A DNA stretch of 64,000 nucleotides. Source: Allacma fusca. Taxonomy: Eukaryota; Arthropoda; Collembola; Symphypleona; Sminthuridae. A model generated the notes under the pieces. The model was not told the DNA's origin. It was given only the letters and a program-made list of their open reading frames with translations, and ran no database searches. Positions within the stretch are counted from its first letter, which is position 1, and each line of letters begins with the position of its first letter. The position numbers and the translations under genes were made by a program. The stretch spans positions 4,278,001-4,342,000 of the forward strand of contig OX359246.1 of NCBI GenBank assembly GCA_947179485.1. Direction: 5' to 3'. Of the stretch, positions 1 to 64,000 are shown in pieces.

Positions 1-1157
1 CGTAGTTATACTGACAAAATTCGCAATAATAATTCTGTACAAGTTGTATGTACGCCTCTCTACACATAGCCTACGCCTATATCATTCAAGTATTATTTTC
101 TAAAAAATGCTAGTCTTCGATGAAAACTTTACCCAACAACTCGATATTAAAATCCCTCAGTAGTGATCAGTTACCTAGATTTCAAATACGTAGGTTAGTT
201 CAATTTTCTGGTATGTTAAGCCTAAAACCTTAGAGTACTGGAACAAGGATATCACACCTTTAACAACTTGTCTTATGCAAGTATATGCTCAATAATGGAA
301 TATGTATTATTCCCGCGGCTAGTAGAAAAGGAGCCCCAGCGTTTTGTTTGGAGAACGCGTCTCCGCACTCAGCAAATGACTACCAAATCTAAAATTCCAC
401 CGTCAGAAAATACCATGACCATAAAGGCCAGTCTGAGTGTGATAGGGTTAGGAAGTTGGAAAGGTTTATATATGTATATGCTCCTTCTAAAATATGTAGG
501 CCTCAAACAGTTGTTATGTCTAGCTACTTGTACAAGTCTATCTTCACTATGATTCAGCTTCTATCTATCCGAAAAATGTTTTTAAATTCTAAATCCCTAT
601 TCAAAAGTAAATCGCAAAATTTTCAAACCGTATGTTGTCTTGATCAGCAATCAGCAGTCCGTTCTATCGGCCAAATGGTCAACGACCCCGGATGGGTACC
701 GTTGTGAGGATCTCCAGTCACCGTAGTCAACGACCCTGGATAGGTACCGTTGTGTGGATCGTCAGACTATCACTTCCTAGCTTCTATTCTCGATTTATTT
801 GAATTTATTTATTCAGAAAAATAAATCTCCTTTATTTACTTGAATTTCTCAATCAAATCTCAATTTATTTGTTTATTCTTCCAAATAAATTCTTTTTATT
901 CCCTAAATAATTTTCCCTATTCTCACATAAATGTTCCTCCGACTCTTGGACTCTCCCTCCACTCTTAAAAGTGTACGTTCCCTACTCAACTCGGCTTTTA
1001 CTCGCTTTGCAGTTAGACTTTGGTATGGTATTCTAGGATAAATTGTTAATTCTCTTTTTAAAATTCTGTTTTCTTCCTATTTCCAACTAACCAAGAGTAT
1101 TTAAGATACTTTGTAATTAAATACTTCGACGTAACTAGAATACCTCAGAGTAGCAGG
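1..1157. other. no gene recognised at left edge; short imperfect direct repeat
   Basis: I see no convincing gene here; the short open frames at 268-707 have no recognisable motif and use weak starts. Two imperfect copies of a roughly 35-bp sequence beginning GTCAACGACCC lie at about 678 and 726 (48 bp apart). The stretch 780-920 is low-complexity A/T rich. If the LTR candidate to the right is real, this is the leader part of that element, running off the left edge. Confidence 0.4.
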
Positions 1158-1182
1158 ATACCCCGCACCTCCACCAAATTTG

Positions 1183-1893
1183 TTATGGGACTGAGTTGAG
1201 ATAGAAAACGTACTAAACTTTCCCTTTAATTTGCTTTTGTTTCTTCAATGACTGAAGACTTTTTATTGAATTCTTCACAATTACAATAATAAAACCTAGT
1301 AATTCTTTGTTTGGATTTTCTAAATAAAATTGAACAATGAGATCTAGTTTCAAAAGGTAAGTATTAGGTAGATTTTCTAAGATATAAGTTAACACTGAGA
1401 TTGAATTCTGATTATAAATATTAATTCAAAGAAGATCTTTAAATCTAAATACAAAGTTTATAAAGTTATAAAAGTACAAGATTAATTCCTATTCAAATTG
1501 TAAAAGGGTTACCCAAAAGGTTTCCCAAAATTCCTATCCAAATCTTAAATGTTTTCTCAAAATTTCTCAAAATACAATCCACCAGCCTGAAGGACTGTGG
1601 TAAAAATCTTTCCAGAAAAGCTACTAGATTCTGAGAGTAATCTGATAAAAAGGGAGAGCTTTCTACGAAGTAAAACGGAGAGTCCAAGAGGACAGTACCT
1701 ACAGATCGGCGTGTTCAGATCGACTGTGAATCTGTAAGATTTTCCTGGGGTATTTATACTCTGCCGCAACCGTACTCTCAAAATCCGAAGTCAATTGAAT
1801 AGATTTTTATGACCGGACCATCTGGCCGAAACCAAGTTCCAACCCCGCCAGCCTGGCGCCGGTTCGAGATTGCTTTGCATTTAAACACATGAC
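1183..1893 (-). mobile_element. candidate LTR of a Gypsy-like retroelement (fossil), minus strand
   Basis: Read on the minus strand, a TATA box (about 1752-1759) is followed some 30 bases later by an initiator-like CACAGTCGATC, an arrangement common in insect Gypsy LTR promoters. The proposed 3' end, CCCATAACA (minus strand, at 1183), is followed within a few bases by TGGTGGAGGTGCGGGG, which looks like a primer binding site because its complement reads like a tRNA 3' end finishing in CCA. The 5' limit near 1893 is a guess. No second LTR lies in the window, so the internal part would extend past position 1. Confidence 0.4.
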
Positions 1894-2515
1894 AATACAT
1901 ACATAAGCAATATCAGTTTCAATTACTTTCTTAATCTTAGGTCTTATCGTAACTTACATTTATTGCGATCGTAAAGATAGAACCCATTGTCCGAGACAGA
2001 TCCCAGTACTTAGGAAGGAGTTCTTAGATTCTCCCGGGAAAAATGTCTTACACTCTAAAATACAATGCTTTTAAGCTTATTACGCACTAATACCTTATAT
2101 ATATACATCCTACGCATAGAGAAATTTCCCTCCTCTTCTCATCCACTCGGACTGAGAGGAGCCAAAGGGTAATTTCTACACACACAGAGGAGGACTTTTC
2201 CAACTCTGGGAAATTTTATTAAAGTCAACGGTCAGCAAGTTTATTCGCGTGCTATTCACATGTACACATTCCTAAGTTCGTCCTAACATCCTATTCTTAT
2301 TACTACCATTACATAAAATCTTACGTTATTATGTATGTATCACTACAACTTCTGAAGTTATTATTTTGAAGTCCTTAATGAAACTGATATAGACTCCCCA
2401 ACTAAACTGTTAGAAAATCCGTTCTCTGTTTTTCTTACAAACTAACTTCACCTGTTAGCGATTTTTTATTTAAGGTATAAGTCCTGATTTGGGATTCAAA
2501 TAATATGGACACCCT
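1894..2515. other. non-coding stretch, nothing recognised
   Basis: No gene, RNA or clear repeat seen. The sequence is A/T rich and contains a short inverted pair, GAAATTTCCCTC near 2121 and GGGAAATTT near 2207, of unknown meaning. Confidence 0.4.
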
Positions 2516-3070
2516 ACTTTCCAGCCTTCAACCACAATGTCTAGGGTAGCTGCGAGGTGAAAGAAATTAGTCTGATGGTTGCTTCGTACTTTTAGATGTT
2601 ATACGTCGAAAATATTACGCACAACAGTGAGAAGCCTAGTTCGACCAGTTGAGAGGGATTACGTCCAATCAAATAGGGACAGTCGCGCAGATTATATCGA
2701 AAGTAATAGCTCTTCATCGGTGCATCGGGGTAGTGGGATAAAAGCCCCATCTATGATATTTTGTTATTGCACGGGTCCTACTTATTGGGAACTTAATTGT
2801 AAGAATCATAACTGTAATGGATCATCAACCAGAATATTTGAACGTGGCATGCCATAAATTTTAGAGAGCAGAGTTAGATCAAGTATTTATAATGTACCAT
2901 TGTCTCACGTTTTTTGGCTACATGGGATTTAATTTTAGGTGACACAGGGTTCTAGCCAGGGGGCGAATACATAAATACAAAGATGACACTCTAAACTACT
3001 ACTTTTCTCTATGTGATTCTTGAATTAACTATAACGCATTTCCGTTCAAGTTTTTATTTTTTTTTATAAA

Positions 3071-4555
3071 TCATGGTGCAGGTACATTTCGAATAGCCTT
3101 CAATGCATTTACAACTCCCCATCCAATTCTATTATTTGGTATCTGGTCGTCTGGAGTATCTCCACATATTTTCGGTTCGTCAATAACAGCCAGAGTAGTA
3201 GAATTAAAAAGAATTTTCTTGACACTGGCCTGAGATAATTTTGGATTTTTCTGAACCATCAGTGCAATTACACCACCCACAATTGGAGTAGCAAGACTAC
3301 ACCCAGTCGCTATGTCAATGAAGTCGTTGCCGAATTCGTAGTGCGCAGTCATTACGAAATCAGCAGGGGCACAGATGTCAGGCTTAATCAATTTCCCAGT
3401 TGGATCTGGTCCAGCACTCGATATCGTGTAATACTCGTCGTAGATGGTGGTTAGACCAACGCCTATGAACTCTTCGAAGTTACCAGGAGAACCAGTGGTG
3501 TTGCAAGCGGAGCCAACATTCCCAATGCAAAATACGTAATGTATATCAGTTTCTACCAAAACCTTTGTGATCTCACGGAAGAATTCGCTCGATTCCCCTG
3601 GGACTGTGTAATAGCTATTCGATATGACCCGGGGTGCTCTGGAGCAATTTTTATTGTTTCCCATGTGATCAGTCGGACAAAGCATGAATTGGAAACATTC
3701 CACGACCCAATCAGTGCGATATCTCCATCCTTTGTCGACGCAGTTACAAGCCATCCATTTTGCATTTGGGGCTACGCCCATACCATATTTACCAGTCATG
3801 TGCCCCAGACACGCGGTACCATGTCCGGTAATATCCCGTGGAACTTCGCCCATTTTGTCCGGATCAAACCAACCATACTCATCCGTACCAATGAAGCTGT
3901 CATACACAACGTCATGGGTCAGACTAACTCCTGAATCAATTATTCCAACCACTACTCCCTGTCCGTCGTAACCCATTTCCCATACTTGGGGTGCCTGAAT
4001 TTTCCACACTGCCCAAGAGTAAACACTTGCTTGAGTTATCTCCTTATCGGAAATGGTGTCATTATAAGCCACTTTGTTGTTGTGTGGTTTGACAAGATTG
4101 TCGTCCTTATTTTTGTCTTGAACTGGCTCAAGCTTAAATGAATAGATTTTGTCGATTTTTAAGACTTCGGTCAGGGCGGCTATTGAAGTTACTAAATCCA
4201 AGGAAGCTCCATCAATGGAGACTTGGTTTGTGATCCATAAGGACCGAATACGAGTTGAAAAATTTTTTTCCTTGAGCTTTTTCAAAATGTTGATCTGACT
4301 GGATTTTGAAGAACTCTCCAATTCATCCGACAGTATTTGTAATTTTTCTCCACGATCTGTGACAGATTTTGTCTGCTGAGAAATCTTGCTTAGAATCTCG
4401 GATGGACGCTGTTTGAATGTAACTATGACATCAGCAGTTTTTTCCTTATCAAAAGCGATTTTTAATTGATCAGAAATAACTCCGCTGTTAGACTGAATGA
4501 TTGTAAATTGTAGCAAAATAATTACAATAACCAAATCAAATGGAATGAAATTCAT
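3071..4555 (-). CDS. secreted subtilisin-like serine protease (peptidase S8), gene 1
   Basis: One uninterrupted 494-residue frame. It begins with a hydrophobic signal peptide (about 1-21). Next comes an I9-type propeptide (about 30-145). The S8 domain follows, with Asp207 in IIDSG, His245 in GHGTA, oxyanion Asn346 in CIGNVG and Ser420 in TGCSLATP, in the order D-H-S. All key residues are present, so an active secreted endopeptidase is likely; substrate unknown. The overall layout recalls bacillopeptidase F-like enzymes. There is no intron, unlike most neighbouring genes, and two near-identical paralogues lie at 20985 (same strand) and 52193 (opposite strand). An AATAAA lies just downstream of the stop. 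Foreign origin is possible but not shown. Confidence 0.9.
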   Translation of the reverse strand: MNFIPFDLVIVIILLQFTIIQSNSGVISDQLKIAFDKEKTADVIVTFKQRPSEILSKISQQTKSVTDRGEKLQILSDELESSSKSSQINILKKLKEKNFSTRIRSLWITNQVSIDGASLDLVTSIAALTEVLKIDKIYSFKLEPVQDKNKDDNLVKPHNNKVAYNDTISDKEITQASVYSWAVWKIQAPQVWEMGYDGQGVVVGIIDSGVSLTHDVVYDSFIGTDEYGWFDPDKMGEVPRDITGHGTACLGHMTGKYGMGVAPNAKWMACNCVDKGWRYRTDWVVECFQFMLCPTDHMGNNKNCSRAPRVISNSYYTVPGESSEFFREITKVLVETDIHYVFCIGNVGSACNTTGSPGNFEEFIGVGLTTIYDEYYTISSAGPDPTGKLIKPDICAPADFVMTAHYEFGNDFIDIATGCSLATPIVGGVIALMVQKNPKLSQASVKKILFNSTTLAVIDEPKICGDTPDDQIPNNRIGWGVVNALKAIRNVPAP

Positions 4556-4599
4556 TGTAAAGGGACGCTTCAGTTCCGTAAGACTATATCTGCTATTTA

Positions 4600-4605
4600 C
4601 TTATA
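4600..4605 (-). promoter_or_regulatory. TATA-like element of S8 gene 1
   Basis: Minus strand reads ACAGTATAAGTA, 45 bases upstream of the ATG. The same place in S8 gene 3 reads CAGTATATAAGC, while S8 gene 2 has lost these bases. Confidence 0.45.
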
Positions 4606-6940
4606 CTGTCCACAGTACAACAAAGTGGGGGTAAAAAACCTCATACAATTATATTGATTCATTTAATTCGAGGATGCTCATTTTATATTGTAATAAATCA
4701 TCACAGTAAATTCTTCGAAACAATGATTCTTTTGTTTTCTAAAAGTTCTGTTTCATTTCTGAGAAAAACTATAGTGATTCGTAATGATTTATGACACCCT
4801 AAATGGTTGCAACTTGCAACTTTGTAGGGGTCAGCGCTGGTGCTGTAAAATACCAGAGGACGCATGGAGACTATATAAGGGTGGTAGTTAAGTTTGAAGG
4901 AAACACATTAGCCCGAGTGTGAGTTGAGAGATGAATACAATTGGGATTGAAATTCAAGTATTGACCGAGTCAGTGACTTAGATAGCATGTGCATTTGTAT
5001 GTATTACGTTTCATTTTTCTGGAAGGAGGTCATCTTGAAGTTGATGATTTTTATACCAAGGGGGGGTTGGGATAACCTTCCTGATATTTCGACTATTCTT
5101 ACAAAAATGTAATGAGTAAACCGAGCTTTTAGACGCAATGTTTTTAGTAAAATAATTTATTGTTATAGGACCACTGATAAATTTTATAAACAGACGGAAG
5201 TCATACATTAGTCCGAAGCTCTATGACAACCATGAATATTCCGAAAATTTTTTTGGCATATTACGCAGGAGTGGCAGGATTGGCTACAAAATAGTAAATA
5301 TGGTCCGTCAATCTGCGATGCTTGTGCAGGAATTATATTCCTTTTGAGTGAGCCAATAAGAACTGAATCAAGATATCCGACCCAAAAGTGATTGTAGTTC
5401 TTCGGATTTTGCAATTATTGCTGCAGAAGTCAGTTTTCTAGATTTAAAGTAATTTAAATTTATATCAAAACTCCATTGTCCTGACGAGATGGACCAAGTT
5501 TTAAATGATTTCTTCCGCTGGAACAATATTTTGAAATTTTGGCAAAACAATTCGATCCTATCAAATGTCCCGCCAAATTTTTGATTAGGATAGTGAAATT
5601 CGTTTGACATGATTACAAATTCTATAGCAATTAAATACTTTCTAAATGAGCTATTATTAATCAATATTTATTAACTTTGTCAAAAGTTATTTCTATTTTT
5701 CGAGTGCCATAAGGTTCCCCTAAAAATGTTTTTTCAATTTTGAACACCGGTTGATTTGAATTCTAATTTGCATTTTTTTTAAAAGATAATATTCATCAAA
5801 ACGCAATTTGTCCTCAGGGGGGGGGGGTCCAGCCCTCGGAAGTGTCCTTTTTAGCCAAATAAATGTTAAACGTTTATACAAAATCTTTGTTTTTAGGATT
5901 AGTCCGCCGAAATTTCTCCTACGATGTATATATGTACGACATTTTAAATTAAATATACAAGTAGTTAAATATATCTGTGGATTTCATGTATATACTAAAT
6001 TTCATGTCGTTTGAGCCTCGTGATCACCTCGACATAAAATTATATGCTTTCTAAGCGATAGCAAGGCCACCCTTACCCAACTCCATCAAAAATTAGTTTC
6101 AAATTCAAAGAATCTCTCGAACCTACTAGTACTCTTCAACAGGTCAAAATATATAGAAATAGAGGCTAACGCGACATTGACTTTGAGCCACTAAACATTA
6201 AAATTGATAGGTATAGTTCAAGGTTTGAATCCTATTTGTAATAGTGCAAGTTTTTGTCAGACGAGTTAAAACATATGCATACAAATATAGATTTACTTTT
6301 TTTTACAGCCTAGAGGCAGCTGTTCATAGATATCACGTATGACTCAACATGATTATGTATATATATATGATTTTTTATGTTATAAGTAATTAATTAATGC
6401 TAAAAGTGATATGTCATTTCCCTGTTTGAAGTCGCGGACACTTTTTCCACCCACGCTGCGCTTTTCACATGCTTTACAGAATTCGCAATACCCTCAGTTT
6501 AATATTCATTGTATTTGTATAATAGTGAAGTGTTGAAATGTAATATATACTTCCCCAGAAGGCAGAATTGGATGTAAGGGGCAAAGTGAGTTTAGAAACT
6601 ATATGGCTGTGATGTCATGTGATTTTCAGCTTAAAGCAAATGTTTATTTTACCGGTATGCAGCAATTTGTTCTAGTTAGCCTTACTTATGTTTTTTACGA
6701 TATTTTGAATGTTAAAATGGGTACGCGTATTTATGTTTTCCTCAGGTAATGTGGAAGGAATTGTGTCTAACAGTACAGGTTACAGAATATTTCGATATCA
6801 CTTTTATTCAGAACATTCAAAAGGTTTCTTGGAACATTAATGTCCGAAGCATTGAGTACGTACTGTTTTCTCACATCCTTAATAATTTAGCTTTTCATGA
6901 TTAAAATATTTGCTTGCCTCGTAGTTCATTGAGGCCGAGT

Positions 6941-7100
6941 GGGGATTTTAAAAAGGGACCCCATGAATGAAAAATGACCCTGCTTGTTAAAAACAGCATT
7001 GACAGGGCGGAAGCAGGAGCTGCAATTGCTCAGATTTTCCTCAAAAATCGCATCAATCAATTCTCCAGTGGGCTCCTTGGTAGCCTTATTGAAAGGAACC
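6941..7100 (-). pseudogene. stub of dehydrogenase exon 3 carried by duplication copy 1
   Basis: The minus strand matches the last exon of the dehydrogenase at 25007-25378 with high identity over about 130 bases (region encoding PFNKATKEPTGELIDVIF and NAVFNKQG). About 45 bases near the 3' end of the exon are missing relative to that gene, and homology stops abruptly at 7100. No exon 1 or 2 follows, so this is a dead fragment. It marks one breakpoint of the segmental duplication. Confidence 0.85.
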
Positions 7101-7204
7101 ATTACGATATTGTGTATCGGATTTCAAATGAAATTGTTTTCACTGACAATGAATGGACCGAAATGGTTTGGAAGTTGAACTTACTAAAGCAAGGATTTAT
7201 ACTG

Positions 7205-7662
7205 ACCCAATTCTTTGAATTACTGTTCCTTAAATGAACTTCCTTCTAGTGATTCAAGTAAATTTCAGTAACTATAATATTTTATAATTTGGAATCCCAG
7301 GTGTTTCTCGTGATAATAATATTTGATTATAATAATTTATTCTGTCAATTCTGCCTGAGAAACAACATTGGGTTTCCGTCATTCACTTCCTTAAAGCACA
7401 TATTTATGTCCTTTCTTGTGTGCTCACATCAGTTTCACATTCACTGCATCCTGAATCCGATGTAATCAGCGTATTTAAATAACTTCAAAGCATGACATTC
7501 AAATACAAGCCCAATTGAAGTATATGCAAATAACTCGAGTTAATGTTCTAAGCAGACACCTCTCGTCTCATAAAAGTTGTTTATCAATATTAACGACTTT
7601 GTATTTGTCCTGATGCAGGGATTTTTTCCTACTTTGTAGGCAGCTGTTTATGGGTTAAAGTA
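7205..7662 (+). repeat. duplicated host segment, part 1 (split by the Bel/Pao insertion)
   Basis: This stretch matches the reverse complement of about 59110-59590, upstream of the chymotrypsin-fold protease gene. Homology resumes after the retroelement at 13764. On this strand the partner has a good splice acceptor (TTTACTCTGTTGCAG) opening into a hydrophobic frame; here that frame is interrupted, so this copy is decayed. What the ancestral segment encoded is not recognised. Confidence 0.75.
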
Positions 7663-7850
7663 TGATGAGCCAGGGATGACAGAAGGCTGTAGAACCAAGG
7701 GATGTGTAATTTGTGAATATGCAGTTTGATGGGTTAGTGCTAAGTGCTAAAGAAAATTACAGATAAGATGGTTAGCATTAGAATCTTAACCTAAATGTTA
7801 AGTAGCGTCATGACTGGATTTATGCTTTAATGTTGAGCGTAGCGTTAACA
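7663..7850 (-). repeat. 3' LTR of the Bel/Pao element
   Basis: The 188-bp copy ends GTTAACA and begins TGATGAGCC on the plus strand, matching both ends of the longer LTR at 13380-13758. Just inside it, the minus strand reads GGTGGGCGGAAA, a fitting polypurine tract for plus-strand priming. Confidence 0.9.
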
Positions 7851-7929
7851 TTTCCGCCCACCTAATGTAGAAAGACATTAAAAGTTAGTAAGTTAATATG
7901 GTCCATACGGCCCACTGGTCAAATTACAT

Positions 7930-10900
7930 TTAAAAAATATAATGAATGATATAAAGGTATATATAATGAATTGACTGTAAATATACAACACATATATAAT
8001 TAAATTGTTCACAATTCTCTGCACTTGAATCTTGAGTTGGGAGTAGGACCAACTTATGGATGGGGCGCTTCAGGATTCCGTCTGCTGTCTTCAGAGTAAC
8101 TATCCGGACCAGCTTCTTCTCTGTTTGGTCTCGATGGGTGTCTGTCACTTTTGCCAGCTTCCACTGCTGCGGTGCGGAATTTTCCTCCATGATGGCCACA
8201 ACATCGCCTACCTGGAGATTTCGTTTGGGTTCCTTCCACTTGTTCCGCTTTTGAAGGTGCTGGAGGTACTCAATGTGCCAACGCTTCCAAAAATGTTGTT
8301 TTTGTTTTTGTTGCCTCTGCCATCTCGTCAGGACATGCAGCTTCTCCGTGGTCACATCTGCTTCAGGTACAGCTTTCAACGGTCGTCCGATGAGAAAGTG
8401 GCCGGGCGTAATTGCTCGAGGTTCATCCGGGTCAGTCGGGTCAACACAAGTAGGACGGGAGTTGAGGCAGGCCTCTACTTCCTTCAACGAAGTATCATGC
8501 TCTTCAAATGTCATGATTGACATTCCGGTGACTCGCGATAGGTGAAACTTTGTCGACTTCACCGCCGCCTCCCAGATTCCACCCATGTGAGGGGCCGAGG
8601 GGGGGGTTCATTTTCCACTGAATTCCTAGATTAGACAGGGAATTGGAGATTGTTGCTGAATTTTCAGACTGTAGGTGGAGTGCCTGGATATCCTGGAGCT
8701 CACGCTTGGCGCCAACGAAGTTGCTGCCGTTGTCGCTCACGATGGTCGTCGGGAGTCCTCTGCGGGATACCATTCTCCGTAATGCTGCCAAGAAAGCTTC
8801 AGTAAACTACTGACTAACTCCAGGTGCACCGCCTTGGTGCATAGGCAGATGAAAGGGCTATGTACCCTTTGTGGGTTTTAGGGCTCCATCCAATAGCATT
8901 ACGAATGATAATTGGACCTGCATAGTCAACACCGACGTTGGTGAAAGGATCCTAAGATTTTACCCGCATGGCTGGAAGGTCCGCCATAAGTTGATGTTGA
9001 GTATTGGCTTTGTGTAGAACACGTGCTTTGCATTGGTTGAGGATTTTTCGCACACACGATCTTCCACGTGTCAGCCAAAACCGTCGCTGGACCATAAAGA
9101 GAGTTGCTCGATTACCCGCGTGCAAAAGTCGTAGGTGCTCATTTCGTACAATCAGGTTGGTCAAGTGACTGCGGGGAATAAGTACTGGATGCCTTTGGTC
9201 GTACGCCAACGCTGACTTGTCCAGCCTGCCGCCCACCCTGATGAGTCCCAGTGGATCTAGGAACGGCGATAACGACAGAAGGGCCGACTTCCTGTGCAAT
9301 AAAGTTCCCTGTGCTAAAGCCTGGTACTTCTCGACAAAATTGTTTTTCTGTACAAACCTCAGCCAAAGTTTCTCGGAATTAGAAAGCTCGTTGGGCTGCA
9401 AGAACCAAGAACATGGTAATACTTTTCGGAAATACCAACCTGACAGGCGTACCCACCAGGAAGTGTGACGGAGTAGCTTCTTCAAGTCGGAGTAGCTGTG
9501 AAGAATAGAAGTAAGTTTCTGGTTCTGCTGCTTCACTGTGAGTGCCAGCGTGAAACTTGAACTTGGTCGAGTTGCGGTAGCCATAACTGTTGCATCGACT
9601 TCTGTTCTTTTTGTAGTTGCTACTGTACTGGCAGGAGTAGGTGTGGGATGTGGTACAGGGGAATAGAGGAATTTTGGGCCCAAGAGCCAGGAGTCATTAC
9701 TCAAAAACTCTTCCACAGAAATTCCTCGAGATGTGTAATCTGCTGGATTCAGAGTGCCGGGAAGTGGTTCCATTTGTCAGATGGTATCTTGGATTGAAAT
9801 CGGGGAGTCCTGTTTCGCTCGAAAGTTTTCCAGCGGTTGGGATCACCGCGTATCCAGGCCAACACAATAGTGGAATCCGTCCAGGCCTGGCAGTCATCTG
9901 GTTCTTCTGGTAAGGCTTCTTGGATTGTTTCCCAGAGGTCAACTGCAAGTACAGCTCCACAAAGTTCCAGTCGAGGTAGGGATAATGGTGAGCCTACTGG
10001 CGCCACTCTTGTTCTGGAATTGACGAGATGAACTCTGAACTCTTGATTGGAGATGGTCCGCATGTAGGCTACGGCGGCGTAGGCTTGCTCTGAAGCATCG
10101 GAGAACAAGTGGACTTGATGGGTGTGTGGTTGGGAACAGCGGATGTGACGTGGGATGTTTACTCTCCTGACTGTTGTAAGTTCCTCCTGGTACTGGTTCC
10201 AGTCTTGTACAATTTCATTCGGGGCGTTCCATCCCAGGCAGTGCTAGACTTCCACAGACGTTGCATCAGAATTTTACCTCGGATGGTAACTGGAGAGAGA
10301 AACCCCAGTGGGTCAAAGACCCGGGCAATTGCTGAGAGGATATTACGTTTGGTTGGCTTCCTTGTTGGGGGAAGGTCCACATCAAAACGGAACTCGTCAG
10401 TTCTATGGTTCCACATTAGGCCAAGCTGCTTTGAACCTTCGTCCTTGTCAAAAAGTAGCTGGCTAGAACTTTCACGTAGGTCATCTGGTAATGATCCTAG
10501 TACTTCTGGTTGGTTCGAACTCCATTTCCGCAAAATAAATCCGGCCTCTTTTCATTAGCATTAGAAGTTCGTCTCGAATTCTGAGGGCTTCTTCAACACT
10601 GTCTGCTCCAGACATGCAGTTGTCCACGTAGAAGTCCCTTGTTGCAACCGGATAGGCATGTTGGTATTTGTCATTGTAGTCCTCTGCCAGTTGTACCAAC
10701 GTCCGGATTGCCAGAAATGGAGCGCAGGAAAGACCAAAGGTAACCTTGGTGAGCCTATAAACTTGAATTTGCTCTCTTGGGGTAGATCGCCACAGGATTC
10801 GCAGGTAGTCTGTGTGGTTAGGGTGAACATTTACATACATATACATGTGTTTAATGTCGGCTGACATACATACCGCCCACCATCTCCACCAGATGAGAAT

Positions 10901-13214
10901 GTGCAACAGGTCTTGCTGGATGGTGGGGCCTACAAGTAAACAGTCGTTGAGGGATTTACCAGTTGAAGTCCGTGCGCTGCCATCATAAACGACTCGTAGT
11001 TTCGTTGTCGTGCTGGATTCCTTGTAGACGCAATGGTGAGGTAGAAAGAAGGACTCATTGATTGGCTTCGCGAGCTCTTCTGACGGAACCTTCTCCATGT
11101 GACCATCATCAAAAAGGCTTTGCATTAACTCCACATACATCTGTCGAAGGCTGGGGTTCTTGGAAAACTTATTCTCCAGATTGGTGAATCTCCTGTACGC
11201 CATTTGCTTTGAATTTCTTAACGGAATCTCTGATGACGTGAACGGGAGAGTGACCTGGTAAGAGCCATCGTCTTTGCGAGTGGTGGTGTTGGTAAAGTTG
11301 GCCTCGCATTGGATTTCCTCCTTAGTTCGCACCTTTTGGGCATCTTGGGTCTGGTTAACTTCCCAAAATCTTTTCAGTTGTTGATCCAGTGAGGGTGTTT
11401 CAATTCTGTAGCACTCGGATTCATTCATGGTAGCAGCTAAAGGAAGTTCTCCCCCCACCAGCCACCCCAATTGTGACTCCTGTACCACGGGGTCGTCTGA
11501 CTTCCCTCGAATAATCGCTGGTTCAATAACTATGTAGTAAACTGAATTTGACAATAGAATGTCCACTCTACTGGGGAGATGGAAAGCAGGGTCAGCTAGT
11601 CCCGACTTGGGAATGTGACGAAGTTGGAAAATTGGTACTACATTTCTCGGCGAAATAGTCCCAATGGACTTAATTACAAGGGCGGATACTGGAATGACAA
11701 CATCAGATCTTGTGCATGAAACAATATTAAAGTCAACATACTCATTAGCTGTTCCAACTCTGGCGTTTTGGATTGCTCCGATTTCCACTGGGGCTTCCAA
11801 TTCATTTCTTGGGATTCCATTTTTTGTTGCCAGGCTGGTTGAAATGAGGGAATTTTCACTGCAATTGTCGAGCAGCACACGGCAAAAATGGGTTTGACCC
11901 TTGCTGTTGATAATTTTCACAACTGCAGTAGGCTTCAAACCTGGACGGGATGTAGATGTGGTTGTTGTTGCTATTGTCGACCTTTGCTTATCCACGGGGC
12001 TTGATTTTGCAAATGAGGCATGAAGTTGGGTGTGATGCTTTTGTTTGCGTTCAAAGCATTTCTTCTGTGAGAGGCAGTTTCTCCAACTGTGTCCACTACG
12101 AATACAGTTGGTACATAATTTGGTTTGCTCTACCATCTTCCTTCGCTGGACCTCGGTTGCTTCTCTGAGCTTGTTGCACTTAAAATTAGCATGGACATCT
12201 TTGCATATGGCACAAGTTAGCTTTGAACTGTAAGTTTTCTCACCGTCGTTACTGCTTTGCTGTGCTGACTTGGGAAAATTGGAACGGCTTGGGTTGGCTG
12301 AATTTGAATTTCCAACAATCGACAGGTCTGCTATTTCTCTGTTTAGGAACTTCGACATAGCGTCCCAGTTGGGCATGTCAGTGTCCGATAACGATTGGTG
12401 GAACCGGCCTGGTCTGGTGGTCACGTTTTCGCACCGCCAGCGTTACCAGTAAGGGGTCCCACTGTGTGACATCAATGCCTAAGGATTTGATGGCGTTGAT
12501 GCTGTTGGTCATAGTGCTGTAGACAGACTGAATGGCTAATGAAATTCTTTGTGAGGATTCGGGATGGTCAAGCATACTTGAAATATGTTTGTAAATAATT
12601 TCTCTGGTGTGTTGGTACCTGACCTGTAGTTGCGTCCAGGCTGGATCGTAGTTGTCGTCGGTTAGTTGAACGGCCTTTAGGAATTCGGCAGCTTCACCTT
12701 CCAGATACGCCAACAGGTATTGCAGTTTCTCGGCTCCCGAGAGGTCGCTCCTGTTGTGGACGGCTTGAGTGAACCGGTCTTTGAATTTGGGCAGTAGAAA
12801 TTGCGGAAGTTTGGGTTTCTGGATACCGGGCGTTGAACCGGTAGTGTTGAGAATTGGAACAGGATTTGATGCCGCTTGCAGCCTGATTTCCTCCAACTTC
12901 TGAGCTCGTTCTCGCAGCAGGAGGTCTTTTTCTAGGTTACGAATCAATTTAAGGGCATTACCTATACCGTCTTCAACATTCGTCTTGTCTTCCTCCAATT
13001 TGGTCACGTCATCTTCAGAGTTCACGACATCTAGGAGCAGGTCATAGTTCGACTCGAACCTTTCTTCTAGCTTTCGTACCTGAGAGAGTAGGTCATCGAT
13101 TTCTGCGCGCTGAATTTTCGCTGGGTTATGGGTTGGAACGGATTTGATCAGTCTCGTGAGTGAGCCTTTGTAGCCGGCCCTTTTCTTTCGGAGCGTGACT
13201 TCGTCAGGCATCAT
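7930..13214 (-). pseudogene. gag-pol region of the Bel/Pao element (fossil)
   Basis: Recognisable parts from 5' to 3' on the minus strand: gag at about 12400-13210; zinc knuckles near 12050-12230; retropepsin-like domain near 11840-11950; reverse transcriptase from about 10600 to 11050, including a YVD box; RNase H near 10050; integrase zinc-binding domain near 9010-9140; integrase core near 8690-8770 (SDNGSNF); DUF5641 at about 8040-8330. Order and families fit Bel/Pao only. The region is broken in roughly half a dozen places. Plus-strand frames here are shadows. Confidence 0.9.
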
Positions 13215-13379
13215 GGAGTGATTAGATGCACGAGATTTTCAGCTAGGGTTGAGAGTGAGTTTTGGCGGGAGAGCGACGGAAATTGCTGTTGTTTGCGGAA
13301 TAATTTTGGGTTTTGGGTGATATTTTGGCACTTCACAACGGCACACACTGGATTCAATCACAATACTCGAAGGACCAAA

Positions 13380-13758
13380 TGATGAGCCAGGGATGACAGA
13401 AGGCTGTAGAACCAAGGGATGTGTAAATTGTGAATATGCAGTTTGATGGGTTAGTGCTGGAAGACAATAATGTGGACGACGTGAGACATGGGAATTGTCC
13501 AGTCTGACTTAGTGAGTTTTTATTATACTAGATAGGGAATACTCAGCTTCACCCTTACTCAAAGGCTCTCACAATTGCTCTGCTAAAAAGGTTATTCCAG
13601 GTAAAAGGTGTGCTTGAACTAAAAATAAACAGCAAGCTGCTATTGCCGTTGACGTCAAGGAAAATTACAGATAAGATGGTTAGCATTAGAATCTTAACCT
13701 GAATGTAAAGTAGCGTCATGACTGGATTTATGCTTTAATGTTGAGCGTAGCGTTAACA
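13380..13758 (-). repeat. 5' LTR of the Bel/Pao element, with primer binding site next to it
   Basis: A 379-bp LTR running TG...CA. Immediately inside, two bases from the LTR edge, the minus strand reads TGGTCCTTCGAG (13366-13377). This complements the 3' end of metazoan tRNA-Tyr (CTCGAAGGACCA), so tRNA-Tyr is the likely primer. The AAGTA duplication follows at 13759-13763. Confidence 0.9.
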
Positions 13759-13763
13759 AAGTA

Positions 13764-13962
13764 TAATAAAAAATGTCCAACGAATGAAAATGTGTAATTA
13801 AATGGCTACGTACACTTCCAGCCGTAATATTTTTCTCAATTTATTATTCAATTCGAATTCCTTTTCAAGTTATTGCACTCCACTTGGTACCCATTCAACT
13901 TGTAATTGTCCATCATGCTCATAATAACATGTTCAGTGAGGACGTAGTTGAGGGATAAAGAT
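13764..13962 (+). repeat. duplicated host segment, part 2
   Basis: Continuation of the host segment interrupted by the Bel/Pao element; matches the reverse complement of 58914-59110. Homology ends near 13962 and 58914 (shared ACATGTTCAGTGAGGACGTAG just before the end). Confidence 0.75.
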
Positions 13963-15424
13963 CTGAGGGAGAGATAAAGAGTCTGCTAAGTCCTATAATG
14001 TGACCATTTTGTTGTTAGGATAAATTTCATGTACCAATTTTCAATGTAGCCGACAATTTTTAATGCATGTGGCCCAATCCGTGTCTACGACGTAAAATTT
14101 GTATGAATTACAACACAGAAGACAGAAAGTTCCTTCAACAAGTCCAGTCCACTAGTTGTGCTCAGGGGTGAAGTGGAACAGTAACGTTTATTTCCTTAAC
14201 AGGCTGCGACCTTTTGGATTTCTAATATACCATACATGACGTCATCGATGTATAGTTCAAGCGTGATTTAACACGTGATTGACGTACTCTCTCAGACCTT
14301 TCTTCACATCAGGATGTCATTTTTCTGGGCTCCTTTTAAGCCGGGGCTCCATTACTCCACATGTTATTCGTGTGTGTAGGGCTTTACTCAGATTAGTCCA
14401 TTAAGAACGATATTCAAATTCAAAGGTAGGACTTCAGAATTGGTAATGATTGTAATTCTAACACTGAAGTGCAAATCCAAAGTCACAAAGGGTTCGAATG
14501 ATATATATGTATATCGGACAAAGTATGTATGTATGCAGCTATGTATGTATTTTTTCAGTGAAAATTCTTGCCATGTGTTGTAGGCATTTGTCGTTGAACT
14601 GTTGGGATAAAACACGATCCCACTTTCAATAGCACTTTGGTGTGGTGAGACCCAACTGTAGCATTATAAATTATGGTAATGGCTTTAGAATCATAGCTTA
14701 GATTAGATTTGCCTCCAATTTAATTAAAAATTAATAGTAAGATGTAGTGATAGTATTCTGAAATTCATTATCTTTTGGACTTTTATTACTCTTGAAGATC
14801 AATCCATCTAGGTTAACGAATTTGAAAATCCCTGTTCACTAAAAAATCCCTTATTGAAATTTTTTCTACTAAGGATCTTCCTGTCTTCCCACAAACTTCC
14901 GACCTTTACATTTTTCATACAAGTTATGGTTATATAATGGGATTAAATGGGTAGTGCTATGTACACATTACGCCTTAAGGGTCCATGTTGGAGTTTAACA
15001 TTGTCATTGGTCATTTTCTAACATGGGGACATCTATGTATATCTATAACCAATAGGTACTATTGTATGGGTGGGTGCATATGTGCTGGATAAGTTCATAG
15101 GAAATTGTTGTGTATAATGGGTTAAAATGAGTGCGTTGGTTGGGATAAAAATGTTTGATATATATACATGTATATACATTATTTTACCCGATCCTCCAAA
15201 GCAGATATTTTTGAATTTATTCCGGAATTCTTGACTCGACGCCAATTATCATGATTGTGACAGTCAATACTTGTACAATTTAGGTCATAAATCAAAGCAA
15301 CTTCATTTTGTATTTGAACATTATTTCCCTATTGGGTAAACATTATTTTGTGCGAAATGAGAATGTGCACATTGTAAATGAGACAAAACCATGATATCTG
15401 TACTTCTGTTTTCGAAACCGAACC
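13963..15424. other. non-coding stretch, nothing recognised
   Basis: No supported gene. Open frames at 14388-14615 and 15033-15245 lack recognisable motifs, splice context or paralogues in the window. Confidence 0.4.
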
Positions 15425-16455
15425 ATTTCGGGTACTACCCGGGTACACTTCTTTCTGCTAAAAATTTCGGGTACGGGTATGGGTACGCGTACAAGGATTT
15501 GAAAATGAGTGGATACTTGGAGAATTGAGACATTTTGATGAGTCGTTTTTAGAAAGTGAAACTTTCTTATAGACGAGTCATTTCCGTCCGTCCGTCCGTC
15601 CGTCCGTCCGTCTACAAAATCTTGTAAATCGCACAACACAACAACGGAATGACATACGGACATGGGACTTGTCCCAAAAAATCGGACATACATTTTAGAT
15701 GTGCCTTTTGATATTTTCCCTGACCCAGGGTCAACTGTTTGACCTCTGAAAATTATTTTCTGGATACAATTATCAAAAAATCTTGCATTTGCTATACCTT
15801 TCCAACGGATTGATGTATGGACATGCGTCCTTTACAGATAACAATCAAACTCTATTTCCCTACCCTACTAAAAATCTTTAATTGTAAGTTTCACTTTCCT
15901 GCACATGCAAACAAAGTTTGCCCAAATCAGTGCAGTGCACGGATTTTTAGTCTAAGAACCTACAATACGTGTTTGTTTTTGCTGTGTAGCTAAAATTTAT
16001 GCTTTTAAGGACAGATGTTTAAGAAATAAACACGGAAGAGGAATTATTATAACAAAATGGAAGTGGAGTAAAGGATTCCCCGACACTTTGTACAAAATGT
16101 CTTCATATTGTAGTTTTGTCCCTAATTACATAGAGATATACGTGCATGATACTTCATTAGCCACAATGAATAAAATGTACAAAGAAGAGTTCCGGTGAGT
16201 TGGATGGCAAGTCATTTTGTGTTATTGGTAGTTGATTAGGAGGTGGACATTTTGTAACAAGATATTATGTAATGAGTTGTATGCAGACAGTTCTATTGAG
16301 ATGAAAAAATGAGTGGTATAAATTAAGAAGCGAAAATTCGAGTCGAGAGTCCCAACCAAAAACTGCAAATCAGGTACATATCAGTATGTCTGTGTACAAA
16401 AGTGCATTTACATGAACTGGGTGCCATAAAACGCTTTGACCATCATCCTATAAAC
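15425..16455 (-). mobile_element. old hAT family-B copy, left part (host of the hAT-A insertion)
   Basis: This region is an inverted relative of the interior of the family-B element at 18001-19940: the TACCCG-rich part at 15425-15500 matches 19740-19840, and 15960-16455 matches 18430-18720 plus 19390-19530. It continues after the hAT-A insertion at 20032-20788. Both family-B termini are lost. The pogo-type insertion at 18758 is absent here, so this copy shows that insertion's empty site near 16134 (GTCCCTAATTACA). Confidence 0.75.
15552..15900. mobile_element. possible small inverted-repeat element inside the old family-B copy
   Basis: GAAAGTGAAACTTTC at 15552-15566 and AAGTTTCACTTTCCT at 15886-15900 form an inverted pair. 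The sequence between them has no counterpart in the related element at 19530-19690, so it looks like an insertion. No clear target duplication seen. It contains a (TCCG)n microsatellite at about 15583-15612. Confidence 0.45.
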
Positions 16456-16501
16456 CAAAGGTGTTCGCCCATCCTATATATAGGCATATTTGTAGGCTAT
16501 T

Positions 16502-16630
16502 TATAGGGTGCAAGGATTTTACTGAATAGGCTTATAGGCAAAATAGGGTGCAAGGATTTTACTGAATAGGCTTATAGGCAAAATAGGGTGCAAGGATTTT
16601 ACTGAATAGGCTTATAGGCAAAATAGGGTG
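16502..16630. repeat. 40-bp tandem repeat, about three units
   Basis: Unit starting GGGTGCAAGGATTTTACTGA recurs with exact 40-bp spacing (16506, 16546, 16586), with a diverged start of a fourth at 16626. It lies in the left arm of hAT-A and contains that family's TATAGGC motif. Confidence 0.9.
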
Positions 16631-16950
16631 TAAGAATATATGTACACTTGAACCCTAGCCTACAAAATAGGTACATAGGCTCAGCCGTCGTGAAATTACA
16701 CGCATATATGTATAAGCTACTGAAGCACATAATTTTCAATTAATTGTATATGGGACGGGTAACATAAAAAGTAAAAAATAATCTGCCAGCTTTGTAGATT
16801 GTATGTTTTCCGGTGTGTACCAAGAGTGAAAATTTTGTGCCATTTCGCCTGGATATTCGCTGAAACCTCACCGAAATTAAGTTCGAAATATTCGATAAAG
16901 TAGAAAAGCTATAAATATTTACGTTTGAACAAAATGGCATACCCTAATTC

Positions 16951-17919
16951 CTAACGACACGAATCTAACGACTAACGACTAACGACTAACGACTAACGAT
17001 CACTAACGACTAACGATCACTAACGACTAACGATCACTAACGACTAACGATCACTAACGACTAACGATCACTAACGACTAACGACTAACGATCACTAACG
17101 ACTAACGACTAACGACTAACGATCACTAACGACTAACGACTAACGATCACTAACGACTAACGACTAACGATCACTAACGACTAACGATCACTAACGACTA
17201 ACGATCACTAACGACTAACGATCACTAACGACTAACGATCACTAACGACTAACGATCACTAACGACTAACGATCACTAACGACTAACGATCACTAACGAC
17301 TAACGATCACTAACGACTAACGATCACTAACGACTAACGATCACTAACGACTAACGATCACTAACGACTAACGATCACTAACGACTAACGATCACTAACG
17401 ACTAACGATCACTAACGACTAACGATCACTAACGACTAACGACTAACGATCACTAACGACTAACGATCACTAACGACTAACGACTAACGATCACTAACGA
17501 CTAACGATCACTAACGACTAACGATCACTAACGACTAACGATCACTAACGACTAACGATCACTAACGACTAACGATCACTAACGACTAACGATCACTAAC
17601 GACTAACGATCACTAACGACTAACGATCACTAACGACTAACGATCACTAACGACTAACGATCATTAACGACTAACGATCACTAACGACTAACGATCACTA
17701 ACGACTAACGATCACTAACGACTAACGATCACTAACGACTAACGATCACTAACGACTAACGATCACTAACGACTAACGATCACTAACGACTAACGACTAA
17801 CGATCACTAACGACTAACGACTAACGATCACAAACGACTAACGACTAACGATCACAAACGACTAACGACTAACGATCACTAACTACTAACGACTAACGAT
17901 CACTAACGACTAACGATCA
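16951..17919. repeat. hierarchical heptamer satellite, (CTAACGA)n with TCA spacers
   Basis: The basic heptamer CTAACGA is mostly organised as a 17-bp unit, two heptamers plus TCA, with occasional three- or four-heptamer variants. About 970 bp long, with few substitutions (an ATTAACGA near 17663 and ACAAACGA variants near 17830-17860, at the right end). It lies wholly inside hAT-A. It has no coding value; open frames through it are meaningless. Confidence 0.95.
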
Positions 17920-18000
17920 GTCTCCAATGACGGGACCGGGATCGGGACAGTTTCGGGATAAAATGTTTGTCCCCATGCTGATATATTCGGTAGTTTAAAT

Positions 18001-19940
18001 CAGTGCTCGGCACGGGTACGAAAAATCGGTACCCTTACCCGTATCCGTACCCGAAGTGGGGGTATTTCAATAACTGGTATCTATACCCGTACCCATACCC
18101 GAATATCCGGGTACAAATTTTTCGTACCCGTATCCGCAATTTAATCTCAATCCATGTACCTGTACCCGTATTGTACCCGTACCCGAAAAATACTCGAAAA
18201 TTGAACCCATACTCGGGTATCGCAGTGTCGTACCCGTACTCGTACCCGGGTACTTTATCCAGATTTGTTTAAATGTAATACATAGTACGTTATATGTAAT
18301 AACGTATGACACATGAGTGGGTAATTTTGACTACCTAGAGAGGTATTTGACATTGTATATTTTTATGGAAGAATAGAAAACTAGAAGCGTTTTTGATTAG
18401 AAGTAAAATTATTATTATCCCCCTTTGATTGTTTATGGGGTTTTATTTTATAGCACCCAGTCTATATGTACATGCATTTTTGTGCATAGAGATAATTAAC
18501 ATGCAGTTTTGGCTTGGGACTTTTGATTTTTCCCTTCTAGATTTATTCGGCCTTTTCCACTAATTTTCTCATCTCAGTAGCTTTGTTTGCATATTACTCA
18601 TTAATATCTTGTTACAAATATCCGCCTTCTCCTAATCAACTACCAATTACACAAAATAACTTGCCATCCAACTTTTTCGGAACTCAAATTTAAAAATTGT
18701 ATTAATTGTGGCTAAGGAAGTATCATGTACGTGTCACACAGACTCTTAATGTAATTACAGTAAAACTTGTCTATAGTGGTTTCTCTAGGGGAAAGAAAAT
18801 TTGACCACAATTAACAGGGACCATTGTGCCGGATATAGTGGTCCTAACCACTATATACAGTACTTCAAATTAAATAATTCTCACGCACAATTAACGCATT
18901 AATGCTTGCTCAGTATGCAATATTTTATTAGCAATTACACTTTATTAAAGTAATTACTAATTTTTGAATGCTTTAGACTTTTAATATTGTTCCTTGCGAG
19001 AAATTCTTGAAGGAAATGTACACATTGGTGGGCCGTTACCCAAGACGTCATAATTGTAATTCCCTTTAAAATAACTTCGAAAACCAATCATACCGAGCAC
19101 ACGTGTTATGGAATGCGCATGACGTTTTTGAAGTTGTCTAACTTCGCGCGATTTAAATTTACACTAATGTTTATTCGGACCACTGTATGCAGAGTTGAAA
19201 GCCTGCATTTCTATACGAATGGTCAATAATCCCAGACCATAACTGGCAGGGGACCACTATATAAAAAACTATTATAAGCGGGGTGTACGTAATGTTAAAA
19301 GATAGGACTTATGACGGGGAAACCTGACATGGGCCACAATGTGGAGGAAACCACTATATAACCGGCCACTATATACAAGTTTTACTGTAGTGACAAAATA
19401 CTACAATACATTATCAAACCGTATTATAATACATATTAAATAGTATTATGTAGACGTTTTGAAACTTCGTAGAATCCTATTCTCCACTTCTATTTTGTTA
19501 TTATTCCTCGTCTGTGTTTATTTATGTATTCTTCCTAAAACATGTTAGTCTGAAATACATTTGCTGCATTTTTACAATTACCTATATGTATTCAGAATTA
19601 CTAAAAATACCGACAGAAGTTTCCAACGGAAGTTCCCAGCATGATGGCATAAAATTCATCAAAATGTCTCAAATCTCAACGTATCCAAGTGCTCGGGTAC
19701 AATTGTCGCGGGTACGGGTAAATGACACCATTATACCCGTACCCGGTGGGTATATACCCTTTTTGAAATCCTTGTACCCATACCCATACCCGTATCCGTA
19801 CCCGAAATTTTGAGCCGACCAAAGTGTACCCGGGTAGTACCCAAAATTGTTCGGGTACACAAAATCGGTACCCGGGTAGTACCCATACCCGTACCCATAC
19901 CCGTTTACCCGAGTATTACCCATACCCGTGCCGAGCACTG
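18001..19940. mobile_element. hAT family-B element (TACCCG type), nested in hAT-A
   Basis: The terminal inverted repeats are CAGTGCTCGGCACGGGTA at 18001 and its complement ending at 19940. They are flanked by a perfect 8-bp duplication GTTTAAAT (17993-18000 and 19941-19948). Both subterminal regions (about 18010-18260 and 19690-19920) are packed with TACCCG/CGGGTA repeats that continue the terminal sequence. No transposase frame is visible. A pogo-type MITE sits inside. Confidence 0.93.
18758..19387. mobile_element. pogo/Tigger-type MITE nested in hAT-B
   Basis: Inverted ends CAGTAAAACTTGTCTATAGT and its near-complement ending GTTTTACTG are flanked by TA duplications (18756-18757 and 19388-19389). 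These ends resemble those of pogo-like Tc1/mariner relatives. The interior has several GACCACTATATA-type motifs but no transposase. The older family-B copy preserves the empty site. Length 630 bp. Confidence 0.88.
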
Positions 19941-20031
19941 GTTTAAATGTAGGCATATATGTATGTAGGCTCGGTCCCAATATTAAATATAGGAAGGATA
20001 TAGGGTAGGCTGAGTCATTTGGACACCTTTG

Positions 20032-20807
20032 CTATAAACTATCAAAGGAGAAAGATATTTGACTCCCCTACTTTATAGCAGCTTTTGTTTTAAGATTTTC
20101 CAAAATTGGTTCCATACTTGTAGCTCAAAACCATACTGCGATCAAGAAAATAAAACAAAACTTGCTTTGCTATTTTGCTTACAGGTTTGCTGCGTTTGCT
20201 TTACAGAATTGTTTTGAAATAATTTAAATTCAGAAAACACTTGATTTCCTCACCTGTCTTAACATTTCCACGTTTATTAGCCTAGGGATCCGAACCGTTT
20301 TTTTAAGGGATCAGACAAGGGGGAAACTAAACCCTTAAAATCATTCCTTTGGCCAAAGTACTGTGGCAAATTTTGAGCAGCAAAAGGAGAATATTGGGAA
20401 ATGCGATATTTATTTTACCTCTACTCCTATGCTAATGATGGAAATGTTCTACAACTTGTAAATACATACTTAATGCGTGTTGGGCATACTAAAAGACGAT
20501 ACTATGTAGTAATTCAATTTGCTTTAAAGATCTTCACCTATTCCATTCTACTTTTGATTTTTAAACACTTAAACACTATAGGCAATCCTTTGACGGATCT
20601 GCATGCATACAAATGCACGTTAATTTTATTTCTAATCGAAAACGCTTCTAGTTTTTTCTACTCGTCAATGAAAGTATTCAATATAAAATACCGCTCTAGC
20701 TAGTCAAAATTAAATGCTAAGATGTCATACATTATTACATACATGCAACTTACTATTATATTTAAACAAATTTGGATAAAGTACCCACTGTGACATAGCA
20801 CACCATA
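20032..20807 (-). mobile_element. old hAT family-B copy, right part
   Basis: Continues the element interrupted at 16455. 20620-20788 matches 18280-18420 (reverse complement), for example the shared CTAGTCAAAATTA and CAAATTTGGATAAAGTACCC regions. 20065-20610 has no partner in the window. A frame at 20401-20703 has no recognisable domain and I do not call it a gene. The family-B terminus is absent. Confidence 0.65.
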
Positions 20808-20984
20808 AATTTTAGCATGCAATTGTTGGTCTCATAGGATTTAATTTTTCGCGGTTCCACTCACGGCAAACACATGCACAAATGTAGAAATAACTCTCTA
20901 AACTACTAAACTGTACACTCCCTATGTAATTCTCGAATTAACTACAATGTAATCAAATGTTTAAGTTTTTATATTTTTTAAAAA

Positions 20985-22469
20985 TCATGGTTCAGGTACA
21001 TTCCGAATAGCCTTCAATGCATTGATAACCCCCCATCCAATTCTATTATTTGGTATCTGGTCATCGGGAATATCTCCACATATTTTTGGTACATCAATAA
21101 CAGCTGAGGTAGTGGAATTAAAAATAATTTTCTTGACGTCTTCCTGAGATAATTTCGGATTTTTTTGTACCAACAGGGCAATAACACCACCCACAATTGG
21201 AGTAGCAAGACTACACCCAGTCGCTATGTCAATGATGTCGTTGCCAAATTCGTAACGCGTGGCCATCACCTGATGAGCAGGGGCACAGATGTCAGGCTTA
21301 ATGAATTTCCCAGTTGGATCCGGTCCAGCACTCGATAACGTTTGATACTCGTCGTAGATGGTGGTTAGACCAACTCCTATGAACTCTTCGAAGTTACCAG
21401 GAGAACCAGTGGTGTTGCAAGCGGAGCCAACATTCCCAATGCAAAATACGTAATGTATATCAGTTTCTACCAAAACCTTTGTGATCTCACGGAAGAATTC
21501 GCTCGATTCCCCTGGGACTGTGTAATAGCTATTCGATATGACTCGGGGTGCTTTTGAGCAATTTTTATTGTTTCCCATGTGATCAGTCGGACATAGCATG
21601 AATTGGAAACATTCCAGGACCCAATCAGTGCGATATCTCCATCCTTTGTCGACGCAGTTACAAGCCATCCATTTTGCATTTGGGGCTACGCCCATACCAT
21701 ATTTCCCAGTCATGTGCCCCAGGCACACGGTGCCATGTCCGGTAATATCCCGTGGAACTTCGCCCATTTTGTCCGGATCAAACCAACCATACTCATCCGT
21801 ACCAATGAAGCTGTCATACACAACGTCATGGGTCAGACTAACTCCTGAATCAATTATTCCAACCACTACTCCCTGTCCGTCGTAACCCATTTCCCATGCT
21901 TTGGGTGCCTGAATTTTCCACACTGCCCAAGAGTATACACTTGCTTGAGTTACCTCCTTGTCGGAAATGGTGTCATTGTAGGCATATCTCTTGTCGGGTG
22001 GTTCGACATAAATTTCTTCCTTATTTATTTCTTGATCAGGCTCTAGTTTGAATGAAAAGATTTTGTCAATTTTTAAAACTTCGGTCAGGGCGGCGATTGA
22101 AGTTACTAAATCCAAGGAAGCTCCAGCAATGGAGACTTGGTTTGTGATCCATAAGGACCGAATACAAGATGCAAAATTTTTTTCCTTGAGCTTTTTCAAA
22201 ATGTTGACCTGACTGGATTTTGCGAGACTCTCCAATTCATCCGACAGTATTCGCAATTTTTCTCCGCGATCTTTGACAGATTTTGTCTGCTGAGAAATCT
22301 TTCTTAGAATCTCCGATGGACGCTGTTTGAATGTAACTATGACATCAGCAGTTTTTTCCTTCTCAAAAGCGATTTTTAATTGATCAGAAACAACTCCGCT
22401 GTTAGACCAAACGATTGTAAATTGGAGCAACACACTTACAATAACCAAACCAAATGGAATAAAATTCAT
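20985..22469 (-). CDS. secreted subtilisin-like serine protease (peptidase S8), gene 2
   Basis: A 494-residue intronless paralogue of the genes at 3071 and 52193, with the same layout: signal peptide, I9-type propeptide, then the catalytic domain with Asp207, His245, Asn346 and Ser420 all kept. It is the most diverged of the three by eye; clusters of changes lie in the propeptide-to-domain linker (about residues 144-165) and near residues 397-403 (APAHQVMATRYEFG). Its core promoter differs: the TATA present upstream of gene 3 is missing, although a TATAAATA lies about 35 bases further out. Function is inferred from the family; substrate unknown. Confidence 0.9.
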   Translation of the reverse strand: MNFIPFGLVIVSVLLQFTIVWSNSGVVSDQLKIAFEKEKTADVIVTFKQRPSEILRKISQQTKSVKDRGEKLRILSDELESLAKSSQVNILKKLKEKNFASCIRSLWITNQVSIAGASLDLVTSIAALTEVLKIDKIFSFKLEPDQEINKEEIYVEPPDKRYAYNDTISDKEVTQASVYSWAVWKIQAPKAWEMGYDGQGVVVGIIDSGVSLTHDVVYDSFIGTDEYGWFDPDKMGEVPRDITGHGTVCLGHMTGKYGMGVAPNAKWMACNCVDKGWRYRTDWVLECFQFMLCPTDHMGNNKNCSKAPRVISNSYYTVPGESSEFFREITKVLVETDIHYVFCIGNVGSACNTTGSPGNFEEFIGVGLTTIYDEYQTLSSAGPDPTGKFIKPDICAPAHQVMATRYEFGNDIIDIATGCSLATPIVGGVIALLVQKNPKLSQEDVKKIIFNSTTSAVIDVPKICGDIPDDQIPNNRIGWGVINALKAIRNVPEP

Positions 22470-22857
22470 TGTGAAGTGACGCTTCAGTTCCCTAAGTCTA
22501 CATGTGCTGTTTGCTTACTGTCCGCAGTACAATACAGTATTTATAGATAAAATATCATCGTACAATTGTATTGATTCATTTAATTCGAGAATGCTCATTT
22601 TATATTGTAATAAAGTATCGGTGTAAATTCGTCGAAACAATGATTCTTTTGTTTTCAAAATACGCACATTTGAGACCTTATATGTATTCGTGCTTTCAAG
22701 AATGTAGGTACAATAACTCGGAAGATTTATGGCACCCTTAAATGGATGCAAGTACCAACTATGTATGTAGGGGCAGCCCCAGAATTTTAATTCCAGAAAC
22801 ACTAGAGACAATAAGGGTGGCATTTAAGTTTCGAAGGAAACACTCACATTGGCATTA

Positions 22858-23163
22858 GGGAGTTTGTACAACAATTGCCGCGCCAAAACTTATAGAACTT
22901 ATGTAACTTATAACATCAAAATGACGTCAATTTCGCTGGTCACGTGACACCTACGTCACTTTGCCTCACGTATAAAACTTATAAGCTCGCTCTATAAGTT
23001 TCAGTCTTTTCGTGCGGAGTGAGTCCCTCCAACGTTTAAAGTTTGCCTGGACTTATATTTGGCGCTAACTCTGACACGCATCGAGTAGAACTTATGGAGT
23101 TAAACTTATAAGTGTGCGTATAAGTTTTATAAGTTTGGAGCGCAGAAGTTTGTACAAACTCCC
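22858..23163. mobile_element. 306-bp MITE with TA target duplication
   Basis: Perfect 14-bp inverted ends GGGAGTTTGTACAA and its complement are flanked by TA (22856-22857 and 23164-23165). The other two copies of the duplicated block lack it (compare about 4907), proving insertion after duplication. The interior repeats ACTTATAAG-type palindromic motifs at least six times. The superfamily is probably Tc1/mariner by TA target, but the ends are not ones I can name. Confidence 0.88.
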
Positions 23164-25006
23164 TATTATCACAAGTGTGAGTGTGAGTTGAAGGATGAGT
23201 GACAATGGGATTCAAGTAATGGCCGAGTCAGTATAAGTTAAAAGATTATTGAAAGACCAATGATACATTTTATAAACACACGTATAATAAGTCATGCATT
23301 AGTTCGAATCTTTATGTCAATCAAAAAATTTTCGAAAACTATTGGTTTACGCAGGAGTGGATACAAAATCACGTCTGTATAGTCTAAAAGTCTCAGTACG
23401 TTTGTGCAGGAATTATATTCTTTTTGAATGAATGAACAGGAACAGAATCAAGACATCGGAGTTAAAAATGCTTGCAGTTCTTCGGATTTCACGATTGCTC
23501 CAGAAATCGGTTTTCTAGATTTAAAGTAATCCGAATTAATATCAAAACTCCATCTTAGGACAACTTGTCCTGACGAGACGGGCCAAGTTTTAAATGATTT
23601 CTTACTTTGGAAAAATATTTTGAAATGTTGGCAAAACAATTTGGTGTTATCTAATGTCCCGCCAAATTTGTTATTAGGATACCGAAATTCGTTTGACATG
23701 ATTACAAATTCTATAGCATTTAAATACCTTCTAAATGAGCTATTGTTGATCAAAATTCGCTAACTTTGTCAAAACTTATTGCCATTTTTCGAGTGCCATA
23801 AGGTTCCCCTAAAAAAGGTTTTTCTAAATTTTGAACACAGGTTGATTTGAATTCTAATTTGCAATTTTTTTAAAAAGCTTGTTCATTTGTCCTCAGGGGG
23901 GTGGGGGAGGTCCAGGTCTCAGAAGTATCCTTGTTAGCCAAATAAATGTTAAAAGTTTATACAAAATTTTTGTTTTTATGATTAGCACGCCAAAATGTTT
24001 CCTACGATGTAGGTACGATATTTTTAATTAACTATACAAGTAGTTCAATATACCTGTGGATTATTTGTACTAAATTTCATGCCGTTTGAGCCTCGTGATC
24101 ACCTCGACATAAAATTATATGTTTTCTAAGCGGTAGCCAGGCCACCCTTGGCCCCAACTCCATAAAAAATGGTTTCAAATTCAAAGAATCTCTCGAACCT
24201 ACTAGTATTCTTCATCAGGTCAAAATTTATAGTGATAGAGGCTAACGCGACATTGACTTTGAGCCACTAAACATTAAAATTGGTAGGAAGTTGAGGTCTT
24301 GTATATATTTGCAATAGTGCAAGTTGTTGTCAGACGAGTTAAAACATTCGCATACATATATCGATTTACTTTTTTTACGGCCTAGAGGCAGCTGTCCACA
24401 GGTATTACGTATGACTCAACATGATTATGTATATATGATTTTTTATGTTATAAGTAATTAATTAACGCTAAAAGTGGTATGTCATTTCCCTGTTTGAAGT
24501 CACAAACACTTTTTCCACCCACGCTGCGCTTCTCACATGCTTTACAGAACTCCCGATGCCCTCAGTTTAATATTCATTGTATTTGTACAATAGTGAAGTA
24601 TTGAAATGGAATATTTTCCCACAAGGCAGGATAGGATGTAAGGTGCAAAGTGAGTTTAGAAACTATATGGCTGTGATGTCATGGGATTTTCAGCTTAAAA
24701 CAAATGTTTTTTTATCGGTATGCAGTAATTTGTTCTAGTTAGGCTTTTTACTTATGTTTTTTACGAATGTTAAAATGGGTGCGCATATTCATGTTTTCCT
24801 CAGGTAATGTGGAAGAATTTGTGCCTTGTAACAGTACAGGCTATAGAATATTTCGGTATCACTTTTATTCAGAACATTCAATAGGTTTTTTGGAACATTA
24901 ATGTCCGAAGCATGGAGTACGTACTGCTTCCTCACATCCTTGATAATTTAGCTGTTCATTATTAACCTATACTTGCCTCGTAGTCCATTGAGGCCGACTG
25001 GGGTTT

Positions 25007-26446
25007 TTAAAAAGGAACCCCATATGTAATTCTGAATAACTCACCAGTGGCATCTGCTGAGACAATCAAGTGACCCTGCTTGTTAAAGACAGCATTGACA
25101 GGGCGGAAGCAGGAGCTGCAACTGCTCAGATTTTCCTCAAAAATCACATCAATCAATTCTCCAGTGGGCTCCTTGGTAGCCTTATTGAAAGGAACCAGAG
25201 CAACCTTGTACCCGACCTTATTGTCACTATTCCAGGATCCGTGGAAGGCCACAGCAGCGTCTCCGATCATCGAGCATGGGAATGCTCCTGTCAAAGGGGC
25301 GTCGCAGTTTTGACCCGCAAAGAAGTCAATTCCCAATGGGGCAGTGTGAGCTGGCATGGCAAGTGCGGGGGGACGGTTCTGTATAAAAAGGGTTTTTTTG
25401 TACAATACGTTCCTAAAATTTTCCTTGCCAAAATTTCTAAAAGGTTTAATTTTTTAAGACAAAATAGTATGCTAATTTTTTTTTTTACATTGGCCACATT
25501 CTTGCAGAATGCATCGGTGTGAACCCCATCGTTCATGAAAGTGGGCCAAGCGAATTGTGTACCACCTTCGTAATTGCGCAAGTCATAGGTACTGAAACAA
25601 TAAGGATATCCATAGTGCTGGCCAGGGGCCTGGTCAAACCTATTCATCTCCTCAGCGGGGTTCCCGTTATGGATATCTCCTCCTAAATCAGCTCTGTTAA
25701 GCTGATCAGCACCATTTTCCACTCCATAGAGAACACCATCAAGGTTAAATCCAAGACCAACTTCGTTTCTCAGACCATCGGCAAACACCTTAGAAAGTAC
25801 AGTACAATTTTTTTAACATATATACATTTTAAGATAATTTAAGAATTATTCCTGATCTGTTGCCCTATTATATTAGAATTTCTTAGGAATTTAGAAAAAG
25901 GATCCTCTTTACCTCCCCAGTTGTAAATTCCAAGGGTAGATTCGAGAGGGAGCTGAAACGACGGATCCTAGCTCGGTCAGAGTTGTTATCGATATTGGAG
26001 CCGGATCCGACGCTGACGTAAAGTCTGCCTTGAGCATCGAAGACCATGGTACGGGTCCCATGACCTCCAGTTGGGATCCCTCTGATAACTGTCTGAGCTT
26101 GAGCGGTCACAGGGGTCCTTTGACCTGGGGTATACGGCCAACGATAGACAGTAGAAGAGCTGGAGGCATACAGGAAACCGTTGTTGTAAGAGATCCCATG
26201 GTTCAAGCTCAAGCCGGATCCATTAACAAGGACCTCGTTCGCAACCTCACCATTGGCTCGGTCGTAAATCACCCGGATGCTACTGGATTGGGTGGAAATA
26301 GCGAGGAGATCCCCAGTCTCGTCAACGTACAAGCCCCGAGCACCCGCTACCCGGGTGTATTGTTGGGCATAAAAAGGATGGTTTGCTCTCCAGGCACTCG
26401 CGCAGGTGACGGCGAGGGCGAGGGCCAAAATCAGAGAGAATCTCAT
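25007..26446 (-). CDS. secreted PQQ-type sorbosone/pyranose dehydrogenase (AA12-like), gene 1
   Basis: Three exons on the minus strand: 26446-25913, 25788-25489 and 25378-25007, joined by short phase-0 GT-AG introns (124 and 110 bp), giving about 401 residues. A signal peptide (MRFSLILALALAV...) is followed by a beta-propeller of the glucose/sorbosone dehydrogenase type. Hallmarks are GRLYVSVGSGSN in exon 1, GLRNEVGLGF (about 183-192), NPAEEMNRF and YGYPYCF in exon 2, and HGSWN (324-328) and RPVNAVF in exon 3. Such enzymes oxidise sugars with pyrroloquinoline quinone and are best known from fungi and bacteria; a horizontally acquired origin is an inference. A paralogue lies at 35897 and three broken copies elsewhere. 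The start matches that of the paralogue. Confidence 0.85.
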
Positions 26447-26559
26447 TTTAGTTGTTCAAATTTTTTGTTGAAGGGAATAAAAACAACCTCCTGGGCTTGT
26501 TGCTTGAGTAGAAGTGATCCAATCAGGATTTTCCTGATGGAATTAAAACTTGATAATTA

Positions 26560-27517
26560 AACTGTAGATAAAGTCCCAACGACAGGTGTTGGATAATTGT
26601 ATATTACTGATAGCAAAAAAATCCCTACAGTCCATCCTATTTACACTGACCAATGGTGTATGTTTCTTTGAATAGTTTTTGATTCATTGGCAAATATTTT
26701 AATTTACAGTGTACCGTATTTACTTCCGCTCTGAAATAAACGCCCATATTTTGTATATACAAAATAGACCCTGGTTGCAAGGATAGTGTTCAGCGAAAAA
26801 TAAATTAATAATAGGGTCCTCAGGGGATGCTTACGCTAACTCTTGCAATCACAATAGTAGGCCTCTACAAGAGTATAGGTAAATACTGTCTCATTGTTAG
26901 GCGGAGTCCCATTAAAAGAGTATTTAGTGTTATTTTCTAGCATGTGGTCAACAATTAAAATACACACCGTAGCATTATAGTGGGGCAAAATCTAAAGAGA
27001 TGAACTGTGTTGGAGCATTAAGAGATAACATTAAAGAAGGGGGGAGCCAGGATAAAGTTCTTCGACTGTACGGTTCTGCCAATTTGTCAGACTTGGGAAA
27101 CTGACATAGGGATAATTGTGAAAGAGTTTTTTTATCTCTGTGTTGAATAAAACCCAATCGCAAAGAACCCTATTGTTTTAAGTTAATTGTGTATACAATG
27201 TTATTTTAAGATGAGTGATCCATCATTGATCATGTGAACACATCCGTAAATATACACACGAGCTTCTGGGTTTGACACATATTAAGCCTTTCACACTTGC
27301 ACTTGAGCTAATAGAGCTCTTGAGGATCTGAAGGACTTTTCGTTGCTTCATTGCCTCGTGGAAGGTGCTTATGTATGTGATTGCTGGCGGTGCCTGCATG
27401 ATGATATCATGGAAGTAGTACGACATCCTATAGTGTTGATCTATAAGCTGCAATAATAAATTACATATAGCATTTTTAGGAGTCGTATCATTGTCTAACA
27501 ATTTTACAGGATTCAAT
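26560..27517. other. non-coding stretch, no supported gene
   Basis: No gene supported. A minus-strand frame ending at 27223 contains an acceptor-like TTTATTATTGCAG (about 27451-27463) and a 75-residue open stretch, but no donor, partner exon or known motif, so it is left uncalled. Confidence 0.35.
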
Positions 27518-27525
27518 CGACTTGG

Positions 27526-28095
27526 CAAAGGTGTCCACCTATCCTATTTATAGGCCTATATATAGGATAAAAATAGGCAGGATGCAAAATCCAAGTAATT
27601 ATAGGTAGTAAAATAGGGTGCAGGAATTACCGCTAAAATTAATCCTATATTATATGTAGGAGCTGCAAGAGTTCACTTTTTATTTAGGAACAAGGTAGAC
27701 AGTTTGCGAAGTTAAAAATAGGCATATTTAATAGTCTATTGACAAATTTGTGAAGGAATGATTTGATTTAACCTTAAAATAAATCTCAAAAATATTCTTC
27801 AAATACGTGACATTTTAGTAGTTCGATTTTTTTCATGTGTTACGATTGCACGTACATACATAGATGATTTTTAGTTGAAAAAATAAGCCTTTATAGGCTA
27901 AAAAATAGGTCTTTGTAGGCTAAAAAATAGGCCTTTATTGGCTAAAATATAGGCAGAAACATAACAGGAATATATATGTAGGCAAATAGGTAGGTAATTT
28001 ATTTTTGATAAATAATGTAGGTTAATATGTAGGGAAGGCAAAGCTGCAAAAAATATGTATTATTTTAGGTAGGCTGAACCTTTTGGACACCTTTG
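27526..28095. mobile_element. hAT family-A element, 570-bp non-autonomous copy
   Basis: Ends CAAAGGTGTCCA and TGGACACCTTTG, with a perfect 8-bp duplication CGACTTGG (27518-27525 and 28096-28103). Interior is dominated by TATAGGC / AATAGGC motifs, as in the arms of the family-A element at 16456. No coding frame. Confidence 0.93.
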
Positions 28096-28103
28096 CGACT
28101 TGG

Positions 28104-28725
28104 AGTATTAGATGGTCTCTACAGGCATTGAAGATTATATTCATGAACGTTTTATTTCAGGAACACTCTAAAGAGGAGAATTCTTATCGTAACATTTTTT
28201 CATGGTATATAGATCCGGTCTTGGTCAAAATATCAGGTTTGTAGCAAATCCTTTTGGGATTCGTTAACGTGATGCAATAGCTACAGACTTAGGTAATGCT
28301 TATATTGCATAATGTCACTTAAAATTAGGTCGTTTTGATTCCAGTTTCTAAATATTTCATTCTTTATGTTGTATATTTGCAAAAAGAGAGCATATTTTAG
28401 GATAGGATTGCCAGCTGGAATTTTGTGCCAGCATTGGATAACAGATTTCGGTCCCAGTGGAAAAAGAACACGATTACATAAAACCTTATCAAATTCATCC
28501 AAATTTTTGCAGAGTTACTCCTCATAATAAAACTCAGATGAATTCAATTTTTAAGGAAATTACTGGTGAAGTAGTTTCCGAGAAAACTCAATTTTAAAGA
28601 TGTTGTGAATGGTACGAGAATGGAAGGACACTGTGGAGCAATGATACAGTAGTGTATTATTGCCACCTAGTGGTCATTTAAGAAAATATACAAGAAAGCA
28701 AATGGCCAGGAATAACTATTATCAC
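28104..28725. other. non-coding stretch, nothing recognised
   Basis: A 73-residue minus frame at 28281-28502 has no motif or splice context. Nothing else is seen. Confidence 0.35.
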
Positions 28726-29970
28726 CAGAGCTGCGCTCAAGTACAAGTATTACTTGACACGTACCAAGTCGGGTTAAGTTCGGGTCAAGTTCGGGTTGAG
28801 CTTTTAAATGTAGGTGATAAATAGGGTCAGGTACAAGTAAAAGGGGAATCCGAACTTGGTAATTCAAGTCGGGTAAATTGCAAGTGCAGGTTGAGAAATT
28901 ATACTTGCATCAAAATATCTTGCAAGTGCGAATCTGAGCTCATAGAATACCTGCACCCGAACGTGTAAATGCAAGTATTATTTCAAGTATTTTGATTCTC
29001 AATAAAACGATTTTTCAAATGCCCCACCGGTTCAGTCATACTTTTTCCCGAGAACGAGCTGCTTTCGCGCTCATAATGAAAACGTTACGGTATCGTTAAG
29101 CATACGCATTACTCCGCAATGTTTGGAGGATAAGGACTAGACGAGGGTTCCGTTTGCTTTCGGATTCACACTTCATAGTACACGGGTATTGTAAGTACAT
29201 TTATTTTTTTATATACAAATGAGTTCTCGTGCTCAGAAATAATATTATAGAATTAACAGAAACGGGTCATTCTGCAAAACCGGAGATTGAGAGGACTTTC
29301 AATTCTACAATTGCCCATCAAGATTTTACATATAATGGGAGTAGAGAATCTTTATGAATTTAATTACTGAAATTAAGTACTTATAATTTTTAATTATTGG
29401 ATTTTTTATAAATGGTGTTCGCTTCTTCAAATATCGCCTGTTAATGTTATCAGACACTGTTCATACTTGTCTTTGCATAAAGGGATGGTTGAAATTTAAG
29501 AAACGCGACGATTATCTCAAGCTGAGAGCTACTGCGGTAGTGCAAAGAATACTGGGGGATGCGTAATAATAGCTGCAGCAATCAGTTTGTTTGTAATTAT
29601 GTAGAATAAATATGACCACCTCACTATAACTTCTTAACATCAATCTTTTGTTTTATTAAAATATTCCCCACAATTTGTTCCGTAAAATGTAATTTTCGTT
29701 GTGTTGCAGAAATTATAGTATGAAGTTTTATATTTTAAAAAATTACTTGTAATACTTGAAATTCAAGTTCGGGTTCAAGTTCAGGTTCAAGTTCGGGTTA
29801 CACAATTTTGGAACCGAATTGCAGGTATTATTTCAAGTTCAGGTAGCTCAAAATATACTTGGTTAAAATTACTTGAATGGTCAAATACTTGACAAGATTC
29901 AAAATACCAAGTTCGTGTCCATGCAAATTAATACTTGCTAGTTCAAGTGCAGGTCAAGTTCAAGCTGTCA
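28726..29970 (+). mobile_element. hAT family-C element (CAAGTTCGGG type) with transposase tail
   Basis: Left end CAGAGCTGCGCTCAAGT equals that of the complete element at 48296. Both flanks (28740-28990 and 29740-29970) are packed with CAAGT/AAGTTCGGG motifs. The right end is degraded and no target duplication was found. Around 29450-29570 the plus strand encodes CLCIKGWLKFK followed by about 25 residues and a stop, closely resembling the tail of the miniprotein at 62747-62903. This is the C-terminal end of a hAT transposase. The catalytic core is missing. Confidence 0.8.
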
Positions 29971-30647
29971 TGTTGTTCAAAAAATCATGCTGTTGTAATA
30001 ATACATAATGACATTTGCAAAACAACGCTTCCCCTTTGCATTCACCCAAAAACCACTTGGGCGTGGTATATCGTTACAAAGTGACAATTTTGAGGGGCGA
30101 CGCCAGCGCCCCTTATGTGTTTCGTATGCTCTTAACAAATTAAGTTTTTTTCGTAACGTCGTTCTGTGGACATGATAACTCAGGGTCCCATTATTAGATT
30201 TTGTTGAAACATGGTCAATCTATAATGTTCCGGCAATAACCTTTAACGAGTTCGTTGATAAATTCATTGGAACAAACAAACATTTATACATTTTAAAAGT
30301 GTGCTTAAAAATTTTGTTAATACAAAGTAAGATATAATAATTGTCTTAGAATAGTCACGTTTTCTAAGTACAAGCTTTGATGTTCCTTTACCTGCTTTTA
30401 TAAAGAGCGTGACCTGCGATTTTTTTTGTATAGTGATTACCACTAGTATTCGCGTCATATTTTGCCGCTGTTATATCCGGGCATCACTTGAGGTCTACAT
30501 TTTATCTCTAAATTGCATTTGGAAACGTTTCCCCCGATTTTATCTGTCGAAAGCAGCGCTGATTTTTAATTATGTTTTGTTGCTTCCTGTGTGAACCATC
30601 ACGTATTTATTTCCCTGGTTTCATGTTACATTTTGCGGGTCCATCGG
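29971..30647. other. non-coding stretch, nothing recognised
   Basis: No gene seen. A GAGGGGCGACGC / GCGCCCCTT inverted pair near 30092-30115 may be the edge of a decayed GGGGCG-type element. Confidence 0.35.
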
Positions 30648-31475
30648 ACGATGTTAGGCCAACTGCCACCTACAAAACTGCCACCGCGGCCAACTGCCAC
30701 CTGGCCAACTGCCACTAGGCCAACCGCCACTAGGCCAACCGCCACTAGGCCAATTGCCCCTTCCTTTAAAACAGAAATATTTGGCCAACTGCCTCCTGGC
30801 TTAATGCCACCATGACCAACTTCCACTTTCATTGTTAAAGTCTCATACTAATGCACATGTTAGAGCCCCTTGTTAATGTACATGTTAGAGATCGATGCTA
30901 ATGCACGTGGTAGAGACCCATGTTATTGCACATGGTAGAAACCGAGCGTATGATTTTATAATGTGACTGAGCATAGGACTGTAACCTGTGACTGAGCATA
31001 GGACTTTATAATGTGACTGAGCATAGGACTTTATAATGTGACTGAGCATAGGACTTTATAATGTGACTGAGCATAGGAATTTATAATGTGACTGAGCATA
31101 GGGCTTTATAATGTGACTGAGCATAGGGCTGTAACCTGTGACTGAGCATAGGACTGTAGCCTGTGACTGAGCATAGGACTTTATAATGTGACTGAGCATA
31201 GGGCTGTAACCTGTGACTGAGCATAGGACTGTAGCCTGTGACTGAGCATAGGACTTTATAATGTGACTGAGCATAGGACTGTAACCTGTGACTGAGCATA
31301 GGACTTTATAATGTGACTGAGCATAGGAATTTATAATGTGACTGAGCATAGGGCTTTATAATGTGACTGAGCATAGGGCTTTATAATGTGACTGAGCATA
31401 GGACTGTAACATATGACTGAGCATAGGATTTTATAATGTGACTTGAGGAATTTTGGGGCAGTTGGCCTAGGGGCA
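30648..31475. mobile_element. possible inverted-repeat element with GGCCAACTGCC motifs
   Basis: TTAGGCCAACTGCC at about 30650 and GGCAGTTGGCCTA near 31463 are inverted ends. GGCCAACTGCCAC-type motifs repeat inward from the left end (30656-30800). The layout matches the hAT elements nearby (short motif continuing the terminus), but I found no target duplication. Most of the interior is a 25-bp minisatellite. Confidence 0.6.
30850..31443. repeat. 25-bp minisatellite with two unit families in one register
   Basis: Four units of AATGCACATGTTAGAG type start at 30850, 30875, 30900 and 30925. The array then switches at about 30950 to units built on GTGACTGAGCATAGGACT, alternating between TTATAAT and GTAACCT endings, about 19 copies. 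The 25-bp spacing never slips at the switch. Because 25 is not a multiple of three and the units lack stops on the minus strand, several frames stay open; these are not genes. Confidence 0.92.
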
Positions 31476-31492
31476 GTATTAAGCAATTCATG

Positions 31493-31802
31493 TATTTTCT
31501 TACATCTTCAGTAATTTAGCTTCTGGAATGAATTCACGGGCCTTTGTTTATGTAGCGTAGTGAGGCCTACAGCCATTTAAAAAGGGACCCCATATGTGAC
31601 TCTGAAAATCTCCCCGGTAGCATCTGCACAAACTATAAGATGACCTTGTTTGTTAAAAACTGCATTCACAGGACGGAAACAGGAGCTACAACCCATTGTG
31701 TTTTCTTCAAAAACTGTCAATAAGTTCTCCTGTGGGATCCCGGGTAGCGTTATTGAAAGGAATCAAAACGACCTTGTACCCAGTCTTAATACCACTTTAA
31801 GT
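31493..31802 (-). pseudogene. dehydrogenase exon 3 fragment
   Basis: The minus strand matches the last exon of the dehydrogenase genes, ending in the same ATGGGGTCCCTTTTTAA-type terminus (GVPF then stop), and extends into the shared 3' flank. One base is missing near the GELID motif, shifting the frame, and no exon 1 or 2 is found beside it. A dead partial duplicate, probably made before the nearby gene at 35897 diverged. Confidence 0.8.
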
Positions 31803-32301
31803 GTACTTCCCACATTTGTAAATATATGAAGTAGATTTGCTACTATTAAGTGTGTTTACATAGCTACCTGTTAATTGATACAACCAAAGGAGGCAGAGCA
31901 ATTACCTGCACTTTTATAATCACAGACCCTCTTTTGAAATATTATCACTAATACAATGTGTTCTACATATTTGGATGTATTTTCACTTTGGTGCAGTTTT
32001 ACTGTATCATTTGTACAACGTAGTGGTATTTCCTGCTTTGGTAGATTTATTATTATCTTAAATTTGGAATGGGAAAAATAATATGTGTCATCTTTTGCGT
32101 GAGGAGGTTTCGCGGAATGCCACATTCATTTATTCACTAAAGTATACTTGCATAAATAATTATTCATTCAACAGAAAGAGAAAAATTATAAAGTATAACA
32201 ATTCCCATTTAGAATTGATAAATTGATTGCACTATGTGCACTATAAGCATTTACTTATGTACATAACCAAAACAAAACGGGTTTTGGCAAAAAGGCATAC
32301 T
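31803..32301. other. non-coding stretch between pseudogene and HSD17B10
   Basis: No gene recognised. Presumably includes the 3' UTR of the next gene on the minus strand. Confidence 0.4.
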
Positions 32302-34173
32302 TTATGGTGGCAACCTCATAGCTCCATCTAAACGAATTACTTCCCCATTAAATAATGGATTCGATACTATCGTTTCGACAAGCATAGCATACTCTTCCGG
32401 GAAACCAAGTCTCTTCGGACAAGGGACTTGGAAGGCGGCTATATAACTTTTAACCTTTTCGGGTAAAGGGTCCAGTAGTGGTGTGTCAATCATTCCTGGA
32501 TTAATCAAAAGTAAGCAGCATCGTATTAGAACCAAACATGACTCCCCTGTTCAGGTTGATTGGTAAATTGGCTACTCATTAATTTAGTATTGATATCACC
32601 ATTTATTATTAGGTACATATGTCCTTCCATGCCTGTCACACTAAGAGTTAATACATCTAGCAGTTCTTTAGAATTTGTGTGAAAGAAGCTCACCTGGTGC
32701 AATAGCTGCTACACGAATTCCTTGTTGAGCTAAATCTCTCGCCAGAGGTAAGGTCATCCCAACTATGGCACCTTTGCTTGCAGCATATGCTACTTGGCCG
32801 ACTTGCCCTTCATAAGCTGATATACTTGCTGTGTTAATAATCACTCCACGAAGGCCATCTGGTCCGGGTGCATTCTGCCCAATTAATCCAACAGCCAGAC
32901 GGGTCACATTGAAGGTTCCTTCTACGTTGACCTGAGCGATTCAACCAATTTTTATGCAGTTATCCCAACGGGACAAAAAATCTTTCTTTTCTTTGGGTAA
33001 CTTACCGCTAACACATCGTAAAAGTCTTGAAGTTTATGCGGTTGACTTTTGTTGAAATTGTAAGTCTTAAAAAGACCTCCTATTTCCGCACAATTAACAG
33101 CCACGTCGAGCCTTCCAAATTTTTCCTTAGTAAGCTCCAAGGCTTTGACAACATCCTCTTCTACAGTCACCTAATACCGTAAAAAAAACCGAAAATTGAA
33201 CGGAACGTACAAAAACCAAATATTACGCAACACAGTATACAAGATACAATCTAAAGAATACAATAATCAATCAGCCATTAATTAATAGCAACCATCCCGC
33301 ATAAAATCAACTCCAAACACTCAATCACTCGTATAACTTCCTCGCCAATCCTCCACATTTCTACAACAGCTAATATTACAACTAATAATACAAACACCAG
33401 TGCCCACAATACAATCCAAATCCATATCCTCACTCAAATTCGCTCAGTAATTTACACATATTTGTGACACCATCATGTGTAGTCACAATACAAATTCAAA
33501 GCCGTTAACATTCCCTCGACCTACGTTTGCTGGAACAAATAAAGCATCGGGTCCCAAAGATTCGGCAAAGTTTGCTCCATCCGAGATTGGTAGATCTAAA
33601 ATGACAGCCTTTCCTCCTTGATTTATAAACCTCTGTACAGTAGCTCTTCCCAGGCCGGACGCTCCACCAGTAACTAATCCAACTAGGCCCTGAAATTCAT
33701 GAAATTCATTTTATATTAATTATTATTAGTCTCTTAACAGCGGACAGTTTCATCCAACCAAACACCATCCATGTCTTCAACTCTGAACCTATTCCTTTTA
33801 ATCCTCACAAGTTTCATATTTATCCCATATATAGTCAATCGAATATCAATCACTACAATAACACTACAAAGCAGTTACACACATTATAAAACAGCCCCAT
33901 TAATTCCACTAATAAAAATTACGCAAATAATTAATCCTTCCAAATCCAACCCGAATTAATTGTAAATACTTACTTATGTACAAATACACATGCAAAAATT
34001 ACCAACATCAGGATCTCATACATAACTCGAAAGCAATAATTAATTAATAACACGAAAAATACCGGCTAACTCATGACACACATCATAACATCAACATTAA
34101 AACACACAAAACATGAATAAAATTCAAAAACACCGTTCAAAAATCAATGTTAAAAAACACTTACCTTCAACAT
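32302..34173 (-). CDS. HSD17B10: 3-hydroxyacyl-CoA dehydrogenase type-2 (short-chain dehydrogenase)
   Basis: Five coding exons: 34173-34165, 33689-33525, 33170-33006, 32931-32694 and 32495-32302, all with GT-AG borders, giving 256 residues (human 261). The product is a mitochondrial NAD-dependent dehydrogenase of isoleucine and fatty-acid breakdown; in animals it is also a subunit of mitochondrial RNase P. Visible features: cofactor loop TGGASGLG (10-17), catalytic Ser149, Tyr162 and Lys166 in YAASK, and C-terminal [14 protein letters not shown]. The match to the animal family runs through the whole length. Odd: the usually conserved glycine of the NAG motif is Glu87 (VNCAEIGG). The first coding exon holds only three codons (MLK), as fits a compact N-terminal targeting region. 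Confidence 0.95.
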
Positions 34174-34476
34174 GTTCCCAGATTTATATTTTATTCCTGT
34201 GACGGTTCAACCATTCCAATTAAGGAACTTATTTTGTTAATGATTTTTGAAACCACTCACGCACACTCTGCTTTAGTTATAAATTTACCGCCTTTTTTCA
34301 CTCTCACATATTCGAATTAAATTTATTACTTTTTACTTACACATATGGCAAGTCAGCTCTTTCAATTCCAAGCTGTCCTGTGTCTCTATCAAAGATGGGC
34401 AATCTCAGAGCTATTGAGAGGAGCAGCACTCTCACTCGCTAGGCACACGCATTGCGTGTAGTGCGTCCTAAGTCAC
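34174..34476. other. upstream region of HSD17B10
   Basis: Probably holds the promoter and 5' UTR; no TATA box stands out. No gene on the plus strand. Confidence 0.4.
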
Positions 34477-35715
34477 TTAAGGGGCGAAGTGCAACCATGG
34501 TATGTAATAGCATTATCTCCTAAGGGGTCTTTCGTTTTTTACAAAACGCCAGCTGGGGTGGGGGACCGTAGTCGTTATGTTACAAACCGATACAAGGGGT
34601 GGGTGGTGGCACACTGATTTGTAACGTAACAATGCAATGTATACCCATTATACATAAAGTGCAATACATTTTATTTTGCGAAATAATTTTTTCCACCTGC
34701 CGTTGTATTTTTTAAAGTAAACTTTGCATACAAATTTAAACTCGCATTCAGACTTGATTCACTTATATACTTAATCATGTCACGGTCAGAAATCTTCCAG
34801 AATTGGCTAAAATTGGTGGGTCAAGTGTACCTATACAACCATAAAAAACATTCTGGCGAAATATTTTTGTCCATTACTCAAGACGGATCGGATATGGGCG
34901 CAGTTGAGCAAGTGCTCTTTGTCCCAAAATTGGGACCATATTTACTACCCAATTTTGCTCAGATGTGTTCAGAATGTAGTACATATTTATCGTATAATGG
35001 GTTTTTAAAGCACACAAGCTCACGACCCATGTTATGACATCCACAGGTCAATATGGTACTTCCCGATTTCACCATAGTTAAACCATTTTAACCTGTGGAG
35101 GACACACCATATGGATAATGGGATTCCGTGCTTTAAGATAACCTTGTACAATCATATTTACTCCACCGTGACGAAATTTGTGCAAAAGCGGACGATAACC
35201 ACCTGCGTGCAACTCCAACTCACCTTTAACCGACCCCAAGGTTGGGGCAAGGGCAAAAACAATCCGCCAGATTGTTCCTATGAGTCGTATACATTTATCC
35301 CATCAATTTTATCCCATTTGGAAACATTCCTTACTATAGTTAGGCACTCCGAGTAAGGATATTGTGGTTACAGCTAATATTCACAATTCAAGAGGGGATG
35401 ACAAGTCCTATTAATATTACTGAAATATTGGCGAAAAAGCTCTTTTTGCACGAATAAATTATTTCAAGAATATGCTACTGTAAAAGCGCATTATTTTCAT
35501 GCACTAATTAAGCTTGTGTTACATGGGGTGGGGGTTCATACATATGTGGACGTTACGGTCACGTTACACGGGGTAGGGGGTAGGGTAAATATGCAGTTTT
35601 TAGCATTACGTATTAAATTATCGGCCCCTAAGGCATCATAAGTAGTAGAATGTCACATGGATCTGGCCATCTGGCTTCTACTATTTAAGTTAAAATTTTC
35701 GGGGCGAAGCGAAGC
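34477..35715. mobile_element. possible decayed GGGGCGAAG-type transposon
   Basis: Starts with TTAAGGGGCGAAGTGCAACC, which resembles 44055 (TATGGGGCGAAGTGCTAC). The right side contains a CGGCCCCTAAGG motif near 35621 and a 45-bp stretch ending CGGGGCGAAGCGAAGC at about 35715 that recurs inverted at 45597-45642. Ends and target duplication are unclear. An 86-residue plus-strand frame (34777-35037) has no recognised domain and is not called. Confidence 0.35.
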
Positions 35716-35896
35716 TAACCAATGACATCAGACAAAGTCAAATGTCTTTGTTTGTGTGCACGTATAGATGATGAGTTCATCCAGAAACGTTTTAATTCTT
35801 AAGCTTATGCTGTTACAATCTATGAATCTCGTTCGTATTTATATAAACGTTTATTAGGGGTTTTACAAGGGGGGGGAGGGAGATATATTCACTAGC

Positions 35897-37437
35897 TCAT
35901 GCTCCTATGTAATAAATTCTAATTATCTCCCCAAGGGTATCACAGGACACGTAGAGGCATCCGTCCAGGCCAAAAACTGCATTGACAGGTTGGAAACAGG
36001 TGCTGCAATCACTGAGATCTTCCTCATAAATGATGTCAATCAGTTCTCCTGTTGGGTTCCCAGTAGTTTCGTTGAAAGGAATCCAAGCGACCCGATACCC
36101 TCTCTTGATATCTCTATTCCAGGATCCGTGGAACGCTACAACAGCGTCTTCAATCATGTTGCAAGGGAATGCTCCATCGGAGTCACAGTTTTGACCCCGG
36201 AAGAACTCAATTCCTAATGGAGCAGCATGAGATGGCATCGCCAATATTGGGGGAATGTTCTGCATGAAAAGGTTTATTTTAACTATAAATTATACATCCT
36301 CTAAAATTCATATTTTTTGGAAGAAATATTAGTGGAGTTAATTTATCTACATATTCGACAGCCTGGCAAAATTCATCGGAGTGAACTCCGTCGTTGAGGA
36401 AATCGGGATGAGCTAGCTGAGAGCCCGGTGGGTAACCGGTCAAGTTGTATGTACTGAAACAGTAGGGATAGCCGTAGTGACGGCCCGGAGCCTGATCAAA
36501 CCTATTCATCTCCTCAGCTGGGTTCTCGTTGTGAATGTCTCCTCCTAAATCGGCTCTGTCAAGATTATCAACACCATTTTCGACTCCGTACACAACACCG
36601 CAGGGGTGCAAGGTAAGTCCGACCTCGTTTCGCAGACCATCCGCAAAGACCTATAATCATTGTAGAATTTAATTTAAAACACAGAATATGGCTCTTCATC
36701 GCCTCCGGCCTTGGCTACCGTTGTGAATGTCTCCTCCCAAATCAAGTGAAACAAGTCTGTCAACGGATTTTGCCACATGTGATCCACAGACCATCGGAAA
36801 ATAGCTGGGAACGTATAGCCGGATATAATATAGAGACCAGAACATTTAAATATGAAGGGGCGAACGTCGGCTTCGATAATTTTTTGAAAATTTTAGAAAT
36901 ACCACTTACTTCACCAGTTGAAAACATCTTCGGTAAACTCCCCGAGAGACTGAAACGGCGAATTCTAGCTCGATCAGAGTTCCCGTCCACATTACTAGAG
37001 GATCCAACGCTTACTAAAAGTCGGCCTTCATTGTCGAAGACTAACGTACGAGTGACGTGATATCCATCTGGGATGTTGCTGATGACTGTCTCAGCCGGAG
37101 CGGTTATAGGTGACCTTTGACCTGGGGTGTAAGGCCAGCGGTAGACAGTGGTAGAGCTGGAGGCGTACAGGCTCCCGTAGCTGTAAGAGATCCCATGGTT
37201 TAGGCCCGATCCAGTGACAAGAATCTCCTGTGCAACCGTACCATTAGGTCTGTTGTAAATAACAGTGATGCTACTCGAAATTTTAGAAACAACGAGGATA
37301 TCTCCCGTCTCGTCCACGTACAGGCCACGAGCACCAACAACTCCGGCTAATGTCTCAGCATAAAACGGATAGTCAGTTTTCCAGGCACCCTCGCAGGTCA
37401 CTGCGAGGGCGAGGGTCAGAATTGAAGAGAATCTCAT
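35897..37437 (-). CDS. secreted PQQ-type sorbosone/pyranose dehydrogenase (AA12-like), gene 2
   Basis: Three exons: 37437-36910, 36650-36351 and 36259-35897, with introns at the same places and phase as in the gene at 25007, giving about 396 residues. A start one codon earlier (37440) is possible; MRFSS is chosen because it aligns with MRFSL in gene 1. Signal peptide, then propeller motifs: LVFDNEGRLLVSVGSSSN, VFADGLRNEVGL, NPAEEMNRF, YGYPYCFSTY, FHGSWN and FQPVNAVF. All landmark residues of gene 1 are kept, though by eye the two differ at perhaps a quarter of positions, so they are not recent duplicates. Intron 1 contains fragments of an extra exon 2. The product would oxidise a sugar outside the cell; substrate unknown. 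Confidence 0.85.
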
Positions 37438-39578
37438 CATGGATGTAGTAGTCTGAAGGGAATCAAATGAACCTTGTTCTTCTATCCTTGACGCTATTGA
37501 GTATAGAAATGATGCAGTCCGGACTTCGGTGACAGTGAAATAGAGTTGCATTCAACATTACGAAAAAATAGTGATGGCAGATCGTATCAAGAGAAGTCCT
37601 GACAGAACATTTGCTACAACGACAGATTGGAGCGATAATTGCTTCCGTATTTACAAATCCTCGTGCAACATTACTGTGGCACAGAGTGTATTAGTTGTGG
37701 CGTCTGTATGAAATATGTAGGAAATGTACGAATCATTTGTCGTGAAAACTGTTCTATGACAAAATGACTGCTCAAGAATTTTTGATGAAATTTTGACATG
37801 TTTTCCTTTATAAATAATACCAATCATTGTAATGTGCTTCGTGATGAGATTTTATCATGATATATGTAGGTAGAGGGTAACTTTCGACGTACAATAATGA
37901 ATCCTTTTTTTATAATGTCTAGGAGCTACTTTATGCTGAAATGCTGCCCTGAAAAATCAATAGGTTGTCATAATAACAGCGAATGAGCCATATTACCCTA
38001 CGTTCGACAATTATTATAGCCACTGTAAAGAGATTCTATTCAATGGCTTTTTATCATCATTTGAAGACACTATTGTGGCCCAAAATTTTGTAATCTGTTA
38101 TTTATTTCACTATTGTTCCTATGTATGTGCATGTACTTTAAAATATATAGAACAATAATTTCAAGCACAAAATTATTACAGATATTTGATCACAGTCAAA
38201 AACTAGCTTAAAGGTATTCAAGGAGCGTATCTACTGTTACGACATAACTCTATTGAGACACTGACATGAAGTCACTCTTTGTAATGTGCATGATAATCAA
38301 ATAGTATTTGGTATGATCCATCGGATATTGTGTAATCATGTAAGTAAGAATAAGCTGACTCTCCATTACTATAATCATATATAAATGAGAGAACTTGTGT
38401 GAGATGAAGAATCAGATCCGAGATAATAAAGCTAACGCTTGAATGAGAACAAGCTACGGAGAGATGAGCGTTAGCCTCATCTCTCACATACAGTACATCA
38501 TTTGATCCCGTACTCATCTCACAGCCAGCGAGCCCCATTCCCCAAATCCCCATTCCCCCATAACACTACGTATAACCATTTATGTTTACAAAATTATAGA
38601 AGTATTGTTATCAATACAACGGGAAATTATTACTCTGAATATTATAGGCAAGTGCGCTGGAGCAATAATAACCAATTTTAAGTACTATCCCCATAGGTGG
38701 AAACATATTTTTTTAAACATACTTTCATTTACCACAATCCTGATTTTTTTCTGTATAGTAAGATAAAAGCCAGAAGCTAAATAAAAACTGTGCCAATTTT
38801 TGAGGTTAAAAGAAATTGCAGTTATGGTAAATGACAATTTATCTAAGTCTGTTCCCAAATTCCCAATATAAAAATAACGCTTTTACAAATGGTTCTTTTA
38901 AAAGGAATGACGGAATGGGTCATATTATTTGTTATTATTTTATTTTGATTGTCATACGCGAGTGACTGAGATCGTATTTGAGTCTCCCAATTTTGTTGAA
39001 AAATCTTTTCCCGATTTTATAACGTTGATTTGATTGACCTTGTTGGTGCTTATTTATCGTTATTCAGGTTACAAATGTGACTGAAGTTGAAAATTTTCTG
39101 TGGGAGGAAAACATAACATTTCTCTACCTTTGATCCCCATGTATTTGCTGATTATTCCCACAAGACAATTAAAAAAAGCTGCTAAATTTCCAATGGTTTA
39201 TGCTTTGCTATTGCCCCTGATTGTGAGATTCTAAATACTGAGCAGTGAAACTGCAACATACATATATTTTAGAAATCTGTGGAGTTTACTACTAAAAGGG
39301 GTATTCAAATTGTGAATTATGTAATTATTATAATTACCTATACTTAATATTAATATAGCCCTATCGACTTGAATGCTAATACTTTTGGGATCACATTGCT
39401 GTAATATTTACGGAAGGGGTATCACATATCATCAAAATCACTGTATTGCAAATCCCAACGACACAAAAATTGACCTTTCCTGCATCATACACATATTATA
39501 CTGTATTATGTGCTCCAACGATAATAGTATACATTTTTCCACTGAAAAAATGTACCCATCATTTATTTTTGTGTCTGT
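37438..39578. other. 2.1-kb intergenic stretch, nothing recognised
   Basis: No gene supported. A 93-residue minus frame at 38272-38553 lacks motifs, splice context or paralogues. The sequence is A/T rich without clear repeats. Confidence 0.4.
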
Positions 39579-41876
39579 TCAGGTACTAATAGTATTATTA
39601 AGCAGAATTGTGGACACATTTGATTCCAACAGACTGGAGATATTCCCAGCTGCCTCTTCCATTCCCCCAGGCTCGGTCACCTCCGCTTTGAATTGAACTA
39701 CCAATATCGCGTACGTCAGGATCAAACTCACAATCTGTAAAGCCAGTAATAAACACAGTCCGCTCAAAATGGACCCACACTGTAAATCCTTCAAGGACAG
39801 CTATTTAAAATAAAAATCAATTATTATTGTTACCGTCCCAACAAGTCCGGAGCTAGCAGAGAAGAAGCCATAGCCACTCAAGGCTATTTCATACTCCGAA
39901 ATGTCATGCAAGATCAGGTCCAACTTCGGTGGGGATATTTGGGTGAAGCGGTCCGTGGCAGTGAGCCAGTCCTTAATGTCTTGAGCGCTGTTGTTCACCC
40001 TCGCAGCCAGAATGATCGTGGTGAAGTAATTGAGGAGATAAACACAATTACTGATCAGCAGTAGAGCATCCGACGCATCCAGCATCGTCACGATATTTAT
40101 CGCATAGTAAGGAACCGGGCCCAAGAAGAAAAAGAAGATGAAGAATCCCACAGCGTTGTTCAATTTGTTCAGGATAGCCTTCAGAGCATCATAGGACGTT
40201 TGGAGCTGGAAAGAATAAAATATTGTCAACGCTTTTGGAGAATTCGAACATTTTGTGATGATCAATGATCTTGTAAGTTCTTAAAAAATTAATATTTTTT
40301 AAAGCATTATTTCCGTATATGCTCAAGGCAATTACAGGATTTATGGTATGTGCTTTAATTAATTATTATTATTCCAGGAAGGAACTGTCATCACCATTTG
40401 TGGAGTGAAGGCCTCATCCTTCATGGCTTGGAGGAGATCATTGAGGAGATGTCTGAAGAAGAGGACGGAGAGGAGCCCCACAATATCCGCCGTGTTCTTC
40501 ATCAATTGTCCATAGAATTTGGCCATACCGTAGAGTCCGATGATGATGGTTGACTCCGTGGAGCCCAATTGAGTCCCCTTCCCAATGAAGAACATATGCT
40601 TTCCCCGATTTTCCATAATATTCAGAAATCGATCCAGCTCCCATTCTTTCTCCTCAACTCCGTACAGGAAGGATATGAGGGCTTGGAGAATGGACACGGT
40701 GCAAATGACAGTTGAGAGCAGTTTCATCTATAATTAATCACCCATATGTACATTTGCATAGCTACATGGATACATGTAGATACACAACAAATCAAAATAA
40801 CAACGGACTCAGGAGTAGAGAGCATTCAGGTGAAGTTAGCAATTAAATATTTTTAATGAGTCTGGAATTTTAAACAGTCATTAAACTTACGAAACATTGT
40901 TTGGGGATGAGCTGTAATTGTGTACCTACATATATTAATTATTATTGAACATTCATTTTTAATCGCTACAATTATTATTCCAGGTTACTTACTTTCCACA
41001 TTTCCCCGCTGGCAAATCGATACATGACCGTACTTTGGAGCTCTGCAAATAGTTGGGCGAACAAGTCCATCTTGAACCAGAAGGCATAGATGACCCCGAC
41101 CATGTAAAAGGAGTTGAGGGCCAAACTTGCCAGCTCAATGTACAGCATGGGGTTCTTTTGAAGATCCTGGGACCGAATGATCCGGAAGTTCGTCACCAGT
41201 ACCAGCAATGACAGGGCTTGGACGAAGACACATATTACCTATGTAAAGATGAGGGTTTTTAGAGAAATTGCTCTGAGGCGGACCATATATGGCAAAGTAA
41301 TCTAAAGCCCCTGCAGCTTCTGTGGTTTTGGGAACCAATTTAAGGGGTCTTTCCAGAAACCAAACTGTTTTTTGGGATTATTGAGATGGTCTCATTAATT
41401 TGAACTTGTATCAATGGGTCTGGATTTTTAGGACAGTTTTAATGTAAAACGATCTAAAAAATCGTTTCAAAGACTGGCACAATAATGATCAAAATCGTTC
41501 AAAAAACTTGCTTGAATAGAGCTTGAGATTAATTTTTTAAATCTGCAGAGTTTCTCATTAAAATTTTTGCAACAAGTAAATGGCACAAAAGTTGTGAAAC
41601 ATTCATGATCCCATAATGTGAACATATTCAAGCTTAAAAATGCTTTAAATTTTTACAGACAAAATCTCTTACCTTTTGTACTGGGAAAGAGGACAGTTGA
41701 TACCTCCGGTTGTTTTTATTCTGGTCAAAATAGAATGGAGTGCAGAAGCTGAAGAACCCAAATTTAAAATAAATACCAAAATAATGAAGCCACGGAGTTT
41801 CAATTGCTTTCCTCCCCGAACTTAAGAAATCGGTGGAGTAGCCTCTCGTAATTGTGTCGATCCCTTTCAAATCCAT
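39579..41876 (-). CDS. gustatory receptor (seven-transmembrane chemoreceptor)
   Basis: Five exons, all phase 0: 41876-41673, 41238-40993, 40727-40395, 40205-39834 and 39779-39579, giving about 451 residues. Hydrophobic segments are spread through all exons, and the last exon carries the family signature TYAILVVQF (about 407-415), the TYhhhhhQF motif in the last membrane helix of arthropod Gr proteins. The N-terminal part has the usual FFSFCTPFYF first helix. Such receptors form ligand-gated cation channels in taste neurons; the ligand cannot be told. The last intron is either 54 bp (acceptor TTTACAG) or 33 bp (acceptor TTAAATAG, exon from 39800), both in frame. The start codon is the least certain part; an upstream acceptor at about 41924 could add residues. 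Confidence 0.85.
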
Positions 41877-42772
41877 ATTTTCCCTTTGACCAGTTCTTGG
41901 AACTTTTTCCCCCAAGTTTTGCTGTTAAACAAATGTGGTAATTTTTTTTTGCTAAAATTTTAACGATAATTTTGAGGTAAAATAGGCTGCGATTTTTCAG
42001 GTACAAATGTCCTTAAAATGTTATACTCAAAGTAATGTCCCGAAATTTTGAAAAACTTGGAAGCTTGACTTTTATGTGATGTGTTCAACCCGGAGGTTGT
42101 TTCATAACTGACAGTCTGAGGCATTTAAGTCATAAACCACATAATTGCAACCTACGGGTTTGTTTGTGCAAAGAACTTACAACTGAATACATGTATGCAG
42201 TGCGTTCTCATCGTCAGAGAACCCCTCGAAGTAGGATTTTGACTTCAGGACCAGACATGGATTTGACCCGAAATTGTCTTATAAGGGTGGCATTTTTACT
42301 TCTCATTGGAATTTCCTTGGTGCAAAAGAATAAAAGTTTCAGCTAATCTTTGCGTTGCTCTTTTGTCGAGATTCCACTGGATGGGCTATCATGCTATGCA
42401 TACATTGTGACACAGGTAGACACGTTAATTATTTTGTGGACAGTACACCGAGCATATAGGATATTTACTCGGGTAACGAATTTTAAAGGAAATCGATGGA
42501 ATCTGAAATAATTAATGTTTATTGTAGTTTTAAATGGCTAGTATCATTTATCATTTCATTCCTCTTGTCAATTGTAGTCCGGTGGGGGAATATCAATAAT
42601 TTAAGTAAGGAAATGCTACATAACTGGTCTTTGCTTGTACTTCGGTGTATTTACTTATGAACAAAATACATAAGGAAAATCACAATGGAAAAACAGGCAT
42701 TGGCTCAACTTGCCCCAATTTCCAAACCAATAATAGTGATTTGTGAATATTTTAACTGATTCCTTTACAAGT
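41877..42772. other. upstream of gustatory receptor; no supported gene
   Basis: May contain the receptor promoter or a first exon. A plus-strand frame at 42164-42346 ends in a signal-peptide-like MDLTRNCLIRVAFLLLIG but stops soon after; no continuation found. Confidence 0.3.
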
Positions 42773-43385
42773 AGTGCTGCGCCCGGGTCAAGTATTTATA
42801 AAGATTCGACCACGAATACTCAAGCACGTATTTCAAGATTACTCGAACTTGACATTTTCAGATCAAGTATTACTTGAATGGAACAAGTTCGGGATTTCAA
42901 GTAAGTAATTCTCCGATTACTTGACCATGATATTCTCATACCCACGTTTCGGGTCCAACTTCAACTTGACTTGACCATGACCCGAACTTGACCATGACCC
43001 GAACTTGACCATGAACTTGAACTTGCAAGTACAAGTCCCTGATTTGTACGACACCAAAATACCTAAATTTTAATGGAGAAAAATGTATATTTGTAATGAA
43101 AGTGAACGTAAACTGGCAACGCTACGCACGTATTCAAGGAAAAAAGTTAAATTAAAATTGAATAAATGATTTTAAACAAACCTCATGCCAGAAATTTTAA
43201 ATCACAGCCTTTTTGTTTTATTATTTCCCAGATATTTTTGGTACTGTTTTGGCTATTTACAGTACGAAATACACAACACCAAATTGACACTAGCTTTCAC
43301 CAGGCATCTTACTTACTTGACCATAACCCGAACGCAAATTTGACTTGAAATATCCGTGGTCTACTTGTACTTGAGTGCAGCTCTG
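42773..43385. mobile_element. hAT family-C element, 613 bp
   Basis: Ends AGTGCTGCGCCCGGGTCAAG at left and GAGTGCAGCTCTG at right. They are flanked by TTACAAGT and TAACAAGT (7 of 8 match). Both arms are rich in CAAGT / ACTTGACC motifs, for example three ACTTGACCATGA-type repeats near 42967-43015. Non-coding. Confidence 0.8.
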
Positions 43386-44296
43386 TAACAAGTGGAATCT
43401 AAATGAAGAAACCGTTATTATTTTGTTAGTGAAAATATAATGCTGGAACTCCTCTATAGGTTTTGTGAAACTATGTATATGGACACAATGTATTTCAGTA
43501 TTACTGTAATCAGTGTGTGTAATCACGTACAACAACGCTTTTGTGTACCAAAGTCGCTATGAAACTTACTTATTGTCGCTAATGGTATTTTTGTAGCATA
43601 CATATACTATAACTTTGCTCACTACCTTTACAGGGGTATTATTAAATTTAATTAGTCTCCAACTCTTCCCAAATGTACATAATCAGTAAGCACTATCATG
43701 CCCCCTTATGGAGCGGACACGACCATTGATTTGATTAATTACTAATTGAACTATACAATAGAATCCGAGAGGATAAAACAAAATCCCCGATTTTATGGAG
43801 AAACTAATGAGTACCTGTATGAAGTAGTATTTTTGGTAACTAGTCAATAATTTACTACAGTTGTGATTTAGGCGTCCTTCTTTTATGACATTTTCAAGAA
43901 CGGCTAGGACTGGTTCTGGGGGCAAATAACGATGATGACAAATATGAGGGAGTGGAAAATATCATCATCATGATGAAATAACATCATCATTTTTAAAAAA
44001 CTTCTGCAAAAATTATTTGTGATCAGCCATTAGGTATGTGCTAATTGTAAGTCATTATGGGGCGAAGTGCTACTATAGAATGTAACAGCACCAGCTGGGT
44101 AACTATAAGTTGCCCTATAAATACCCTAAAATGTTTGCAAAAATACACCTGTAAGAGTTGAATATTAATCAGTAAAAGGCTTATGTTATGTACACAAATG
44201 CGCCCCTTAGTGATTGAGCACGTAGTGCTGATCATATTGATTTTTAAGCTTGTTTTTGTTTAAATCATTTCAAAACTTATAATTTATTGACCAGAG
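43386..44296. other. intergenic stretch with a small GGGGCG inverted-repeat unit
   Basis: No gene seen. GGGGCGAAGTGC at 44057 and GCGCCCCTTAGTG at about 44200 are inverted and about 150 bp apart, resembling a tiny MITE of the type at 34477. A 43960-43990 stretch repeats ATCATCATC. Confidence 0.35.
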
Positions 44297-45732
44297 TTAA
44301 CACTTTCCAATAATTTCATTTTTCAATGCTTCAATATTCCGATCATTCACATGTTTCACTTCTTTGAAAATGTCATGGTATCTCTTGCGGTCATTGGGGT
44401 CATCAATATTCTCAACCTTGAGCTTGGTGTACTGTTCCATAAATATCTTCATCGTGTACTCCGCATCAACCAGAGCGGAATGAGATCCAGATTGGATATC
44501 CACATTATAAAAATGAAAGACTAAGCTTCTCAGTCCAATGTCATTGATGGTCTTACCCTTATAATTAGGATTGTAATGTATTTTATAAAAAAACTGGCTT
44601 AGATCAAACTTTTGATATTTGTCAGGATTCAAATCCAAACACTTGAAATCCATAAACTTCCCTCCACAAACAATTATCAATTTGTCTTCCAACATCTTCT
44701 CAACTTCAGCCTTCACCTTCTCAAAGTCCTCACCATTCAGTAAAGAATCCTTTCTGAACCCACTCACGCGTTCCGTATGCGGATTGGTGACGAAGCTGGA
44801 TTCTGGGTAATAAATTCGTTTGTTCAGAATGGGATTTCCTTCAGAATTGACAATGGCGACGGTGCCGGCTTTAAAAATTCCCGTGGACATGTCAATATAT
44901 TGATTTTTGTTTACATCCAACTTTTTAATCTCAACCATCTCACAATCCATCGCCACGATTTGAGACGGCTTGAAGGCTTTCCACCAAGCTTTGGTGACCC
45001 CGGGGTCGGGCTCCGCCACCACATTTTGCCTCTTCTGGGTCAATTCTGCCTCTTTCCGAATTTTTGATTCTATTTCAACGGCCGCATTTATCTCCCTTTT
45101 TCCATCTCGAGGGAATTTTAGAGGTGTCATTAGTTTGGAAATGAATCGTACTGTTTCTAAAGGATGAACTCCCGAAGCCCAATCCAAAATAGTTCCCTTT
45201 AAAAAAAAATCATCGGTAATCATCATTATGTCTTACGTCAATATTATATAGATCTAAATCCCCGATTAAAATTCCACGTACTTACTTATTTTATCAATGG
45301 ATGTGAAAGATAATTTTATGTAAACAACAAATGCAATAATTATCATAGAGGGCGCAAGCTTACCAACCCAATTTCTATGCACATGTAGATATTTACATGC
45401 GTTTATACGCGACCTCATTTAATTTTCGGAGGTCAAACGAATGACCCGATCTCCTTCAAAAACAATAAAATTCTTACTTTTTAGTTAATTTATCCCTTAA
45501 AAAATTTTTAATTGCCTGGTGTCATGGATTCAGCAGGTGGCGTGATGACAGACAGCCAGACAAACAGACTCGACGCTCGCAATAGTGACTTTTAGTTTCG
45601 CTTCGCCCCGAAAAATTAACTTAAATAGTAGAAGCCAGATCTAAGGTCTTTTTTTTATTAATTCAATCATAGAACACTTAATTTTAATTGAGTTTCCAAA
45701 CTTACCCCAAATCTTTTCATCGCTCCGAACAT
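44297..45732 (-). CDS. DEDDh 3'-5' exonuclease (REX4/ISG20-like)
   Basis: The main exon (44297-45196, or to 45226 if the frame's own ATG is used) encodes an RNase T-type fold. Exo I Asp94 and Glu96 lie in VAMDCEMVEI, the second Asp is Asp193 in KFMDFKCL, and His249 and Asp254 lie in HSALVDAEY (numbering from the ATG at 45226). AMDCEMV is typical of the RNA exonuclease 4/ISG20 group, which trims RNA. I prefer a short first exon 45732-45706 (MFGAMKRFG, then GTAAGT) spliced to an acceptor TTTTTTTTTAAAG at 45197; this keeps phase 0. The frame of that first exon stays open further upstream, so more 5' coding sequence is possible. RNA substrate unknown. Confidence 0.8.
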
Positions 45733-46220
45733 TCCCAAGCTGTGATGGCCGTGTTCAAAGTTTTTATTTAAATGTGCTCCCAACTTAAACAAAATGTCGG
45801 TTGATTTTTGACGAACAGTTCTTACTTCTTACTTACTCTCGAGATTTTGTTTTGAAGTTTTAACACAATTTTAAATACGTCCGCAAAGCCAAGGATAGCT
45901 GTTTTTAATTACGGGACACGGATTGAATGGAAATGTCTCAGCTTGGGTCTAATACATAAGTGCTTTTTAAAAACATATGATGTACGTCGGGGGGGGGGTG
46001 GGGGGGGGAAGAATTAATTATTAAACGAATTATTGATTTCTGCGCATAATTTGACTATAAATTATAGCTCAATTTATTTTGCTTTACTTTTGCTTCAGAA
46101 GATAATCATTACGAAATACCTAACAATATTAAATAAAATAACATAATTACGTGATTAATAACTATACAGATAAACGTCCAACGTATAGTTTAAAGATAAC
46201 AAAAACAAAAAATAGGAACA
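45733..46220. other. intergenic stretch with long G runs
   Basis: Two G tracts separated by one T at about 45989-46008, likely to form a quadruplex or slip during replication. 45597-45642, just before, carries the CGCTTCGCCCCG repeat shared with 35670-35715. No gene. Confidence 0.45.
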
Positions 46221-47277
46221 CTATTCATTTGAATCCAATCTAGTCCTGGAATCTTTGGCTTTGACCATTACACCAGTCCACTCTGAGCTCTGCCGGAGGA
46301 CACAGGACCGGACGCAATTAATTCTTTTACAAACCTCAAACCATGGACACATGCTATCTCCCCAACACTCGCTGATTTCCTCAAGGCAGAGACTACCGTT
46401 CTCAAATCTTCCATTGGTCGGGATACTGAAGGATGGGTTCCATAAATCTTCAAATTGCAAGATTTTATCCGATATTAAACTGCCAATTTTGTTTTTTAAA
46501 TTATGCGGATTTATACTTTTAATTTTACTTACGTTTGACGTCCTCTTGAGATTGGCTTTCGGCTTCCGTCAAATTTGAACTGGTTATTTCTGAGGAATTC
46601 AATCCCGGCCCCGAACTTGTGTTTATTGCTCGCACCAAATTAATGTTTTCATTTTTTTGTACTTGTTGAAGTTTTAAAATGGTCTGGATAGCACGACTTT
46701 TGGGGGCTGAAAAGTACCTCGACTTTGGTTGCTGAATCGCCGACATTTTTTTAGGAACTTTTCTGACAATAGTTTTGCTAATAACAGTCTTGCTACCAAC
46801 AACTTTGTTAACAGGTTGGTTAACCACAGCCTTGCTACCAAAAACTTTGTTAGCAGGTTTGCTAACAATAGCCTTGCTAACAACAACTTTGTTAACAGGT
46901 TTGCTAACAACTGGCTTGCTAACAAAAACTTTGTTAACAGGTTTGCTAACAACAACTTTGTTAAAAGGTTTGCTAACAATAGCCTTGCTAACAAAAACTT
47001 TGTTAACAGGTTTGCTAACAATAGCCTTGCTAACAAAAACTTTGTTAACAGGTTTGCTAACAACAGGCTTGCTAACAACAACTTTGTTAACAACAGCTTT
47101 GCTCATTTTCCCAGTAGTAGCATTTTTGCCAACAACCTGACCAATAACATTTCTTCGAACAACTTTACGAACTCCTGTGTTTAGTATATTTCTTCGATTT
47201 TGAACCACGTGTCCTGTAATCGTCTGAACCCAAAGGACAATTGCAAGTAGAAATAATTTATCGGCTACTTTAATCAT
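46221..47277 (-). CDS. secreted Lys/Val-repeat protein with six-cysteine tail
   Basis: Two exons: 47277-46533 and 46447-46221, joined in phase 1 at GTAAGT / TTTGAAG, giving about 323 residues. A signal peptide (about 1-22) leads to a basic region. Residues about 60-165 are a low-complexity repeat of VSKPVNKVFVSKAI-type units, with strongly repetitive DNA. A Ser/Thr/Asn-rich linker follows. The second exon ends with a compact domain holding six cysteines (CLEEISEC...CPWFEVCKRINCVRSC), which probably form disulfides. No family recognised. The repeat suggests a structural, silk-, cuticle- or mucus-like secreted protein, but that is only inference. Several other frames across 46674-47184 are open because the DNA is repetitive; they are shadows. 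Confidence 0.75.
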
Positions 47278-47778
47278 CTTTACAGCAATTTATAATTCCC
47301 TAACTACTACAAAAATTTAAGTTGACAAACTAAAAACAATTTCAGTTTCTACACGCAGACACCTTACAGGCTTTATATCAAATGTACGTCTCAGTTCACA
47401 ATATATTATGTATGTGAGAAAATATTGGAAACATGCCCAGAAAATAATAATTGAGCAAACTCAAAATCATGGACCAAAACTTGTACACAATTGGTTAAGC
47501 ATGAACAACCTTCAGCTGTATACATAAATGCCAACAATAATTTAGTTAATAACAAATGTGCCCAAATGCAAGAGGAAACAATAGGACAATATACTGTCTG
47601 AAACAAAAGCCTTTGAATTCTTCAGAATAACAGATCCCAATTTTATTACAGGATCAACCTTGACGAACTTTCCTTTAAACAAAAAAAAAGTATAATAATT
47701 ACAGGCACATCCAAATTGTTCAAATACAACAACTTAATACTCTTTCTACTAAATAACAATCACTATTAACAGGCTATT
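47278..47778. other. intergenic stretch, nothing recognised
   Basis: No gene supported; probably promoter of the repeat protein and 3' UTR of the next gene. Confidence 0.4.
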
Positions 47779-49815
47779 TTAACCCTTCGCTGAACTATCC
47801 CGTTCCTTCAACACCTTCATCCTCTCCACCACAGCTGTATTATCAATATTATGCTCCTTATTGTAGTCGTAAACAACATCCAACTGCTGCTTCTCTAGCC
47901 CCGGTATCCTCTCCCACAAAGTCTTCCCCAGAACATCGTCCATATCATTCTCCTCCCGAAGGACACAGAAGTACAGGAGGACTGCAGCCGTACTCAAAAT
48001 CACCGAATAAGGTTGGATCCAAGGTTGATCTTCATGAAGGGTCCCTCGGAAAGTCTTCCTGGCACTCCACGTCGAAGCTTTACTTGTGCTAAACTGTATG
48101 GGCTTGTCCAAGTCATCGTCATCGTCTTGTTTCGATTTCGTACTTTTGTAACTGTAATAAATATTCCAATTATCTTCAATTGATTTCTCCCAAACTTTAC
48201 AATGACAATGACAGCATATCATTTCAAAAAGTATTCCAGTGTCTTTCACGGAAGTCAGTGTATTCATAATTTCGTACTACAAATGTTATTACACTCAGAG
48301 CTGCGCTCAAGTCAAGTAAATCCCAAACTTGACCCTGAACTTGACTTGACCCTGACAGTCAAGTAGGTTTTTCAGACGGTCTTGAACTTGACGGTTCATG
48401 GTCAGACAATGACTTGAAAATTCAGGGTCAAGTATTCAAGTACTTTCCGCGTAACTTGAACCTGGTCAAGTATAGCAGGGACAACTCTTGACTTGACCAT
48501 GACTTGACCATGACCCGAACTTGAACTTGACTTGAACTGTCAAGTTTTTTAAAAAAATAGAAAAATAGTATTCACACTTAAAATACACCAAGTACACCAT
48601 TTATGGTTAAAACTTAGCAAATAACAATATTATTCACAATTGTCAAGCTTCTCCAAGTAAATTTTGAGTTGCTGCTTCAGTTGGATATTTTAATGTCTTG
48701 TGTTTTAGTTTTAGCCAACCTTCAATCACGAGAAACTACGAATAGTCTCTGCTAATTGTAAGGTAAACAGTCTTTTAGAAGTAAGTAAATCATTTCCCAT
48801 TGAATTTTCCTGTTAATAATAATTACTTACGCTAACATTCAAGTTTGGGTTGTGCTTCACTGAAAATATCTACAGTTCAGCGTCCACCCTGTTAATGAAA
48901 CAAACTGGCTTATGTGGTAGTGTTTAACGTTTTACAGATGTTAAATTGTTTAGAATGAAAAGAGTACTTGGATTTAAGTAACTTGATTGATTAACAACGC
49001 GTTTATTTTATACAACAATCGAACATTGAACACTGTTGCTTTCATAGGTGCTGCTCCAAAGTTTTTATATTCGTTTTCTTTCGTTCACTATTACAGCTGT
49101 GGCTTTCCAATATCTAGAGATATTGAATCGTAACCCAAAAATATGTAGTTTAGAGGAACATGTATGGATACGGAGTCTCGGAGCAACGATAACATTATGA
49201 AAGAAAACCTATTGAAATATATAGTGCCACAACTTCGATATGCGTAACGTTTCGTTACTTGAATAAGTACTTGAAATACTCATGGTTCATGGTCAAGGAT
49301 TTATACATTTTTACTTGACCATGAACATGACTTGACTCTCAAGTAGAATTTTTTGTCTTGACCATGATAACTACTTGATTTCAAATCTCAGGGTCAAGTA
49401 GAATAAATAACTTGACCATGCCTTGAATGTTCAAGTATCCATTATATTTTACTTGACCATGACCCGAACTTGACCATGACTTGAAATACTCATGGTCTAC
49501 TTGAACTTGAGCGCAGCTCTGATTACACTATTCACATCTAAACACCAAAAATGTCACACGATTTGATATCAAATGTCTGTCAGTTGATTCGCTAGAAATT
49601 ATTACTATTAAATTGCATCTACGGCCGTGCGAGTTATTTACTAAAGTTTTATTATTTTGAATATTCAATTAATTGCTAGTAACTTACCGTAACTGACTAA
49701 ATTGATTTAACACTATTAGGTGGCATTGTTTCTTCAGACTTTGCAAAGGCGTTTTATCCGCTATTTTAAATAACAACTGATTCGGAGATATGGCTTTCCG
49801 AAGAAGAGTATTCAT
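47779..49815 (-). CDS. UQCC4: CCSMST1-family complex III assembly factor, with hAT in intron
   Basis: Exon 1 (49815-49688) encodes a mitochondrial presequence: MNTLLRKAISP..., basic and amphipathic, with no acidic residue before Asp26. It ends at CG|GTAAG and joins in phase 2 to exon 2 (48151-47779; acceptor TTTATTACAG), giving 166 residues. After the junction QLRYKSTKS come an acidic stretch and the family block DKPIQFSTSKAS, a single membrane helix (PYSVILSTAAVLLYFCVLRE) and a charged tail. This pattern matches the CCSMST1 family, named UQCC4 in vertebrates, an inner-membrane factor in cytochrome bc1 assembly. The 1536-bp intron holds a complete hAT element; without it the intron would be about 300 bp. 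A frame starting at 48267 is open but reads the intron. Confidence 0.8.
48296..49521. mobile_element. hAT family-C element, 1226 bp, complete ends
   Basis: Ends CAGAGCTGCGCTCAAGT and CTTGAGCGCAGCTCTG with a perfect 8-bp duplication ATTACACT (48288-48295 and 49522-49529). The arms consist of CAAGTCAAG / TTGACCATG-type motifs (48310-48545 and 49250-49510); the centre is A/T rich with no transposase seen. It lies in the intron of the UQCC4-like gene. Best reference copy for family C. Confidence 0.95.
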
Positions 49816-50121
49816 GACTGGAATTAAAATCAAAAGCTTATGAATGACAGTGTTAATGTTAATAAATTATTTTTTGAGAGCGTCATTTAAATGTAGAGGA
49901 TTCAATTGCAACTTTAAATATCTCACCTTTTGTGGTAACTGTTCCGGAATCCGAATCCGAATTTATTTAAAAAGAACTAAATATTAATAGAAGCACACTT
50001 TGGTAAATACAATAATAATTTATTAAATAATTTGAAAGTTGAATGTTGTTTCTGAGCTTCAAGAATTTCAAATTACAATGTAAGTATATACATATTGCAG
50101 CACGTGCAGCTTGCTTTCAAA

Positions 50122-50171
50122 TTAAAACTGAGCTGATTCCTTGGCTGCAAGGATGTCTTCGTTAGATGTGG
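50122..50171 (-). CDS. possible terminal exon of an unidentified gene
   Basis: Minus strand shows an acceptor (AAATTACAG) followed by 15 codons ending AKESAQF and a stop; AATAAA lies about 100 bases downstream (about 50020). This is the layout of a last exon. No matching upstream exon was found; the GGGACG repeat and satellite begin at 50286. It could be chance. Confidence 0.3.
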
Positions 50172-50285
50172 CTGTAATTTAAGCGTAGGTTCCCTCCGTG
50201 CTCCGTATAGGAAAAAGGCAATGCTGGGCCGTGGGCTCTACCAAAATCAAAAGTAGAATGTAGAAGTACGTAGAGCAGAGCTTCT

Positions 50286-50545
50286 GCTGGGGACAGGGAC
50301 GTCCCGTCGGGACACTGGACGGAACGGGACGGGACGTCCCCGGGGACAAAATAATTGTCCCCATGTCGTATTCGGGACGGAACGGGGACAAAAAAAAATT
50401 GTCCCCATTATATTCGGGACGGGGACAAAAAAAATTGTCCCCATTATATCAGGGACGGGACGGGGACAAAACAAATTGCCCCCATTATATTCGGGACGGG
50501 ATATTCTTTTTGGTCGTGTATATAACGGGACGGGACGAGCAAGCA
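50286..50545. mobile_element. GGGACG-motif repeat element
   Basis: Built of GGGACGGGAC and GGGGACAAAA...TTGTCCCC blocks, with four GTCCCCATTATA-type units in series. The left edge CAGAGCTTCTGCTGGGGACA looks like a hAT terminus, but the right end and target duplication are not clear. A related piece (GGGACCGGGATCGGGACAG) lies at 17934-17975. The open minus-strand frames across it are repeat artefacts. Confidence 0.6.
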
Positions 50546-51150
50546 TAGCAGAACAAGGATAACGTTTCAGATTTAATGCTCATGAGTAAACTATTCTGTG
50601 AACACTATTTCATTGAATGTAAGACATTCGATTTTAGGTTGTAGAAAATGAGGCTTTTTGCTCAAAAAGTTAAGGAAGATTCTTGGAGCCACGACTCTAT
50701 AAATGTGTTTATTATGTTTTTGGTACAAATATTTTTTGTACGAAAGGACACCGCACAATCCTTACGAGAAAATGCCCTCTGTTCGATTTGAACGAAAAAT
50801 TACTGCAGGGTGCGCCTAGATGCGTAGATCATTTTTGATAATTGCCCCGAAAAAATCTGACGACGGGATTCGGAGATATCCCGGGTCAAAGTTAGCAAAA
50901 AATGAGGGGGGGGCTCATGGGGTACCAACAAATTCAAACAGTGAAAATTAGCAATTTAACTTCAAAAATGGCAAGAATAAAAATTAAATAACGTGCAAAA
51001 AAAATTTCAGCGAGATATCACCTCAAAATTCCAAGATATTGACCTCAAGAGGTCAAAGAGCGTCGATACCGGTTTCATAATCTAAACGGTGACAAAACTG
51101 GCCCAAATTGGAATCAGGGCTTTAATTAGACACATATTAAACGTGTGCCG

Positions 51151-51475
51151 AGTTTGGTTCCAGTTGGTGACACGATGACCTAGCTGTGACCCCCGAGGTC
51201 AATATCTTACCCATACCGGATTTGGTGCCCAAAAATCATTCGAATTGCCCGCAAACAGGCTAGAACGTTTGGTTTAAGCCCAGATGAGTTGCCTGTCAAG
51301 TTTGGTTCCAGTTTGTGACACGATGACCTAGCTGTGACCTCCGATCTCAATATCAAACTCATACCGGATTTGGTGCCCAAAAATCATTCGAATTACCCTC
51401 AAATAGGTCAGAACTTTTGGTTGAAACGCAGATGTGTTGCCTGTCTATTTTGGTTCCAGTTGGATGATTTTTAGG
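51151..51475. repeat. 148-bp satellite, two full units and a partial third
   Basis: TTTGGTTCCAGTT starts at 51153, 51301 and 51449, an exact 148-bp period. Units also share GACACGATGACCTAGCTGTG and CATACCGGATTTGGTGCCCA. The array breaks off just before the assembly gap. 50820-51150 upstream is non-coding, with the same GACCTCAAGAGGTCAA style but no clear unit. Confidence 0.9.
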
Positions 51476-51511
51476 TACCTAATCATCTTAGGTACGGGTA
51501 AAATATTGACC

Positions 51512-51711
51512 NNNNNNNNNNNNNNNNNNNNNNNNNNNNNNNNNNNNNNNNNNNNNNNNNNNNNNNNNNNNNNNNNNNNNNNNNNNNNNNNNNNNNNNNN
51601 NNNNNNNNNNNNNNNNNNNNNNNNNNNNNNNNNNNNNNNNNNNNNNNNNNNNNNNNNNNNNNNNNNNNNNNNNNNNNNNNNNNNNNNNNNNNNNNNNNNN
51701 NNNNNNNNNNN
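51512..51711. other. assembly gap, 200 N
   Basis: Exactly 200 undetermined bases. The satellite ends on the left and the third S8 block starts on the right. The length is probably a placeholder. Confidence 0.98.
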
Positions 51712-52140
51712 ACCTCCCTCCAGAAAAATGAAACGTAATACATATGTACATATGCACATTCTCTCTAAGTCACTGACTCGGCCAATACTTGAATTTCAAT
51801 CCCAATTGTATTCATCTCTCAACTCACACTCGGGCTATAATGTGTTTCCTTCAAACTTAACTACCACCCTTAAAGTCTCCATGCGTCCTCTGGTATTTTG
51901 CAGCACCAGCGCTGACCCCTACACAGTTGCAAGTTGCAACCATTTAGGGTGTCATAAACCATTACGAACCACTAAAGTTTTTCTCAGAAATGAAACAGAA
52001 CTTTTAGAAAACAAAACAATCATTGTTTCGAAGAATTTACTGTGATGATTTATTACAATATAAAATGAGCATCCTCGAATTAAATGAATCAATATAATTG
52101 TATGAGGTTTTTTACCCCCACTTTGTTGTACTGTGGACAG

Positions 52141-52148
52141 TATATAAG
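52141..52148 (+). promoter_or_regulatory. TATA box of S8 gene 3
   Basis: TATATAAG, 45 bases before the ATG. Best match to a TATA box among the three paralogues (gene 1: GTATAAG; gene 2: lost). Confidence 0.55.
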
Positions 52149-52192
52149 CAAATAGCAGATATAGTCTTACGGAACTGAAGCGTCCCTTTACA

Positions 52193-53677
52193 ATGAATTT
52201 CATTCCATTTGATTTGGTTATTGTAATTGCTTTGCTTCAATTTACAAACATTCAGCCCAACAACGAAGTTATTTCTGATCAATTAAAAATCGCCTTTGAG
52301 AAGGAAAAAACTGCTGATGTCATAGTTACATTCAAACTGCGTCCATCGGAGATTCTAAGCAAGATTTCTCAGCAGACAAAATCTGTCACAGATCGCGGAG
52401 GAAAATTGCGAATACTGTCGGATGAACTGGAGAGTCTCGCAAAATCCAGTCAAGTCAACATTTTGAAAAAGCTCAAGGAAAAAAATTTTGCATCTCGTAT
52501 TCGGTCCTTATGGATCACAAACCAAGTCTCCATTGATGGAGCTTCCTTGGATTTAGTAACTTCAATAGCCGCCCTGACCGAAGTCTTAAAAATTGACAAA
52601 ATCTATTCATTTAAGCTTGAGCCTGTTCAAGACAAAAATAAGGACGACAATCCTGTGGAACCACACAACAACAAAGTGGCGTATAATGACAGCATTTCCG
52701 ATAAGGAGATAACTCAAGCAAGTGTTTACTCTTGGGCAGTGTGGAAAATTCAGGCACCCAAAGTATGGGAAATGGGTTACGACGGACAGGGAGTGGTGGT
52801 TGGAATAATTGATTCAGGAATTAGTTTGACCCATGAAGTTGTGTATGACAGCTTCATGGGTACGGATGAGTATGGTTGGTTTGATCCGAACAAAATGGGC
52901 GAAGTTCCACGGGATATTACCGGACATGGTACCGCGTGTCTAGGGCACATGACTGGGAAATATGGCATGGGCGTAGCCCCAAATGCAAAATGGATGGCGT
53001 GTAACTGCGTCGACAATGGATGGAGATATCGCACTGATTGGGTCGTGGAATGTTTCCAATTCATGCTTTGTCCAACTGATCACATGGGAAACAATAAAAA
53101 TTGCTCCAGAGCACCCCGGGTCATATCGAATAGCTATTACACAGTCCCAGGGGAATCGAGCGAATTCTTCCGTGAGATCACAAAGGTTTTGGTAGAAACT
53201 GATATACATTACGTATTTTGCATTGGGAATGTTGGCTCCGCTTGCAACACCACTGGTTCTCCTGGTAACTTCGAAGAGTTCATAGGCGTTGGTCTAACCA
53301 CCATCTACGACGAGTATCAAACGTTTTCGAGTGCTGGACCAGATCCAACTGGGAAACTGATTAAGCCTGACATCTGTGCCCCTGCGCATATGGTAATGAC
53401 TGCGCATTACGAATTCGGCAACGACTTCATTGACATAGCGACTGGGTGTAGTCTTGCTACTCCAATTGTGGGTGGTGTAATTGCACTGATGGTACAGAAA
53501 AATCCAAAATTATCTCAGGGCAGTGTCAAGAAAATTCTTTTTAATTCTACTACCCTGGCTGTTATTGACGAACCAAAAATATGTGGAGATACTCCACACG
53601 ACCAGATACCAAATAATAGAATTGGATGGGGAGTTGTAAATGCATTGAAGGCTATTCGAAATGTACCTGAACCATGA
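52193..53677 (+). CDS. secreted subtilisin-like serine protease (peptidase S8), gene 3
   Basis: A 494-residue intronless frame, the plus-strand paralogue of the genes at 3071 and 20985. Signal peptide, I9-type propeptide, then the S8 catalytic domain with Asp207, His245, Asn346 and Ser420. It is closer to gene 1 than to gene 2, for example in the shared linker EPVQDKNKDDN. It has the clearest promoter of the three, and AATAAA 15 bases after the stop. All catalytic residues are intact, so all three copies are probably functional. An extracellular digestive or defensive role is possible; nothing in the sequence decides. Confidence 0.92.
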   Translation: MNFIPFDLVIVIALLQFTNIQPNNEVISDQLKIAFEKEKTADVIVTFKLRPSEILSKISQQTKSVTDRGGKLRILSDELESLAKSSQVNILKKLKEKNFASRIRSLWITNQVSIDGASLDLVTSIAALTEVLKIDKIYSFKLEPVQDKNKDDNPVEPHNNKVAYNDSISDKEITQASVYSWAVWKIQAPKVWEMGYDGQGVVVGIIDSGISLTHEVVYDSFMGTDEYGWFDPNKMGEVPRDITGHGTACLGHMTGKYGMGVAPNAKWMACNCVDNGWRYRTDWVVECFQFMLCPTDHMGNNKNCSRAPRVISNSYYTVPGESSEFFREITKVLVETDIHYVFCIGNVGSACNTTGSPGNFEEFIGVGLTTIYDEYQTFSSAGPDPTGKLIKPDICAPAHMVMTAHYEFGNDFIDIATGCSLATPIVGGVIALMVQKNPKLSQGSVKKILFNSTTLAVIDEPKICGDTPHDQIPNNRIGWGVVNALKAIRNVPEP

Positions 53678-54398
53678 TTTATAAAAAAATAAAAACTTGA
53701 ACATTGGAATACATTATAGTTAATTCGAGAATGACATAGGGAACAGTAGTAGTTTATAATGTCATCTTTATATTTATGCATGTGTTCGCCCCCTGGCTAG
53801 AACCCTGTCTCACCTAAAATTAAATCCCATGTAGCCAAAAAACGTGAGACAATGGTACATTATAAATACTTGATGTAACTCTGCTCTCTAAAATTTATGG
53901 CACGCCACGTTCAAATATTCTGGTTGATGATCCATTACAGTTATGATTCTTACAATTAAGTTCCCAATAAGTATAGGTCCCGTGAAATAGCAAATTATCA
54001 TAGATGGGGCTTTTATCCCACTACCCTGATGCGCCGATGAAGAGCTATTACTTTCGATATAATCTGCGCGACTGTCCCTATTTGATTGGACGTACTCCCA
54101 CTCAACTGGTCGAACTAGGCTTCTCACTGTTGTGTGAGTAATATTTTCGACGTATAACATCTAAAAGTCCGAAGCAACCATTAGACTAATTTCTTTCACC
54201 TCGCAGCTACCCTAGACATTGTGGTTGAAGGCTGGAAAGGCGACGAAGGCTGGACGAAAGGCCTCTGCTCTTTGCAGAAATAATGGAATGTGAAGGAACA
54301 TGGTAATTTTACAGCCTTCGAACGCCGTTGGAACCTGCAATCCCATTTACTATATTTTAGACAAAATCCTTCCGTAACTAAAGCTCATGTACGTACGT

Positions 54399-55235
54399 TA
54401 AAGGCGTGGCCCGCAGGCTATTCCCCAACCCAACCCCAGTATTACCCGCAAACACGTAACCCGAACCCGCCCGACCCGAAATTCAACCTCTGAAACATCA
54501 GCCCGCCCCGTCCAGACCGTGATTTTTTAGGCCCGCGCCAGACCGCAGCCCGCCGGGTTTCAGTTGACACGGCCCGACCCAGCTTGCGGGCCCCCGCGGG
54601 GGCCCGCATATGTTTCGTGCAACGCTATCACGCTCCATCACAATGTCTAATAAACCGTAGAAACCGAAAAATAAATATTTTCTGAGCCTTTTAAATAACT
54701 GCAGCTGGTTTTATTTTTAATCCATGTCATATTATGCTTGAAAATCACTTCGCAGGAATTGTTAACTAATTGTAAGAATACTGCGCTAAGAAATTCTACA
54801 TGCTTTTGAATTCATATCAGGACCTTCAAAACGTTACAAGTTACAACAAGTCACATCCACAGCAGGATAAGCGAGAAACACTATAAAACAGGAGTAGTAA
54901 CAACCAACAGTTACAAAGGCACAAACATGTGAGCTCAAATGGACGCAAATCATATAATTCTACTGGAAAAATCCTAAACGTAGTTGATTGAAATTTAAAC
55001 GTTTTGCGGGTTGCTTGCGGGCCCAAAGTATATTTAAGTCTAGCCCGAACCCGCCCGCAACCCGCACTATGTGCATAAAGTACAGCCCGACCCAGCCCGT
55101 TGAAATACGACAAAAACCCAGCCCGATCCGCAACTTGCAACATGACAAAGCACTAAACCCGAACCCGCCCATAACCCGCACGGGCGGGTCGGGCCTAAGC
55201 CCGACCCGAATTTTTACCCGCGGGCCACGCCTTTA
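54399..55235. mobile_element. hAT family-F element (CCCGACC type)
   Basis: Ends TAAAGGCGTGGCCCGC and GCGGGCCACGCCTTTA, flanked by ACGTACGT on both sides (54391-54398 and 55236-55243; the duplication is itself palindromic, so the edge could shift by a base or two). Arms are dense in CCCGACCC / CCCGAACCCG motifs; the centre is A/T rich. No transposase. Confidence 0.9.
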
Positions 55236-55332
55236 ACGTACGTACACCGTTACTCAACTGAAAAAAAATTTTCTTGCGGGCCTGCTTAATGTTATTCTAG
55301 AGTAGAAACATTTATCTCAACATGGCAGTATT

Positions 55333-56178
55333 TAAAGCTGCCGGATTCAAATAAGCAAAATAGTAGGCTTTTTAATTTGTCAAAATTTATTCCGTTGTAA
55401 AAATTATACAGCTATCATTGCTTCCAGAAGTTCCATGGGCATTTTTAATTTCACCTGCGTCCACAATTTATTGATAAAAGCAAATATACACGCTTAGTGA
55501 CAGCGTTGGTTCCTGAAATGAAGCAGAACCCTGTTTGTGTTGACAAAAATATTTTCAGCAAAAGAATTTTATACAAAAACAAATGTCATAAAAATACCTG
55601 GTGAAAGTAAGTGCTCAACTAGGACTGTCAATTTCTCGCAAGCAGATTCTGCGATGCTAAAGTAATTTCTTTTAGATACTTTTTTCTGTAAGCCATCGTT
55701 GAAAGTAGACTCTACTCCCATTTTAATTTTATCAGGTCAAATAATAGCACACAGAGTACTTACATATAAATAACAGCAACTATTCAATGCTAACGGATAC
55801 AATAAAAATATTCAATGATGATTTCCACTTCATTTTCATTTTGTGATTTCTACTACTTCTCATTAATGCACTATTGCAGTATGCTGTAGAAATGAAACAA
55901 TGAACAGAACTTGAGTTCAAATGATAGACCTACCTTTACCTGGAAAGATGTTAATGATTCTTCAATTTACAGGTACTAATTTCTACAACATCGGGTAAGT
56001 GTCGCTAGATCGTGATCACATTTCCAGCAAAGAGTAATTTTACAATTATTTTAGGCAAATGTAAAAAAGTAGAGTTTAGAAGCTTTTTTAAGCAAACTTA
56101 GTAGATCTCATGATTTTTTAGTAAACTGCCTTCCCAAATAGTAGCTAGTCTACTAAAAGTAGGCATCGGGCAGCTTTA
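55333..56178. mobile_element. probable hAT family-G element (AGTAGGC type)
   Basis: TTAAAGCTGCCGGAT on the left and ATCGGGCAGCTTTAA on the right are inverted ends. Inside them, AAATAGTAGGC and CTAAAAGTAGGC motifs repeat near both ends. No matching target duplication, so it is old or the edges are off. The gap to family F is under 100 bp. Confidence 0.65.
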
Positions 56179-56567
56179 AGCATGATACCCGGAGAAGTTT
56201 ATTCCCTTCACTGTGCATAAGTAGATAAATACTGATAATCTGCAATAATTGCAATTAATTGCAAACTAATTACTATCTTTTCAGAGATAACTAGTTTGAA
56301 GTTTAAAACTCTGATTTTGTGACTTGTGTTAAAACATGCGATAAATAAATAAATATGGAAGGAAGGTAACGCTTGAAGGGTTTTTAACTATTTTCTGAGG
56401 GCTGTAGGAGTGATTATAGCAGGATTTGAATGAAGGAAGGGCGAAGGAAGGGTAAATATTCAGAAGGCTTCATTTTACGGAACAACAAAAGAACGGTAAT
56501 TGGAAGCGGTCCTCCTTCTGGCGGATGAACGAAGGGGATTTCAATTGGACACCACTGATGTCAGTAG
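56179..56567. other. non-coding stretch between hAT elements
   Basis: Nothing recognised; several GAAGGAAGG-type simple repeats at 56360-56530. Confidence 0.4.
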
Positions 56568-57483
56568 CACAGATGCGCATCCACAGTTTCGTTACGTTAC
56601 GTTACACTATTTCGATAGGTTTTAAAATTGTCGTTACATTTCTAAATACCGTATGAAACATTCAGCGTTACCGTTCCGTTACTACAAGACAATGGTAATA
56701 CTCCAGCGTTAATTTTCATTACCATTAAAATATTTAAAAAGCCGTTACTTTCCGTTACCGTTACTATTATTGTCCGCTCGTAATAAACTAAAATGTCAAA
56801 CAACTATTGTTGCCAGACGTTCCTGGTATGCAGAAAATGTAGCGGAAAGGCAATTTACAGTTTCTGTGTAGTTCTTGATTCACCTGCAATGTGATCCGCA
56901 TCCCGACTACCCGTTGTGGTAGTCTCAACATTTGTCCTTTTTTCAAATTCATTTTTCTCCTTTTACTAGATTAATTTAAATTTATTAAATTTAATTAGAA
57001 GAACTTAAGATTATTTAGAATTTAACTAGAACCAAACCGATCACACGTCGTTTTTTTTGTGAGCAAAAGCGTGTAGATTGAGCAAAATAAAGGGTCAAAT
57101 CCTTCCTGTTGAAATTTGCCATGTTTTCCATAACGTACATAAATGATGCTCAGGGAACAGGGTGTCCACACCGAACTCAAGTTGTTAATATTTCCTCCGT
57201 TTATTTGCATGCACAGTTACTCCAAGCAAAGCCAATAATAGATGTCAATGTATGCAAAAATAAATATGTACATGCATATATGTATTTGATAGCGTTGCGT
57301 TACGTTACAATATCGTCATCTGTTTACACAAGCTGGAACGCTATAGTTATTCCGATACATGTTTAGCACACCCGGGTTCCGTTACCGTTACGTTATTGCC
57401 TGCTCCAAATATAGGCCGTTACGTTAAAAAACGGCGTTATTCCGTTATTGTTGGGTAAAAGTAACGTAACGGGCGCATCACTG
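56568..57483. mobile_element. hAT family-H element (CGTTAC type)
   Basis: Left end CACAGATGCGCAT and right end GCGCATCACTG are imperfect inverted repeats; flanks GTCAGTAG and GTCTGTAG match at 7 of 8. The arms are rich in CGTTACGTTAC motifs (56590-56765 and 57295-57475). Frames inside show no domain. Confidence 0.82.
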
Positions 57484-58021
57484 GTCTGTAGTAAACTCAG
57501 AGCTATGCAAAATACTTGGTCTTCAATGACAAAATACAAAATAAAATACCTCAAATAAAATATGGAAAATACAAAATACAAAGTAAAATACCTCAGGTTA
57601 CATTACTAAAATACAAATAAAAATACAATACATCTTAGGTAATTTAAAATACTCAAATACAAAATACTGTATTTTAAATACAATACTTTCCTTAACATAC
57701 CTACCTAATGCTCACTCTTTTTGGTTTCTAGAACACAAATTGCTTTAAGCATCACTGGTCAGTAGTAAACTCAGAGCTATGCAAAATACTTGGTCTTCAA
57801 TGACAAAATACAAAATAAAATACCTCAAATAAAATATGGAAAATACAAAATACAAAGTAAAATACCTCAGGTTACATTACTAAAATACAAATAAAAATAC
57901 AATACATCTTAGGTAATTTAAAATACTCAAATACAAAATACTGTATTTTAAATACAATACTTTCCTTAACATACCTACCTAATGCTCACTCTTTTTGGTT
58001 TCTAGAACACAAATTGCTTTA
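57475..58021. repeat. 274-bp tandem duplication across two hAT elements
   Basis: The segment starting GCATCACTGGTC at 57475 is repeated from 57749, nearly identical over 274 bp. It covers the last bases of family H and the first 250 bases of family I, so it happened after both had inserted next to each other. Confidence 0.92.
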
Positions 58022-58726
58022 AGAAGCCTTTTAAAACAATCAGATAACTAATCACTTCAAAAACTGCATATAAGGCACATGAGTAACACATTTTTCAACT
58101 GTTGCCGAATAGGTCAGCTCATTATAAGTAATTATTATTTAAGTCGTTTTGACTCTTAATGAAGTACATAATATATATTAATATGAATTTTTTATTTATC
58201 AGTAATTAAATGTATGTACTTCCGAAATAATTATTATGACACAGAGTTAGTATCTGAAAATTAAATCGAGTCGGTCTTCGGCGTACCTAAAATATCGTTG
58301 GTGAAGAAGCAAAATGGTTTGTGCTGTACAAAAGCATGCGCGCGTAGACCATTCAGCGTTGCCTTTCAGTGACGATATGTAATACCGAGAACCTGAACGT
58401 ATTTGATGTAGTTCAGGGATTCATTCCAACTTATGTTATTCCAATGCTAAAATGGAATTCTCACAGATATTGCACATCATACAAGCTACATACAATGTCA
58501 AAGTCAGAAATCATAGGTGAAAAGTATTTTGAGCCAACTTTATTTGAAATACATTTCACATGTCATTGAGAGTAAGTAAATACCAAATACAATTGTACTT
58601 ACTGGCTCTTAAAATACTAAGTACAAAATACTTGCCCACAGGTTAGCAATTTTGAAATACAAAATACTTTGTGGTCCGAAAATACGTATTTTAAAATACT
58701 GTATTTGAAAATACTGTATAGCTCTG
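57498..58726. mobile_element. hAT family-I element (AAAATAC type)
   Basis: Ends CAGAGCTATGCAAAATACTT (57498, again at 57772 through tandem duplication) and GTATAGCTCTG (58726). The flanks AGTAAACT and ATTAAATT match at 6 of 8. Both arms are made of AAAATACAAAATAC-type runs. The centre (58030-58570) has no recognised coding sequence. Confidence 0.8.
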
Positions 58727-58913
58727 ATTAAATTACGAAAACGCAACTGTTTACTGTGTACCCTTTCAAGTTTCTGAATGGTTCTATTTAAAATACATAT
58801 CTTGCTTATACATAAGTGCTCAAATAATTTTCTCCAATATATTAAATTATTCCTTTCTGATTGTTTCAAGAAGTAACTTGTCACCAGCCGTAACTTTCTC
58901 ATAAAATTGCTGT

Positions 58914-59590
58914 TTATCTCGCAACTACGTCCTCACTGAACATGTTATTATGAGCATTATGGGCAATTCCGAGTTGAATGGGTATCAAAAGGAGTGCAAT
59001 AATTTGAAAAGGAACGAGAATTAAATATTGAATTGAGAAAAATATTAATTGTAATAAATGCTGGAAGTGCACGTAGTCATTTAATTTTCGTTTGCATTCG
59101 TTGGATTTTTTTATCATATTGCAAGCTATAAACAGCTGCATAAGAAGTAGGAAACAATCCCTGCAACAGAGTAAATACAAAGTCGTTAATATTCGTAAAC
59201 AGTTTTTATTAGACGGTGGATGTCTGCTTAGGACATTAACTCGAGAATTATTTGCTTACACTTACAATTGGGTTTGTAGTTGAATGTCATGCTATGAAAT
59301 AATTTAAATACCCTGGTTACATCGGATTCAGGATGCATTCAAGGTGAAACTGATGTGAGCACACAAGTAAGGGCATGAACATGTGCTTTCCGGAAGCGAA
59401 TGAAGGAAAACAAATTTTTGTAACTGGTGAATTAGAATTATGCTGTAAAGGCTCAGGCAGAATTGACGGAATAAATTATTATAATCGAATATTATTACAA
59501 TGAAAAACACATGTGAGTCCAACTTATAAAATATTATAGTTATTGAGATTTGCTTGAGCCACTAGAAGGGAGTACATTTAGTAAGCAAAA
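58914..59590 (-). other. duplicated host segment, uninterrupted copy, with hydrophobic frame
   Basis: Inverted counterpart of 7205-7662 plus 13764-13962 and the empty site for the Bel/Pao insertion. On the minus strand a strong acceptor (TTTACTCTGTTGCAG, just before 59160) opens into about 83 residues, highly hydrophobic in its second half (LIFFSIQYLILVPFQIIALL), ending MFSEDVVAR. This looks like a last exon of a membrane protein, but I do not recognise the family and no first exon is clear. Upstream, a possible donor GTAAGTG lies near 59260, out of phase with it. Confidence 0.45.
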
Positions 59591-59707
59591 GTAACTCAAA
59601 GGGTTGGATCAGAATAAATCCTTGCATAGTAAGTTCAACTTCGAAACCCTTTTGATTCAAGCACTGAAAACTATTTCATTTGAAATCCGGTACACAATAT
59701 TGTAAAT

Positions 59708-60958
59708 ATGAAGAAACTCTGCTTGTTGATGTGTCTCTGGGTTACTTCAGCAGCAGGTATGTACATATATTTTAAATTGTATGCGTATGCATATAATGTC
59801 ATTCCTAATTACTCCCTGCCAAATATATTCAATCGATTTTTCAACATGGATTTAAGGGATGTTTCAATTTCTTTGTTTAAATTCATACCTATACATAGAT
59901 CGTACATTTTGGTTGGTAGAAAGTGGACAGCATTCTAACAACAAGGAATCTCAGATTACCCCAACTCTTATAGGAGGATTTCCTGCAGATCCCCACGAAT
60001 TTCCCTTCCATATATCTCTTCAGACTTACAAGAATGGACAGTGGTCACATCGCTGTGGGGGAAGTATCATTTCCGTTGACAAGGTTCTTACTGCGGCACA
60101 CTGCGTTCATGCTTCTAAAGCCAACGATTTCCTGGTAATTGCTGGCGATCATAATCTTCAAAAAGAGGATAAGACCGAGCAAGTTGTGACAGTCAAATCT
60201 ATAACCATTCACCCACAATTTTCTTTGCAGTAAGAAGTAACTACTAGTTTCTGCAATGCTTTTAGATACAACAATTAAAATAACGAAGCGCATTGAATCA
60301 TTGTATGACACTTTCTCATTTACTGTTAATCATAGGAAATCCATGGATTTTGACTACGCCATACTTCATTTACTATCCCCATTGAGTTTGAATGAAAACG
60401 TCACTGCAGTTTCTTTACCATCGTCTGAATTCGAACCAATCGGGGACTGTGTTACCATGGGCTGGGGAATGATAAGTAATGATGCGACCGCGCCCCTTCC
60501 GGATGCTCTGTACAAAGTTATTTTACCCATTGTCCCTCGACCAATATGCAAGATAATGTTCCAAGATTACATCGTGCAAATTACAGATCAAATGGTTTGT
60601 GCTGGTGATGACGGACGAGGGTCTTGTTTAGTGAGTGATTTAACAGCACGATAGTATTCAGTATTGGCTATAAGTGGCCTGGGTGGTTGTTTTCAGAAAT
60701 CGTTGTTTTACTTTAGTAATTTAACAAGGAATTTAGATAGCTGAAAGAAGCTTAAACAAGAATTATTACAAGTAATAAATGTCCTGCCAATATAATTTTG
60801 AAGCATGTCTTTCGCAGGGTGACAGTGGAGGTGCTCTGGTGTGCAATGAAGTTATCGCAGGAATTGTTTCCTGGAGCACTGACCCATGTGCCCAGGCTGA
60901 ATATCCAAGTGTTTATGCAAACGTGGCTGCAGTTCGTTCCTGGATCGATGAGCAGTGA
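59708..60958 (+). CDS. secreted chymotrypsin-fold serine protease (S1A), unusual pocket
   Basis: Four exons: 59708-59756, 59920-60229, 60336-60630 and 60818-60958, with consistent phases, 264 residues. Signal peptide (about 1-16), then a short propeptide and the mature start [18 protein letters not shown]. Catalytic His77 in TAAHC, Asp126 in DFDYAIL and Ser221 in GDSGGAL are all present, so it is probably active. Two features are odd. The residue six before the catalytic Ser is Gly, not the Asp of trypsin (GSCLGDSGG), and pocket-wall positions read SWS and YPSVY instead of SWG and PGVY, which suggests small or chymotrypsin/elastase-like specificity. The activation site is TL-IGG rather than R-IVGG, so trypsin would not activate it. 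Probably a digestive enzyme. Confidence 0.9.
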
Positions 60959-61932
60959 ATCCGTTTGAGTTCCCTGACCCTAGTCTATTGCGAAATAGAC
61001 ATAACCGAATCCAGTTGTAGTTAAATGCAGTAGCAATTATTTCTTGTATTCATTATTATGTATAAGTGCAGAGTTATAAAATTGTTTAATAATTTAAGTA
61101 ACATAAAGTATTTAAGTAAATAGTTTCGTAAAAAGACTCGACGAATCTATGGTTGGAATATAGCCCTAAAATGTATTGTGAGTGACTATCCTCTCTTCTA
61201 AGTTGAAAGAGTGGATAGTCTCCGTGTCCGTGATGGTAAAAATCAAATATTCGCGCGCTCTAGCTGTAGCGACTACCATTGCTATATGCAACTAACTATT
61301 ACATACAACTACTTACTGCCTTCCTTATTTACATTTGCCGTTCTGAGCCAGCATATGCTGGCTGTGCAGTGCTCGTTTTGTCTAAGTGTCGAGCTAACTT
61401 TGACTTGTCTCACACTCAAATTTAAGTTGAAGCCCGCCATTGGGACTTCATTGTATGAAAATTACGATTCAAATAATTATTCTTGTACTGTTTAAATAAG
61501 ATTCAATGTTAAATGTAAGGTCCTTCCTTCCAGTTATCTGTATTTTTCGTTGACCTCTGATTAATTATGTATTTATAAATATTAATCATCAGTTGAAACC
61601 TTTCTCTCTTTCCAAGAATAAATAATTATAGCCTTTTGGCTATATTTCGAATTCCTGATTATTCAAACTGTGATTTCATCATTAAATAAAAGTGCCGTCA
61701 TTTCATTTTTTCAGAAAGCTTAAGTTGATTTACAAATGTTGTGAGGAACTCCAACTCAAAATTAAATTAAAAAAATTAATTAGTGGGGCGTTGAGATTTG
61801 TGTGGGATGAACAGAATCAGTCAGAATATTTCGCAGCTAGAATGGGAAGTCATGCAGCAACCCGGTTATAGATTTTCTACCTTTTGTAGAAAGTTACCCG
61901 GGATTATTTGAGAACAAAGTAAGTAGTACTTT
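60959..61932. other. non-coding stretch, nothing recognised
   Basis: Contains the protease 3' UTR and A/T-rich DNA. A 94-residue plus frame at 61211-61495 has no motif. Confidence 0.4.
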
Positions 61933-62554
61933 ACGTCAGCGTCGGATCTGGATCCAATATCGGTAACAACTCTGAACGAGCTAGAATCTGTCGTTTCAGC
62001 TCCCTCTCGAATTTACCACTGGAATTTTCAACTGGGGAGGCTACAGGCCTGGCATTCAAGTTCAAGTAAAACTTGACAAGTTCATGTCAAGTTCGGGTCA
62101 CAAGTTAATTTGAACTTGATATTGAAACCTCAAGTTTGGGTCAACATGAAATTTGAACTTGATTTTAAGGTTCGAATCAAGTTCATGGTCAGGTCTTCAT
62201 TATAGACTTGACATCAATACCATGATCAAGTTCGGATCACATAGCCCCAAAACCATGAACATGAACTTGACTTTTCATGGTCAAGTGTCAAGTTCTTATA
62301 CTCATATAATACGCTATAGATAATCGTTCTTATGCAGATGTCCTTGCTGAAGCTGTAAACGCTAATTTAAATCACAGCGTTTTCGCGTGCAAATGCTAGA
62401 CCGGTATTTCTGTGTTTTCAACGAGCAACGTGCTCCGGGCTCAAATATTAGAAGCAAAATCTTTCCTGTTGTATTTTCTTCTTCACAACATCTTTTTAAT
62501 TTTAACTTGATTTAAATTTTTGAATAATCATATTATTTTAAAAACAACTGGAAA

Positions 62555-62903
62555 ATGAGCACATCTGAAAAATCTCAACAGTGCGAAGAAGATGCTGATC
62601 CTGGAAGTCTAACTACATCAAGTAGCCAGAAAAAATGGCCTAAGGTCCACAAGCATTTCACATTTTGCGATTCTACAAAAAAATACAGCTGCAAACACTG
62701 CTCGTAAGTGTATTCATATATATAGGTATATATATACCTGTTTCAGTTGTCCTGGCACAGACCTACTAACTCCTAAAAGAATGTTAGAAGACATCATTTG
62801 TGTTTGTCTGTGCTTGAAGGGATGGTTGAAATTCAAATCTCAAACCAATTTTGATGAAATCCGTGCCAATGCGGTCATTCAAAAAATCCTACGGGAAATC
62901 TAG
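62555..62903 (+). CDS. BED-finger miniprotein, internally deleted hAT transposase
   Basis: Exon 1 (62555-62703) encodes 49 residues and two bases of a 50th; exon 2 (62747-62903) completes it and ends at TAG. A 43-bp intron has GTAAGTG and CCTGTTTCAG. The 101-residue product starts MSTSEKSQQC and carries a BED-type zinc finger (W-x6-F ... C-x2-C in KKWPKVHKHF and YSCKHCS). It then jumps to the transposase C-terminal tail (LLTPKRMLEDIICVCLC, KGWLKFK, ... ILREI), with the whole catalytic RNase H-like core absent. Both halves are open and in phase across the splice. BED fingers bind transposon ends, so the product could compete with full-length transposase; that is inference. The second C-x2-C/H pair of a complete finger is not obvious. 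Confidence 0.7.
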
Positions 62904-63051
62904 TTATTTTTATATTCTCTTATTTTAAGTTTTATCAATCATTACTTCTAAATTTTGATATTCAATTTTAAAAAATAAATGGTAATTAAATCTCAGGTAA
63001 TTTGTTAGCCTTTATAATTATAAGTATACATACAACACTATAACTAGAAAT

Positions 63052-63176
63052 TCAAGTTCATGGTCAAGTTCATGGTCAAGTTCATGGTCAAGTTCATGGT
63101 CAAGTTCATGGTCAAGTTCATGGTCAAGTTCATGGTCAAGTTCATGGTCAAGTTCATGGTCAAGTTCATGGTCTAA
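63052..63176. repeat. 12-bp tandem array TTCATGGTCAAG
   Basis: About ten near-perfect units in the right arm of the family-D element. A minus-strand ELDH-repeat frame is an artefact. Confidence 0.95.
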
Positions 63177-63692
63177 GTTTTTCTGAACTTCATGGTCAAG
63201 TTCCATTTATGGTCAAGTTCGCCGAAATTAACTTGATTATGTGAACTTGATTACTCCGGTTCGTACCTAATTTTAAAAAATCAAGTTCAAGTTCGGATCT
63301 TAATTTTGGTGATATAATCAAGTTCGGGTCAAGTTCAAGTGCGAATCATTAGTTGAACCGAACTTGAGGCCAGGCCTGGGAGGCAAGTGTGATCCATATT
63401 TCCTTCATTCTTGAGAAATCCTAAAATAATGGGGTGACAAATCAGTTTATCTTACAATTATCTAATTATCTAATAATTATATATTAAAAAAATGATTCTG
63501 CTACCCCCTACGGTCTTTGCCGATTGTTTGAGAAACGAGGTTGGTCTTGGATTTAACCTTGATGGTGCTGTTCTCTATGGAAGGGAAAATGGTGCTGATC
63601 AGCTTAACAGAGCTGATTTATGAGGAGATATCCATAATACGAACTCCGCTGAGGAGATGAATAGTTAATGAACTTAACTTTTTTAATGAAAT

Positions 63693-63965
63693 TTAATGTA
63701 AAGGGAATATTGAGTAGATCACGAATACAAAGCAACTTTGTTTAGGAGGAAGTAGTATCGGAAATATGAAAATATTAAAACTCACCAGTGTAATGTAGTA
63801 TTGCAAATATTTTATTATAAAAACCGGATAATAATTTGCTACAAAACTAGATAAATTCAGTAACGCATTTGTATAGACTAATGAGACAGCAAGCGTTGCT
63901 ACCCTACACATTGCACAGATTAATAACCACCCAGTAATGGTCAACAAAAAAGGCCCCAAATACAA
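63693..63965 (-). other. hydrophobic frame at right edge, possible receptor exon
   Basis: A 90-residue minus frame with two long hydrophobic segments (GPFLLTITGWLLICAMC and a second near the end) and a possible donor at CTG|GTGAGT. It could be part of a chemoreceptor-like membrane protein running off the right edge, but no diagnostic motif is present. Confidence 0.25.
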
Positions 63966-64000
63966 TTTAATTTAGGATTTCACTTCCTTCCAAATCCAAC

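Follow-up and report, generated by a model that had tools for sequence, protein, structure and literature searches.

Largely family-private subterminal repeats in hAT-like elements of Allacma fusca

It is an open question how a transposase and the element ends that it reads keep their match as both evolve. The question was posed for the CACTA elements (Spm/En, Tgm), in which family-specific subterminal repeats are read by a DNA-binding protein, by authors who asked how fast repeat and protein coevolve (PMC2613891). Unlike the hATs described here, CACTA elements form another superfamily and use a separate TNPA-type protein (PMC2613891). A 64-kb stretch of the Allacma fusca genome (contig OX359246.1; hereafter the window, with positions counted from its first letter) raises the same question for hAT-like elements, as several families lie side by side and most carry their own repeated word at the ends.

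The window was scanned for 8-bp target site duplications (TSD) combined with terminal inverted repeats (TIR), and two mononucleotide block shuffles served as the control. The scan gave 17 rows in the window, against two and three in the shuffles. Seven rows correspond to A1, A2, B, C, F (twice) and D, five lie inside the arrays of I, and the remaining five are taken as chance. H and I were bounded by reading and E from the left tip together with the limits of matching copies; the family letters E and J were introduced here. The TIRs of hAT elements are short and typically start with YA; the tips in the scan are CAAAGG, CAGTG, CAGAG, CAGGC and TAAAGG. Eight families (A, B, C, D, E, F, H and I) are hAT-like; most show target duplications of 8 bp, and all are multi-copy genome-wide. 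The TSD is perfect (8/8) in A1, A2, B, C and F.

Element A1 (16456..20031; strand is given below only where assigned) has the TIR CAAAGGTGT (10/12) and the TSD CTATAAAC. It contains a 17-bp satellite and a nested B, and its left end holds four copies of TATAGGC at 16479-16613. The nested B (18001..19940; TIR CAGTGCTCGGCACGGGTA, 12/12; TSD GTTTAAAT) carries its word, CGGGTA, 30 times in 520 bp of ends, and its left 260 bp are matched at full length at 40 of 40 scored places (96-100%). An older B copy on the minus strand is represented by a right-half remnant at 15409..16242, with inverted repeats (I2-I5 and I8) against 18629-19863, and a left-half remnant at 20037..20786, in which 20621-20786 is inverted against 18248-18411 (I1, I6). 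The two halves appear to have been separated by A1. The stretches 20037-20230 and 20589-20786 match the transposase loci L015-L017 beside their B end; these loci were considered as the B transposase and rejected, the B end there being read as an insertion. A2 (27526..28095, 570 bp; TIR CAAAGGTGTCC, 12/12; TSD CGACTTGG), with weak AATAGG/CCTATA words, is matched from tip to tip within 1 bp at 40 of 40 scored places.

Three features share the word ACTTGA or its group in the middle of the window. E (28726..29964, plus strand; TIR CAGAGCTGCGCTCAAGT) has the word in both ends; its right tip is uncertain and no TSD is established. Among its copies, 36 of 41 rows begin at most 8 bp from the left edge of the query and extend to query position 1237 or further. 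A relic of a hAT transposase C-terminal tail in E (29447..29566, plus strand; LSDTVHTCLCIKGWLKF up to a stop), recognized by eye, is similar to the tails of loci L092-L098. A partial end of the ACTTGA group, found by reading, lies at approximately 42773..43041 and starts with the tip-like AGTGCTGCGC. It contains a 17-bp tandem at 42969-43014 and matches the arrays of L092, L093, L096 and L097; a TSD was looked for here and not found. C (48296..49521; TIR CAGAGCTGCGCTCAAGT, 12/12; TSD ATTACACT) holds ACTTGA 31 times in 520 bp of ends, and 30 of its 48 copy rows span 1-1226 at 96-100% identity.

F (54399..55235; TIR TAAAGGCGTGGCCCGC; TSD ACGTACGT; words CCCGC/ACCCG) has a palindromic duplicated stretch, and edges of 54397-55237 fit the scan too; 35 of its 43 copy rows are nearly full length. 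Of family J, only a right end was identified (56305..56557, plus strand), with the word GAAGG, a tip ending in GGACACCACTG at 56557 and an 81-86% match to the 3' side of locus L011. H (56568..57483; CACAGATGCGC / CAGTGATGCGC; TSD GTCAGTAG/GTCTGTAG, 7/8) has CGTTAC 16 times in 520 bp, and a match to its left end lies on the 3' side of transposase locus L026. I (57498..58726; TIR CAGAGCTATGC / CAGAGCTATAC), whose TSD AGTAAACT/ATTAAATT agrees at only 6/8, holds AAATAC 26 times in 520 bp of ends; it carries a 274-bp duplication, with a tandem at 57475-58023. D (62044..63378, plus strand; TIR CAGGCCTGGC; TSD 7/8) has the word ACTTGA and a 12-bp tandem, TCAAGTTCATGG. It contains, on the plus strand, a relic of a BED-like first exon (62555..62702) with the C..C half of the finger (translation ..WPKVHKHFTFCDSTKKYSCKHC) and, by reading, a relic of a hAT C-terminal last exon (62747..62903). 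Taken alone, the first piece gave no Pfam match and the second no PF05699 match. From 62848 to the right tip, D is 81-89% identical to L092 and L093. The relics in D and E are the only transposase sequence in the window.

The word content of the ends was assessed by comparing the top hexamer of both ends with 300 dinucleotide shuffles per element. It was reached in 0/300 shuffles (p 1/301) for nine of the ten window elements, among which A1 is discounted because its top word, CGGGTA (0 left, 11 right), belongs to the nested B. For E, H and I, the edges used in this test differ from the final ones by 1-2 bp, and the second duplicate copy stood for I. The exception was G (AGTAGGC; p 0.053), for which the window scan found no TSD either, and this family was rejected. 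The initial annotation had counted at least eight hAT-like families, several with perfect or near-perfect 8-bp duplications; this description suits A, B, C, D, E, F, H and I.

Words learned on one end were also counted on the other. These held-out counts are 15/13 for B, 12/17 for C, 13/12 for D, 6/3 for E, 6/9 for H and 8/12 for I, and fall to 2/2 for F, 1/2 for A2 and 3/0 for G. The top word of A2 is AAAATA, with AATAGG and CCTATA ranked lower, and the best words of F are GCCCGC, CCCGCA and ACCCGC rather than the CCCGAC proposed earlier. Over the whole window and both strands, the words first proposed were found, against expectation, as follows: TATAGGC 13/7.8, TACCCG 53/16, CAAGTTCG 18/1.6, CCCGAC 19/10, AGTAGGC 5/4.8, CGTTAC 34/26 (clustered) and AAAATAC 63/21. 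The earlier proposal that each family fills its ends with its own word is thus borne out at both ends of B, C, D, E, H and I, is weak for A and F, and does not extend to G.

Such arrays might be simple repeats that arose by replication slippage near the ends and play no role in transposition. Tandem blocks do occur in A1, C, D and I, and the 12-bp unit of D ranges from 4 to 31 copies among 22 bounded D copies. Against this origin, the repeat finder gave no or only short tandem blocks in the window elements B, C and H despite their frequent word, and the same word is found at both ends, is present in the inner TIR and ceases some 300 bp from the tip. Slippage is an improbable source. In D, the one window family with readable copies, the arrays are tied to element ends, as a TSD of 7/8 or 8/8 lies exactly at the match edge in 28 of 30 fetched copies (the window copy included).

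Elsewhere in the genome, PF05699 scored above cut-off at 150 of 150 scored places (860 candidates) and in H*, the transposase partner of H. Thirty transposase loci were examined and 12 were extended, mostly for a visible array (L007, L009, L011, L012, L014, L019, L022, L024, L026, L027, L028 and L030), the other 18 being left out; L027 was excluded from the tests as a near-duplicate of L022. Six of eight last-exon loci were extended for their arrays (L077, L079, L080, L081, L082 and L084), and L078 and L083 were left out. The result is a set of 17 transposase-bearing hAT loci which, being mostly picked for a visible array, is no proof that every hAT has one. At the threshold applied, no 7-mer was enriched in six of the 30 transposase loci; L026, which is among the six, does have CGTTAC as a 6-mer. 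Eight further loci were chosen by tail similarity alone, and every one of them carries ACTTGA-, CAAGTC- or ACCTGA-type repeats as an array at the end.

Transposase-bearing here means that a locus carries transposase sequence; the term implies no claim of activity or of a frame that stays open throughout (the BED exon of L084 is frameshifted). Thirteen of the 17 loci are bounded on both sides, with a TSD of 8/8 in 12 and 7/8 in one. The others are one-ended (L007 and L009 right, L024 and L082 left), and a looser search for the missing ends of L007, L009 and L024 gave nothing convincing. The tip scan of these loci required C or T followed by A, so that it could detect this tip type only, and most composites gave further, weaker TSD rows, among which the row with a hAT-like tip and an array was preferred. 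Two arrays were rejected as own ends: a CAAGT block downstream of L014, outside an element whose word is AAGGCA, and an ATTTGAG array that falls outside the TSD of L027.

In the 13 bounded elements, the own word occurs 4.00 times per 100 bp in the first 50 bp, 3.31 at 50-100 bp, 3.08 at 100-150 bp, 2.38 at 150-200 bp and 1.12 at 200-300 bp. Beyond 300 bp, the density is 0.08, 0.08 and 0.05, with 0.04 in the deep interior and 0.04 in the outside flanks. Since each word was chosen on the profiled ends, the held-out count is the fair test: words learned on one end were found 175 times on the other, against 3.5 expected. Up to 15 hexamer copies are present per 260-bp end (L028), and many families repeat their word roughly 10 to 30 times close to the tips.

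The words are largely private to one locus or its close kin. Across the 17 loci, the mean is 14.4 own-word copies, against 0.35 at the ends of other loci, and five or more copies occur in only 6 of 272 off-diagonal cells. The exceptions include AGTTCA of L030, found 14 times in the ends of D, and GAACTC of L022, found six times in those of L077. This privacy bears on the idea that the elements exploit host proteins (transcription factors, insulators or silencing factors) that recognise the words. Clustering within 300 bp of an end that possibly holds a promoter would fit, but shared factors should favour shared words, and the words here are mostly private and at both ends, which makes a host origin highly improbable.

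Alternatively, a small number of promiscuous transposases might mobilise the many non-autonomous families, the words being neutral lineage tags. Word similarity does track overall transposase relatedness, as expected from shared descent, and the search yielded no partner for A, B, F or I. On the other hand, the 17 loci fall into about 15 word groups, and words differ even in the pairs L081/L084 and H*/L009, whose dimer region is 76-83% identical. In L094 and L098, the inner TIR and most of the array read ACCTGA, whereas related loci read ACTTGA; independent drift of copies is unlikely to make tip and array differ jointly, though gene conversion might, as might a renewed expansion of the array. 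Neutral tagging is on balance quite unlikely. The search for autonomous partners proposed in the initial annotation yielded loci with matching ends and word for H (L026), D (L092 and L093) and also J (L011), and a close relative for C (L097).

The window probably holds mostly non-autonomous hAT elements, the arrays of which would be family-private subterminal repeats for transposase binding. This reading is drawn from bounded elements with TSDs, from one word common to both ends and nearly absent from interior and flanks, and from the partner loci of H, D and J together with the relative of C. The N-terminal BED-like finger of each transposase would bind the repeats, the many sites would draw a transposase multimer to the ends, and each transposase, requiring a word that matches, would be largely confined to its own family. 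Words seem to change in concert, as in the ACCTGA arrays of L094 and L098. Inner copies need not matter much, as the LEmut2 donor of the housefly hAT Hermes, with putative left-end BED sites mutated, keeps about 70% of activity (PMC10368747).

The relation between word and finger was assessed by Mantel tests from which the first 14 bp were excluded. Word similarity declines with transposase distance and correlates with BED identity (r 0.52, p 0.0002, 136 pairs). The correlation falls to 0.30 when pairs above 50% BED identity are removed, and common DNA ancestry may account for part of the likeness in the closest pairs. The BED effect is significant when the control is the 55-residue dimer region only (r 0.32, p 0.001), but not given the whole rest of the transposase (partial r 0.08, p 0.17), and an effect beyond relatedness was taken as not shown. 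The four contact positions, given the rest, behave similarly (r 0.09, p 0.16). Two further proposals found no support and were rejected. One was that base-contact residues change most: the Hermes-contact positions have 38/72 mismatches against 443/804 in the rest of BED (p 0.71, 18 pairs). The other was that the BED finger evolves faster than the rest: across 11 pairs, its identity differs from that of all exons by no more than 0.12. Prediction of the motif by the BED domain, put forward for testing in the initial annotation, is not borne out by these comparisons. The joint diversification of arrays and transposases is supported for the transposase lineage, with largely private words whose similarity falls with distance, although among pairs with BED identity of at least 0.35, 6 of 18 have word similarity below 0.15.

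The finger itself was aligned in 17 pieces with a C..C...H pattern. Pfam zf-BED is above cut-off in six of 14 families scanned (L028, L030, L079, L080, L081 and L082), below it in L009 and L077, and without a match in D (first exon only), H*, J*, L012, L014 and L022; L007, L019, L024 and L084 stood outside the scan. Two BED pieces searched against the PDB returned no informative match. The words could instead be read by another transposase domain, and word similarity is better accounted for by the remainder of the protein (partial r 0.41, against 0.08 for BED). This comparison is weak, because some 50 residues of finger give a noisy distance and a summed bit score stood for the remainder. The BED helix of Hermes makes base contacts with the subterminal repeat (PMC10368747), and reading by another domain is considered unlikely.

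Reading by the finger has precedents. The Hermes transposase binds subterminal repeats, the AAG(T/C) copies (17 left and 14 right) being read by BED fingers (PMC10368747). The ACTTGA families here likewise contain AAGT, and L082 has N and R at Hermes N67 and R70. Unlike in Hermes, the words differ by family, are counted as hexamers and are known from sequence alone, and L030 shares S, N and R at three contact positions, yet its AGTTCA lacks AAGT. In Anopheles gambiae, the Herves transposase binds subterminal CG/AATTCAT, repeated at both ends, and its authors state that hAT binding sites differ, thereby ensuring specificity (PMC3143072). The words GATTCA of L079 and AATCGA of L081 overlap that site, a likeness at the level of the word; one family was described there, against 17 transposase loci of one genome here. 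BED proteins of the CGGBP/hAT-19 type are hAT-derived and bind many DNA motifs, and for all four hAT proteins that yielded a motif, it matches their own subterminal region (PMC8097297). Proteins, mostly of domesticated genes, were measured in that study, whereas element ends and arrays are compared here. The initial annotation knew of no description of such a range of motifs. This stands narrowly, as different subterminal sites per hAT are in print (PMC3143072), and so are distinct motifs for at least eight hAT-derived proteins of a single genome, that of the coelacanth (PMC8097297). The subterminal repeats are best read as a known hAT feature, of which the range here is unusual.

More tentatively, one genome may hold several hAT systems insulated from one another, every one with an end code of its own, and a switch would involve tip, array and transposase jointly (ACTTGA/ACCTGA, CGTTAC/CACTAC and AATCGA/GTTTCA); this is possible rather than probable. 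If true, it would provide a natural series for reading the recognition code of the BED finger, and would imply that at each end at least ten binding sites were replaced in concert, with escape from parasitic non-autonomous copies as a possible driver. With at least 17 transposase-bearing loci, about 15 word groups and several close pairs with different words in one genome, the matching question becomes directly testable. End words would help to trace non-autonomous families to their sources, and the pairs of enzyme and candidate binding site, in which the word tends to change with the transposase, form a natural set for study.

Scanning the window for inverted tips flanked by 8-bp target duplications returned 17 rows; two shuffles gave 2 and 3. 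Of the 17, seven correspond to the hAT-like elements A1, A2, B, C, D and F, the last of these being hit twice; another five fall within the arrays of element I, and the remaining five are taken as chance. The edges of H and I were set by reading the sequence, and those of E from its left tip and the edges of its copies. As we read it, 15409-20786 would be a triple nesting, in which A1 (16456-20031) interrupts an old reverse-strand copy of B, leaving it in two pieces (15409-16242 and 20037-20786), and itself contains a younger B (18001-19940). The interior of A1 holds a 17-bp satellite, ACTAACGACTAACGATC (16971-17919, 56 copies, 90% matches), and nested in B is an inverted-repeat element, TGTAATTACAGTAAAACTTGTCTATAGTGG (18750-19395), resembling a pogo/Tigger-type short element. 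A 274-bp tandem duplication (57475-58023, 99%) takes in the last 9 bp of H, and thus probably followed the insertion of H beside I; the target duplication of H retains its GTCAGTAG form in the second copy. Elsewhere in the window, three alike 509-aa ORFs (3071-4600, 20985-22514 and 52148-53677) look like subtilisin-type (S8) peptidases, minus-strand ORFs at 7930-13238 look like a BEL/Pao retroelement, and a 25-bp tandem array, GAGCATAGGACTTTATAATGTGACT, spans 30944-31443 in 20 copies.

The initial annotation described family-specific motifs, here called words, arrayed just inside the element ends. With the outermost 260 bp taken from each end, the top hexamer was reached by none of 300 dinucleotide shuffles in every window element except G. 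CGGGTA occurs 30 times in B, CGTTAC 16 times in H and AAATAC 26 times in I, while the single word ACTTGA is common to C (31 copies), D (27) and E (13); F has nine copies of GCCCGC-type words. When the word was learned on one end and counted on the other (held out), the result was strong for B, C, D, E, H and I and weak for A2 and F, and G failed. The description is thus upheld for the first six and weakly for A2 and F; G as a hAT family with its own word is unsupported. AAAATA ranks first among the hexamers of both ends of A2, with AATAGG and CCTATA lower. The top word of A1 was discounted, as it belongs to the nested B. Arrays of GGGAC/GTCCCC words at 50341-50501 and 17920-17985 are perhaps the ends of another hAT family.

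The genome examined comprises 392.7 Mb in 91 contigs; the window is C8:4278001-4342000, and its ORFs appear to be of an invertebrate kind. Forty loci were scored per query, and the candidate totals are first-look figures: 427 for A2, 1049 for the left end of B, 1344 for C, 280 for D, 749 for E, 359 for F, 400 for H and 1114 for I. All 40 scored A2 loci match tip to tip within 1 bp. Copy-level reading covered D alone (30 copies, including that of the window), and in 28 of the 30 the match edge is flanked exactly by a target duplication of 7/8 or 8/8. Among the 22 copies bounded by a stricter pattern, the duplication reaches at least 7/8 in 21, and the 12-bp unit TCAAGTTCATGG is present in 4 to 31 copies per element.

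A genome-wide profile search for the hAT C-terminal dimerisation domain (PF05699, the dimer region) yielded 860 candidates, and all 150 places scored were above the cut-off. Seventeen distinct transposase loci (L-numbers) were built by adding small neighbouring stretches; most were selected for a visible array and are not a sample of all hATs. An enriched 7-mer is found in 24 of 30 transposase loci, not always at an end. Thirteen of the 17 are bounded on both sides: L026 (H*), L011 (J*), L012, L014, L019 (target duplication 7/8), L022, L028, L030, L077, L079, L080, L081 and L084. In these, own-word density per 100 bp is 4.0 in the outer 50 bp, 0.08 beyond 300 bp, and 0.04 in both the deep interior and the outside flanks. 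Held-out counting gave 175 matches versus 3.5 expected. The L019 element is itself enclosed, in the L071+L019 composite (491-4691), by a hAT-like element with a 7/8 target duplication and AATCGAATTGAAT arrays, whose word resembles that of L081.

A search for autonomous partners had also been proposed, and transposase-bearing partners or close relatives were matched for H, J, D and C. On its 3' side, the transposase locus L026 matches the left end of H at 72-74%, with CGTTAC in common and a similar tip, and the right end of J (56305-56557) matches L011 at 81-86%. L092 and L093 resemble the right end of D at 81-89% identity and have a protein match over query residues 2-80 of 83 of a last transposase exon. 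D looks like an internal-deletion derivative, since it retains half of the exon for the BED (the N-terminal zinc finger) together with the terminal part of the last exon. For the left end of C, the matches are L097 (74%) and L095 (68%). E matches L098 at 69%, but their words differ, making L098 a relative rather than a partner. By eye, the tip and word of A are similar to those of the AGG-word group (L014, L019, L024). Among the subset of candidates looked at, no partner transposase was found for B, F or I.

The words are largely private. Across the 17 loci, the own word averages 14.4 copies, and 0.35 in the ends of other loci. Only six of 272 off-diagonal cells reach at least five copies, five of them within L011/L012/L019 and L079/L081, and the sixth being GAACTC of L022 in L077. 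Joining L011 with L012 and L079 with L081 leaves about 15 word groups among the 17 loci. In the window ends, AGTTCA of L030 occurs 14 times in D and five times in C, and CGGATA of L028 five times in B.

The words track transposase lineage. Similarity of words, compared as 5-mers over the 136 pairs of the 17 loci, rises with BED identity (r 0.52, p 0.0002) as well as with dimer-region identity (r 0.46, p 0.0002); once pairs exceeding 50% BED identity are removed, the two coefficients are 0.30 (p 0.002) and 0.27 (p 0.004). With the dimer region controlled for, BED retains r 0.32 (p 0.001); with BED controlled for, the dimer region retains r 0.19 (p 0.03). The rest of the transposase, measured as summed bit score with BED masked, retains r 0.41 (p 0.0004) given BED, and BED given this whole rest r 0.08 (p 0.17). 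The suggested co-diversification is therefore supported at the level of lineage, but not a BED that predicts the motif. The four positions aligned to the base contacts of the Hermes BED (PMC10368747) are not more divergent than the rest (38/72 vs 443/804), and the r that they contribute is 0.09 (p 0.16); the finger as the cause of word differences would follow by analogy with Hermes. The link is loose: of the 18 pairs whose BED identity is at least 0.35, six fall below 0.15 in word similarity, and L077 and L082, with 45% over the exons matched, are at 0.07. Close pairs with unlike words include L026 (CGTTAC) and L009 (CACTAC), with 83% in the dimer region and 52% in BED, and L081 (AATCGA) and L084 (GTTTCA), with 76% and 55%.

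An apparently concerted difference in word runs through the group that includes D, C and L082, as read in the 260-bp right ends of L091-L098. L092, L093, L095, L096 and L097 have 14-22 ACTTGA and 0-1 ACCTGA each, and L091 has eight ACTTGA, no ACCTGA and 11 CAAGTC. L094 and L098 have two and one ACTTGA, nine and 10 ACCTGA, and 12 and eight CGGGT (0 or 1 in the other six). Their tip is CAGAGCTGC..TCAGGT, compared with CAGAGCT...TCAAGT in L091, L096 and C of the window, indicating the same substitution in the tip and most of the array. In L098 the BED sequence is KKSIVHQHFTFNEESNKYICKNCK + KSFKREPRSSTGNLMKHLKTKH; the residue immediately preceding the first zinc histidine is K there and R in L082; that this difference bears on the word change is a lead only. 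A dispersed repeat common to window 5002-5275 and the 3' flank of L082 (438-714) seems to interrupt the right end of L082.

The principle is established by PMC3143072 (Herves), PMC10368747 (Hermes), PMC8097297 and PMC2613891 (CACTA), the last of which poses the question of coevolution for CACTA. No genome-scale comparison of hAT end words was recognised among the matches listed, subscription journals being mostly outside the scope. The pattern, with its element boundaries, arrays, privacy in the main and partners for some families, is real and well-formed and of a known kind, and its range in one genome is unusually wide. Most likely, each transposase would draw its multimer to its own ends via many sites; the private word would separate families, and non-autonomous derivatives would be mobilised only when the word is retained. 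The set of close pairs is testable.
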